From Polytrichum commune (taxonomy: Eukaryota > Streptophyta > Polytrichopsida > Polytrichales > Polytrichaceae): DNA of 64,000 bases. The position numbers were made by a program, and so were the translations under genes. Position 1 is the stretch's first letter, and each line of letters begins with the position of its first letter. Positions 1 to 64,000 of the stretch are shown here, piece after piece. The notes beneath the pieces were generated by a model, which was not told where the DNA came from, did not search any database, and worked only from the letters and a program-made list of their open reading frames with translations. Location of the stretch: NCBI GenBank assembly GCA_950295325.1, contig OX485807.1, forward strand, positions 9,267,001-9,331,000, read 5' to 3'.

Positions 1-404
1 GTAAGACTTGGTGAAGACTCATTGACTTGATGTATATAAGTCATACAAATGGGAGTTCCCTAAAATGTTCAATACAAAATATGGGAGGAAGAAAGTAAAT
101 AAAATTTGGATTTAGTGACACAAAACACATTTCCCAAAAAGAACATAAAGGTACATTTTGACCTTCACATGGCATTGTAGAGCCACATCATGTCTTTTAC
201 CCCCCCCCCCCCCCCAGGTCTCCAAACCCACATGGCATGGAGACTCCTTTAAAGTTTCAAAAGTAGGCATGTACAAGTCTCTTTTGATTCCTTTTTTTAA
301 ATTCTAAGAATAAAGATGATGCTTTGAATTGCTTTTGAAGCTCGTAGAAGGTTGTGACAAAAACTTGAAGATTGTTTATTTAGGATAAGTGGGAAGCATG
401 AGAC
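1..404. other. No gene seen; poly-C tract
   Basis: I see no gene here. A run of 16 C lies at about 200-215. The stretch ends at the TTA target-site duplication of the PIF/Harbinger element that follows. Confidence 0.5.
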
Positions 405-1443
405 TTAGGGCCACTTCACACACAAGGCCAAAGGCCCATGACCATGGCAATGTAAGAGCTCTCATTGGTCAAAAAGGCGGAGACCGTCCAAGTTCACTTC
501 ACACTAGGAGGTGAAGGCCTAAAGGTCCAAAGACAATGTCCTGAAAAGTCTACAAGAGGTGGGCCTGACACAATTTGCGGGAGACCGTGATTTTTTTTAA
601 TTTTTTCCAACATGACATATTTCAAGACAAATTGCATGACAATTTCCATATAAGATTCCAAGACATACAAACAACACCAAGTAATTATCTTAAATTGATA
701 AAGTTTGAGACATATTATATTAAACCAAATCCTCCCCAACAAAATATGCAATAGTCCCAAACATGGTTCATTCTCACTTCACACTATGCTTGAAGGCCCA
801 AGACTACATAAAATGGCTTTCCCAACACCCATGGTACGGCCTTTGGATGAGAGTCAAGGGTCCTCACCATTACAAGGTCATGGCTCTTGGCTCATGTATT
901 TGCAAGGCCCTTTGACTCTCGTCCAATAAGTTGTATCATGGGAATAGGAAAGCCATTTTGTGTACTCATAAGCCCTCAGACATAGTTTGAAGTGAGATTG
1001 GACCTTGTTGAGGGACCATTGCACATTTTATTGGTGGGAAAAGGAGGGGCAACCCTACTTCACTTGTTACAAATTGTCATCCTCTTTCTTTACCACTTGC
1101 AGTGTTTTACAATTGGCGAGGAAAGGGAAGAAGGGCATGATGATGGATCATCTTGAGAGACGTGGGAGGATTATGGTTGCATTGGCTTCGTATTGGTGTC
1201 TGCATGTGATTGTGCCACATGTACTTGACATTGGCACTTAATGGAGAATTAGATAATGCCATGATCATGAGCATTTGCTTTCATAGTATGAAATTGGAAG
1301 ATCATAAGTTTGTGGGCATTTGAGAGAAATGCGTGGTTCACCAATAAATTACTATTGGGCTCACTCACACATTTTTTTGTTGGCAAAGAACTCGTGTATC
1401 TCATAATACATTCAAGTTCCTTTGTGGGAGGTTAGGTCCATAT

Positions 1444-2090
1444 TTGCTTAGGAAGAATATGAGAGGGATGGTTTTAATTGAGAATAGAGCCACAATAACA
1501 TTGCAAAGGTTTGAGACTGAAAATATTTTGTGTACTATAGGAGAAGTATATGGGATGACAAAGAGTACGATTCAAAGAAAAATTGTGAGAGAAATTTGTC
1601 GATTGGATAAGAGTTCATTTGCAATGCACATTTGTCAAATTTCCAAGGCCAACTCGGTTTAGGATTTTTTAAGACATGAATTTGAGGCGCTATATGAAAT
1701 TCTTCATATTATCATACTAATTGATGGATCTCACATTTCCGTTACTGCACCCGTAATTGAAAGAAGAAGTATTGATTATAGTAGATAATCATATAATTCA
1801 ATTTTACTACAAGGTATTGTTAACAAAAAAAAAAGTATTTTGGATCTACAAATACGGATGGTATGTTGCATGCACAGCTGGACATTATTTTGATTGACAA
1901 AAGATTGAAAGAAATTGCACAAAATGTCAGGTTTTATCTTATAAGTTGATCGGTGGTTGTGCATATCTAGTGCACCTATTAATTTATAGTTTAATAAAAG
2001 TTTCTTCAAGGGTTTAAAATGATTTGGAATTTAAGGGGAAGATGAAATATTATTATAAGAAGGGGCGATGTACCTTTGCAAAATATGAAT
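1444..2090 (+). pseudogene. Decayed PIF/Harbinger transposase (DDE_4/HARBI1-like)
   Basis: Frame by frame the stretch keeps landmarks of plant Harbinger transposases. First comes a helix-turn-helix-like part reading IGEVYGMTKSTIQRK (about 1537-1581). Then comes the catalytic block LIDGSHISVTAP (about 1719-1755), equivalent to the family's VDGSHIPI. After that are SYNSILLQGIV (about 1791-1820) and a GCC-HDWT-like stretch reading CCMHSWTLF (about 1865-1893). Stops interrupt nearly every segment (for example about 1660, 1786 and 1893), so no functional protein is possible. The known role of the family is cut-and-paste transposition with 3-bp TWA target sites, which agrees with the element's ends. 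Confidence 0.75.
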
Positions 2091-2450
2091 GCTATTTATG
2101 ACTTATGACTTGTATGCTACTTATTTCATATATCCATCCACTTATAATATTTATATTCACATCTATCACAAACTTAAACTTTGTTTGAATGCTTGTCATT
2201 TTTGTATTCACTCAAAAGTTCTTTGTATTCTTACAAGCTAGCAACAACCTTTTGAAACTACACAAACTTGAAACCATATAAACATGAAGTTTAATCCAAA
2301 CTTTCATTCTTGCCCACATATACAACCATTCAGAATTATAATTATATAATGTAAGCACTAGCATTGTATGCAAAACATTTGTAGATAATGAGGAGTGTGC
2401 TAGCATTGGGTCAAATACAATATGTCTCAAACTCTATCAATTTGAGACAA

Positions 2451-2526
2451 TGGTGTAGTGGTTTAAGCCCTCCACCTTTCCCATGGAGACGGTGGGTATG
2501 ATTCTCGAGGTCAGAAGTTCGATCCC
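2451..2526 (+). repeat. tRNA-derived SINE head (Pol III A and B boxes)
   Basis: An A-box match TGGTGTAGTGG at 2451-2461 is followed 55 bases later by a B-box match AGTTCGATCCC at 2516-2526. This is the layout of an internal RNA polymerase III promoter. There is no complete cloverleaf, so it looks like a tRNA-derived SINE inserted in the Harbinger element rather than a tRNA gene. Confidence 0.55.
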
Positions 2527-2559
2527 TCATTCATACATGTTTCAAATGCTAAAATATAC

Positions 2560-2964
2560 AATGGGGGCTCGTGCAAACACGAAACCTTTGGAAATGTCCA
2601 ATCTAAATTCAAAATTTTGTATATTTTTTCTACATTCTCATTTGAAACAAAATATTGCATATCTTCTTTTCTTGCTAATTTTGCAAATTCTTCTTTCATC
2701 TTGCCAAGGATTGCAACGAGGGCTTCAATCTCATACTCTTGCTATTTATGGGACCTTCTCTCCATCTTTCAAATCTTTGTATTCAATCACATCGTTCTTC
2801 GCCTTCTCCTTTAGCGTTGCCTTTGATTTTGAATTTGCTATCCTATGTCTCTTCTTTTTGACAAGATCTACTTTTGCTTTCTTTGTGACAATTTCTTCCA
2901 TTGTCGATTCCATTATCACATCTTCACTCACTTCACTATTTGGTGACATTTGTGATCCAATCAC
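2560..2964 (-). pseudogene. Remnant of Harbinger accessory ORF (ORF1-like)
   Basis: On the minus strand 2964-2746 reads an acidic then lysine-rich peptide (MSPNSEVSEDVIMEST, then KKAKVDLVKKKRH). Beyond a frame break, 2699-2511 continues with KMKEEFAKLARKEDMQYF, a charged helical segment. This composition (acidic, basic NLS-like, then coiled) is what I would expect of the C-terminal half of the second protein that accompanies PIF/Harbinger transposases. It lies on the opposite strand from the transposase, as in many such elements. I see no diagnostic Myb/SANT motif, so the identity rests on context. Confidence 0.35.
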
Positions 2965-3652
2965 TTATAATTAATCACCATGAAAAAATTGTAAATTTCT
3001 ACCCGTGTGTTGAAAATTGCTCAAACTCCAATGAAAGTCTCCATTGTTGTGTTTCGGAGCAACTGCCAGCTTGTAAGAAATCTACCATTGGAGGAAAAAA
3101 CTATTCAAACAAATTTCAATAGCAATTTATTTATTTATTAGTTCTACTGCAACACACACATACAAGCAAACGCCAACTAGATGGGAGAGATGACTATCTT
3201 TAACTGACACGTACTGGAAAAATTAATGTGGGAAAAGTAATTAGAATAACCATGGAAACCAATGATAATTGTTTAATTGCCGTGGTTTACTGGGATTTGC
3301 ATCAAACCTACCTCTTGGAGGTGGGTTTGTTGCAAATACTAGCAGACCATGTAACATTATTCATAGCTTGCCATGTAGAAATCCATGTAGACTCTTTTTT
3401 ATCCATAATAATCTTCTTTTGACCTTAAGGCCTTCATATTCTAGTGTGAAGTGAACTTGGATGGTCTCGGCCTTTTCGACCAATGAGAGTTCTTAGAATG
3501 CGATGGTCATGGGCCTTAGAGTTCATGAGTGAAGGGTCATAAGGGACCTAGTAATGTTATGTTGGCCGGAGAAACCTTGGAAGCCACTTTTATTGAGAGA
3601 ATCAATTTTGGAGTGACCATAGGAGTTGGTCGTCAATGGGAGAGCGGAGGGG

Positions 3653-3670
3653 TTTAGGGTTTAGGGTTTA
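3653..3670 (+). promoter_or_regulatory. Telo-box / short interstitial telomere motif
   Basis: Two and a half copies of TTTAGGG lie 88-105 bp upstream of the mRPS34 start codon. Telo-boxes are an established promoter element of plant genes for ribosomal proteins and translation factors. Confidence 0.7.
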
Positions 3671-3757
3671 GCGACCGAGTGAGGAAGGGAGAGGAGAGGA
3701 GGGCAACAATCTGATCTGGTTTGGTTTGGTTTGCAATCCGAGGAGGGAGCCTTGACG

Positions 3758-6268
3758 ATGGCGAGCACGGCAGCCATGCTGCTGCTGCGACGGGCGATGG
3801 CCACGGCCGCAGAAGCCACAGTGGAGGTCGTCAAGAAAAAGCCAATGACGGGGAGTCCCAAGAAGAAGAACCTCTTCGACGTCGCCCGCCTTCTTCCCGG
3901 CTGGGGCGTCGGCCACAAAGTCGCCAAGTCGCATTGGAAACCGGAAACCTACTACAAGCTCTGCGACATTAAATTGCGCAAGGTGAGAGAAAGACCCTGT
4001 GTATTTGTTTATTTGTTTGTTTGGTTATTCTTTCCTTTTGGCTGTTGCATTTGCGCGATTCTTCTGATGGTGAGTTGGTGGAACCTTAATCCGGGCTGGC
4101 ACGCCACAAATATTTGAGGTAATTGAATTTGAGCGTCTGCTAGATTCCTTTTTTTGTGCTGTTAATGCAAATTTATTGTGGGCTTTGTGGATCTGTATTC
4201 CCTGTATGGCTCTTGCTCGGGGAGAGGACTCGGTTCATCACCCCAGGACAGAATGTGAATGTTTTAGGGTTAACCTCGACGAATTTGGTAATGGGCTGCA
4301 TTCATTTTGGTGTAGTTTTTTTTCATTGTAGTTTCAACGTTTCGCATATCATGAGCTCATCTCTTGTTCCGCATTTGGTCCAATGTCAAGAGAACAAAAC
4401 TTGACCTGTGTGTAGTGCATTGGCGAATTTGGCGTCTTGCTTTAGGCCGGTATCAACTTCCAAATGGTTAATTGGCGTAGCTTACAAGGTGCATTTGACT
4501 TGGATGTATGTTTGTCAGGAATTTATTAGGGCTTGCACATAAATTATAAGAATTACGGCTGGGGCAACCAGTGATACTCAGATAGGGCAAACGATATGAA
4601 CGAGGAGTTGCATTGGCAGTGATAATAGAAAATCACGCCAACTGAGAGTAGGAACATGGGGAATCCATTTTGAAACAGTGAAGAGTGCATTGCAACTCGT
4701 ACAAAGCGGGGGATGATTGCCCAAGAGAACCTGCCAAATTCAAGCTTGCCTTGCCTCAGATACTTGCAGACCCTAAGTTAATGGTGGCAATATTCATGTG
4801 AGAAGATTCTGGTTGAATGTCATAAACACGCTCAGTGTGATTTTCAGGCATGCACACAATCACGTGCCTGCAAGGTACACCAGAAATGAAGATCTCTTTC
4901 AGTAGAGAAAGAGTATCGTTCTAGACGGGTGCGCATCACAGTGCTGACTACACTGTTTATGGAATTTAGTGTCACGCACACTTATTGGTGAACAGTTTAA
5001 ACTAGATGCCTATAGGTTTCAAAGTGTCATGTCCCCAAATTGTCAAAATGATCCTATATGTCAACATAATTAAATTTTTAAAGTGAAAAAGTATATGTAA
5101 TATGATATTTGGCGTAGCACATTGGGATAGTTGAGATGATAGATTTGCATACTAGTATGCAAGGGGAAGATATTATTGAGCTTATTAATGGCAAGTGTCA
5201 TGTGTTTATATTTTAGTTCCCATGAGGAAGCTATTCTTGAGCATGCCAATGCCAAGTGTCATTTGTGTACACTTCTTGTCAACTTGTAGACCAATGTGTA
5301 ACATAGGCATACACCTCATAACACTATTTAACATACTCATGCCAAGATATTAGTAAGCCCCCTTTGATCCAAGTGGTGACACTAATGGTGAAGTTGTTGA
5401 TCATCAATGTAACCTAGCATATGCCTCAAAATAGGGTAAATGACACTATTATGCATGTGACTTTAAATACCATAAATGGTATAGTGCTTTTAGATTTTGC
5501 ATGTCAAATCAGGTTTCACTTCACTGAATTGGACTGTTTGCAATGTAGGTTGTTCAAAATTTGTCTGTTTTTCTTAGACTGAAATAGTATTCGAAGGCTG
5601 GCAACAAGAAAGTTGGAAGACATTGTTATGAGCAGTGCCATGGTGTATCTGTATCTTGACTTTTATTTCTGGGTTTGTTTGCTTGAAGGATGCTGGGCAT
5701 GGAGCAGCATGGGGAATCTATCATGAGCAAGGTAAATTTCAGCCCTGTGGACCCAGTGTCCATTACCTAAATTTTGGTGGCATTAAGTGGCATTCTTTGA
5801 AGCCAAAGTCGTGTGCCCATTTGCAGAGTCTTGTATGTTGAGTTTCAAGATTGCAGCACCCTATTATAATTCTTGGCATCTCTTGCTCTATGCTCCCATT
5901 GCATTATATCCTCCTTCGACATTATTGTGCAATTAATGCATTAGGAACGATTCAATGAGTTGCAATTAGGAGTAATTAGCAATTAATGCAATTAGTGCAA
6001 TTAGTGAGTATGTATTGGTGTCTCTTGAATATGGAGAATGGCCTCATTTGATTGAATGTTCTCCCTAGTGTTAATATCTAACTCTCATCAATTGGAACTA
6101 CATATCTAACTAGCCAATGTTGCAGGTGTTGAAGCAGGGAGACTACAGAAGATTAGCGGTGCCAACAAGAGGTGTTGGAAGCACATAGAAGATGAGCCTG
6201 TGCGATTGTGGGAAAGTTTAACTCCACCAAAGGCATCTGTAGAGAAAGCTACAGATGTATTGACCTAG
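3758..6268 (+). CDS. MRPS34: Mitochondrial ribosomal protein S34 (mS34), three exons
   Basis: Small-subunit mitoribosome protein, acting in mitochondrial translation. I assembled three exons: 3758-3982 (ends AAG before GTGAGA), 5689-5731 (after TTGAAG, before GTAAAT) and 6126-6268 (after TTGCAG, stop TAG at 6266). They total 411 nt and encode 136 aa. The frame is open across both joins (phases 0 and 1). Residues 1-25 are alanine-rich with two arginines and no acid until residue 19, like a mitochondrial presequence. The conserved core follows: KKKNLFDVARLLPGWGVG (36-53), AKSHW (56-60), the GHGAAWGIYHEQG region (78-90) and KISGANKRCWKHI (98-110), matching plant S34 throughout. I chose the ATG at 3758, which follows a purine-rich leader and gives the normal family length. 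Intron 1 is 1.7 kb. Nothing suggests decay. Confidence 0.92.
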
Positions 6269-9200
6269 ACTGACTGATTTCCTTTTCCTTTATACTGAAC
6301 TCGATTGGGGACCAGTTCTCCAACTGCATTTGAGGTCGTTGAATTCTTGTTTGATTAACCTAGGAGAAGAGTTTCTAAAAAGAAACTTCCACTAATTGTA
6401 CTTGGAAGACAATTGGGAAGAGTAGAGGATTTATGCTCTCATCATGTTAGGTCAGTTGTCCACCATTGAAAGATACCATTAAATGCATAGCCACAGGGAA
6501 ATTGGTGGACTTGATGAAATGTGGTGACGAGGGCAGGCCTTTAAGTAGGTTCAGAAGACAGTTTTTACATGTAAGATAATTGTGTGCAGGCAAGCAGATG
6601 TTTGCAGCTCAGGCTGTTTGAATTGAAAACATGAACATGAGAATTGGGAGAAAGGCCCGGCATGTGCTTTTTAATCCTATTCATTCGTTCCTTTGGAGAT
6701 CTTTTCCTCTCTGAATGTCTGTTGCTTTCTATGAGTTGGTTCTATCTTTTTGAGCGTTGACGATAAGGATGCCCAGGAAGATTCTATTCTTCCCATCCGT
6801 ATGGATGTGTGTGATGGATGTACCTTTACTTCGTTGTAGCTATATGTTTAACATTTAGGCTGTGTGTTTTCCCACTTTGCAACCATGTGTGGACGTTTTT
6901 TCAATTATGAGGCATGTGCTCCATAAAGGAGTCTACTCTTTTGCAGGCCTTCACGACGAAATAGATCTAGAGTTAATTAGCTGACATATTGAAGATTGCT
7001 TTAGAATGGCCACTGCACTCTGCATCTCTCCATGAATATCTCTGCAGTAGCTTTCGCTGAAGATCACAATACCATCTTTATCTCCTATTTTTCACGAATA
7101 AGTTCAATACAGTAGCATGATCTGCTGAGTGTCAAATTCTATTTTTTTGGTCACTACTCTTTCCACTGGTCTATGGAAAAAACGAAACCCATACCACAAT
7201 CCTTTATTCACATCAATAGCCTGCATTGGTCGAATCTATTTTCTTGCATGTATTGAATCAGGGTTGTGGTCTCTATCCAACTGTTTTGAAGTTCTAGGTA
7301 CTAGGTAAGCGGGCCTAACTTGGTTACTTATCTTGATTGGACACCTATCATATGTGAGTGGTGTGTGGTTAAATCTAAGGATGGACACCAAAAAAAGCAT
7401 GTTACTACAAAAGATTGGATTATATGCTCACACTTTGCTAAATATTCAAAGATTATTGGCGATATAATCAAGATAACATGATCGTCTGATAAGAAAAGAA
7501 AAAGAAAAAATCACTTCAATAATGAATAAGATATTCATATGTGCTCCAAAAACTATGAGGTAAATGGTTATGGGCACGATTTCGATTTGCTCATCATCTC
7601 GTGCTAATTCTGTGCTTCGTATCCTACAAGAAGTGGTGGGTGCAGAGCTAAAAGTGTCCATTTTAAGGCCTACTTTACTGCATTTGATCACAATCGCGGT
7701 ATTTATTTGTTAATTATCAAGGGCTGCAAAGTAGGTCCATAGAAAGTCATCAGTACACGGGTGTATCTACAATCTGTGTTCATTGTTAGTGGTCTTGAGA
7801 TAAAGTTATTAGAGGTGCTCGAGTGAAAATAGAGCTTGAGCGAAGGTCAAGCGATCTTTGGGCCTCGGGCTCTTGATATTTTTCAAACCATTTGGGTGAG
7901 AGTCTTCACAGGTAAAGGGTAAGGATAAGGCTTTCCGAAAGGTGGTGATAGGGAGTAAGCTCAGAGTCAGAAGAGGTGGACGGTAGCCTTATAAGTCATA
8001 CCCGAAAATTGCCTTGAGGCCTACAACTTACACACTTTATGCACCTATATCTAAGGTATACGACTTATGATTGTGGGCACTTTTACCTCCATGTTTCTTT
8101 GTGGCCGTTGGAGTTGGATTGGGAATCGTCTATTCGGTTAGCAATTGTGAACCACAAAGATTGACATTTCAAGTTTTCAAAATTGGGACATAGATGCAAA
8201 AGTTGTTATAAGAGGTCAAACTCAAGACTCTAATTTTTTCTTCTTCTTCTTTTGATCACTTACAGTAGGTTCTTCTCTTCTCATGGTGACTTTTGTTAAG
8301 TATATTATGGTGTTTATATTATGAGCATATAGTCCAATCTCGTTGTAACATGCGTAACATGTGTCCTTTTTTTTCTTTTTTTTGTGTGTGTGTGAAGTTA
8401 TCATCAATGACTACAAGCCTTGCCATATAGCACTCAAGTATAGGTGTTTAATTAAGAAGTGTGATAGCACAAAATCTTAAAATTATATATATATATATTT
8501 CTAAGGTATGTGACCTTCATGACATTATTCAATCATGTGGGTCAGTTCCATGACCTTGGAACATGTCAATTATATTATGTGGGCGCCTTGAACAAAAGTA
8601 AGAATATTTGTTTACTATTCATACGTTTGGGTGGAGTTATACTCCCAGCACTATGTGCAAGAATTATTGTCCACCCCAAGAATGTTCTCAGGAAAAATTG
8701 CTTAACCTAGTATTATTCCCTATAAATATTATTCATAGCAACACTATCATTGAAAATACTGACATTATTCATGATATTCTTACTATTCATACTGGCACTA
8801 TTCATTATTTGTACCGGAATCAATTTCTTCTTATTTTCTAAGTTTCTTTTCATGAAGGTAACTTAGTGGAGGCCCATGTTGGATGCTAAATATAGAATGG
8901 AACACAACCATGCAACTGTATTAATGTTATGTTAATGTGGACAATTTTGGTTGTTGTATTACAACCTTGAGAAATTGGAGCGTGGGCATAAAACATGTAG
9001 AAATCTTCTTATAGTTGGTTCGGTTGCCACTGGTAATGGATGAACAAATGTGACATTTGTGTCAAAATGTGGATGTGCCATGGATGACATGGATGACATG
9101 GATGACAAATTTTTTTTGGGTGAGGTGGGAAATTGGTTTGGAGATTTTGAAGATAAGACTCTTAATTTGAACACAACTTTGAGATTGGGAATTTACTTTG

Positions 9201-9929
9201 AATTGGGTTGCAAAGGCACATGACAAATGTGTTGGCATTTGATGAAGAAGTAATTAGGGGGTTAGCTTGTGGTTGTAAATATGCTCTTCTTCTTTCCAAC
9301 AAAGATAGCAAGTCTTGTGTCTCATGACTGAACTATTCGAGTTGTGGTTTGATCAAAATATTTTTCTTAGTCATAGCTTGAAAGGACGAATGGAGGTGCA
9401 CAATGTTGAAGAGCGTTGAGACTCTTAAAAAATTCCACGTACATGCTTAGTATTTGGTTGTATCAATATTGGACAATGTAAGGAATTTCATTGCTTTGAG
9501 ATTTACATATTCAATATAGGGTACTATAAAACACATGACTAGAATCTTATTGTTACAAAAATGATGAGACAATGATGGAGAGGAATGATGGGTACAACTT
9601 TAAGAGTGAGAGGTTACTTCTTCTTTATCAACATACTACTTGGGTATGTATATAGAAGGTTTGATATTTTCGAGGTACCATGCCTCATCGGTAACGATGA
9701 CCATAGTTCCAGGACAACATCCTAGGATGACAAAGTTGGGTCTACTGACACCTAGTCCCTCCAGTTGCCATTGACAGTGGTGTCTTAACATGTCCCTAGA
9801 CACAAGGAGTATAGTTTTAGACACTGCATTATTATTCCTCGTTAAAGAACCTTAATGTGATAACAAATCCTCATATTTGAGGTAAAAAATCACGAGGAAG
9901 GAAAACATAGTGAAAGGGTCTAGACATGA
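6269..9929. other. Intergenic, no gene; repeat debris
   Basis: Beyond the 3' flank of mRPS34 I see no credible coding sequence. Part of it (about 7230-7740) is one copy of a dispersed repeat also present near 42360-42740 and 49170-49600 (shared words such as TTATCTT-ATT/AATC-GGACACCTA and a GGGTGCAGAG block). A short AT microsatellite lies near 8488-8500, and ATGGATGAC is repeated three times at about 9080-9106. Confidence 0.5.
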
Positions 9930-10800
9930 TTGTTCACACGTTAGATAGGAATGAAAACCTCTACACCCCTATTCCCTTAACAATCTGTCTATGCCTAGCA
10001 GTTGGTAGTGACTTGGTAAATAAATTTACTAGGTTATCGGAAGACTTAATCTGCTTCACTAGAAATATCTGATTCTAATAGTTCATGAGTGGAAAAGAAC
10101 TTTGGTAAGATGTGCTTGATTCAGTCTCCTTTGATGTAGTCCACCTTTATCTGAGCAATGCGAGTTGCATTGTCTTCGTAAATCACCATTGGAGATGTCG
10201 TAACATCTGCAAATCCACAAGAATTTTTGATGAGGTTATCAACCAATCGTAGTCAAACACATTCACATGAAGCCTCATGTAGGGCATTTATTTTGGAACA
10301 GTTAGAAGATATGGCTACAAGACTATGCTTTGTTGACTTCCAAGATATCGTTGCTCCTTGTCTATTGCGGCCAAAAATGGAGCCTTGGTCCCAAATTCTC
10401 CCCCTCGTTGCATGGTCTAAACTCATCATTCTTTAGGTCCAATGACCATACTACCATTAGGGAATTTGTAGGTGAGCCGCATCCATGGAGGAACACCTGA
10501 GTATTTTTTGAATGTACAAATATGATGTAAAAAATGCCTCTTGAACATATTTGAGCCCATCACATGGAATTATGTCTTACATGGACATTGGGTAAAGCCT
10601 TGGAAAACTAGTCGTATTTTTCATTGGTTTATGTTTCCAAACTTGTCTTGTTTCCTCACAAACACCCAATAACACCCACTAGGTTAACCTTTTCTGGTGT
10701 AGTCTCAATTGGACTAAACACCCTTCGTGATCTCAAAGGATTCTAGTTCAAATTTCCTGGTCTCTTCTCACATGGGCCAATCACTTTGACTGTGAGCCTT
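9930..10800 (-). pseudogene. Decayed Ty1/Copia pol fragment (RT and RNase H)
   Basis: Reading the minus strand and allowing frame breaks, the order is that of Copia pol. The start of the RT domain, YWVFVRKQDKFGNI followed by a RLxxQGF-like remnant, lies at about 10700-10560. The RT/RNase H junction, GPKAPFLAAI, is at about 10390-10360. RNase H then reads KHSLVAISSNCSKINALHEAS (about 10340-10275), NSCGFADVTTSPMVIYEDNA (about 10225-10160), YIKGD, KFFSTHEL and the terminal SDNL-like part (about 10040-10000). Stops and shifts are frequent. The central RT, including the YVDD region, is missing, so this is an internally deleted relic. I see no LTRs. Confidence 0.75.
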
Positions 10801-11499
10801 GACTACAATAGTTAGATCACAATCATTGTCCAAATGTTGTGATGCATGGAAACAAAAGGTATCATCTAGGTTTACCTGCATATGATACCATACTTTTCTT
10901 CTCTTCACAAAGTTCATTGCAATCTTTGTTGAATCAACCAATACTTCTCTTTCAAATCATCATGCTCAATGTTTGGAAGCACACCCTTGTATGCTACATG
11001 TACCTTTGCCTAGGTACGTTGTTTGCAAGGATAAAGATCTTCACCACAACCTCTTTTATGGGTGTGGTTAAAACCAACAAGTCTCTATAGACGAGAATTA
11101 GTAGCAAGATCGTGTGGTTGTGTCATGTTAGGTGCTTGAACATATACTATTTCTGAAGGTGTAATGGATTCTAGCGCGGAGGGTCTTAAACAAACCAATG
11201 ATCATGTATGAAGGATATTGTAGCCCCTTGCCGAAGTAAGAGAATTGGATCTCATGAATAATGGTCAGATGATCAACTGCAATCTTCTAATAAAAGATTG
11301 TGACAAATTGTTGGATTCATAAACATATTTTATCATTTTAATCGAGAGAAATTTTAGGGTTGGGAAAATGATATTTCCTACATTTACACGTATAACCAAG
11401 GAATAACCACATGACAAGTCTGAGTGTTTTTGCAACCACCACACCATCACTTCACTCTAAGACGTACAAACTTTGGGTGCAACATGGTAAAGTAGACCC
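10801..11499. other. No gene; possible further Copia debris
   Basis: This lies upstream of the Copia RT remnant in pol orientation and could hold decayed integrase or connector sequence, but I recognise no motif. Confidence 0.3.
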
Positions 11500-12450
11500 A
11501 AAAAGTGCTTTGGTATCTTAAAATCATAGGTTTTTTGGTCAAACGCCTAAAAGTATTGGCAAAATGTTGTTTAAATTGAACGTTTTTTCATGGTGACCTC
11601 TATTGTTGTGTTAAGTACTCAAATGTAAAATTACCAAGTTGAGATCTTCAAAACTTATCATAAAAGTAATGCTCCAAAGCAAAAGGCTAGATTTGGTTTT
11701 GGATGTGAATATCATGACCTTAACTAATTAGAACTTGATTTCTTTTTCAAACTCCTTGAATTTTATTATACACTTGAGATCATTATTAAATAAATTTATA
11801 GACAATCATCAGTTCAAAGTATTTTTCTCATATTTTAAACAATTTTTTAACAATTACTTGTTTAATATCACCACTTGCACAAACGCTTGCCCCATCTTCT
11901 AAAATATATAGACTTTTTTTTGAGATTTTTTTTGTCAACATAATTTTTTGGGCTTTGTAGATCAAGGAGCAAGCATGGTCAAGGATATGGAAAAAGTGCT
12001 CCGGTATAGAAAAGCCGTAAATTTTTGGTCAAACGCCTAAAAGTAGTAGCAAAGTGTTGTTTAAATTGGATTTTTTTTCATGGTGCCCTCTGTTGTTGTG
12101 TTAGGTACTCAAATATAGAATATGAAGATGATATCTTCAAAACTTATCACTAAAAGTATTGATCAAAAGGTAATGGCTAGATTAGATTTTGGATGTAGAT
12201 TTCATGACCTTAAATATTTTGTAGTTGGATTTTTTTCTCCCATATTCCTTGAATTCATTGTAAACTTGAGGGCATCATTACAAAAATTTGTAGAAAAACA
12301 TCAATTTAATGTAATTTTATCATGTTTTAAATAATTACGTGTTCAATATAATTTACTTGCACATTGCTTGCATCGGCTTCTAAAATATGTAGATTTTTCT
12401 TGAAACGCTTTTTGTCAATATAAATTGCTTGGCTTTGTATATCAACGTAG
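11500..12450. repeat. Diverged tandem duplication, about 491-bp unit
   Basis: Two consecutive copies start with AAAAAGTGCT at 11500 and 11991. They share TTTTTGGTCAAACGCCTAAA, a TTCATGGTG-CCTCT block, ATCTTCAAAACTTATCA and, at the far end, CTAAAATAT-TAGA and GGCTTTGTAGATCAA. Small indels separate them. No coding sequence is recognised. Confidence 0.8.
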
Positions 12451-12914
12451 TTTATGATATATATATATATATATATAATTTTTTTTTATGATTTGTTCCT
12501 TCACAAAATTCAAAGTTAGTATATAATTTTGAATCACTTTCACTTAAACCTATGCAGGGTAGTGGAGTTGTGTACTTGACTATGCTTGCACCCCTCTATT
12601 GAATACAAATGCAACTACAAACATCATCAAAGCGCGTGTTATGAAAACTTAGCTTTGTGAGTCACATAATAGGTTGATGCAACCTAGCGAACCCTTCATA
12701 TATTGTTGCTTTCTAGAGCGTGATATACTCAGTCACAACACTTAGTTAAAGCTTTGTGTTGGTAAGCTGTTACAAAAAAATGATGAGAAGATGATAGAGG
12801 GTAACAATGAGTAAAACTCTATACATTGATTCAAAGACCTATTCATTGAATCATTATTATGAACATTCAGAATTCGTTGACACACATGAGCTGATCCAAT
12901 TCGTCTTCAAAATG

Positions 12915-13080
12915 CATAACATAATTCAAATCCATAACAATGTTTTGTGGGATTGACATTATTCCACACAATATTCCTGAATATATCCCACATTCAGACA
13001 ATATGTGGGAATATTTGAGAATAATATGTGGAATCTTGTCAGTCCCACAAAACATTGTTATGGATTTGAATTATGTTATG
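12915..13080. mobile_element. Foldback MITE, 166 bp (copy 1)
   Basis: The two halves are inverted copies of about 54 bp each with few mismatches, starting CATAACATAATTCAAATCC on each strand. Another full copy lies at 23987-24152, and a half copy ends at 13240. The superfamily is not clear because no target duplication is obvious. Confidence 0.75.
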
Positions 13081-13169
13081 TGTAGAATATTGAAATAATT
13101 ATCTTATGTGAAACACTTGAAATGAAGCTCAGAATATTTCCAAATATTCCCACATTCAAATGGAATATG

Positions 13170-13290
13170 AGAATATTTGAGAATATTCCATGGAATAATG
13201 TCAGTCCCACAACATTGTTATGGATCTAAATAATGTTATGTGTAGAATATTAAAATAATTATAGTATGTGAAACATGTGGGAAAATGCTA
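13170..13290. repeat. Duplicated right half of the foldback MITE plus flank
   Basis: This repeats 13008-13128 at an offset of 162 bp. It includes GTCAGTCCCAC, ATTGTTATGGAT, ATGTTATGTGTAGAATATT and then flank (AAATAATTAT, TATGTGAAACA). Because the flank is copied as well, it is a local tandem duplication and not a second insertion. Confidence 0.65.
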
Positions 13291-15634
13291 TAACAACACA
13301 CTGGATGTGCAAATTAAGTATTGAACTCAACTGAGATACATTGCAACTAAACTATAGTATTCACCATACATTTGATGACATCACATACACAGTTATATGA
13401 TAAACTACTCTGAAAACCTGGCAAACACTGTGTAAAAATGAGAAGTGCTTGAACTAAAAGCTACCTTCCTCCGAGAAAAGCAAACTTGAATCTCGCAATG
13501 TATCATTACAGGTTCCTCGCATAAATGAAATGGAATTGATTTTGAAGTCCAGGAAACCAAAAAGCTTGATGACACTGAAAGTGTACCATGATGGTTTCAA
13601 ACCAACTAATTCTCTAGAGTGGTAGAGTGCAATAGCCTCCATGAGATGGAGGCTAATATGGTTTCTATGATTCTCCTCTACATAGCGTGGACTTGGAGCC
13701 AGAGCCTATAGAGGAAGATGCCCTTGGTGTGGACTCATATATCCCTCTCCTATGTTGTGACATCCAATACCCCATTTCCATTGGCTCTCAAGGGCGTTCC
13801 AGATCATCTTGTGTGAGCGTGCCTAGTGCATCCTCTCCTCTTACATTTCCTCATGTTGGGTGTACTAAATCTAATACATCTTGATGCCGAGTAGGCCGTT
13901 CTTGATGGTGTTAGAGATGATTGCAGGTTATATACGTCAAATCATAGGGTCGATGACAACCCTCTGGTTGGGTCTATTCACAAGAGAGCGCACATCAAGA
14001 ACCTCAATCGTGAACGTGCGTCTCAGATTCGCCATTGGCAACGGTGGGAATGCATATTCTTGGCAACAAATGTTGTTACTGGTACTCCTTTCTGATGGAT
14101 TGTAGAGAATGATGTGTTGGAGACCATGCGTTTCACAGGATCCTCACAAAGTAGGAGCATTTTCTTGGCAACAAATGTTGTTATTGGTACTCCATTCTAA
14201 CGGACGTCGAGGCAGAACTAAATATGGTACAAGAGAGAATGATGTGTTTGGAGTCCATATGCTTCATGGGATCTACATAAAGTAGGAGCATATACTTGGG
14301 CCTCAACCATGCCATTCATAGCTGGACAATATGGGATAAAATTGAGAATGAGATTAAGGAGGCTTTGTTGGGTCGTTTCCAGGCATATTTCATGTTGGAG
14401 GCTTTTCCCTTCTTCTGTTGGACAGTGGCATCAAGCATAAGGCTTTGCAGGCGTTGAAGTTCATCGATGCTTTTGGTATTTTTGATGGCGCTACAAGTGC
14501 AAATATGTGTGCAAATACATGAAGGTTTGTGTTTTATTTGCACTTTTCCAGCTTCCCAATTTCAACTGCTTCATGGCCGAACTTGAGTAGTTTTGTGCCA
14601 AGCCTACTGAGCCCCGCTTACAAAGTTCAACATTGCATGTGTATACCAAACACAACTAAGGGAAATCCCTGGGGGGTGCCACTTACTTCTACTTTGAAAG
14701 ACAGTTTCTATTGCTGGACAAGTACTTTGATCTAGTGTCCACATACATTTAACGTCCAAAGCACATGAGCATGCCCCAGTTGAAGTGTGATACTTTAAAT
14801 TTGCAAAAACTGGAAACGAGCAATGCCACTGGCCTCTCTTATTGTGGTTGTCATCAATGCAACTTATCCCTCCTCATCCCTCAAAAATAGAACCAAAGAA
14901 AGTAGAGTACAACCATCAACCACCAGTATGGTGGTTGTATGAAGCGCCCCTTCAGCAAGTTACAAGATGCAGGGCGCAGCAAAAGGTGGTGCTTTTCAGG
15001 CACATTTGTGATTTGGGTCATCCTCAATTTGGGAGGTTATGAATCCACTAGTTGCAAACTAGTGCCAACACAATGTCCTAGCTGATAATGAACAATTTAA
15101 TGATTGAAAAACATGCACCCTGCTCAATGTGCAAAGCCAGGAAGAGAATCAGGGCAAACATCATTATTTGCAGCAAAAATCACGAGTCTTCACTTCCTGG
15201 GTCCTGAGGAGCACTAATTGAAGCAATGGTGCTTTGATTCTGCACTTTGCCTATATATGCCATGAGATGATACTTCCTGTCTGACCTGTATCACCACAAA
15301 CCCATTGGCAACACCTAGAGTCAAGACTTAGATGGCCTTTGACATCACATCAAGTCATCGATCTCAGTGTTTGCAATACTTTGCATTTTTACAAATATAA
15401 TTTCCTTGCAATCTGACATCCATCACAAACTTCCCAAGGCAAAATTATCATGCATAAACAGTAGAATGTTCAATTGATATCATAGTTTTTTATTGATGCC
15501 GAGATAATTGTATACTTATCTTATCTCCCTCTATTATGTGCCGCATTGTACTAATGCAAAAAATTGTTACATATGATTAATACAATGAATTACATTATTC
15601 ACCACCCTTTGGAAACTAGTGATGTACTAAAGCT
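13291..15634. other. Intergenic, no recognised gene
   Basis: There are short open stretches only. A short internal duplication is visible at about 14055-14140 versus 14160-14250 (TTCTTGGCAACAAATGTTGTTA, then AGAGAATGATGTGTT). I assign no gene. Confidence 0.4.
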
Positions 15635-15887
15635 TCAAACGGGGAGAAAGGATTTTAGGGGAAAATTATGCAACCTGAAACCAATAAGCCAAAAGAAACG
15701 TCTTGCAAGTGGTGGTGGGAAGACAGCAAACCCTGTTGGACCTCCTTTCCTCTTCATTTCCTGCACTTCGCGCATACATCATGCATCAGAAATGATGGTA
15801 ATTTTTTTTAATCAGTTGTTGATGTGGGAGGTCAATTTGATTCCATGTGGAACTACATAGCATTTTGGCAGCACCAATGAGCACATG

Positions 15888-15919
<32 letters not shown>

Positions 15920-18662
15920 TACATCTTTTATGACCTAGAACTGGCAAACATTGGTATGAGAATTGACAATAGCGAGTCTTTGGATACTAACGATGCAAGG
16001 TTGTGTGATGTTTCGTTAAATGCTGCAAATAAAAAGAGCTTTGAGCTCCATAATAACTGGTACCGATTCAATGAGATCTATCTCAGGAGGAGAACCTGAA
16101 CAAGGCGCTTGACAATACGTCGACCAATCCCTCGATTTTGATATTCAGGGTCAACTGCAACATCGCAAATTGTGGCCTGGAACAAGGGCATACACACATC
16201 ATCAGCTCGTGAAATAATTATGTAAAAAAACCAGTTATTCGTCTCACATTTTCAAGGTAGCATCAGTGTGTACTTATTTCAAGCTCGTGCCAATCTGGCT
16301 ATGTCCTGTGAGACAACAGGACATCTATGAGAGGGAGGGTGAAGAGGTGAAAACACGTATCCTGCATTTTTTGATGACTGTAAGATTGTTCTGTTACGCA
16401 ATTGCTAAACATTCCGATAACATGAGACATTAATTGTTTTCAAATAGCCAACTCAAAATTGATTATCATGAGATTGGTCACTTCAGAAAACAGCAACAGG
16501 TAGGTATTCAGATAAAGGATACTCATCCATAACTGATATCACTTTTGGTCGGAGATAAAACATCACATTTGAAATGGTTAAAGGTTTTCTACATATTTCA
16601 TAACAGGCTTTGCTTCGAACCACCTCTGAATCCTAGAAACTTTCAAAGTGTTTCAGTGGCAACAATTTACATACAATAAATGCACCATCCGATACTGCAC
16701 GCCCAATGCCTGAAACAAGTTTCAACATGCCCACATAGTTAACATTCAAGAAATAGCATCTCACTTGCAGAACATCCTAGTACCACAAAAAACAATCAGA
16801 AAATTAATAGATGGTTTTAAGCTAATGGCAAATATGAATTCTTCTGAGTTGTCATGACCATGGTAAATTCTAATCAAGAAAACAAGAGTGTGTTAAAAGT
16901 GCGTACCGACAACTTTTGAAGAAGTCATCGTTCCAAGGTCCGCATTCTCTTGTTCTGCCAGTACTACCACAAACTGCAGCATTCCCGCTGCAGCCCAAAA
17001 TTATCAAACGCCCCCAACTACCAAGATTTACATTGTATTCCTCTCCCTTCAGATGTAAACCTTTGCATAGTATAAACTGGCCTCAACTGATATTTTAATT
17101 GCTTAAGATGACCAAAAGCAACAACACACTGGGCCTTACCATGAAACTATGATGAAGAGCTTTCATGATCTTCCTGGGGTCTCTTGACACCTGAAGTGTT
17201 TTTGCCCACAATTCGCTTAGCTGTTCACCAAGACCAAACATTAACGAATTAGAAGACTCCTCTATTGGCTCACTTCTATACTATCAGACATTGTCAGGAA
17301 CTCCAGACAAGTCATGTTTGAACTTTTTACATCTTGGGTTCTTCCTTTATAGAGATTATTGTCAGAAACAAAAGATAAAGCATTCCAAGTAGAGACACAT
17401 TGTTACCCTCTCTATACGTTTTGTGATGAGATTCATGCAGTTTGAAACAACAGAGGAAATTTCGATTTTGAGTTTGTAAATACGATTTCTAAGATAATTC
17501 TTTCATGAGGTGGTTGAGACAAACGGTATTAATTTACCCAGATCATGAGACTATGAGGGCATCTTTGTAGGGTACATGGGCTACAGCTCATTTTTCCTGT
17601 TGAAGAGATAAGTTCTAAACAGTAGTGATACATACACCAAGTTTTGACATTCTCCAAGGTCCTTTCTTCTTTCTCAGTTTCAACGCCTAACAACTATGCT
17701 TCTATAATTTTCTTTTTCAAGTACAGTTAAAAGTTCTCTTCTACTTCAGAACTCATGGGAAAACCAAGTCGTATTGCTCAAGTGCCTTCTATTGTGAAAC
17801 ATACTCTTTTCCCACATTTGATTTTATGACTACAACTTTAAAATTGTACTACTTGAGTAAAATAAACCCAGATTGTAAGCACTAAACGCAAGAGACAACA
17901 ACAAGAAGCCAAAGTTGAGCGTGTGAATTCAGGTATTTGTGAATGAACCTGGACAGGGTCAACATCAGCAAGGTTTGTGCTGTACACAAGAGGGCGTGGT
18001 ATCTTGATCGGCCATAGGGGCCGTGGTGACTGAGGCAAGGAAGTGGAGGCCGAAATCGTTCCCCCCCCTTGCTTACTTGAAATAGAAAAACCCTGCAGGA
18101 TCACAATGTGCACAATGGGGTATTGTAGAAAAATCAAAACCCTAACATAGAGAGGTTAGAGGACTTCGACAGTCAAAGATGATACCTGTATTGTCGTGCC
18201 AACTCTCAGAATCTATCCTCTTGCTATTCAAGACTCGGTTCCTGGTAACAACTCATAACCTCATTGATAGCGTCGTCTATGATGATCAAAGATGATATTA
18301 ATAATGATCAGAATCGAGTGGGAAGGATCCATATCTATGCTCTTGTTATTGAAGACTTGGTTCCTGGTAACAACCCATAGCCTAATCGATGGCGTAATAA
18401 TTATGATGACTAAACATGCTGTTGAACTATATTTAGATTCGAGTGAGAAAAATCAAACCATGCTCAAAGAAGGAGAAGGGAATGTGAAACGGACGGGAGA
18501 TAAAGCGTTTCTTGAGAGTTGCAGAGTCATAGGTGGGCTTTGGCGGCACTGAAAAGAAGGTGATGGTGCTTGAGAAGAGCATCGACATGAAAACCCTATT
18601 TGGGAGGATGCAGAGGAGCAGCTAGACACCTTGAGAGGCGATACCAAATTGAGTGCCACCAT
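15635..18662 (-). CDS. GNAT-family N-acetyltransferase, plastid-type leader, seven exons
   Basis: Predicted acetyl-CoA-dependent N-acetyltransferase; the substrate is unknown. Minus-strand exons as I read them: 18662-18459, 18092-17949, 17220-17140, 16973-16907, 16709-16675, 16176-16096 and 15760-15635, encoding 245 aa. All joins keep frame (the 16907/16709 join is phase 1, the rest phase 0). Landmarks are LADVDPVQ-LSELW (109-121), GIGRAVSDG, ATICDVAVDPEYQ (178-190) and the acetyl-CoA loop QNRGIGRR (190-197). The C-terminal exon reads GFAVFPPPLARRFFW, with the usual FF-xx-GF ending. Residues 1-60 are Ser/Ala-rich with few acids, like a chloroplast transit peptide. The first exon and its weak donor (ATG before GTTTGA) are the least certain part. 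Two other donors (GTTCAT, GTTCTC) are also weak. It resembles plant plastid GNATs (the NSI/SNAT group). Confidence 0.83.
15895..15920. repeat. (TG)n microsatellite in GNAT intron
   Basis: About 13 TG units in the last intron of the GNAT gene. Confidence 0.85.
18207..18412. repeat. Diverged tandem duplication in GNAT first intron
   Basis: CTATCCTCTTGCTATTCAAG at about 18213 and CTATGCTCTTGTTATTGAAG at about 18334 each lead into GGTTCCTGGTAACAAC and a CATAACCT-ATTGATAGCGT block. The offset is about 122 bp. Confidence 0.6.
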
Positions 18663-18778
18663 TTTAGATATTGTCTGCAGTCCATAGGCATTCCAAATCT
18701 TAGTGAAGAAATTTAGACATAACATGCATGGAGAGAGGTTCAATCGCAGATGGAGGATCGCAGATAGGATCCAATTGC

Positions 18779-18786
18779 AAACCCTA
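18779..18786 (-). promoter_or_regulatory. Telo-box AAACCCTA upstream of GNAT gene
   Basis: A telo-box match lies 117 bp upstream of the proposed GNAT start codon. A single 8-mer match is weak by itself. The other host gene in the window also has this motif, in longer form. Confidence 0.35.
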
Positions 18787-20989
18787 GCAATGTTGCATCA
18801 TAACTCCAACACATATGCCAACTGCTGCCAGTTGACGCAATCGACACTTTTTCTTGATTATAGCAGTCCTAACCAGATGTCTCAACTGTGCTCTTGGAAA
18901 ATTGGAAACAAATGATGCACTTTCTACACTCGCAGAAAACCACACGCTATGCACTTTGCACACTCGCCGAAAACCACACGCTCTGCACTTTATTGAGAAT
19001 TTCTCAGAATGTGAATCAAGAATTTGTAGGCAATAGATGCCTGTGAAGAAATCGACTCGCAATGTCAGTTGACTATGGACTCAAATTGCAGTAGATCCGT
19101 CCAAGAATATATCAAATTTATGATACCGCACCTACTCTCTCCAATAAATCGAATCAAACTATGCCATGTAACCTAAAGAACCAGATTGGACCCACTGTTG
19201 GGTAATCTCATAGGTGTTCGGGCAAGATGGTATGTCTGCAATAAAGCTCGATGGCAGTAGATGATTCTGCTGTAACATAACTCATAAATTTCAAGAAGCG
19301 AGGATTCCATGGGGAGAAAGTTGAAACTTAGAAAGTGGAGTTGCGGTTCGAGAGTTATATGTACCTGCCTGTGAGAAGCGGCGGTAGAAAATCGAGAGTT
19401 GCAATTGATCAATTGCGGGTTTTTGGGTGTGTGGTCGATGAGATGCGCAAAGGAAATTAGACACCAATCTTATCGATTGCTGTTAATCTGGTCGGCTCCA
19501 ATTCTTGTTCCATCTCTCCAACCTCAGTTCCAGTTAGTTAGCCAACTACTACTTTCCACATGAGAAAGCCAAAGGCAAGCATTCATGATGGATTGATCGG
19601 TGAAAATGCGCGAGAGAAAGAGAGATAGAGACAGAGATTCTTGTATGCAAACCACACTGGCTTGGTGGCTTTGGATGGTATCCACAGAACGCACCAATTG
19701 CCCGGGCTGCCGCAGCGTCGCTCGCAATTCGATAAGGTAGCTCAGAAACTCGAGGGCCAGAATCCAGGTGGCCGAGTAAGCTGACCTGGCAACCAATTTT
19801 GATGATCTGGCACCTCAACTGGTGTCCACTGAAGAAACAAATATCCTCTTTTAACCCCTAACTTCCCATGTCCAATTTCCTTCAAATATGCCCAGACAAT
19901 GTGACCTCAATTTCAGCGACCATAGCTAAAGATCTAAAGTTTCTTTTGACAAATCCAACTATATAGATGTTTGCAGGTCAGAGGTGACTACTCATAATCC
20001 AAATTTTAAACATTGGAGTTTTGTTATGTAGGAGATTATAATAGGAATGTCAATAGTGATCTTGAGGGGCAACAATTTAGACATGAAATTGGTGTTTTTT
20101 TTTCTATCAAACCTCCACTTAAATTAACTCCAAATGACAAATGTTACTCTCATTCAAATGAGGGTCAATATACCCATTCAAATCAACTTACAAATTATGA
20201 AACCAATAATTTATGACTTTTGGGAAGCTTTGCAATTTGAGGCAACAGTGCCACAAGTGTGCACCATTCAAATGGATTTGCACCCACTAACACATGTCCA
20301 ACTAAACATTCCAATGGTAGATGTTTAGGATTTGTTGTACTTGGGTGTCATACAAATTTTCAAATCAATTGGGAATTATTTGCACATAGGGATCACCCAA
20401 AAAAAACATGTTTAGATATGATGCCCCTAAACCTCAGAGGTGACAAATGTCACTTTTTGGTTTGTGGACCGGTTCCACCATAAATCAGTTAAGAGCACAT
20501 TCCCATATTTGAAGTAATCCAAAAATAACTAACTCTCTTGAATCAAAAACTTTCCACATGTTAGAACATAGTAGACTAAACATGAACAAGAGGAGTAGTT
20601 GAAACAATAATTAATTAACTTAAAAAAACCCATCCAAACTAGTGTCAAAGGGGTTAGTGCAAACTGCTCACAGCTTGATTATGGTCACATAGGACATTAG
20701 GGCTTAAAGAACACTAATGAACCAATGAACTAAATTTGATTTTAGAGTCCATGAAGTTAAAAGGCTAGTGGACTAAAAAGCCAATGGTGCTGGACACGCC
20801 ACAAACTTTGAAGATTTTGACTACATTGTTTATTCAAATTAGTGCATGTCACAATTCATAAATACCTAGTGCTATAACTGTTTAAGGAGAATGCAATATT
20901 TTACCATGCAAAGTCATCTATGTTCTATAATGCCCGAACAACCTATTGAACTTTCATTAGGAAAATTTGAACTCATCAATAAGACGTTA
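18787..20989. other. GNAT upstream region and intergenic sequence
   Basis: No coding gene is recognised. A 33-bp unit (CTCGCMGAAAACCACACGCT) occurs twice in tandem at about 18928-18992. The part up to about 19850 has relatively high GC and purine-rich tracts and may be the GNAT promoter region. Confidence 0.35.
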
Positions 20990-21370
20990 TAGCATTACGT
21001 AACTCCATATAGTAATACACACTAATTGGGATAATCAAAGGACTTTGTGATTACGTAGTTGCTACATTTGATTATCCCAATTAGTGAGGGAAGGCTAATA
21101 GTATGTATGGGAAATTAATGAAGGTGATACTAAATTTCTTTATGCTAAGAAATTAGTGCCATCAAAAGATCTAGGAAGCATTACACTATTCATTGAAAAT
21201 AGTATTCATCACTAAAACTACCCACAACATTCATCCTGGCATTATTCATCGACAACCATGTGTTTGCGTATAATTTTTTTTCAATCACTCTACAAGCACT
21301 TTAGAACACGCATTAATTTTCTTGAATTATATGATAAATGAGCATGTATTCGTTGATTTAGTATTAGACG
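20990..21370 (+). repeat. Dispersed repeat, copy 1
   Basis: This matches 48600-49130 in the same orientation. Shared words are GATTA-CCCAA-TTAGTGAGGG, GGCTAATAGT, AAGGTGATACTAAA, TTCTTTATGCTA, GATCTAGGAAGCATT and ATGTGTTTGC. The 48.6-kb copy carries a MITE insertion that this copy lacks, so this copy shows the empty site. Confidence 0.65.
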
Positions 21371-22199
21371 ATTCAAATTTTAGCCCTCACTAATTTTGAG
21401 ACTTGGCAAGATAAGCACATGTTTGGGGAATTAGTACCACATGCACTAATTGGGAAAATCATTGTACTATATTGTGCACTTGTAATTTTCTACTTTGTTA
21501 CAAGATCCCACATATGCTAAAATGTGGGAAGTGACCATTACTTATACCTTATAAGCATCCCATCATTTCCTATCCAATGAATTGGAGTGCAATGCCCTCT
21601 AAGGTAGGTATAGCCAAAACCACCACCACTATGTATGGCATGCATACATTTTTTGCTATTAAATGCATGTGGTACATAGTGGTGGTTTTAGGTTTGGTGA
21701 TGGTTTTGGATATACCTACCTTAATTATGATTGGCTGACACTTTGTTTCGCAACATGCATCCAAGGTTTGACTAAGTTACAAGCAACTAAATTAGTCACC
21801 ACTTATTTCAAGTGTTGACAACACTTTCTAAGCATCCACATTTTAAGAGACATGCCAAATTTGGATTCATCTGTACCAAAATCATAAAATTAACATAACA
21901 TTATTCAAATGTTATCAACCATTCCATTATAATAAAATCAGTCTATTGCTTCACTTGAGTTTTCCACCATGAATTTGCAATGGTGAGGATAAACAAACTA
22001 TAATTCCAAATAGAATTTGGCCTATTCTCGACCCCACCCAATGTACAAACTCAATCGAATAATGTTATGAACATTATTGATGCGTACTATAATACAAACA
22101 CTCTCATGTGTCAATGAAAAAGTAGAGGTGTAGTTGTGGTTGATTGCAGTGCTAACCACAACCACCTTCATAGTGTAGACAAACCTTTGTTGAACTTCA

Positions 22200-22560
22200 A
22201 GATGAGAAACAACTCCTCAGGGCTGGTCTAGATTGCAGTGACGAAGTGCACTGGTCGGCCATGAATTTTAGCCCAAGACAAGGTTATTTGAGGTGACAAT
22301 TGGTATGGCATACAAGATGGAAACACAATAAATAAAAAGATGCCTCGAGTTGGAGTTCTCCAGAGGACAAGTTTCTTGCTAGAGGGTTCGAGGTTGCCCA
22401 AGGAACTTGACCTCTGGAAAACTCACCTAACAAAATTTGTTGCCATGTTGGTGGTCATGTCATTTTTTCATCCATGCTTGACATTTTGCACTACAAAAGA
22501 CTTGGCCATAGTGTAGACCCCGGCCGAGTGAAGAACTTGTTTTGTAGGCAATCACATTGC
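22200..22560 (-). repeat. Dispersed repeat, inverted relative of 29740-30060
   Basis: The two copies share, in opposite orientation, GACGAAGTGCACTGGTC, AGCCCAAGACAAGGTTATTT, GGTATG, CTCGAACCCTC-like and CCATG-TTGGTGG-CATGTCAT blocks. It is probably a non-autonomous element; the ends are not resolved. Confidence 0.6.
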
Positions 22561-22665
22561 TCCATTTCAGCCCTTGATATAAAATGATGTATCAACATAA
22601 AGACAGTGTAAAACTCCATGATGTTTTCAAGATCTAATTTGAAGACTTGTTGACGACTTCAAACA

Positions 22666-22995
22666 TATTTAAGTAAAATTGGACTAAGTCCAAGTCCATA
22701 ATTGTAACATGTTAAAATCTATCATAGAATCCTATGATAGGATTGTACGGTACTATCCTTCAATACAATATGCAAAGTTGATTATGATAATATCATAGTA
22801 GTTTTTAACTTTATTTTCACTATTCAACATTCATTTATTTATATTTGGCATCATTACATATAGATATCTACCTCTAATTCATATGTTATGAACAAAATAT
22901 TCAAGTGATCACTAAGGATTTGCACATCTCCCATGAAAAGTGTACCATAGGATCTTGTGATAGAATCGAAGCAACCAAAAAGTCCAGATTTTGAA
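22666..22995 (+). repeat. Direct dispersed repeat, copy A
   Basis: This matches 24490-24845 at about 85% by eye: AAGTAAAATTGGACTAAG, TCCAAG, AACATGTTAAA, ATCCTTCAATA, CACTATTCAACATT, ATCATTACATATAGATAT and AGGATCTTGTGATAGAAT. No coding sequence. Confidence 0.7.
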
Positions 22996-23581
22996 AATCT
23001 GTCGAGTTGTACTAAAATACAACACAATTTGAGTATATTGAGTGCTTTATGAGACCTTTGAGCGTTAAAAAATTTGAAGCATGAAGCACTCTACATTAGT
23101 GTGCCCCATGAATGGGGCACAATGCACATGTGCATGGCGGGCAACTACATTATTTATGGAAATTTAGGTGGTGAAACTATCATTGGAACCCTAGTGGATG
23201 ATATTACAATGGATGCACACTATGTTCCAACCCACAACATATAACATTGGAGGTAAATGTTGTAAGTTACAATATATTCATTGGATGGAGAATGGTGTGG
23301 ACTTGAGTTCTCCGACAAAGTGAGATCCAATTTATATTGTCCTTCCTAGGTGGTTTCAAATCCAAATAAGACCAACAAAAGCTCGATTGGGGTGAGTGGG
23401 GTGGTGGGGTGGTGGGCCCATGGTGGGTTGGTGATTTGCCATATGTCACTTGCTCATACATGCCACATCATCATCTAAAATTCACATGTTGTATAATACA
23501 TTAATTTGGCATGTACATATTAACATGTGACACCCATACATATGAATTATGACTTGCTAAGATGTAAAGACTAATGATGTA

Positions 23582-23815
23582 CATTGATGTGTACAATTAG
23601 GTTGCCACATAGTACTATATAGACATTTTATACTACCTGAACATTGTTCAATACAATAACAAAATACACGAGTTTGTATTATTTCGTTATTGTGGTTGCT
23701 ATATGGATGAATAAATAAAGTTATAAGTTTTTTGTGATCTGAAATTGATCCAAGGTGATTTGCATGGGTAAATAGGCAACCTATTTGCAAGCAACCTCAT
23801 TGCACATGTCAGTGT
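23582..23815. mobile_element. CACTA-like MITE (family with ATGTGCAATTAGG ends)
   Basis: The ends are inverted: the left reads CATTGATGTGTACAATTAGG and the right, reverse-complemented, reads CACTGACATGTGCAATGAGG. Related copies are at 33579-33803 and 39938-40782, where the end is CACTAATAT, hence the CACTA-like assignment. Internal words GGTTGCTATA-GGATGA and ACCCAAGGTRATTT are shared. Confidence 0.55.
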
Positions 23816-23986
23816 GGACAATTAATTCAAAGCCAAGTCTTAATGGTTGGTAGGCCACACCTCTTATTAATCTTTCAGCTTGGCTCGAGCATGTGACCAT
23901 GTGCACCTTTGGAAGGTGCTTCACAAACTTCCAAAGAGTGATGTATAATGTGATTACCTTATGACAATGACGAGAAATGGAAGCTT

Positions 23987-24152
23987 CATAACACTGTTCA
24001 AATCCATAACCATGTTCTGTGGGATTGATAGTATTACACGTAGTATTTCCAGATATTCCCCACATTCAGACCGAACAGGGGGAATATCCGGGAACACTAC
24101 ATATAATATTGTCAGTCCCACAGACCATTGTTATGGATCTGAGTAATGTTAT
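23987..24152. mobile_element. Foldback MITE, 166 bp (copy 2)
   Basis: Same family and length as 12915-13080. The arms are CATAACACTGTTCAAATCC and, on the other strand, an ATAACATTACTCAGATCC variant. Confidence 0.7.
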
Positions 24153-24489
24153 CCTTAAAACATATTTCGTTCTAGTAGTATAATTTGGCACATGTAAATG
24201 AGAACGTAAAAACAATGTAATCCTTATGACATTAAATAAAAGCTTGGGTACCATCTCAACAATTTATCTCTCTACCTTTCCATCATAAATTTGCCTCCGG
24301 AAGTTTCCATCACAAATTGTAGGTGGGTGGGATGTGGTAGGCCTACAAGTAGGCAGCCAAGTAAGTTAATACCTTAATATGTAGGTAGCACATGTGTCAC
24401 TCCTCATTAAGAGGGTGCATGGTTGGCCATTGCATAATGAATGGTTAATCTCGCCACTTTTTGATGTAAGCCAATTTGTCACATACACT

Positions 24490-24845
24490 TATTGAAGTAA
24501 AATTGGACTAAGTCCAAGTTCGTAACTGTAACATGTTAAATTCTATCATAGGATCCTACGATAGGACTGAATGGTAATATCCTTCAATAGAATATGCAGT
24601 GTTGATCATGTCAATATTATAATAGTTATAATTTTTATTCTCACTATTCAACATTTTTTATTTATATTTAGTATCATTACATATAGATATTTGATTGTTC
24701 ATTTGATTTAATCGCATAAAATTCAAGTAATTACTAAGGATTTACACATCTCCCATAAAAATTGGGTCTATCAAAAGTGTATTGTAGGATCTTGTGATAG
24801 AATTGAAGCAACGACAAAGCATAGGTTTTGAAAATATGGTTGGTT
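24490..24845 (+). repeat. Direct dispersed repeat, copy B
   Basis: Partner of 22666-22995. The two are 1.8 kb apart in direct orientation with the second foldback MITE between them. They could be the flanks of a decayed element or a segmental duplication. Confidence 0.65.
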
Positions 24846-25819
24846 TAATTTAAATACAACATATGGATATGTGCAATTAGGTTGATTTCATTACCCCATG
24901 CAAATCACCTTGGGTCAAAATCATATTACAATTTTTTCTTTACTTTGTTCTACTATCCGTGTATCCCTCCCCCCTCCCACAACATAATTATATATATATA
25001 CACGTGGTTATTATGGTTATAAGTATTCCAAGCAATGTGGAATGTCGGTAAATTAACATGGGGCGACCTAATTTCACATATCCAATCCAACAGGGTGATG
25101 TGTAGTGTGATTACCTTAGAGGGCACTCTACGTCAACTAGAAATCATCATCATTTCTCCCTCTAATTTTGCCAAATGTCAATTTGGCATTGGTGTAGACC
25201 CTCGTGACTCATTCCGTAGACATGTGGGAACTACACTCCGCGACTAGTAGAGATGAAAATAGAGCGCCCCTCTACAATGCCCTCTAATAAATGTAACGAT
25301 CTTACGAAACGACTCCACTTCCTAGTAGCACTACAATAAACATGTAATAAGCGAGAATGAAAACAACATCCAATTCTTTACTACAACTCCCTCTTTAAAA
25401 TGTAAGATATTATTATTTCACCAACTTATCATAAAATTCATGACATCACGAGCGGTCGGCCTCCGGAAGGGTGTGATGCAAAGCCATTATTATAGGCGGG
25501 CGATGATGAGATGTGGTAGACTAGGCAAACAAAAGAACTAATTAAGGACGGGACAAGCAAGTCCTCACACCAACTTAACTTCTAGTTAACTAAAGCTAAG
25601 TGCACACGTGTCGCTTGTTTAGAGGGCGGACCCCGGTTGCCCATTGCACAATAGGATGGTGAACCTCGCCACTTGTAACGTAAGCCAAACATTTAGCTCC
25701 CGTTTCCATACAAATAGCTTCAACATTGTGGGTGTGGGCCCCACACCTCCCCCCCCCCCTCTTTCCTTTCTCCTACAATTACGATGTAAAGCTCTCCCGG
25801 CCCTCAACACGTACTAGGC
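24846..25819. other. No gene; partial CACTA-like end and C-tract
   Basis: Near 24868 the sequence GTGCAATTAGGTTG matches the TIR of the CACTA-like MITEs, but no partner end is visible. A run of 10 C sits near 25750. No gene is recognised. Confidence 0.4.
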
Positions 25820-25822
25820 TTA

Positions 25823-26319
25823 GGGCCACTTCACACATGAGACTGAAAGCCCGTGACCATTGCACTTCAAGCACTCTCATTGGTGGAAAAGGCGGAGCCG
25901 GTCCAAGTTCGCTTCACACTACGCTTGAGGGACCAACGGAGTATGTGAATGCAAGATGGATGTAAAGTCTACATGGACTCCTACATGGCATCAATTGATC
26001 ATGTTTCATGGTCACTTGGATTATTCTCAAAAACCACCTCTTGAAGGTAGGCATAACACAAAACGGGAGACCATGGCATTCCGAACGCTCACAACCCTTG
26101 ATTTATTCCACTTTTATCATGCGTGAGGACCCGCATGAATAAAATTTCATTGAAATAACATTGGTTGAGGGCCCGGTCACATATGACTTCACACTACACT
26201 TGAGGATCCATGACCACAATACATGATTTTGGAGGTGTGTTGGGACAGCCTTTGGACACTTTCTTTTGGGCTTTCACAATTTCATGGTCACGGCTCTTGG
26301 CTCGTGTGTGAAGTGGCCC
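25823..26319 (+). mobile_element. PIF/Harbinger-type MITE, 497 bp, with TTA duplication
   Basis: It begins GGGCCACTTCACACA and ends TGTGTGAAGTGGCCC. TTA lies immediately outside each end (25820-25822 and 26320-26322), giving a clean 3-bp target duplication. The TIR is that of the 3.1-kb element at 408-3538. Compared with 37226-37696 the whole element is in the opposite orientation. There is no coding capacity. Confidence 0.85.
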
Positions 26320-26616
26320 TTATAAGTCAAGCTACAAATTTCACAATTCTCCAGGCCGTGGGCCCGACTTAATTAACCCTAAAATTTCTGCATTGACGGA
26401 GTGCTGGACCCGAAACCGAGCCTTGATTTTAGGTCCTTGCAGTTGTGACGGGGCCCACCACGTGGGACCCGCAATAAGGTGGGGTTGTAATTGGCTAGTT
26501 AATTTACTGCCGTTATGTGTGGTGATCATCTTCCGGTTTTTCTTTATGAGTTTGTGGTATATTCTACATATTCCTCTTTAAGTGATGCTCATTTTTTGCC
26601 CGAACTCTTGAACTTC

Positions 26617-26799
26617 AACCGGTTCTAAAGGGGGAGAACAACCGACCGGTAGTTGTAGATGAACCGGTTGGGTTTGAGAAATAACCGGTTGGAGTTCAAG
26701 ACTTTGAGGAGATTCACCGGTCCATTTGGAGGAATATGGAGAATATTCGCTTGGTTTAATGGAGGAAAACATGGAAGACGTCAACATGTGTAACCGGTT
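26617..26799. promoter_or_regulatory. Cluster of six ACCGGT palindromes
   Basis: AACCGGTT occurs at 26617, 26662, 26683 and 26792. GACCGGTA occurs at 26644 and CACCGGTC at 26715. Six ACCGGT cores in 183 bp of otherwise ordinary sequence is far above chance. Either a transcription-factor binding array (AACCGGTT is the Grainyhead/CP2-type site) or subterminal transposase-binding sites would fit. Confidence 0.5.
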
Positions 26800-26904
26800 G
26801 GTCTTGGAAACACAACTAGGATCTCGACCAATTATGTTGCCCCGAAAATCTCCCCAAACACTACATGGGGGACATTTGGATAACTTAAATAAAGAAAGCC
26901 TCTA

Positions 26905-27890
26905 TAGTCAAGACTCTATATGTGTTACCCTTGTAAGGGTTATAATTTCATATATGTTGAGAAAATTTTACTCCCCTGCAAAAGCACAATTGGTAAGACT
27001 AGTGAGTGTTATGTGTTAAGTGTTATAACATGCTCTACTCTCTTCTTTGTCGATTGCACCTCTATAAGTGTTAATTTTGAGAAAATAAAGGTAATAATAT
27101 ATGAGAGTATATATTTTAAACATGTAATCATATTTGTCCCATATTCTTTGTGAACAATTCAAAATTGTTGGAGGCACATGGGTGTTCTTTCGGTCTCTAT
27201 TGAGAGGGAGGTAGAGGACGCTAGGTGCTTGGTAGAGGTTGATGAAGTTGCTATTCTACTTCATCAACTGACGTTGTTGTCATCTGATAGTGAGGTGGGT
27301 GACATGATGAATGCTAATGAATACTTCAATTATGAGATGGAGTTTGATTTAAACAACCCCTATGAACCTACCGGTGAGGAGTTTTTGAATATGTATTTCT
27401 CATAACATCAAGAAATTGATGTTGATGAGGTTATGGTTGATGTGATAGAAGAAGTTGTAGGATTTAGTGTTGTTGAGCGTTCTCTAGAGACTTTGAAGAA
27501 ATACTTTGGACAAAGACCAAATGATGCCCTATCACACATCAAGAGCATTCAAGGACTCCAGAAGGAAGTTTCATCTCATCATTTGGAAGCTTCTCGTCAA
27601 ACTACTATAGACTCTTTCTTTCAGTTCATTTAGTTGGAAGAATCACATCAAGTTACTACTAGATACAAAATATCTATTACAATTAGTTTAGTTGAATTAT
27701 GTATTATCATTTGTACTTTCATTTTTTATTTTTATAAAACATTATGTTCTTCATTTTCGGAAATTTAAAGTGTTATTTCTATAAATGTTATTAACCATCG
27801 GTATGAATTCTATAAGTGTTACTTGTTATAATTCTATATATGTTATTTTTTTGCTACTCCCGACTTGTAACATTTATAGAGTCCTGACTG
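26905..27890 (+). mobile_element. Pogo/Tigger-like element, deletion derivative, 986 bp
   Basis: The left end reads TA then TAGTCAAGACTCTATA. The right end, reverse-complemented, reads TA then CAGTCAGGACTCTATA, and both continue to TGTTAC. TA duplications sit at 26903-26904 and 27891-27892. CAGT-type TIRs and TA targets are those of pogo/Tc1-mariner. Only the transposase C-terminus remains inside. Confidence 0.7.
27178..27633 (+). pseudogene. C-terminal remnant of pogo-like transposase
   Basis: One frame is open except for a TAA at 27403. The upstream part is acidic and includes NPYEPTGEEFLN. The downstream part reads ERSLETLKKYFGQRP and ends QTTIDSFFQFI, the Q-T/S-T-I/L-x-S-F/Y-F ending seen in Tigger/pogo (DDE_1, CENP-B-like) transposases. 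The catalytic domain is absent. Its position within TA-flanked CAGT-type TIRs supports the call. Confidence 0.5.
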
Positions 27891-28764
27891 TAATACTCAT
27901 AAATTGGGACTTGATTGGAAGTACTACCGGAAGTTGTAGTGTTTTGAAAATTCATTGTTGAGTCACACTCCAAACTTACCGCTACATCGTTATGGTATGC
28001 AAGTGTTACTTCGTATGTGGGATTATGCAACATTAAAACTGTGTACGACAATTTTGTTGTGTATCAACAAAGATTGAACAGGTTGTATGGACATTCTATA
28101 ACATAATTGATTTTACTTGGTAAAAACTTACATCCTCAGTATCATGTTGTAGTGTTGTGTAACTTTGAATACCATGCTTGGTGTAGCCTAATAGTATTCA
28201 ACTGCATCACAAAGTTTTAGAGGTAAGGGAGCCACAACACATAAGGTAGAAGCACCCAATTTCATCAGTGACCCCAATTCAATATCAACATTTTTCTTAA
28301 GTGGGCAACTTTGCACTTCAACACAAACACTAATTGTATTACAGTAAGGACTACAAACATAGCTCATTGGTTGATGAATGCAAAATGTCAACGATCAGCA
28401 CCCGCACACTCACTAGATTTTGTGTATTATTGAATGTGTGTTAAGGTATGTTGTTGTCATTTTTTTATTTTTTTTATTTTTTGTGATAGCAATCACTCAA
28501 GAATGCACATAAAACATTGGATTGTGAACTTCCAACATTACAAAAGCTTTACAATTTAGCCACAAGCTTGTGATTGCCTATAAGCTCGAACCACCCAACT
28601 ATAGGACAAAGACCATAGATCCTCTCTCTCCTCCCCCAAACTCCCTTTTATGCCAAAAGCATTATTTTTACTTATTTTCTCTCATGTAGTAAAAGTCTTC
28701 TATTCATAGTTCTATATTTGCTTCTAATATGAATCTTCTATCTTTGAGTTCAATGACAATCCAT
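27891..28764. other. No gene seen
   Basis: AT-rich sequence with a T-rich tract near 28460-28485. No feature is recognised. Confidence 0.4.
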
Positions 28765-29133
28765 TAGTTGGAACTGTCTAATTCCAATTGGATTCATTCA
28801 TCCATTCTACTAGTTGGGACTATATGATTCCAGCTAGATCCAATTATTCATAGAGAGTTGGCTAGCTCCAATGAATAACATCCATCCATTGGGAGTTGTC
28901 TAAGTCTGATCCATATCTTCTACTTGGAGCCATTTGACTCCAACACAAAGAACTCCTAGAGGGAGGTGTCTAACTCCCGGTTGGAGTTGTCTAACTCTAA
29001 CACAAAGATCTTTGGTCGGGAGCTATCTAACTCCCGATGCACAATTCCTTCATGAGTGGTCTAGCCCTCGTGCACCATTCTTTCTTGGGTTGTTTGACGC
29101 AATTATTTCTTTGGAGTTGTTTGACACCAAACA
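28765..29133. repeat. Array of about 11 short hairpins, core GGAGTTGTCTAACTCC
   Basis: Degenerate units at about 28768, 28809, 28855, 28890, 28923, 28959, 28980, 29015, 29053, 29083 and 29110 share an imperfect palindrome. The clearest is GGAGTT-GTCT-AACTCC, a 6-bp stem with a 4-base loop. Variants include GGGAGCTATCTAACTCCC and GGAGCCATTTGACTCC. Spacing varies from about 21 to 46 bp. Confidence 0.6.
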
Positions 29134-29739
29134 TCATATGCTCACATGCTAAGTACATCAAAGGATGGTTACTCTTGGATAATCAAACCTTAGATATTTC
29201 ATCCAAGTATATCACAATTGTTATGTTTTTGTTAGTTTGGAGATCTCATTGTCTAGTTCACCCCATGCTTATATTTGTGCATGTTTTAGCCCATCACATG
29301 TCAACTTGCCATCAAAATACTCGTGAACCTTTCATGCAAAAGGCAAGAACAATCTAAAACTTCTCAAAAGACGCGTGTAGTTTTTACGTTTCTAGTTTAG
29401 AGTGTTGAAATATGTTCCAAATTTTGGTGGACAAAGTGAGTATGTTCTTTTCATTGGGGTTGTATCGCACCACAATCATTACAACCTAAAAGTGTAAAGT
29501 GAAAGATTTCACTAACCTTGAGAGCCCATCATTTGCAAAATTTGGTTTCTATTTCCCACGACACAACCTTTGGATGATTTCAAGGGCCATTAGATTTTCA
29601 TGAACATGGCTCTTGGTCCATGTGAAAAGTGACCCTGACTTGTAATGCAAGGGCCATTAGACTACGTTGCCATTAAAGAAGTGCACCAATCAAGAATTTT
29701 AAAGTAATGGGGCGATATGATTGGCTACGAACTAGGTTC

Positions 29740-30060
29740 TTCACCGGCTGGGGTTTACACTACAGCCAAGGCTTCTCCGGTGGAGAACTTCGAGCATGGA
29801 TGAAGGAAATGACATGGCTACCAACATGGCAACATTTTTTTTTTGGGCTGCTCGGGGAGTTTGTTTTGTGGAGGATAAGTTTCTTGAGCAACGTCAAACC
29901 CTCGAATAAAAAACTTGGCATCTAGAGAACTCGAAGTTGAGGTTATTTATTTATTTACTAACTTTCTATCTTGTTTGTCATACCAACCGTCGCCTTAAAT
30001 AACCTTGTCTTGGGCTGAAATCCTTGAATGACCAGTGCACTTCGTCACTGTTGTCTAAAC
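29740..30060 (+). repeat. Dispersed repeat, inverted relative of 22200-22560
   Basis: It contains GGAAATGACATGGCTACCAACATGG, AACCTTGTCTTGGGCTGAAAT and GACCAGTGCACTTCGTCACTG-type blocks shared with the partner copy in the opposite orientation. No coding sequence. Confidence 0.55.
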
Positions 30061-31014
30061 ATGCCCTACGAGGAAACCGATATCAAACGGATTAGGACCA
30101 AATGGGACTTGTGATTAACCAGTCGATGACAACCAATGTTCAAGATTGAAGTCTTCAATGCCCTTCAAACGCGATTTGGCCATTCAAAATATACCTCTCT
30201 CATAACAACCCTTCAAAATGCAACCCCCAAATTAAAAATGAAGACGTCACTTGAAGTCCTCAATATAATTTGCCCGCCACAAGAACCAACAAGCGTAGGG
30301 CATTGTCACTACAAAAAGAACCGTTAAATGCTTGATTCTTAATTCTTCACGTTGTACAAGACACATATAATTCATGCACAAGTTTAATATGAGTTTTGTA
30401 TTTCATTTCTACATTCTTGGATTGACTCCTTCAATTTGAACCAACCCTTCACCCGAAGCATTGAAATTTGAGAGCCCTTCAAAATGAAACTCATATGAGG
30501 GCTTCGATCTCGAGCGTTGATGACAACATCAAAGCCCGTTTTTCCTTATCGTCGAGAAGAAGTCTATGGGCGATGAAAGCAACTTCTGGCTTCTGGTGAG
30601 GCCACGTTGCCTGTGTTTTCTTTTACGCATCCAAAACCCAACAATGTGGACCCCTTTCTCCTCCCATAGTTGCATGGGGAATTCATAACTCCCAAAACCT
30701 TGGAGGAGGTCAACGGCTTGCACCAATCCACATCTCAAGAAAGGAAATAGAGGAGCTGGGTTTTTTGCATTCGGGACCCGAGGGTGGATATAATAAGCGT
30801 AGATATTTAAAGCCTAAAATTCAACCAATGAAATTGCACCAAGGCTCAAACCACGAAGTTGCTTGGAGAGGGAATTGGGCCCTTGAAGATTCGACAGTTT
30901 ATACAGTTTTGAAGGAACGGAGGTTCACATTTGAGCCTCATGTTTTTTTTATCTAGGTTTTAAAAAACTCGATAATATGTTATCACAAACTCAATGCTAG
31001 CGAGCCTGAGAACC
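30061..31014. other. No gene; CCCTTCAAA-rich repeat debris
   Basis: Words such as GCCCTTCAAA and CAACCCTTCA recur (30165, 30205, 30447, 30475), and their complement TTTGAAGGGTT recurs at 50960-51440. I see no gene. Confidence 0.35.
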
Positions 31015-31381
31015 TCGTTCCATTCCAACTACGTAGGAGGTGGATATATAGAGAGTATTAGAGGTGTCCATGACCAATCAATTTAAGAGATTCGGTTTCA
31101 AGTATAAGGTGGTGTGCAAAATCTTCGTGTGTAGGAAGACGATAGAAATCAAGAGGATTGCGAAATTTTGGTAGAATTGTTCTTTAAATTGAGATTACTG
31201 TGGATTTTTGAAGCCAAAAGTTGGCCCCAACATATTACCAGTGTCTAGAGTCTACCGCAACCGCTCATTCCTCCTCACTTTAGCACTCAAAACCGGGACA
31301 TGTGTCATGACATTATTAACCCGCCTTGATTGAAATTATGACACCTTGTAGATTCTCGATGGGGTCCTTATCAGGAATAGG
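31015..31381. repeat. Solo arm of the long-TIR element family
   Basis: About 31190-31381 matches the right arm of 38776-39527. Shared blocks are TTTGAAGCCAAAAGTTGGC, ATATTRCCA-TGTCTAGAGTCT, CACTCATTCC-CCTCACTT, AGCACTCAAAACC and a terminal GGAATAGG. No left arm is visible. Confidence 0.6.
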
Positions 31382-32840
31382 TGGGTGGTTAAACTATATT
31401 TGAGCATTTGAACAAAACTTTCCCTTGTGTAGGAATAACAAACTAGTTAGCTGTAAAGTGTGGGGATGAATTGGGGTCAAAGTCCTCTAACGGTTCCTGG
31501 TTTGAGTGTGATTGAAATTTGTTTTTGGAGCGTCTTTTGTGTTTTAGGCGTCAACGTGTTCTAGTTCCATAGAAGAAACTTTTCATTTTCTTTGTCACCT
31601 ACGAATCTGCACATGGCAACAACTCTCTGGTACTCTCACCGCTTGTGCAATTCCCATATAGAATGAAACTCAAAAGTTTCTCAATGTGTTGTTGCCCTAG
31701 AGCAGAGCGAATCGGCTTCCTCCTCGAGGTTTTAATAGGACATTGACACAAGTGTTGAAAGTGGAAAATATGGAAGACTCCTTTCAAGAACTTGCTTTAG
31801 TTCCCATTTCTGGTGACTTTATAGTTAATTCTAATGTCCTACCATATGAAAAATTTCAGGGAGTCATGTTCCATAACCTGTGACACCCTATAGTCGAGGG
31901 TCGAATTCCTACTAGAAATATAGTTCAGTGGTTTGGCATGCGAGTCTACTTTTGACGTAACAACTTCCCTCATTCTACTTGAGACAAATGTTTTTCAAAA
32001 TGGATTACTCAACCCTTAAAAGCTCACAAGGATATTTTGTCCAAGTAAGGAATTTCGGGAGCATGGATGCAAATAGTGTAATTTTTGTTGATTTGGTTCC
32101 TTGGTTTGTTTTGTTCATTTCTAAGTATTTGAGAACAAATTTGGATATTTTTCTATAGGTTCTTTTTCATTTCAAAAAATCACAAATGTGTATGAAACTC
32201 CATGTGTAATTTCATCACTTGGATACATTGAAATTACAAAAGTATGTGATGCCCTCCTACACTATGGAAGGATTGAATGGCAAAAGACTATCAAGGCACT
32301 TGAGATGCTCCTCGCATTGAGTACAATGTTCCGAAGGGGTTTGGTAAGATTTGGTGTGCTAAAGGTCTTATCGCCACTAGAAGTAATTCAGCGAGAACTT
32401 TGGAAAGTCGGACCCATAATGGGATTCAATGCTTGCCCCATAATGTCCCTAAATGCAACCAAAGTTGTTAGATTTTTATAACTCGTAACAAGTGTATATA
32501 GTGCATCACATCATCATGATTGTATGAAATGTGATGCGTAGCTTTGATCAACATTTATACAATTCACACTAAAAGAAGCACCCCGTCTCGTAAGCAATTT
32601 GAATAACTTCATTTTCTACTAAACCCTAATCTACTTTATGTATCATCCATAAATAGTCATTTTAAAATTGACATGTGATCAAATCTTTTGCTCAAAAACT
32701 TTGCCTTGAGTTCATCAAGTTATTTGAAGATGACGCGTGCATGGACATGAAAATTTTGATCAATGTCAAAAACTTTGCTTCCAAAAAGGATTCGACTTGG
32801 TTATTGGACAACCTTCCTTTTGTACCATGTCATCAAATGG
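31382..32840. other. No gene seen
   Basis: A tRNA-like A-box word occurs at about 31919, but its B-box word lies before it (31886), so it is not a Pol III gene. Nothing else is recognised. Confidence 0.4.
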
Positions 32841-33090
32841 GATAGAGGGAATTATCATACACTAGCGCACCTCTCATCCCTCCAACATGACTCCTAATTG
32901 ATTTGTGGTTGATTCATCTCAAATGTCTCAGACTAGACTAATTAAGAGTCCCTTAAAACTGACCTCAATGTCAAAATCAATTGAAAAAATAAACATATGG
33001 GTTATATATTATTTTCATGGCTTTTGTGTTGGATGAATGAGAGGTACATGGGGGATGCTCGTATGGCATAATTTCCTCTCTCTCTCCCAT
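32841..33090. mobile_element. Foldback MITE (ACCTCTCATYC family), copy 1
   Basis: The left arm runs GAGGGAATTATCATA, CACCTCTCATCC and CCAACATGA. The right arm, reverse-complemented, runs GAGGAAATTATGCCATA, TACCTCTCATTCATCCAACAC. A second copy is at 41582-41838 and a partial one is at 63455-63530. Confidence 0.6.
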
Positions 33091-33289
33091 CACTTGTGTG
33101 TTGTGATCATTGTGAGAAAGGGTTGAAGCTTATGAGATGATGAATAAGTATTTATTGGCTCTGTCTGTAGGACATAGACTATGCATCAACTTCTATGTTT
33201 CAAGAGCAAGTTTCCTAACCACTTTGCGTTCACACTTGGACGTTACTTGTTCCTGCTATTTTTGGTCCAGTTCATTTAACATGGATGGT

Positions 33290-33420
33290 GAAAGCTTGCA
33301 GACCTTGAACAACTATCCAACTAATTCAATTATTAGTTATTTAGTTGCCTTTCGTACCTATAGTTGTTCGCGATTCGACCTACCAAAAAATGTAGTTAAC
33401 TATAGTTGTTCCTAACATGT
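33290..33420 (+). repeat. Dispersed repeat rich in GTTAACTATAGTTGTTC
   Basis: Matches 34110-34290: GCAGACCTTG-ACAACTA, CTAATTCAA-TATTAGTTA, AGTTGCCTTT, GACCTACCAAAAAATG and AGTTAACTATAGTTGTTC. A third, shorter stretch is at 34510-34640. Confidence 0.6.
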
Positions 33421-33578
33421 ATTGAAAAAAAATCTAATTGATTATAATTGGTTATAGGTATAGTAAATAGCCATGGACTGGCATGAGCAAAGTGTACAAC
33501 TACAATTATAGTCTTTCATAAGACAGGACAGAGCCTCATGGTTCTACCATTTTCTTGTTCTTAAAAGAGCTTGGCGTA

Positions 33579-33803
33579 CATTAATATGTGCAATTAGGTT
33601 GCCACACACCAACTTATCAACATTCCACAATATTTGGAATATTTATGACCATAGTAACAAAATGCAAAGGTTATTTTTTAATTTTTTTTAATTTGTGGTT
33701 GTTATACGGATGATTAAATGAAGATATAAGTTTGTGTAATTTTCTTTTGACCCAAGATAATTTACATGGGTGAAGAAGGGCAACCTAATTGCACATATCG
33801 GTG
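33579..33803. mobile_element. CACTA-like MITE, 225 bp
   Basis: The ends CATTAATATGTGCAATTAGG and, reverse-complemented, CACCGATATGTGCAATTAGG are near-perfect inverted repeats, both continuing TTGCC. Same family as 23582-23815 and 39938-40782. Confidence 0.65.
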
Positions 33804-34109
33804 TAGATGATTTTGATGGAACAATGTGGCTTTTTAAGTTACACTTGTCTCGGCTAAACCATGCACCGAATGTTGTATGTAGTGTCACATGGCATTTTAT
33901 GTCATAGTGGTGACACTCCTTATGATTAAGGTTTACAATTTCCTCTCGTCCCAACTCACTTTTATTTCATCCACTTTTAGTATACTCTACATCCTAACAA
34001 CCTTACAATGAAACGTTGTCATGGACGAATGGAATTTGGATGACAAATCATGTAGTAAATGATACTGATTGCAACGTTGTACAACTCTGATGCCCAAATG
34101 TCCTTACAA

Positions 34110-34640
34110 GGAATGCAGACCTTGGACAACTAACTAGCTAATTCAACTATTAGTTAACGAGTTGCCTTTTGTAACTATAGTTGTTTGTGATTTGACCTAC
34201 CAAAAAATGCAGTTAACTATAGTTGTTCTAAATTCGATCTGCCAAAGAATCTAGTTAACCATAGTTATATCCAATTAACTAAAGTTGTGCACAACATGTT
34301 TATGGAATTATGTTGTAGTGTTATAGTGTCCCTAGTGTGTTATTTGTGTTGGTGGTGTACATGAAGGTTGTTCCGGAACCCAACACTGTGAGTGATCACA
34401 TAAAGGTGTTTCTTGACGATGCTCAGTGGCCCGAGCAAATTAAAGACCCTCAACTAAAAAAAAAATCAATAGGCGGACTTCTTTGAATTCATAATAATAC
34501 TCAGAATCTTTCTAGTTAACTATAGTCGTTCTTGAATCTGGTCTTAAATTTTTCTAGTTAACTACAACTGTTCCCTAAAATGTGTTGAAAGAAACCTAGT
34601 TGACTATAGTTATTTTTGTAGTTGTCCAAGGTTTGACGGA
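34110..34640 (+). repeat. Dispersed repeat copies with GTTAACTATAGTTGTTC
   Basis: Copy of 33290-33420 at 34110-34290, plus a fragment at 34510-34640 with two more TTAACTA-AGTTGTTC-like words. The motif AGTTAACTATAGTT is partly palindromic. Confidence 0.55.
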
Positions 34641-36002
34641 ATGACAACACAAATGTTAGGTTTGCATATTAGTGTTAGGTTTACAATTAGTATATATATT
34701 GAGCGAACCAAAATAGAGTGGGTGACACTAAATACCAATATTTAGTGTAGTGTAGTGATAAGCATTGGCAGGAAACCCTAGAAAACTGACAGCATATTTG
34801 GGCTAAACAGTCAAGCACAAACAATTCTCTTCCTTTTGATGCCCCCTCCATTATTTTATCATGTGGCTGGCATCCAATGAGAGGAGGACAAGGCATGGAG
34901 ATCTTTAATAACCACCATGATCAAAACCTCGAGGCTATTAGTGCCACTTGCATCTCCATACTTTTATTAATCCGTCGAAACTTTATCCTCAAGGCTGTGA
35001 AGTTGAATCATTCTTTGTTTATGCGACATTATTTCACAACATTCCTTGGTAAAAAACAACACCACAAAACGGGGCATTGTTGTAGAGTTTGGATGTCGCA
35101 ATGCTCGTCACGTACTAAGTGACTTTTCATCCAACTTTCGATCATCCATGAAACCCTTTCAATCGCGGAAACGTTACAATGTCAAACCCTACCAAAATTC
35201 GTTCCGATAATCGGCATTTGGATGGACTAAAAGAAAAGGAAGTTGGGATGGATGACAACATTCGTACAATTATCCATAAGAAGTGTGCAAATTTTTTATC
35301 CACGGCGACTTGAAGTACCATTTGACACGAAATGCACTATTTAGTGTGTACTACTACTCTAATGATACCCAAAGTGCAATTAGGGCGCCAATTTTACCCA
35401 CTTTTTGGGTCAAAATCAAAGTACAAAAACTCGTCACCTTTTTTCATTCATCCGTGTAGATACCATTGTAGGGAACATCGTTTTCTTTTTTTTATCAATT
35501 TTGTTACCGCAATAATAAGTGCTCAAAATAGTGTGGAGTGTTGATATACTAGTGTGGGGCAACATGATTGGCGGGGAGTAGCTAGACGGGGTCTTGAATA
35601 ACTTTAAAGTTGGGAAGATGAATTCCACGCCCTAAAGTGCGTGGGAAAATTTAGGGTTAGATTGAACTTCAATATAATGCATAATATATATATGCTTGTA
35701 GAATATACTCCAAAAAGGGCTCCCGAGACCCAACCAAGCTTGGCCAGCTGTGTTAAATTCTCTCCTATCCAATACACCTCAATGGCCGGCCTCGTCCCGA
35801 GAAACATTCTTCCTTCCTTTCTTTCTTTTCGGACGGTTGGATCACTACGACCGGCCGTTTGCGTATGAGCATGACCTAATAACACTTGTTTTCTAGTAAA
35901 GAGAATATACATTTCGTTCAAAGAAACGTTGAAGACAAACAAGACATGAATGAGTTTATTTTTACGCTTCCTAGGTCTCGACTCAAGTTACACAAAATAG
36001 GT
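34641..36002. other. No gene recognised
   Basis: About 35640-35880 is GC-richer than its surroundings, with a CT tract (TTCCTTCCTTTCTTTCTTTTC), and has some promoter-like character. No downstream gene is visible. Confidence 0.3.
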
Positions 36003-36180
36003 AGGTTTATGGCCCATCTACACTTACTAGTTCAGGCCACCAGTGAATGGTGAGTACCAACACTAGTTGCATCTAGTGGCTCTTACTAGCTAACCGGCAA
36101 ACTTTAGAAGTGGCCCATGCTGGTAGGAACCATTCATTGGTGGCCCGCACCCGTAAGTGTGGGTGGGGGGCTATGACCAA
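36003..36180. mobile_element. Small imperfect foldback element
   Basis: TGGCCCATCTACACTTAC and GGCCACCAGTGAATGGT on the left answer ACCATTCATTGGTGGCC and GTAAGTGTGGGTGG on the right in inverted order. About 170 bp. No target duplication is resolved. Confidence 0.4.
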
Positions 36181-37225
36181 CATATGTAGGTATCGGAGTC
36201 ACGAGCATGACGACGCCTCCTAAGAATCATTCAGTTCAGTTGTGTCCGATTTGCGAATCAATGTCGTAAGATCTAGAATGTAGTGTTGACGATCCGAGCT
36301 GATGAATGATTAACCATGGCTATGTTCTCTAGAAAACATTTCTTTCCCCCACTCTACCCCTTCCGTCCCCAACTAGGGAACTTATTGGTGGCATTTTTTT
36401 TTAATTATTATTATTATTATTCTTATTTTCAGTTACGTGGTTTGTTACATAGAGTCCACCACCGAAAGGTGACAGTAGCCTGCATGCGAAATGACTTCCC
36501 ATTCATGCTTGCCCTTAATTAAGGTTGGCGTTTCTATCGATCGATCTATCCAGAACACATTCATCCCCCTTTCATCCACATATTTATTTAGGAACAACGT
36601 TTTATGGGTGAGGGTTGTCAATGAAACCAAGAGCTTTGCTCCATGAGAGCATGAGCCAATGAATATATTTCCTTTTCTGAGCTCACATAATGACCTAGTT
36701 GATCAACATATGCATTGAACTGGCAAACATTGATATGGATTTAAAGGGCATGTTTAAACTAGGTAGTGACCAAGGGCTATAAGGAACATAATGACTTAGG
36801 GTTTCTCACGGTGATGGTCCTTGGTCCGGAGTCATGACGAAGAGAGATCCACGTCACACTATAAAGCCTCAATCACAATACATAGTGCAAAACATATGGT
36901 CATCCTCAAAATTTTCTATAAGATACAACCTATTTGGTTGGTTCACCAATCTTTTTCCTCCATATATTATCCATTTTAGAACACATAAGATTCTATGTCA
37001 CTTTCTCATATGTTCCTTAACATAGTCAATGTTACTATCTGGTGAAAATGAAGTGGTAGCAGTGATCACAACCCTTGGTCACTAGTGTAAACAAGCCCCA
37101 AGTATCACTCATGTTTGAAAATACAAATTTTTTGCCGCAATAAAAAATGCATAGTCGGATGCCTCAAGTGAAGGGTTATCATGTGTGTAAGGGCATTGAG
37201 GTTGAGGGCGGGAGTTCGAGACTTG
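36181..37225. other. No gene seen
   Basis: A short ATT microsatellite lies near 36405-36425. Just before the MITE that follows is an AGTTCGAGAC word that resembles a Pol III B-box (37213), but no A-box is convincing. Confidence 0.35.
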
Positions 37226-37696
37226 GGGCCACTTCACACACGAGCCAAGAGCCATGACCATGAAATTGTGAAGAGAAAGCGTCCAAAGGCCGTCCCAAGA
37301 CACCTCCAAAATCATGTAGTATGGTCATGGATCCTCAAGTGTAGTGTGAAGCCAAATGTGAGCAGGCCCTCAACCAAATGCTAATTCGATGGAATTTCCA
37401 TTCATGCGGTTCCTGACACGTGATAAAATAGTATAAATCAACAATTATGAGCATTCAGAGTGCCATGGTCTCCCGGTGGTTTTTGAAAACAATCCAAGTG
37501 ACCATGAAAACATGATCCATTCGATGCCATGTAGGAATCCATGTAGACGTTACATCCATCTCACATTCACATACTCACTCCGTCGGTCCCTCAAGTGTAG
37601 TGTGAAGTGAACTTGGACCGGCTCCACCGTTTCCACCAATGAGAGTGCTTGGAGTGTAATGGTCACGGGCTCTCAGTCTTGTGTGTGAAGTGGCCC
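37226..37696 (-). mobile_element. PIF/Harbinger-type MITE, 471 bp, opposite orientation
   Basis: It begins GGGCCACTTCACACACGAG and ends TGTGTGAAGTGGCCC, with TTG on the left and TTA on the right as a slightly diverged 3-bp duplication. The internal sequence is the reverse complement of 25823-26319, including the CCAATGAGAGTGCTTG and CCTCAAGTGTAGTGTGAAG blocks. Non-coding. Confidence 0.8.
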
Positions 37697-37793
37697 TTAG
37701 CAACATTACACATCAACAAGTCCGACACAAGAGGAGTTCTACTGCATGAAACCCTGTTGATTCCAATTTTGATTTTTAAACTCTGCATAAGTA

Positions 37794-38567
37794 CAGTCTA
37801 ACCTCATTAATATGACACTCATTTATACGACACCCTTGATATTACGACACATTTTTGCACGACAAAGCTTTTTATTTCAAAACTTCCTCTTTTATACGAC
37901 TAAGACACTCGACAATGCGACATTTAGAATCTTTTGTTTTGTCATATCAAAGAGGTAGTTAATGCTAAAATTCCTTTCGTCTATGTTATGTACATCTAAA
38001 ATACATCCATTCTCACTTGGGAACTACTTGGGAACTTCACTTATCATTGGGAACTTGATGATAATTAGGGTTACTAGTGTAGAATGGATGATAATTAGGC
38101 TCAGAGTGACGTCATGCCTAGTATGTTGCCTTGTACACAGGTGATATAGTATCAACAATATCTTGATGCTACACGTCATGCATCATTGTCGTTTAGTTTC
38201 TTATTAGAGAACTCTTTATATATTGGTGTTAATAAATTTATTAGTTTTCAAAAGTTAATATGCGATTAAGATAAGATGACAGTTGCTAACTAGGGTAGGC
38301 AACACCAAAAATCCTTGGACTCCTATTTCAAGAGTTCTTGAGAATATTTGTGTTTGTTTGGAGTTATGAGTTATTGTTTCACACCATCGATATCGCTTAG
38401 ACTCGTTATATATTTGGTTTTAAGCTCGTATTAATTATGTTTTCGTATTCCCTCGATAGTACAACATCTTTACACCATTTGTCATATTAATGAGAAGACG
38501 ACACCTCAATAATACGACTTTTTTGTGTTTCCCAAACGTGTCATACTAAAGAGGGAGAACAATACTA
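37794..38567. mobile_element. Pogo/Tc1-mariner-type MITE, about 774 bp
   Basis: TA then CAGTCTAACCTCATTAATATGAC on the left is answered by TA then tAGTATTGTTCTCCCTC..TAGTATGAC on the right (reverse complement). Inside both ends are repeated ATACGACA words. TA duplications lie at 37792-37793 and 38568-38569. Non-coding. Confidence 0.55.
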
Positions 38568-38775
38568 TAAATTGTTGCTGCCCGGGACATTCCACATGTG
38601 TCTTTCCCCGACACCATAGAGTGACAAGCGGAGGTATAATATTGTCGAGGGAGAGAATGGGGCCCCAAATTGCTTGGAAATCGCGACCTTATTGGAGTCG
38701 TAACTGACAAACCGAAATGCTAAATTTGCATGCTGTATGTGTCGCATAACCACCTACATATAGAGTCTCAAATCA

Positions 38776-39527
38776 CCTATTCCCGATCAAGACCCCATCG
38801 GGAATATGTAGGGTGCCATAATTTTGATCAGGGCTGGGACCCATAGTGCCATGACACGTGTCATTGTTTTGAGTGCTGAAGTGAGGAGGAATGAGTGGTT
38901 AAAATGAGCGGTTACGGCAGGCTCTAGACATTGGTAATATGTTTAGGTCAACTTTAGGTTTCAAAAATTCATAATGATTTTAGTTGAAGGAATCAAATTA
39001 ACCGACAAAATCCGCAATCCTTCTGATTTCTATCTTCCTACGCGGGGGGGGGGGGGGGGGGGGGATGGCACCTCCTTATAGAGTAGGGACACCCGTAACC
39101 GAACACTTAAGAGATATGTGCCAAATTTGAAGAAGTCTTACAGAGTAGAGACGCCCCTAACCGCTCACTTTGTGTGTCATATTTGAAGAAGCGTAAAGGC
39201 GGTGCCATTTTTACTTGTGTAGGAAGATACGAATAAGGAATATCGCAAAACAATTGGTCATTTTATTCCTTAAACTAAATTACTGTGAGTTTTCGAAGCC
39301 AAAAGTTGGCATGAACATATTGCCAAATGTCTAGAGTCTGCCATAACCACTCATTTTAACCACTCATTCCACCTCACTTCAGCACTCAAAACCAAGATAT
39401 GTGTCATGGCACTATTGGTTCCGGCTTGATCCAAATTGAGCCCTAGCCTGATTGAAATTGAATCCTCGCACGATCTAAATTCCAGTACCGTATAGATTAC
39501 CTCTGGAGACCTTGAATGGGGAATAGG
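38776..39527. mobile_element. Long-TIR foldback element, 752 bp
   Basis: Both ends read CCTATTCCC inward. The arms of about 240 bp are inverted copies: ATAGTGCCATGACAC, TTTTGAGTGCTGAAGTGAGG and GGAATGAGTGGTTAAAATGAG match on opposite strands. A G21 run (39044-39064) sits in the loop. A lone arm is at 31190-31381. Long arms suggest a Mutator-like or foldback element. Non-coding. Confidence 0.65.
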
Positions 39528-39937
39528 CACCTCTACTATACTTCTTCTAATTTGGCGCAAAATCTCTTGAGTGATTGGTTATGGGCACCTCTACTGTAGT
39601 TGTTGATTGAACTTTGGACAATGAGATGTGAATTTGGTATGAATTTGAGCCTCCCAGCGCAGATTTTCGAGCATCTCACTTGTTATATTATGAGAGCCCA
39701 TGGAACGAGAGCTGTACGTTGAGCAATATTATGGAACTTTGGGAACTTTGTTATTTCTAAAAATATGCGGGGCACGTGGAATTGGTACTCTGATAGCATG
39801 ATCAAAACAAGTGCACCTGATGCCAAGTGGCTCATGTCCAAGTGACAAGTAACCCGTGTTTTGCTTTCCTATTGAATTGCCAATTCCATGGAATCATGGT
39901 GCCAATTGTTGTTCTATGGGAGGATGATGATCTTCTA

Positions 39938-40782
39938 CACTAATATATACGTGCAATTAGGTCGCCTCGCCCTAATTTATCGACATTTCACACTTTTTTG
40001 AATATTTTTTGTCACATTTTTAAAAATAATACAATAATTATATTTCCACATAACAACACTGAGCACGTACCTAGTGGACTCTTTCCAAAGAAAGAGGTTG
40101 CACTTGGAAATCTCTGAGAGTTTATAGTTGCTTGTCAAAAAGTTCACATTACCCAACTTGAGTGCTCCCATATATAGCAGGTCTCAAAATTAAAGTAGAA
40201 TTATGCTTATGTGACACTTGGTCCCATGGAACGCAACCAAGGAGGTGTATAAGGTTGAGGCATCCATAGTCGACCATGTCAATTTAACTACTCGCTAGGG
40301 ATGTAAGGCTAATATAGATGAGATCTACATTTTTCAGGCCAACAAAGTTAAAGTTAATGCGGTGGTGGCTTGTGATTGATTACCCTCATAAGTGTTTTGA
40401 CAATTGTCATAGCCAAGGAGTAGCATTGAGATGAGTAGTTATGGGTTAACCTATAGATCGACTATGTGAAACCCTAAAGTTTATCCTTGGAAATTTGTAG
40501 CAATTTCCGTATTCATGAAATTTTGTTTAAAATAATTGCATTCTCCTTAGAATTTTTTTCTCATCGCAAGAAAAAGAATTTTCCGCTATTACTCCTCCTA
40601 AACATATGCAAAGTCTCTTATTTTATCAATTACAAATGCCTCAACCTTATGCATTATGGTTGCTATAAGGATGAATGAAAAATGATATAAGTTTTTGTGA
40701 TCTAATTTTGACCCAAGGTAATTTGTATAGGTAAAGCTTGAGCAACCTATTCGCAAAAGCAACATGATTGCACATAATAGTG
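39938..40782. mobile_element. CACTA-like element, 845 bp
   Basis: It starts CACTAATATATACGTGCAATT and ends TTGCACATAATAGTG. It is the longest copy of the family at 23582 and 33579. The CACTA..TAGTG termini are those of the En/Spm group. No transposase is recognised. Confidence 0.6.
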
Positions 40783-41581
40783 TAGTTCATTGTAGCTCAC
40801 TACTCTGGCTTTTTTTTTGGGGGGGAGACTTAAAGTTGATATTGTCTATTTAATGCACAATTCATGCCTACATTTACATCTAGTAGTACTACATCACTTC
40901 ACACCCATCTCCACTCAAACGAGCTCCCTAGAATCGAACCCAAACTATAGATAGGGCACAAATACTCACTCCTGACCAATATGAAGCCAATGACTTGGTG
41001 TCCATCCTGCTCTCCCAAAATACACTTTTATATCTTACTCCCCAACGTCAATACGTGCTTGAACAAATATTCACTCACAAAGATTACAATCTAATAATAA
41101 TTATTAATGATCATTTTTTACTGATATAGTGTGTACTCCTTGCAAAGGGTGAATTTATTCTACACCCAAAATCATTATCCTTTAAGGTATAGCCACAAAT
41201 GGTTTTACGAGCATACATTTTATTCACTCTGACCCCCATAAAGGAATTTGAAGTTCTTATTATTTATGTGTGTCTAATATTCTCAATTAATTACAATTGA
41301 TCTTCTAGATCTTCAAGAACAAATGTGTGTGTGTGTGTGTTTTCTGATTAAAATTGATTTTATGTCTCCTTAAGATCATTTTTGTTGGTGCCCAAGTTAA
41401 CTACCGTGTGTTCTTGGCATTAAAATGGCATTTTAACCAGTACTATGTGCTTGAAACTAGTGCATCCATGATGAAGAGGTACTTCAATTCCGAACTTAAA
41501 CTTAAACCTACACGTCAAATCCACCATATCTCATCATGCTTGCCAATTCATGGATTCTCATTTGGCTTCCTATTTGTTGTA
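40783..41581. other. No gene seen
   Basis: G- and T-runs occur near 40811-40826, and a (TG)n stretch at 41324-41341. No gene is recognised. Confidence 0.4.
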
Positions 41582-41838
41582 GGGAGAGAGGGACTTATAA
41601 TATACGAGCGTAGTACCTCTCATCCATTCTCATCCATCCAATATAACAAAACTTGATCTCCTACGAGTTGGTTCCCCATTCATCTCAAATAATCTCGAGT
41701 AGACCAATTCGAGTTTTTAAAACTAATTCCAGTGTCAAAGCCACTAAAAAAGGTAACATCTAGGTTGCATACTAATTTCAAGGCTTTTATGTTGAATGGA
41801 TGAGAGGTACAACTCCTATATGACAATTCCCTCTCCCC
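41582..41838. mobile_element. Foldback MITE (ACCTCTCATYC family), copy 2
   Basis: Arms GTACCTCTCATCCATTC on the left and GAATGGATGAGAGGTAC on the right, followed outward by GAGGGA-type ends. Same family as 32841-33090. Confidence 0.6.
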
Positions 41839-42838
41839 TTGTTATAGCCATATTAGGGTGGTACTGGTTATGCCTAAACAATCCTATGTGTTTATGGATG
41901 AATACTTATCCCAATCTAACCTCACTAGTTTATTATATACATTCATCTCATATAAATATTATATTCTAGTTATATAATAATCATGACATTAATGGAGAAT
42001 TATTTGATATTACTGCAGCATTCTATTTTACTTTATATATTAATATAGATGGTGTTCTATATCATTTGAAGTAGTTTGGAATGTAGTTTTTTTTTATAAA
42101 AAACTCAAGTGGGTTCCAACCAATGTAGAAATTACACATGACATGTAATGAGGAAAATAACATTTTCAAATGGAAAACGTCCATACCTCTTGACAATAGC
42201 TTTGCTTCACACAATTTGTGATGCAAGCTTTTAGGGATTTCAATTCATAACACCTACCATGGAGTGTGTTGGAAAAACATGTGCCTCCTAAGTTTGATGT
42301 TAGTACACTTTAGTTGGGTTGATCTACTAGACTATAATAGGGTCTCAACCCCAATTTAGGAATAGATTTCTGATTGAAAATATACATCCTTGGCCAGTAT
42401 GATGTTCAGGGGGTGGATGTTCATAGCACCTAAAGTGGATGTGCCTAATTTGGTAACTTATCTTAATCGGACACCTAATTTAGAGTTGTATATGGCATAG
42501 TGTGGCTCTAATGACGGTTACGGAAAGGACACTTGTTTAAAAGAGATTGTTGCATGTTCTAAATATGAGAGCCGTGGTCAACATAATTGGGGGTGAGAGG
42601 GGACTTGTATGACCATATAATGAGCACAAGAACCTTCACTTAGATGATGAATAAGATATTCATATGAATTCCAAAACTTATGAGGAAAGTGGCCGTGGCC
42701 TCACTTTGGATTCGTGAACCATCTTGTACTAACTAATTGTATCCTAATTTGGATTCATGTCCTAGGAGAGCCACTGGGCTCCTTGGAATAAGCACTCATT
42801 TAAGACCCATCTACCTTACTGAAGGAGAGAACATCATA
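41839..42838. other. Left flank of the giant transposon; dispersed repeat
   Basis: About 42360-42740 is a copy of the repeat also seen at 7230-7740 and 49170-49600. The flank ends with ACATCATA immediately before the giant element's terminal sequence. Confidence 0.45.
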
Positions 42839-43055
42839 TTAAACATTATGGGACTTTTGGGAGTCCCAAAATTGCAAAACATGTACATGTTGACCAAAAT
42901 TCTACGTGGGAACGTGAATGGGAACGTGCATGGGAACTTGCCAAAGATTATGTGCGTGTGTATGGGAACGGAGGAACACAGGGGGGGGGGGGAGGCACTC
43001 AATTGGGAACGTCAATACGAGGAGTATGGACGAGATTGGGGAACTTCTATGGGAA
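42839..43055. repeat. Left terminus: TIR and seven TGGGAAC-type subterminal repeats
   Basis: After the TIR, a small inverted pair GGGACTTTTGGGAGTCCC occurs at 42850-42867. Then copies of (T/G)GGGAAC lie between 42907 and 43056, mostly followed by GT or TT. A G12 run is near 42981. These are candidate transposase-binding sites. Confidence 0.7.
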
Positions 43056-43434
43056 CCATGGCACATGGCTGGGCCATAACGTTCGCCAATGTACACCACT
43101 TACACACGATATTCGTGATATTCATAAATAGTTGCCTGCGAACAAATTTTCATAGCACATACGTACAGTGTCCCACCGCACATGTTTGAAATTGCGGGGA
43201 AGTTAGGGTTAGGGTCCCTACATTGAGGTCTGAAAATCCATACATTAATGGGACCACACCATGCATGATGATATGACATTGGTTGAAATTTGCACATATA
43301 GCAATTAAGGCCGTATCGACAAAAAAATGAGATGTTTGGTTCCAAACGTACTGCCCTATCACCTACCGTAGATCACTAGGGTCTTGACACTGGCTCATCT
43401 AATCCCGTATCACCTTCAATTCCAGTGTCTCTGA

Positions 43435-46400
43435 TCACCGGGATGCGCGTCCCCCAGATTTACGTCTACCACCTCCATGTCCACGGCCCCCTCGATGCCC
43501 ACTAGACTCCCCGTCGTCCCACCCACCCTCCCTGTTCCCACGCTCGGCTGTTGAACACCGTCGAAGATTATCTTTGGCAAAACCAATTTGCTCTGCTGGG
43601 ATAGTAACCTTTAATGGCTCCACATCTTCCTGTGCTGGCAGAGGCCAGGCTGCCAAAATGCAATCGATCGGCTGCCAGTCGGAAACGGAGTATTTCAAAT
43701 CTCGTTTCCACTTGAAATTTGGGTTTGAGTCCCAACCATTCCATTTCTTTGAAAGGTCCCTCGCGGTTGAAGTGGGAGTGAACCACTGTACAAGTATTTG
43801 ACGTGGATGATCTCCCGTGACCGCCAAGTTCGGTACAGACACAGCCCGGCATACCCAAATGGGTCTACCTATATCTTGTTCTTGGGGACGCAATATTAGC
43901 ATATGCCCCTCGTGCACATTCTCTGCGATGCGGAAAGCTGCTGCAGGACGAAGGTTTGCTGGACCAACATAATGGTCGTCCGGTTGGTGCTCTTCCCGAA
44001 GCTCTCCGTTCTGCAAGAAGGGATGTGCATCTGCTTCGACTCTACTTCGTGGCCAGAATCCCTCGCATAATGGCAGCCCAACAGTGTATACGTTTTTGAG
44101 GGGTGCATCTAATGCCTCCTTCACCCCTATCCAATATTGCAAAATATGCATGTGTGAACCCATATATGCTCCTGTCGTGTCATGGTCACATATTGATTGC
44201 CAATAGTCAATGAACCCTTGCAATCCCACAAGAACCTCCTCCAGCTTGGCCATACCTCGCGGTGGTGCAGGAAAGGGGTCCCCGGATGGAATACATGGCT
44301 CCCCTTTTATATTTGATTTCCACATCTTCACACCGTCTTTGGGCAACCACTCCCCATGCGTGCTTAGCACTTTGTATTGCATAACTGGGCAACCATCATC
44401 TCGGACATAGAATTTGAACTGTTGAGCCTTGGTGTGCCCAATGAGTTTCTCCTTACCACTTGGGATATGCTCACTAACGAATGTTCTCCAATCTGGAAGT
44501 TCCTCTATCATGTGTGGAATGACAGGAACCTTTTCCATGTCCATGTATGATTTCATAAGAAGGGGTATAGTGGGATAGTCGTGTTCACGCAGGTCCATAC
44601 TCCACCTTCCAAATGATGCATCGATGTCATCATGGGTGTGGCCAACCAATAGATAAGATACATGTACCTCCGTGAATATTGCTTTCGCCGTGAGCATAGA
44701 CCAAAATGCCTTTACAAACCTACACTTGTTGTCCTTCCAACAATTATCAAGCTGAACATGCAGAATGGGTGGAAGAGGAAGTGCAGGTGTGGGCTCCGTG
44801 GGTGGGGGTTGTAATCCTCCCAAACATACATCGCTCCCATTGAGAACAGCACAATACAGAGGTGCACGCCCAGAACCATGAAAAAGACGCTGGGATGATG
44901 ATATGGGAGGTTCCTCCAAATCGCGTAAAAGTCTCGCGAATGAGCCCACAATATGGTTGCAATCTCCAGGGTACATGTCCAGTGCATAGTGGGCATATCT
45001 CTCATCTCCATGTCCATGGGCCATCATGCCTGTTACAGAAAGTGGTAGCTTTGTAAACATATCGGTGTCTTTGTTCTTGGAAGCAAAGCAAGGCGATGTG
45101 GTTTTGCCATGGTCCATTTTGTCGTGGATAATCGTCAACACCTTTTGGAGATGCTCAATTGAAAGAGCCCTCATGCATCGGTAAGCGTTGCGAGCCGATT
45201 CTTGTTGTGCTAGGTGTTTTTCCAATTGTTTCGAAAACCCTGTGTGTGCGGCTGAACCTTTCAAATGTTGAAGTATAATTGCGGACAACGAATCACACTT
45301 CCCACAACGCGCAAAATTATCACCAATCCTCTTCTTTATGTAGTGCTTAAAGTAGGTATTTCGAATTTTGCTCAGAGTTGAAATAGATATTGGGAGCACT
45401 CCGCATTTGTCATTCACCTGCCCATATAGTATTAGTATAACATTAATAATACTTCACATGAACCATGAACCAAAGTGTATGAAATACGTTCATAATTGCC
45501 CCCTCGTGTCTATTCATTATACACAAACCCAACTCGATTGAATGTTTGATCTCCACTGTCAATGCGGGTAATTGGACTATACCAATTGCGTACCTCATTG
45601 ATTGTAACCAAGAACTTCTTCCATTTGGTTCCGCGAGGCAAGACCATTTCTACAACTCGTGTACCATTTGGCAATGTGCGAGCCTTGTGAGGCATCATAT
45701 CTGCTTTGTCTTCCAGTAGTGTCGAAAGTGTGGCTGTAGCTTGCTGGGTGGATGTTCGATTCCTTTTCTTATTTAGGTTCCCATGATCGCGTGGACGCAT
45801 ACCATTCTTGAATTCCGACCGGTTTCTGTAGAACGTCGTTTTTGAGACGGCAAATATGTGTCTCCATGCCTTTTCGCAGACATTGCGCCCACTCAAGGTG
45901 ACGACCTTCGTTGAACTTACAGGTAGTACATGTAATTGGCCATGGACTTCGAGTTGCTTAGCATGTCTCATCCGTGGCGAACAAGTGTAGAACTCCGTTC
46001 GTAGCGCAAGTGCCTCTTCCCTGGGAAAATATCTAGTGCACTCGCTATCACAACACACGCTAGCAGATAGTTGGTGGATGCTATTATTATTGAGAATCTG
46101 TGATTTCTTTGTCGATCTGTTCTGCGGCGTCGTGCGTGATGTTACATATGCCCTCTTCCCCTCTTTCTTCCGTCTTTCTAGCAACGTGTTTTGCACACGC
46201 AACCTGCGTGTGCTCACTAGGAGGTGGTGTGCAAGTGTATACCTCTGTTGGAAAACCCAATCAAGAGGCCATATTCGCAAGGAGAACATTCATCCCATGT
46301 CCATCATTCCCTCTAATGGCTCCATAATAAGCACACCAACATTGTCTATTCCTAGACATTTGTCTTTCACACAATCCATCGGATTGACGTTGCAGCAGAT

Positions 46401-46694
46401 TCCTTTTGCCACATTTTGTCCACTCACATTTACAAGCATCACAGGACTATGCAGCCATTCCTCCCTTCTCAGCCCGCTGCAGTCTACATCAATATCCTCT
46501 ATGCCACCATCAGTGTCGTCTTCCGTGAACACCGCTTCAGATAGTGAAGATCCCTGCATCATATTATCAGGTAAGTATGTTTGCCCGTACTCATGTCATA
46601 TACCACAATATGAAGTTACATCACATTGCAAAGTGGGGCAGTAACTGACCTCCTCGGAGCTCAAATGCTCTACTTCAGGTTGCTCCATTGCCAT
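43435..46694 (-). CDS. DUF7869-like transposase candidate, 934 aa, four exons, intact
   Basis: Minus-strand exons: 46694-46650, 46553-46428, 46244-45594 and 45417-43435. Junctions are GAG/GTCAGT, AAT/GTGAGT and GAG/GTACGC donors with GATGCAG, CCAACAG and GGGCAG acceptors. All introns (96, 183, 176 bp) are phase 0. The protein has an acidic start (1-57), a Cys-rich CCDSEC stretch, and GRNVCEKAWRHIFAVSKTTFYR typical of the family's N-terminal part. FARCGKCDSL follows (about 310-318). The RNase H-like core has HDKMDHGKTTSPCF (D373, D376), LHVQLDNCWKDNK (D498) and YLLVGHTHDDID (D537-D540), a plausible acidic catalytic set. The C-terminus is RGG-rich. These motifs match proteins I know as DUF7869; a transposase role is inferred from the RNase H-like layout and the position next to the left TIR. 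There are no internal stops. Confidence 0.8.
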
Positions 46695-48599
46695 GATAAC
46701 AACACATAACTTCATTAACCATATTATTGTGCCGCCCACATAAAGCTCTATTACATGAGAAGTATACACGAATATGGAAATCCATACCCAAATATTAAAG
46801 CACAACACTGGGCGTGGACATTCAGTAGTTTAGGCGAACATTGATCAACAATAACAAATACACATCATATTTTATTGACCATGATCAAACAAATACACAT
46901 CATATTTCAGTATGCCTTCATCATGGACCAAAGATATTGATGACACTTTCGTTGTTCAAGTGGGTGACATTTATAGAGGGGTCCCCACGAAATTATGTCC
47001 CTGTTTTCGGAATTCAATGGGGCTTTATCAATACTGATTACACTGCGACCTTGACAGTAGCAATTAAAGGAGCCCAATTGAATACAAGGATATTAGACAC
47101 TATGCTATACGCGGAGGTTAGTATCATTGGAACCTATTCAGAGCACCGATTATAGGTTTATGACAATTATGCGTTTATCCGTCTTGTAGATTGAAGATGT
47201 GTTCGAGGATGTAAATACCGGTGGCCGCCCTTCACAACACTTCATTATGTTAAAGGATGAGCTACACCTACACCTACACCTACACTTACACCTACACCTA
47301 CACCTATTAATGGATTAAATGATTTCCTCTCGGCGGAGAGGAACTTGGCGTGGAGATTCCTCTCGGCCGAGAGGAAACTTCTCTCCATGGTCTTTACACC
47401 CCGCGGGCGCGTGACTAGGACTAGCGGACCATGTCCACTTGCTGATCACATGGAACCATTCTCCACTTCAGTCTTCAAAGTTCTCATTTGGATTTAGGTT
47501 GGAGCGCAGTTTGGCGCCGTAACTCGGATATCGGTTCATCCCGCGTTGCCAGTTCTAATAACAAAAAATGGCCCAATTGGAGCTCTCATTCGGTCCCAGG
47601 GTACAGGGTGTCGGGTTTCCTCTCGGCCGAGAGGAAACTTGGTGGCAGTGTTCATGAGGAAAACATGGCTATGTCAGCTGGGCCGTACAACTGTACGGCT
47701 GCCACGTGGATGAAGTTGTACGGACAACTGATCGTAGGATCAACGGCAAAAGAAAACATACACTACTTGGACCGGCACCTGTAAAAGAGAGCATGTGTTG
47801 GGTTCTGAATGCGTGTAGTGTCGACAATGAGAGGTATGGAAATGCCTCAAGAGTGAGAGTCGGAGACGGTTGTGGGTATGGGCCTTATATAGTAGATGGG
47901 AGATTGGTGGTTTTGAAATAGACGGGATCCTCTCTTGTACGGAGAATCAGCAGTTGAGGAGGTGTAGAGAGAATGATTGTTTGGCGAGTAGATGTGCTTT
48001 CTAGTTGATAGTACATATAATGTACATTCTACACTACCTTCCATTGAATGCCACTGATCTCAAAATTTCGAATTTAGTGTACATATATCCTCTCCAATGT
48101 GTTCATTGATTGTTGATCGTGGTCTAGTGTGATGAACTCTCAATCCCACTGTAGTCCAATCTCCTATAAACATGTGTCATTATGGTATTTGTTCTTTCAC
48201 AATCACCGAACCACGCACCGACCAGTGGGCCATGGTGGCAGCATGCAATATTTAGTAAATGTCAAAAAATTTACCCTAAACCCTTAACCAAAAAAACGGC
48301 AAGATGAACCATCATTAATATCCATGGGCCCACTATATAATTGCACTCAAAACAATGTGCCATTGATATATGAATTTAAGACATTAAAAGGTAGAGTGGA
48401 AAAAAAGGCTAACCCCAAACCCCAAACCGTCTTGGAGTGTGAAACTAAACATTGTTGTAACTTAATATCATGTCACACTTGTCTGTAGCAAATATGATCT
48501 AGTGGGTGACTTGTGGCGAATTCCAAAAATGTGGGGTCAATTGCCATTTCGTAGATGCTTCCATGTTAAGTTCTTTGTTTGTTAAAATTATGAAAACAA
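46695..48599. other. Central spacer of the giant element, left part
   Basis: Presumed promoter side of the DUF7869 gene. It contains an (ACACCT)n-like simple repeat at about 47262-47308 and three palindromes of the CCTCTCG/CGAGAGG family (47324, 47357, 47616). An open stretch at 47488-47784 crosses a palindrome and has no recognisable similarity, so I do not call it. Confidence 0.45.
47324..47637. repeat. Palindrome family, cluster 1 (three copies)
   Basis: Copies at 47324-47343 (centre CGGCGG), 47357-47376 and 47616-47637 (centre CGGCCG) have the form TTCCTCTCG then CGAGAGGAA. The outer AC/GT of later clusters is replaced by A/T-rich bases here. Confidence 0.85.
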
Positions 48600-49130
48600 T
48601 CACTACTCTGATTACCCAAATTGGTGAGGGATGGCTAATAGTGTTGTTGGGAAAGTACACTAAATAGGATGTTGAGTGTTTAATACACTAAATGAGAACA
48701 AATACACTCAATATCAATAACCATTAGTGTTAGTAAAGATATGGGAAAAATTGGGATATAATAAGGGATGTGGTAGTCGGGAAGAAAGCGGTACATTTAT
48801 GTCCAGCACTAATGGTTAAAGAATTGAAAATTAGTTTTGAGCAAGGTAGGGTGGTGGTAGCAAACCCCAAATATAATCAAACACTAAATATCTTATTTAG
48901 TGTAGTGAAGGTGATACTAAAGTTCTTTATGCTAGGGATTTAGTGGCAGCAAAAGACCTAGGAAGCATTGGTCATCGTGAGTAATATTTATAACATCATT
49001 ATTCATTTAAAGTATTGGCACTATTCGTTGACAAGCAATGTGTTTGCATACGAAATGTTTAATCACACTACTAGCACCTTAGAGCACGCACTAATTTTCT
49101 CAAAATGAGCATGTATTTGTGAATTCAAAG
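48600..49130 (+). repeat. Dispersed repeat, copy 2, nested in the giant element
   Basis: Same repeat as 20990-21370, interrupted here by the 245-bp CACTA-like MITE at 48658-48902. It shows that other elements have inserted into the giant transposon. Confidence 0.65.
48658..48902. mobile_element. CACTA-like MITE, 245 bp, nested, with empty-site match
   Basis: It begins CACTAAATAGGAT and ends ATCTTATTTAGTG. It is flanked by TA on each side. The related repeat at 21090-21115 reads straight through this point (GGGAAATTAATGAAGG), which supports an insertion with a TA-type duplication. Confidence 0.65.
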
Positions 49131-51850
49131 ATGTATGTGGAGTTTTAGAATGAGTCTTCGTATTATTATAAGATAGCTATGTCCAATTTTGGTTTCTTAT
49201 CTTAATCAAACACCTAGTATATGTCAGTGATATGTGGTTTGATGTGGCTCCAAGAATGGATAATAAAAAGGAGCTTTATTTTAAGGTATGAGGAGCCAAA
49301 AAGCTCGCGATGGGACTAGAGGTACATGTTGTCAAAAAGGCTAATTGTGTGGAGTACTAAAGCACAAGGGCGTCTACGAGATAGCGGCTGATATCAACTT
49401 TATGATCCACTCGGAAAAAGACTTGAGAGTACTATGATCTAAAATAGGGACAACGGTCAAGATCATCATATGGTCTCCAAAAATGATTAAGAAATGGCTA
49501 TATCATGACTTGGATAAGGTAACCACTTGTTTCATATCCAACGATAAGTGGGTGCAGAGGTAAAAAATGTCCATATAAGAAATGCTTAACTTAGCTCACT
49601 TACTTATTGACTTTATTAGTTTTTTCGGTAGCTATGATCTCATAATTGACATGATTAAGTATGCCTCCTTGATGCCTTTGACCTTGAAATGTGAGTGTAT
49701 CTAATCCAGTATAACACCACAATGGGCCCACAATATATGTGTGAAATAGTGGAAGGGCAAGATTTAAATGAGATGCATGAAAATGGGAAAATGTTTAATG
49801 CACAGCCACATTTTAAGAACTAAAAAGAAAAGAGGATGTGGACCCAAGCAATGGGAATCATTACTAACCAACTAGATGATGGTCTCCATAACATTATTTA
49901 GTTGTTATTGAGTGTTCCGTTATAATAATAGTAGGGCTCGGGGCAATCACACCCCCCTTCCATTTCGTTATCGCGTGCGTTTACCGGGTATGCAACTCCC
50001 GTATTATGTGGCCCTGATTATAATCACTTACAATGCGTTTTATTCCAATATTGAGTGATGCAATTTGTTTTAATGTAGGAACCCCTTGTGGCCCTTCTAA
50101 CAGAGGATCCAAAAATGTAATTATATGTATGAAACAAATATGTTTTGAAGCATATGATTGCATTGAAAACCTGATTATTTGGTTTTTTTGATACATGTAC
50201 CATAGGTCAAACTACCCAATTTTTTGGAATTTTTGATAAAATTTCAACATTGTGAACGACTTATAATTTTCATGGCAGGCAACTAGTCGTGGTTTATAAT
50301 TCTAATTGGAGGCAACTATTCGGGTGGATTTTTAGAATTATGTGTAGGCAGCTTTTTTCTCATCTCATTTTATTTAATTTGGTCTTCAAAAAAATGAGGG
50401 GTTGATATAAAACTATTCCCAGTAGGCAATGTTGAGAAGGCATAATTTCAAGCATCACATCCGATTTAATGAATTCTTCAAAACCAAGTGCAGTCTCCAT
50501 GTAACAGGTGAGGCTATATTTACAACGTTACAACATTACACCATGATTATAGAGACATGGATGCATTAATGATCAAAGTCGGTTCAACATTTTCCCACTC
50601 ACAACGTGAACTTTGGCCCAAATATTATGAGTTGCATGGCATGGATTTTAAAAGAGACATGTGCCCAACTTGGAGGTCATGTCATCATAATCAAAGTGTT
50701 GTAAGGTCAAGGTTTTGTGTGCCAAAAAAAACCATGTGTTACAACTTAATGTATTTCAAGTACCTTCTCTTGCATATTTATCATATGTTCTTAAAGAAAA
50801 TATGTTTTGTGTGTTTATTATAGTCAAATTTCATGAAACAATTTGGCACGCATATGGAAGATTTACTCATTACTAGTAATGCTTCTTATTTGAATGAAAT
50901 ACTCATGTTTTATAAAGATAGGTTGAGATAATTTGAATGAATTGCTCATGTTTTATAAAGGCAATAATTTGAAGGGTTGCTTGTATTTCATAGGGAAGGG
51001 TAACTCTAAATTTTCCCTTTCAAAATGAAGGGTTACCTCAAAAACTGCCTTTCATGTATATATTGAAGTTTTTGTTGAAAGTGCACATTACCATGTTTAT
51101 CATTTAAGCGACGTTGAAAACTATAAAACAAGTAAGACCAAAGAACACACATGGTTAAAAGATAGAACTATTTCATTAATGAAACATGGATGTTTGAGTA
51201 CAATAAAACGGTAATGACATCTCAACATATTGATATCAATGATAATCTCGAGGACAACAAGAAAGCAGTAGTATAAAGATGTAAGAAACTCACAATATAA
51301 ATCACGTTTGAAATCTTTTATGAATCATTCATGCACCTCTCCCAAATATCTTTAAAATCAAGAGACTCCATAGGAATCTTCGTCATACTCCATTTTGAAG
51401 GGTTTAATAAAAATCACCCCTTCTTTTTTGAAGGGTTGCAAATTTTTTTTGAAGGGACTGTGAAGTTCTGGACCCCAAGAAAAGGGTAATAGCCATTCAA
51501 TTTTTGTCCCTGCTTTATATCATGGTGCTTGCATAATAATTTATCTATCACTTAACAGACGAGGAATTGCCAAAGCGCAAGAAAATAAAATTGTAAGACA
51601 AGATCCATGTTCAGGGGTCTCTTTTGAGGTATGAAGCCCGCCTTTACATAAATATATATAGGTTTGCCTATGTGCCCCCCCCCCGGTCCAAACGTACTCT
51701 ATCGACACATGTCGATTGGAGCTCCCCTACAAGGGCTATTAGTCGGTATAGAGGGTCATCATGGGTAGGTGAGATGATCTTGGCCGTTTATAATGACGGC
51801 TCAATGTAGACCGTCGATGCGGGCCACTATCCGAGGCCCCCGGGTGGAGT
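49131..51850. other. Central spacer of the giant element, right part
   Basis: Dispersed-repeat sequence (49170-49600, shared with 7230-7740 and 42360-42740) and TTTGAAGGGTT-rich sequence (50960-51440). From about 51660 it becomes GC-rich, with a C11 run at 51676. No gene is recognised. Confidence 0.4.
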
Positions 51851-52088
51851 CCCTTCGGAATCATTGCGCCTTTTCATTTGTGGCCGCACCTCCTCCCTCC
51901 CCTCCTCCCTCCCTCCCTCACTCCAACTCTCTCCCTCTCTTTTCCTCGCATTTCCTCACATTTCCTCGCATTGCCTCACATTTCCTCGCCTCATTGCATT
52001 TCCACGCAATCTCCCACTACTCCAGGTTTGGGCGCGGAGGTGCATATCCAGCGGCTTTGGAAATCTTCGGCGCGCCTCACAACTTCTG
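51600..52088 (+). promoter_or_regulatory. Proposed promoter and leader exon of the ParB/FCP1-like gene
   Basis: GC-rich sequence is followed by a CT-rich leader (CTCCCTCCC repeats at about 51890-51935, then repeated TTTCCTCGCA/TTTCCTCACA at 51942-51985). It ends CTTCTG before a strong donor GTGAGT at 52089. The first coding exon starts after TTGCAG at 55045, so a non-coding leader exon with a 2.96-kb intron is likely. No transcript evidence is available. Confidence 0.4.
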
Positions 52089-52294
52089 GTGAGTATTCCA
52101 CCACTACACCAGATTTTGCTTAAAACTTCATGTTTGAATGTTGGTATGGAGCGATTTGATGCACATTCTTTGAGTCATTATCAGTATGTTTGTATGTGCT
52201 TTCAATCTGTTGGTCTTGTGCGATTTCTATGAACATATGAAAATAACTGGTGCATCTCTCAAGTTAGATTTGTGCTCTCTCCACTTAGAGTATG

Positions 52295-52780
52295 TGTTTG
52301 AGTTATCTATCAGGTTTGAATGTGTTGAGTTGTTGAGTTGTTGGGTTGAATGTGTTGAGTTATCTATCAGGGTTGAATGTGTTGAGTTGTGTTGAGTTGT
52401 TGAATGTGTTGAGTTATCTATCAGGTTTGAATGTGTTGAGTTGTTGAAAGTGTTGAGTTGTTGAGTTGTTGGGTTGAATGTGTTGAGTTATCTATCAGGG
52501 TTGAATGTGTTGAGTTGTCGAATGTGTTGAGTTATCTATCAGGTTTGAATGTGTTGAGTTGTTGAAAGTGTTGAGTTGTTGAGTTGTTGGGTTGAATGTG
52601 TTGAGTTATCTATCAGGGTTGAATGTGTTGAGTTGTGTTGAGTTGTTGAATGTGTTGAGTTATCTATCAGGGTTGAATGTGTTGAGTTGTGTTGAGTTGT
52701 TGAATGTGTTGAGTTATCTATCAAGGTTGAATGTGTTGAGTTGTGTTGAGTTGTTGAATGTGTTGAGTTGTTAGTTGGGG
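52295..52780. repeat. Minisatellite, TTGAATGTGTTGAGTT-based, about 480 bp
   Basis: The modules TTGAATGTGTTGAGTTATCTATCAGG and TTGAATGTGTTGAGTTGTGTTGAGTT alternate irregularly; the TTATCTATCA word recurs about eight times. Diverged units continue to about 52915. Open frames on both strands here are a by-product of the repeat. Confidence 0.9.
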
Positions 52781-53662
52781 TGAAGAAATTTCAGGGTTGA
52801 ATGTGTTGGGTTGAATGCTTTAGGTTGCTGAAATATCTTGCTTGAATGTGTTGGGTTGAATGTTCTGGGTTGAATGTGCTTGGTTGCTGAAATGTCAGGG
52901 TTGAATGTCTAGGATTGAAAGATGTGTGATTGCTAATTTGATCTTTTGAATCAGCTGAACTCAAGTAAGCTGCAATGAGATGTGTTGACCACAACTGTTC
53001 TTTTGTGCCAAAGACTATTTTCACACTAACCCTCTGTCCTTAGTAAAAGATTTTCTTGGGTGGTAGGTGGTTTCTCTAAACTTTGGGAGGCGATGCTGAT
53101 TGCATAGTCTGCTTGCAATAGTGAGAGTGCACTTTCTGCAAATACAGTGAGAACTCGGATATAAGGTGGTTATTTAGTTACGTTTGAATGCATCTTACTC
53201 CCTCATCGGAATAAGTAAACATAGTATCTTCAATGTTCTGTTTCTCAACTTCCTCAAATAATGGTGGATCTAGCTGAATATCAATGTAGCAATTGTAGCT
53301 GTAGTGGCATTCATCAATGTAAACACTAAACCCTAGAAAATAAACTAAGCAAATGTTCTTCTTTTCAATCTCCAGTGACTATATTGTATTTGCTGTTGCC
53401 GAACTAGTTTGTGTGATAATCATGCAGTCTCATTGAAAAATCACATCTTATTGCAAGAAATTGAGCCATTGCAGTCTGATAGAGCCATTGACACAATAGT
53501 TATGTTTTGGCATGTGCATTGATATGAATTGCATGATTTCAAAGTCGGTCTTTAATGCTTGATTCAACTCTATGTTACAAAACTCAAAATAGTGTCACAA
53601 AATAGTGTGAATAACTTATCCCTCACACAAACCCTCCCTCAAGCACCAGGATGGGAGGGAAA

Positions 53663-54916
53663 ACTTCCTCTCGGGCGAGAGGAAGATTTCCTTGGGGGTT
53701 CGCGTTTTCAGAGCCCCCCACCCTCACACTCACACTTGAGGAGGGGGAAAACTTCCTCTCGCTCGAGAGGAAGTTCTCCCCTGGGCTCTCATTTTAGGAG
53801 CCCTCCACACCCTCACACTCACACTTGAGAGTGAGAACTTCCTCTCGCTCGAGAGGAAGTTCTCCCCTGGGCTCTCATTTTCAAGAGGCCCCCACACCCT
53901 CACACTCACACTTGAGAGTGAAAACTTCCTCTCGCTCGAGAGGAAGTTCTCCCCTGGGCTCTCATTTTAGGAGCCCTCCACACCCTCACACACCCTCACA
54001 CACTGACGTCTTCCCTGCGCTCTCATTTTAAGAGCCCTCCCCACCCTCACACACACTGACGTCTCCCTAGCCTACAATCCTTTTTCAAATATTCAAACAT
54101 GTCAATTCTTCGAGTCATTTCTTTGTCAATATCGTCATCCTTGCACCAGGCAGAAGCACGTTTCAAATCAAGCTCATTGATGATCACATTACAAAGAACT
54201 GGATACTTGGAACCAAGATGTGTAATTACCGACAATCTTGAGTATGTGCTATGATGAATGCTTAATAGAGAAGTTTTTGATGGTGTTTGCGACTAAAATT
54301 ACTTTGGTATGCAAACGTCTTCATACATTATTAATCGATTTTGGTGATTTGTGGTTGGAAAATGGTAGGTTCGTTATCTCAGACAGTTTCGCGAGTTGCG
54401 ACTCCCTTGCCTTGAATTCAACCCTCTTTGCAAGGTACAAGTTCGACTTCAAGAAAATGATAAAGAAAAAGAGTGTCATTGTTATGTGATGTTTGTTCAT
54501 CAATCCCTACTCATGGGGAGCGTGGGGACTGGTTAATGTTTAATTAGTCTATATTATGTTAGTAAATCAAATATGGATGAATGGATGCATGTCTTTTATT
54601 TTGTTTTTGGTTTCCATCAATTTAGAATGATGTGGGTTAGGTATTCGATGACAAACCCCTATCAACATGACAGGAGGAAAGGGAAAACTTCCTCTCGAGC
54701 GAGAGGAAGTATTCCCCTGCGCTCTCATTTTAAGAGCCCCTCCCAACCCTCACACGCAGACTTGAGGAGAGGGAAAACTTCCTCTTGACCGAGAGGAAGT
54801 TTTCCCTTGCACACTCATCTTATTAGCCCTCTCCTAGCCCTCACTCCCTAGATTTCAATCCACCCCTATCAACATACAGCATAAAAGGGAAAACTTCCTC
54901 TCGACCGAGAGGAAGT
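53663..54916. repeat. Palindrome family, clusters 2 and 3 (seven copies) in a tandem context
   Basis: Copies start at 53663, 53751, 53837, 53924, 54687, 54777 and 54893. Arms are ACTTCCTCTCG and CGAGAGGAAGT with centres GG, CT, CT, CT, AG, AC (with a C-to-T change in the arm) and AC. Copies 53751-53947 sit in an 86-87-bp tandem unit that also holds GGGCTCTCATTTT, AGGAGCCC and CCACACCCTCACACTCACACTTGAG. Confidence 0.88.
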
Positions 54917-55050
54917 TTTCCCTTGCACACTCATCCGTCACATTATGTAAACCCTATTTATCAACGTACGCGATAGCCTCAAGGTGCAAGCTCTCTCAAG
55001 CTTGCTTTATTCCACAAATACTAACCATTTCAATTTGTCTTGCAGGTGAC

Positions 55051-56484
55051 ATGGACAAGGAAGTGCTATGGACAGACCTTGTTGGGACAATGGAAATAGG
55101 GCAGAAGGGTGTCTATTGGGAATTAAAAGACACTCACTTGAGACACTGGTCAATTCAGGTACACAGGAGGAATAAGGAATCTCCGTTAAAACTAACCCTC
55201 GCATACAGGGTAGGAAAAAATTGGATTTCAAACCCAGAAAACGCAATAATCCTGGCATCGGTCGGCGATCGCGACCAGCTTAATGTAACGGTGCTCGAAG
55301 GACTCGAAGAACGCACTTTGTCCATCGACTGTAAAAGGCATAGATTTCACCTGGAGCCATTCACCCAATCAATCGAAATGCTTCCTCCTGCGGATAAAGA
55401 AGACATGGAGAGAGTGATGGTCTCCGGTGTATCGAAGAAGGCAATTAACTTCCTTCTTGAAGCAATAGGTGATATCAATTCGAGAGAGGCGAACGAAATG
55501 GAGGCTCTGAGGACGCAAAAGAAGAAACAAGCGGAGACACTTCTGAAATCTAGGACTGATGATGAGGGGAGTAAGAAGAAGAAACAAAAGAAGCAGAAAC
55601 CCGGCGATCAAGATGTTGAAGGAACAAGAGAGGTGGCAAAGAAACCCAAGAAGGCTTCTGGTGAACTCGTTCCCTTGGCGACGCCTACAAACGCGACGCC
55701 AATTATGCAGAGCCATCCCCAAGAGACATCAAGTGCAAGGAAACCTCCGGCCTCAAAGAAGACTACTGATGAGGAGCGGAAGACAAAACCTAAGAAGGCG
55801 AAGGCTGCGGATGCATCGGAAGAAACTCCACTAGTGCTCACCGCAACAGAGAGGGGCAGAGTCATCGCACATGGCGAGGAACCAAGTCTGGAAGAAGCTG
55901 CAGCGGACCGCAAGAAATTCGTCAAATTATTTGGACACTTATATCCTTTCGGTATCGATAAAGTTTTTCATGTCCACATAAAGAAGATGTTGAGCGCAAA
56001 GTCGTATCATATTACTCGCCCATTGGATGATGTCGGAGTAGCTCTCATGAAGAAATACCTTATACAGACCCCACCAGCGTGGTCCCATCACAATCTATGT
56101 CTCATGCCGAAACTCAATAAGGGTGAGACATAGAGAGAAGGAATGACCTGGGACGATATCAAGGACGGCAATTTTGTGATCATCAACGGTCAACACAGCG
56201 TGGCTGCTTCGAGGCAGATTATAGGGCACAAGGATACAGATCAAGTACTCAAGGATAAATTGAAGATTTGGCCTTGTACGATTGTTTGGACCAATGATCC
56301 AAGCATGACAGTTCGTCTCTCCTATACTCTAAACAACTCTAATTCTTTCAACAAGTTCACTCCTACTTGGACAACACAAATTATGTACTGTCGTAGGGTG
56401 TGGGTGAAACTAGGGAGGCCCTTAAAACAACGGATCAACGCTGTGGGAACAACTATAGACCCCAAAATAAAGGAGGCATGGAGA
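55051..56484 (+). pseudogene. Exon with unknown N-terminal domain, Lys-rich linker and ParB-like motif
   Basis: The ATG at 55051 sits five bases after a TTGCAG acceptor. Residues 1-150 form an unrecognised, mixed-strand domain (WTDLVGTMEIGQKGVYWEL onward). Residues 150-290 are Lys/Glu/Pro-rich with KKKKQKKQK, likely disordered and nuclear. Then comes KFVKLFGHLYPFGIDKVF and, after a TAG at 56131-56133, FVIINGQHSVAAS (56176-56214). The latter resembles the GQHR-type signature of ParB/sulfiredoxin-fold domains with Ser in place of Arg. The stop falls between helix-rich LMKKYLIQTPPAWSHH and the ParB-like part, which is in the same frame. Confidence 0.55.
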
Positions 56485-56548
56485 GTAAGTTTTCATACAC
56501 CCACTCCCATTCCAACTTTTATTTTTGCACTCCCACATGCAGACTCCT

Positions 56549-56664
56549 CTCCCATCCCTCAATCAGGGATCAAGGGCTTGAGGGAGGTGAGGGAACTTCC
56601 TCTCGGCCGAGAGGAAGTTCTCTCACCTCCCTCAAGCCCTTGATCCCTGATTGAGGGATGGGAG
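56549..56664. repeat. Near-perfect 116-bp palindrome in intron
   Basis: Arms 56549-56606 and 56607-56664 are reverse complements with one mismatch that I can see (CCC versus TCT context beside the core). It contains the family palindrome at its centre, then GTGAGG/CCTCAC-type, CTCCCTCAAGCCCTTGATCC and CTGATTGAGGGATGGGAG segments. Confidence 0.9.
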
Positions 56665-56674
56665 GATTCATGGA

Positions 56675-56858
56675 ACTTCCTCTCGGCCGAGAGGAAGTTC
56701 CCTCGCCTCCCTCAATCCCTTGATCCCTGATTGAGGGATGAGAGGATTCATGGAACTTCCTCTCGGCCGAGAGGAAGTTCCCTCGCCTCCTTCAATCCCT
56801 TGATCCCTGATTGAGGGATGGGAGGATTCATGGAACTTCCTCTCGGCCGAGAGGAAGT
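56675..56858. repeat. Palindrome family, cluster 4, in 80-bp tandem repeats
   Basis: Together with the copy at 56595-56618, copies at 56675, 56755 and 56835 are identical with centre GC. Spacing is exactly 80 bp for these last two intervals and the first. The unit also carries CCTCAATCCCTTGATCCCTG and ATTGAGGGATGRGAGGATT. Confidence 0.92.
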
Positions 56859-56922
56859 TCCCTCGCCTCTACCCTCCATCCATAGTTACTTCAACTTGTG
56901 TTCTAACACTTCTCCATTGCAG

Positions 56923-58484
56923 AATTTCACGACAAGCATGGAGGCTTCATTGACCGTCATTGCTAAAGGGATCACCCACAATGACCTTAATGCCGAGCTG
57001 GCACTCATCATGGTAGATGATGAGACCTCGAGGATGTGGAAGAAGGTATTTCAAGGACACGAAAAAGAGACCCTTATTAACCCGGACAAACCAGGCTCCA
57101 CCTATTTAGAAGAATACCTAGACACGCAACAGAAACAACGAGCCCGCCACGACAAGAAAAAATCGGCAACACCATTCGAGGAGAAGCCGTATGTTTGTAA
57201 GCCATTGACCAGGGAAACTTTCAGGGTGATGGCAGGCCTAACACGGCCTGACTATCTTCTGTGTGCGAGACGTATCCTCGAGGTGAGGTCTGGCGAAGAG
57301 GTTCCTAGAGTCTCTCTCCGTGCCACGAAGAACCACGATGTCACGACCTTGAGGTCGTGGTGTAATTTTAGGAAGTGGAAGAATATTCTTCTGCAAGAAT
57401 TGTCAGCACACGACCCAAACAATCTTGGCATGTGGGGAAATGACTCGGAGAACAATGAATGCCTTAATAGATCTGTTTGGGACAAATTCAAGAGGGACCA
57501 TGGCATCACGAAGGCCAAATGGGTGAAGCTTTATTAGGTTGCAGATGATGGTTGGCTAAATAAGAAGCGGTTGCCGAACTACAAGAAACTGGACCCTACC
57601 CCGGCATGCTTGCGTTTGTTGCAAGAGTGGCTGCAAACACCGGTAGAAGAGAGTCAAGGACAAGTGATCACTCGATATGTAGATTATAATCCTCTGAAGC
57701 GGAAGTTGGTGATCCCTAATCAGGACAAGGTCGACACTGATTGGCTCTTGAAGTTCACCATTACAGGGGGCTTCATCGACTTTAGATTCATCCCGGGGTG
57801 TGTTGATCAGCCAGTATCATCGTCGGTAGTGGAGTCCTTGGTGAAGTATGTTGCGGACCCGGTCTTTTGTCTATTCAAACGTCACTTACCCCAATCGACG
57901 ACGAGCACATCAACCCCTTGCCTATTGTGGTTCCCATACACACTTTGGATGCAGCGGTGGTCACCCGCACTCCACCCACGGCCCCTTCACCGCCAGAACA
58001 TGTGCAAGCTCAGGTTCCATCGCCGCGTATGGCACTCTCGCCGACTGGCATCAAACAAGTGGCAAATTCTACAATTAGTGACATCATTCAAGAAGTTATC
58101 CAAGTGCCACATTCTGCGCAGCCTCCACTTGAGCCCTCACCTTTGGAGATTGTCGAGCTATCGCCGCAAGGTGTGGATGATGATGTTGCCAACGAAGAGG
58201 CTTCAACTCGAGCCGTGGAGTGCCCTCAAACAAAGCCACAGTCGCATGCGACGGCATCCACGAGTGCTGTCAATGTTATCCCATTGGACTCGTCGAATCC
58301 AGAAGCCACCATAAATGCTCCACAAGCTGTTAGGAGGTATTTGACACGTTGGCCACAAGGCGAGAAGGCTCCCCATCCAGTATTCAACAACGTTAGTTCC
58401 CAAGATTTCCGGACGACGCACAACAACCAAGACGATCAGAGACGGCGTGCCGAGCTTCTAAAAGTGGTGCCTTCACATGTCAAA
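56923..58484 (+). pseudogene. Exon with unknown domain and long disordered tail
   Basis: It starts after TTGCAG, in frame. The first 205 codons read a charged helical domain (MEASLTVIAKGITHNDLNAE onward, then GEEVPRVSLRATKNHDV and NNECLNRSVWDKFKRDHG) that I do not recognise. A TAG at 57535-57537 follows WVKLY, and VADDGWLNKKRLPNY continues in the same frame. Near 57865 the frame shifts by one. The rest is Pro/Ser/Thr/Gln-rich and looks disordered. It ends AAA before GTAAGT. Confidence 0.5.
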
Positions 58485-59005
58485 GTAAGTTTATTCCATC
58501 CAATGCATTCGTTAAATGGCACGTTAGTTTCGATTGACATATGTCTATTTCGACCTTTTCACCTCCTCATTTATTTAAATTCGCGTAGTTTTGGGTTCAG
58601 GCTCCACAACATTCGATAGCGCCTTTGGATGCGCCTCTACCAAAAGACGTCGTCTATGATAAGCTATTTGTTTACGATGACACATACCCAAAGATCAATA
58701 GACCTTGCCAAGTTTTCACAAGGGAGATGGGAATCGCGTGTGCTAAAAGACTAATGTATAAGTATCCCGAAGATCCTTCCCTAGGGTACTCTGAGCGATG
58801 GGAATTCAATCCAATACAGTACGAGGTATTGATCGTGGCCCATTTCTCCCTGTCGTTCGAGTTCGCCCATACCATACGTGGTTTGGAGGACTACACAATG
58901 AACTACTTAATGGTATAGTCCATCATGCCTAGGTTTGCGAGGTCATTCTATGTTTAATTTATATGTAGCACATGTCAGAAGCTCACAGTGGGTTCATGTC
59001 GGCAG

Positions 59006-59807
59006 GCGCCTGCTGCTACACCCAGTCGAAGGTTCATTGTGGTGTTCGATTTAAACGGCATATTTTGCCATTGTTCCCGACGTAACCCGGGTATGGTGAC
59101 TGTGCCCACTTGGATAACTTACGATAAAGCACCGGACAAACCTCCGGCCTTGGTAGGGCCCAAGGTTGTCCTACCTAGACTGGGATACAAGGTGTTTTGG
59201 TTGTGGATGTCCTCCATGTTCCATGTTTGCATATGGTCATCCATGAAAAAATCCACTGTAGACCTTGTGGTGGAGTATCTATTTGCCGGGGGCCCAAAAC
59301 CTGCATTAGTACTTGGCCAAGAGGATTGCACCTTGTTCAAGGACATGTGGAACAATGTCGTCATGAACCCTTTGAAGCCAGAAGCTCCTTTGTTTTTGAA
59401 AAGTTTACTCAACAAGTTTTGGTGGCCGCCTATATCCTTCGATTCTGGAAGGATCACAGCTGCACCCTCCAACACCATTCTAGTAGACGATTGCCCTTAC
59501 AAATCTGTTTGCAATCCGGACGAGTGGTATCTTTCCCAACCCATTCACATCCAATCGGGTGCAAGACGCAGACATGACAAAGGTCCTCCTTCCTTACTTT
59601 CAATCATTGTTCTACTCACCAATGTCCGACGCACGCGAATTTGTGGTCAGCCGTAGGTTTGGGCAACAACCTGTACGGCATAACGATGCAGTCAAGGTGG
59701 CAGTTTTGAAATCCAACGGGCTTGAAGAAACCGACTCGGAAATTGTAGAAAAGTTGCAAATCGATCGAATAGAAGTAGCAAAGAAATCAGTAGGATTGTA
59801 TGTCTAG
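59006..59807 (+). pseudogene. FCP1/NIF-like HAD phosphatase domain, frameshifted
   Basis: HAD motif I reads RRFIVVFDLNGIF (D at 59048), where the second Asp of the usual DxD is Asn (59054-59056). A VFWLWMSSMFHVCIWSSM stretch matches the family's (T/S)xW(T/S)S motif. Motif III reads NTILVDDCPYKSVCNP (59474-59520; DD at 59486-59491). A one-base gain near 59557 moves the C-terminal part (TKVLLPYFQSLFYSP, typical of FCP1-like domains) into the next frame. The family dephosphorylates phosphoserines such as those of the RNA polymerase II CTD; with Asn at the acid/base position catalysis is doubtful. An alternative to the proposed TCA/GTAGGA donor at 59790 is the stop at 59805-59807. Confidence 0.7.
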
Positions 59808-60243
59808 TAACATTGTATTTTATGGTATCTTCAGCTTCCTCCTGCTGGGTACACACCATCCAGTTCCACGCCATCAACTTTTGCGTGCCCCACTTCGGGG
59901 CTCTCATGCGGTCCAATAGAGGCAAAACAAGTTTCAGAGTCGCACAACCCAATGGAGGTTTCACCAGTGAAGAACAACTTGCACCATGTGCAATGGACTG
60001 ATGGATCAACTCTGGTAATTTATTATTGTGTCATTTATTATTATAGTGTCATTTATTGTTTCGACAACGTTATTGTGTAAAGGTTATTGTAATATCAAAC
60101 ACACATTTCATTACCAATTCAGGGTCATTAGCATAAGTATACTTGAATCTGTATAAATCCAGACTCGCTTGAACGTGCATGTGTACGCAATTTTGGTTCA
60201 GTTGCTACCGCATATGCGAGTTATGAAATCATGATAAGTTGCA

Positions 60244-60372
60244 AACATATATATGTATGGGTGTATATGTGTATATGTGTATGGGTGTATATCTGTATAT
60301 GTGTGTGTATATGTGTATGGGTGTATATGTGTATATGTGTATATGTGTATGGGTGTATATGTATGCACGAGT
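60244..60372. repeat. GTGTATATG-type minisatellite in intron
   Basis: Imperfect repeats of TGTGTATATGTGTATGGGTG lie in the intron before the last exon of the ParB/FCP1-like gene. Their translation gives a false in-frame extension of the downstream open frame. Confidence 0.85.
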
Positions 60373-60423
60373 GTATGTAAATTAGTAAGCCAAATAAATG
60401 CATGTCACTTTGTCACCGTGCAG

Positions 60424-60897
60424 GGTGTTGATCTCAATATGGAACCCGCAGTGGAAGATTGTGCATCCCCTTGTGAAACATTGCCCGTCCTGCGCTCTAT
60501 CTCTACACGCGACCACCAAATCTCCCTCATTGAATCAAGAGGCCTTAATTCAAGGGGTGTTCACATGTTACGTGCGGGATTGGCGAGCATTGGCAAAACT
60601 TATGACCCACAACCTATCACGACCACAGTGCCAACGATTCTTTTGAACGCGCAAGGTGCTGACTTCAATATGAAACCATTGGGACCGCCTTCCACCCGCG
60701 AGCATCAAATAGAGCTTATTGAGTCAAGAGGCCCTAATTCAAGAGGCGTCAATCTATTGCATGCGGGGTTGGCTGACCTCGCGACACACACAGAGCACGG
60801 TCCGGAAACGGTTAGCCTCCCCTTGGAAGGCCCAAAACACCACAATCAATGTGATGGACAGATGATTTGTCTGTACCCTAAATATGCTAGAAGTTAA
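60424..60897 (+). CDS. C-terminal exon with duplicated IESRGxNSRGV motif
   Basis: It starts after GTGCAG in frame and ends with TAA at 60895. The sequence contains two copies of a segment of about 60 residues: GVDLNMEP, then STRDHQISLIESRG and LNSRGVHMLRAGLA; and GADFNMKP, then STREHQIELIESRG and PNSRGVNLLHAGLA. The function is unknown. The frame is open and the repeats are well kept. It may be the end of the preceding gene or a small separate gene. Confidence 0.5.
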   Translation, partial: GVDLNMEPAVEDCASPCETLPVLRSISTRDHQISLIESRGLNSRGVHMLRAGLASIGKTYDPQPITTTVPTILLNAQGADFNMKPLGPPSTREHQIELIESRGPNSRGVNLLHAGLADLATHTEHGPETVSLPLEGPKHHNQCDGQMICLYPKYARS

Positions 60898-61365
60898 ACA
60901 ATCCCGTGACCAATTGTGCGAGCATTCATATGTGTACACAATATTTTGTGCAACACTCAATATATAAAAGTGGCCAGACACTCCCAATACCCAACGCATT
61001 GTCTTATATCAAGTCGGTTCACATGTCAACCATGCTCTCATTTTGCTTACCATATCCACATGCTTGTTTGCACCCAATGTATGGTTCTTGCTTGTCCTTC
61101 GTAAATCCATCATCGAGCACTCCCCCATGTATGGGTGGAACATGTAGTGCATAAACGATACGGCGGAAGCTCCATGTGAATGTTTTCGTTCTGTCTTGCA
61201 TAACTGCTTCATGGGAAGCTGCCCCTTCATGTAACCTATTTGTCCTGCCCAAACTCTTCTGTGATTGGACACAACGCGTAGGGCGCCTTTGTCTTGAATG
61301 CACACTCCCAGAGGAACAACCCATGTGTGCACCATGTAAATCCGCCCTTAAGGTATAGACACCCT

Positions 61366-61626
61366 ATAACCGATAACGATCCCATCACCGACAAGTAGAG
61401 TAGCTCATAAACGCGCATGGCTTTACTAGAAGTCGATATGAATATATATAAAACGCGAGGACAATATGACTGTGGAGGGGAAGTTGTTTCCGATAACGAT
61501 ATAACCGATAACGATCCCATCACCGACAAGTAGAGTAGCTCATAAACGCGCATGGCTTTACTAGAAGTCGATATGAATATATATAAAACGCGAGGACAAT
61601 ATGACTGTGGAGGGGAAGTTGTTTCC
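61366..61626 (+). promoter_or_regulatory. Tandem duplicate of a 135-bp promoter-like unit with TATA box
   Basis: Two consecutive copies (61366-61500 and from 61501) are almost identical. Each holds CCGATAACGAT, TCACCGACAAGTAGAG, ACGCGCATGG and AATATATATAAAACGCGAGG. The TATATATAAAA is a strong TATA-box match, present twice. It lies 260-530 bp upstream of the following gene. Confidence 0.65.
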
Positions 61627-61888
61627 CATAGATATTGTCGGTCGTGTGTGAAGCTATGTGTTGGTTATGGGCTTTGACCGACTTTCGCACAAAGAAATTT
61701 TACACAATCAATTTTGAAAAAAGGGTCATTATTCATGAACCTTATTTTCCTACGCACAAAAAATAACTCCTCCTTGATATTCCAAGATATGCTATGCTGA
61801 AATGCTTAAGTTTTCAGTTATAGGTATTTGTACCTCACATGTTGAAGCGTTATTCACACTTGTTCGTACTATTCAATGCCGTGTCAGG

Positions 61889-62791
61889 ATGCCCCTCCCA
61901 ACCCGGCCAGCTCCCCCCCCAGCTCCCCAGCCAACTGGGTTCGGGGAGGTCATTGCGAGAATGCAAACAGCTGAACTGGAACGCCCGTTAGGCCTCCCAA
62001 TGGAAAGGAGGAGTATGGACGACGAGTTTAACAACTTAGCTTCAGATATTGATGTGTGCATGGAACGGTTCATGCAACTACAATCATTTATGACCACTGC
62101 TTTAGATAGATATAAAGGATGCCGCTTGGTTGGAATGGATGCACACATGCTTGGGAGATTGGTGGTATACAGTGCCGATATAGGGCTCACCATCCCACAA
62201 GTGGAGGCACTCCAACAACGTCTCCCAGAGTTGCACTTAATAGAGAACGATATGTGGGAAGCTACTCAAGCAATCGAGCCCCATTTAGATGACTTACTCC
62301 GCCGTGATTCAGAAGACATGTTGAACCATGTCTATGACATCACGGATGAGAACCTCCCAATCACACCATTGTTGGAAGCCTGTCATATTGCCGATCCACA
62401 GAATGATGAAGGAGACCCAGTGGAACCCACAATGGGGGAGCGTAACATTGATTACGAGTTTTACTACTTAGCATCGCAGATCCATGACGTAACGCGCGAG
62501 TTTATGGGACTACAGAGGACCATGACAACTGCTCTACAGAGATATACGGGCACTCTTTTGCTCGGCGATCGCATACACCGCCTTTGTATGTTGGTGTTAG
62601 CGACAGAACACATTGGCTTTGACTCTCAGCAAAAAGCCTATCTTGGGAGCAAAATACCGGACTTGGCTTACATGGAGAAAGTTACATGGGAGCAATCTCG
62701 GGAAATCAAACCTCACTTGCCAAACATCTTTGAGTCCATGGCCAAACATGACTCCACAATTTGCGAAAGCCAAGGCACAAATGTAGAGTAA
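61889..62791 (+). CDS. 300-aa protein with two copies of an unknown helical domain
   Basis: The open frame starts at 61802, but I chose the ATG at 61889: it follows a GTGTCAG that could be a splice acceptor and begins a Pro-rich tail (MPLPTRPAPPPAPQP). After that tail, residues about 37-137 and 181-283 are diverged copies of one domain. MDDEFNNLASDIDVCMERFM corresponds to IDYEFYYLASQIHDVTREFM. MTTALDRYKGCRLVG corresponds to MTTALQRYTGTLLLG, and MWEATQAIEPHL to TWEQSREIKPHL. All predicted helix, no membrane segment. I recognise no family. It is the last gene before the right terminus and is intact. Confidence 0.6.
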   Translation: MPLPTRPAPPPAPQPTGFGEVIARMQTAELERPLGLPMERRSMDDEFNNLASDIDVCMERFMQLQSFMTTALDRYKGCRLVGMDAHMLGRLVVYSADIGLTIPQVEALQQRLPELHLIENDMWEATQAIEPHLDDLLRRDSEDMLNHVYDITDENLPITPLLEACHIADPQNDEGDPVEPTMGERNIDYEFYYLASQIHDVTREFMGLQRTMTTALQRYTGTLLLGDRIHRLCMLVLATEHIGFDSQQKAYLGSKIPDLAYMEKVTWEQSREIKPHLPNIFESMAKHDSTICESQGTNVE

Positions 62792-62981
62792 TTTAAGTTA
62801 TGGCATGTTACAGGCATTTATAGACAATATTCAATCGAGTGGACGCCTCCTAGCATAGAATTGGTGTTTCAATGAAGAGGATTGTGGGTGCAAACCTCCT
62901 GTTGTGTGACAGTCTATGCAAAAGCCCATTGGAAGCAAAGAGTATTTGTCTCGCATGGGCAGGTCCATCCAAAGTGTCCAC

Positions 62982-63095
62982 GAGTTCCCAATGAGTTCCC
63001 AATGAGTTCCCAATGAGTTCCCCATGAGTTCCCCATGAGTTCCCCACATACATCCCAGAAGTCCCAAAATCATCCTAAAGTCCCATAATGTTTAA
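62982..63095. repeat. Right terminus: six 11-bp GAGTTCCCMAT repeats and TIR
   Basis: GAGTTCCCAAT or GAGTTCCCCAT is repeated six times without interruption at 62982-63047. It is followed by CCCAGAAGTCCCAAAAT and the TIR ending GTCCCATAATGTTTAA at 63095. On the other strand the repeats read TGGGAAC, as at the left end. Confidence 0.8.
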
Positions 63096-63959
63096 TATCG
63101 CGTTAGAGGACGAACTAGAGGAAAGGAGGATGAAAGTGCATATTATTCTTTTATAGAGCATGGAGACTATTGTCTTACGTAGGTGGCTTCGATGGAAATT
63201 ATACTAGTCCATAAAACACCGAGATTTACAAACAATCTATTTAAAGAAAATAGTTTTAAAATAAGGAAAATCTCTAGAAAACACCCATTGTCACTTTTGT
63301 CAAAATCTATTTCCGAAAATAGATCAAATGCTCGTGTCTCAAATTCAATTACTCTACGAGCTCGAGAAAGCTTAGAAATTTATTGTCAGTTTGTCTCAAT
63401 CCCGTGTCAAATCAATCAACGGAAATTTTAACCTCCGGGATGCATACGATTTCAGGGCTTGTATGTTGGATGGATCGAGAGGTTCATCACTCGGATGCGA
63501 CAGTTCCTCTCTCTTGGACTCAAATCTCAAGTTACATCTAAAAATGACACTGGATGATGTGGGGCCGGTTTTATTTACCCACCCAAGAATCAGAGAGGGG
63601 AAAACAAACACAGGAAAATCCGAAAAAGGAAGGAAAAAGGGGGAAAAAACATTCTAAATTCATCCAAAAGTCCAGCCGCAGTGAGCCGGAGGGGAATTCG
63701 GAGGAACTGGTCTTGAGTGGGGATGATGAGGGCCATCGAAGAGGTGCCTGAAAGGGCATGAAGCTAGATCTCTTCTCCAACTTCTTTCTTCAAAATAAAT
63801 TCCCATCTTCTCCTGCTTTCCATCTTCTTCCTCTTTCCATCTTCTTCAACCTCAGGCTCAACAAACACACCGAAATTTCTATAAGAGGCACCCACGGCCT
63901 ACCTACCCTTCTCTTCAGTTCTCTTCTCCTTCCTGCAATCCTTCAATCTCTCCTTCTGC

Positions 63960-64000
<41 letters not shown>
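63096..64000. other. Right flank; MITE fragment and promoter-like CT-rich tract
   Basis: About 63455-63530 holds one arm of the ACCTCTCAT foldback MITE family (TGTATGTTGGATGGATCGAGAGGTTC). From 63760 the sequence is strongly CT-rich (TTCTCTTCTCC, TTCCTCTTTCCATCTTC), like a plant 5' leader, and suggests a plus-strand gene starting beyond the window. It ends in (CAGA)n at 63959-64000, cut by the window edge. Confidence 0.4.

Follow-up and report, generated by a model that had tools for sequence, protein, structure and literature searches.

A giant TIR transposon, probably Sola (Sola1-like), present as a decayed copy in the moss Polytrichum commune

The window analysed here is a stretch of 64,000 nucleotides from Polytrichum commune. 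Positions 42830-63104 are occupied by an element of 20,275 bp, the features of which are collected in Table 1. It has precise ends, 28-bp terminal inverted repeats (TIRs), 4-bp target duplications, many dispersed copies in the host genome, empty sites for one of those copies and a conserved gene set. Two of its genes, P and Q, lie on the strand opposite to that of the putative transposase gene. Elements of this kind are usually 17-25 kb long in the host genome.

Table 1. Features of the element and its flanks (positions in the window).
Feature	Position	Strand	Basis
Left target-site duplication, AGAG	42826..42829	.	Identical 4-bp flanks, 27/27 copies
Left terminal inverted repeat, AACATCATATTAAACATTATGGGACTTT, 28 bp	42830..42857	+	End comparison of copies
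Left subterminal TGGGAAC repeats	42907..43056	+	Motif counts
Putative transposase gene (DUF7869 protein)	43435..46595	-	Pfam PF25273, E 6.4e-40
Palindrome pair 5' of the transposase gene, with the core TCGNNCGA at 47363 and 47623	47355..47638	.	
Array of six palindromes, mostly ACTTCCTCTCG-NN-CGAGAGGAAGT, 5' of gene P	53663..54916	.	
Gene P, ParB-like motif INGQHSVAAS	55051..56412	+	Motif only
Array of four palindromes, 80-bp period, between P and Q	56595..56858	.	
Gene Q, 5' part only	56938..57861	+	Comparison with other copies
Gene R, dullard/SCP-like HAD phosphatase homologue	58994..59639	+	Pfam PF03031, E 9.1e-6
Gene S, 337-aa open frame, family unknown	61778..62791	+	Open frame and family comparison
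Right subterminal 11-bp tandem repeats, GAGTTCCCAAT	62982..63047	-	Tandem repeat and motif counts
Right terminal inverted repeat, inward reading AACGCGATATTAAACATTATGGGACTTT	63077..63104	-	End comparison of copies
Right target-site duplication, AGAG	63105..63108	.	Identical 4-bp flanks

The earlier note on this DNA had placed the boundaries at 42839-63095. The shared ends of the copies correct this reading: in all 27 copies for which both ends were read, the common sequence begins 9 bp beyond the proposed boundary at either end, and the outermost ends of the window copy are AACATCATATTAAAC... on the left and ...TTTAATATCGCGTT on the right. Each of these 27 sites, from families A and B, carries a perfect, site-specific 4-bp duplication between flanks that differ, and at none does the duplication reach 5 bp. 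It is AGAG in the window and, for example, AAGG or CAAT elsewhere; in the sister families the two fully read copies, one from 502 and the other from 704, show TATA and TTTA. The TA and ATAT previously taken for target duplications lie inside the terminal repeat. The figure of 27 counts sites with both ends read and is not the total of genome matches; outside it stand C2:42.8M, the right end of which was not found by pattern, the copies with one end only (C7:15.5M, C1:2.26M, C7:31.51M, C7:31.76M and C1:61.4M) and L057, which was kept apart.

The two TIRs differ by three mismatches. The 19-bp inverted termini on which the first reading was built do occur exactly twice in the window (42839-42857 and 63077-63095), where a mean of 0.03 matches is expected with up to three mismatches allowed. 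The complementary subterminal repeats also hold: TGGGAAC has six copies in the left 300 bp but none in the right 300 bp, and GTTCCC none in the left 300 bp but six in the right, where the repeats form an 11-bp tandem array.

The variable 4-bp duplications (AGAG, AAGG, CAAT) rule out TA, ATAT and TTAA as the target duplication. We therefore rejected piggyBac, which duplicates TTAA, and Tc1/mariner, for which TA would be expected. The duplications made by hAT, CACTA and PIF/Harbinger elements are 8, 2-3 and 3 bp long, respectively. These three superfamilies and Mutator, with 7-12 bp in the accessible text of one account (PMC10741241), were rejected on a duplication of 4 bp and never 5, and on ten window ORFs in which no Pfam domain of these superfamilies appeared at E ≤ 1. 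KDZ was set aside in the same way, with no match to a KDZ model at E ≤ 1.

Counts of TIR patterns in the host genome gave 77 + 77 ends of the A/B/704 type, 333 + 343 sister-family ends and 19 + 21 for a third pattern, and the reversed-pattern controls for all three gave none. The window copy is collinear with three other A copies, with matches of more than 1 kb at 87-98%; each of the four A copies read from end to end has at least one broken gene. Joined flanks were searched for 15 sites. Clean empty sites were found for the copy at C6:38.47M only, and 13 sites either returned none or allowed no scoring. For C6:38.47M all 40 scored places span the junction, 35 of them covering the full 216 bp at 94-98%, and a single AATG is present in each of the five loci read. 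The joined flanks of C2:18.05M returned junction-spanning repeats at 76-84%, with ACAT instead of ATAT in both of those read. The host genome thus holds copies with shared ends, different flanks and empty sites, the kind of support asked for in the earlier note. A giant, gene-bearing TIR transposon is strongly supported; the ends as first placed and a TA/ATAT duplication are not. The statement that two gene sets of the element are found nowhere else in the window is also borne out, the 12 element ORFs used giving no match there at E ≤ 1e-3.

The left gene likely encodes the transposase. Its coding sequence falls into two main blocks, at about 46586-45591 and 45453-43435, with a presumed intron between them, and is interrupted in the window copy by one in-frame stop (46290-46292). 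DUF7869 is its sole Pfam match at E ≤ 1. Residues D111, D114, D159, D164, His272-Thr-His274, D276 and D278 are invariant in four divergent DUF7869 members, and D236 is kept in three of the four. The dN/dS ratio between the window copy (family A) and one B copy is 0.11-0.14. AlphaFold2 gave a mean pLDDT of 33.2 from the single sequence and 32.6 from a two-sequence alignment with the relative L096 described below; at such values the RNase H-like nature ascribed to the protein in the earlier note is, like the DDD triad, putative. PDB searches with the transposase, P and Q returned nothing better than E 0.045, and we found no mention of DUF7869 in the literature searched. This domain, to which no function is assigned, gains a likely role as a transposase; annotation that ignores it will count transposon genes as plant genes.

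Judged by motif only, gene P is ParB-like and its partner, gene Q, would be methyltransferase-like, with a degenerate motif. The window copy of P has one in-frame stop, and that of Q is missing about 2.04 kb, including the region of the methyltransferase-like motif; Q runs on to this motif (for example NLFGGLKPVAAAL) in the 704 copy and in two further copies of family A. No DPPY was seen in Q, and searches of Pfam, PHROGs, NCBIfam and the PDB gave no relevant ParB or methyltransferase profile for P and Q. Canonical N6/N4 methyltransferase matches (PF01555) number five in the host genome, three of them on the small contigs C10 and C12. Gene R has DLNG at motif I in place of DxDx and, in the window copy, a frame break near its end. 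PF03031 matches R of the sister families at E 1.6e-13 and 7.7e-10, and TIGR02251 matches R at E 4.2e-8, under the cut-off of that model; a PDB profile search reached a CTD small phosphatase-like protein at E 0.016, and a single-sequence PDB search gave no match at E ≤ 0.1. Gene S contains an internal duplication and is conserved in families A and B.

Genes P, Q and R are also present in distant families, with identities of 29, 30 and 31%, respectively. Between the window copy and one B copy, dN/dS is 0.10-0.15 for P, 0.10-0.16 for Q, 0.34 for R, 0.46 for S and 0.44 for the frame before S; by these ratios P, Q and R are under purifying selection between families. Within family A the values range from 0.11 to 1.14 on few changes, as expected for copies decaying after insertion.

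Each of the four families examined has its own palindromes of 22-24 bp, which share the core TCG-NN-CGA and differ in their arms. There are 12 in the window copy, and eight copies of the four families hold 12, 14, 15, 13, 5, 8, 15 and 32; 20 base shuffles per copy gave means of 0-0.05, and the 42.8 kb to the left of the element contain none. In A, 704 and 502, three of the four families, palindromes occupy matching positions 5' of the transposase gene, P and Q. Many form tandem arrays with periods of about 36-90 bp. Family-specific motif arrays in noncoding element DNA, as VANC-type anti-silencing requires, are thus present, with two of the 32 palindromes of the 502 copy inside a putative reading frame.

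We consider it probable that this is a giant cut-and-paste DNA transposon of a moss, in a decayed copy and most likely of the Sola (Sola1-like) superfamily. The 4-bp duplications, the DUF7869 protein with its conserved Asp residues, the moss-like host and the gene plan all point to this assignment. The element, whose TIR the earlier note could not assign to a known superfamily, is probably best filed in Sola by its features, as set by the published descriptions that were accessible, and not by sequence. Sola elements are described as having a DDD transposase and 4-bp duplications, as exceeding 15 kb in some cases and as present in P. patens (PMC10741241, in its accessible text). The moss element agrees with these Physcomitrella Sola/Sola1 elements in its duplications, DDD-type transposase candidate, TIR length (within the Sola range of 11-1124 bp), moss host and size. 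It is set apart, by description, by a usual length of 17-25 kb, by no fewer than three additional conserved genes and by ends that number in the hundreds within one genome. A 21.5 kb Sola1 of the brown alga Ectocarpus, Sola1-1_Ec32, carries ParB plus DNA methyltransferase, both encoded on the other strand from its transposase (PMC12477816, in its accessible text), and the moss element resembles it in giant size and, by motifs, in these opposite-strand functions. However, Sola1-1_Ec32 has one fused protein of 1104 residues where the moss element has two genes, and the dullard/SCP-like HAD gene is a further difference; palindrome arrays, present here, are not mentioned for it in that text.

In the mechanism that we envisage, the DUF7869 protein would be a DDD transposase; bound to the TIRs and to the subterminal repeats, it would cut at AAC/GTT, and insertion would be staggered by 4 bp. 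As the transposase gene, P, Q and R are broken or shortened in the window copy, this copy would rely on proteins from other copies. Less certainly, P and Q may be functions of the element and not captured cargo, and might recognize the family-specific TCG-NN-CGA palindromes 5' of its genes, so switching these on or keeping host silencing off. The divergent protein R may target the element's transcription or chromatin. The palindromes and accessory genes are thus a possible self-recognition or anti-silencing system. A fuller version, which we offer tentatively and regard as doubtful, is that the ParB-like protein and its methyltransferase-like partner of a giant moss Sola co-evolve with the palindromes and open or mark the element's own chromatin, letting elements of 17-25 kb reach hundreds of copies. 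It is quite conceivable, if short of probable, that P and Q are instead hitch-hikers and that the palindromes, as RNA hairpins or promoter repeats, have spread by tandem duplication, with no dedicated binding protein. The tandem arrays, the want of a ParB or methyltransferase protein match and the two 502 sites in a putative frame would suit such ordinary cargo; one core with different arms in four families, the corresponding places 5' of three genes and the low P and Q ratios between A and B argue against it.

Bacterial ParB-parS systems pair palindromic sites with a ParB protein. The moss element is alike in its palindromic sites and a protein with a ParB-like motif, and differs in being a plant nuclear transposon whose ParB homology is without profile support. 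VANDALs are Mutator-like elements. The word palindrome is absent from the paper on VANDAL21/VANC anti-silencing in Arabidopsis (PMC5735166). If self-recognition were true of the moss Sola, it would amount to a ParB-parS equivalent in a eukaryote, serving transposon anti-silencing and independent of VANC in origin. Giant multi-gene cut-and-paste elements have been thought to be limited by size, and here one plant genome has hundreds of ends; with conserved accessory genes and family-specific repeated sites, escape of large transposons from silencing becomes testable.

A cut-and-paste superfamily other than Sola, with DUF7869 marking a superfamily of its own that merely shares the 4-bp duplication length, seems unlikely to us. 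It draws on a comparison with Sola made by description and not by sequence, on accessible Sola1 descriptions that give no end sequence to set against AAC...GTT, on DUF7869 as the lone Pfam match and on its absence from the literature searched. Against it, the duplications, Asp positions, moss-like host and size fit the accessible descriptions of Sola/Sola1, and the opposite-strand ParB-like and methyltransferase-like genes fit those of Sola1. An integrated virus, a Polinton-like element or a segmental duplication, suggested by 17-25 kb with several genes and by giant-virus insertions reported for the moss P. patens in the accessible text of PMC11244446, is very improbable given exact ends, a variable 4-bp duplication at each of the 27 sites, empty sites, no match of ten window ORFs to polymerase B, capsid, packaging ATPase or integrase models at E ≤ 1 and no relative in IMG/VR. 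The giant KDZ and Starship elements are similar in size and gene load; the moss transposon differs from KDZ in matching none of its models, and from Starships, which use tyrosine recombinases, in its TIRs and 4-bp duplications.

Outside the host genome, no relatives were found in IMG/VR. The GTDB contigs contained one, L096, with a 963-residue DUF7869 reading frame; its source is a MAG labelled Synechococcales, which we take to carry eukaryotic contamination. A set of 14 control genomes gave no matches, a weak control because the members named for the same panel are bacteria and archaea. A family with a 692-residue DUF7869 protein has an end ATGGGG...; defined at that end only, it was kept out of the evidence for the TIR plan. 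The sequence itself points to a moss host through a LEAFY exon with GLDYLFDLYEQC, Asp at site 312 being the moss type, through the abundance of DUF7869 and through seven large contigs. Sites 312, 345 and 387 of LEAFY are described as important in the accessible text of PMC6588583.

The 19-bp terminal sequence that the earlier note described for a giant TIR transposon occurs exactly twice in the window, in inverted orientation (chance mean of 0.03 at up to three mismatches), and the accompanying TGGGAAC/GTTCCC subterminal repeats are real and side-specific. Searching the host genome with the terminal sequences returned many copies with shared exact ends and differing 4-bp flanks. The left 271 bp gave at least 41 listed matches, at least 20 spanning the full length with 93-100% identity (the window included), and the right 291 bp at least 50, with 40 candidates scored in each search. 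Both ends were read for 27 copies, 19 of family A (the window copy included) and eight of family B, which are about 90-91% identical in the left terminus. All 27 start with AACAT(C/G)ATATTAAAC and 26 end in TTTAATATCG(C/T)GTT, the exception being C3:52.8M (copies are named by contig and position in Mb), the last bases of which are TATCACCTT. Directly outside these ends every copy shows a perfect, site-specific direct repeat of 4 bp, never 5 bp. Given these common ends and repeats, we place the element and its duplication as listed in the table; the boundaries proposed earlier (42839-63095) are superseded, and the ATAT which had been read, as TA/ATAT, as the target duplication is internal to the element. 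We note a weak symmetric target preference, with A five bases before the duplication in 17 of 27 sites and T five bases after it in 15. The GC content of the element exceeds that of the rest of the window over most of the block, except at 48-52 kb.

Features of the window copy (family A) of the putative giant Sola-type element
Feature	Position	Strand	Remark
Element	42830-63104		AGAG target-site duplication
Putative transposase gene	43435-46595	minus	DUF7869
In-frame stop in transposase gene	46290-46292
Genes P and Q	54838-57865	plus
Genes R and S	58958-62791	plus
Gene S	61778-62791	plus

The terminus of the A, B and 704 families, AACNNNATATTAAACATTWYGGGAC, occurs 77+77 times in the genome and that of the sister family 502 occurs 333+343 times; the reversed-pattern control gave 0 in both cases. 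The 91 ends of 502 type listed on contig C1, taken from the first 100 places of the genome-wide listing for this terminus, include 36 adjacent inward-facing pairs with a median spacing of 17.4 kb, which is 12-20 kb in 21 of the 36 (among the matches listed). The 27 A and B copies are 4.5-73 kb long (median 23.3 kb), the longest probably containing later insertions. Compared with the window copy, three whole A copies are 87-98% identical in matches longer than 1 kb and two whole B copies about 72-86%. A 784-bp derivative (L057) has kept both ends, with TTTA on either side and the first terminal base altered, as read by eye. The host genome (G000), in which the window is C5:9267001-9331000, comprises 407.8 Mb in 64 contigs, seven large ones carrying about 406 Mb, and its LEAFY exon contains GLDYLFDLYEQC, which we take to fit a moss-type marker.

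Empty sites were sought in the genome by joining the flanks with one duplication for 15 of the 27 sites, in two queries. Matches to C6:38.47M took all 40 scored places of the eight-site query (the best 40 of 4663 candidates, mixed query), so that its outcome is informative for this copy only. All 40 cross the joined junction, and 35 match the full 216 bp at 94-98%. Junction-spanning empty sites, in which the earlier note had expected TA or ATAT, therefore do exist for C6:38.47M, but they carry a single AATG (five of five read). At G000:C6:38474500-38475611 (L016) this copy sits inside another abundant repeat, which is present at at least 40 places within the same limits. The second query held seven sites, the seventh incomplete, and included that of the window. 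For C2:18.05M it returned junction-spanning repeats at 76-84%; the two that were read both cross the junction, with ACAT against ATAT in the filled site and a 6-bp gap further right. At the other sites of this query, that of the window among them, the matches were limited to the site's own flanks or partial repeats, with no empty site.

The left gene encodes a DUF7869 protein (PF25273, 6.4e-40), the putative transposase. The window's transposase block is matched at 81-100% identity at at least 66 places in the genome (best 66 of 2321 candidates), and DUF7869 itself at at least 150 (best 150 of 1491). Residues D111, D114, D159, D164, His272-Thr-His274, D276 and D278 are common to four divergent members, and the Asp of LDN (236) is altered in one of the four. 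An uninterrupted 963-residue DUF7869 reading frame, 45% identical, lies on a contig assigned to a Synechococcales MAG (L096, CADCWO010000071.1), which is probably mis-binned eukaryotic (moss) DNA. A further DUF7869 family, of 692 residues, is represented by three copies (L074-L076) that are 99.7-99.8% identical over 1.9 kb up to their end, ATGGGGATATTAACTAAAATGAGAC; this end occurs 19+21 times in the genome, mostly unpaired, and the other end seems to differ. In a guide to plant TEs (PMC10741241), Sola elements are described as having a DDD transposase, 4-bp duplications and lengths of mostly 2-9 kb, with some above 15 kb, and as occurring in P. patens and apparently being uncommon in flowering plants; a land-plant review lists Physcomitrella Sola1 (PMC9033089). 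From these descriptions we file the element as a putative giant Sola-type transposon, an assignment by features rather than by sequence comparison with Sola. Among the matches listed in the open-licence literature on giant TIR elements, moss, and Sola with ParB or methyltransferase, no published account of this family was found, and DUF7869 is mentioned in no paper there.

The plus-strand genes lie in the order P, Q, R, followed in families A and B by S; one 704 copy and one 502 copy have P, Q and R in the same order, with identity down to about 30%. P carries INGQHSVAAS, which we take to resemble a ParB box, and the long frame of Q ends in NLFGGLKPVAAAL / NVFGGSKPIYAAM, which is similar to motif I of beta-class DNA methyltransferases. 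No DPPY was seen in Q, and searches of Pfam, PHROGs, NCBIfam and PDB confirmed neither the ParB nor the methyltransferase identity. Two small contigs of the assembly, C10 and C12, contain strong matches to N6/N4 DNA methyltransferases (best E values 9.6e-26 and 2.2e-16), which are perhaps bacterial contamination. R is a homologue of dullard/SCP-like HAD phosphatases (PF03031, 1.6e-13 and 7.7e-10 in sister families); it scores 4.2e-8 against TIGR02251, below the curated cut-off, and the three aligned sequences all have DLNG as motif I. Within S, residues ~70-174 and 204-312 form an internal duplication, 35-39% identical when cross-matched with another copy; database searches returned no convincing match for S.

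In the window copy the transposase gene is interrupted by a single in-frame stop, at a position where the 704 copy and three further A copies encode an amino acid, and P likewise contains one stop; Q has lost its end to a deletion of ~2.04 kb, and the reading frame of R is broken close to its end. The other fully read A copies, three in all, are likewise broken: stops or frame breaks, one or more per copy, affect the transposase, P or Q, and C6:38.47M is without R. Stop-free frames are present in the 704 copy and at many genomic places matching the transposase block or the 502-family P gene, the latter having at least 95 matches (best 95 of 1143 candidates), 63 of the 95 without stops. Since its own genes are broken and stop-free frames exist in other copies, the window copy could probably be mobilized only in trans.

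When the window is compared with one B copy, P and Q have dN/dS values (0.10-0.16) as low as those of the transposase (0.11-0.14); R has 0.34 and S 0.46. In the comparison with the 704 copy the values are 0.08 (the large transposase block), 0.25 (R) and 0.29 (the frame preceding S), the synonymous sites of P and Q being saturated; within family A they range from 0.11 to 1.14 on few changes. Synonymous divergence from the B copy is about 1.04-1.17 in P and Q and 0.26-0.54 in the transposase, R and S, a contrast that would fit an exchange of modules among families.

Palindromes with the core TCG-NN-CGA and 11-bp arms (up to two mismatches) were counted in eight copies of four families. In family A the window element has 12, and three further copies have 14, 15 and 13; the two B copies have five and eight, the 704 copy 15 and the 502 copy 32. 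Base shuffles, 20 per element, average 0-0.05, and the 42.8 kb of the window to the left of the element hold none. The core was chosen after inspecting the perfect palindromes of an earlier scan, which gave 7-27 per element, 0-2 in three shuffles of each and three in the 42.8 kb beyond the element. Each family has its own commonest arms: ACTTCCTCTCG in A, GGTTCCTCTCG in B, ACTTTCACTCG in 704 and (A/G/T)GTTTGGGTCG in 502. This pattern matches that described in PMC5735166 for VANC of VANDAL elements, which carry accessory proteins and in which family-specific sites form tandem arrays in non-coding element DNA. In A, 704 and 502 the palindromes lie 5' of the transposase, P and Q; in the 502 copy they also precede the next frame, and two of its 32 fall within a putative frame. 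In the fuller B copy they are found 5' of both the transposase and Q, and a single one lies 1.3 kb ahead of P.
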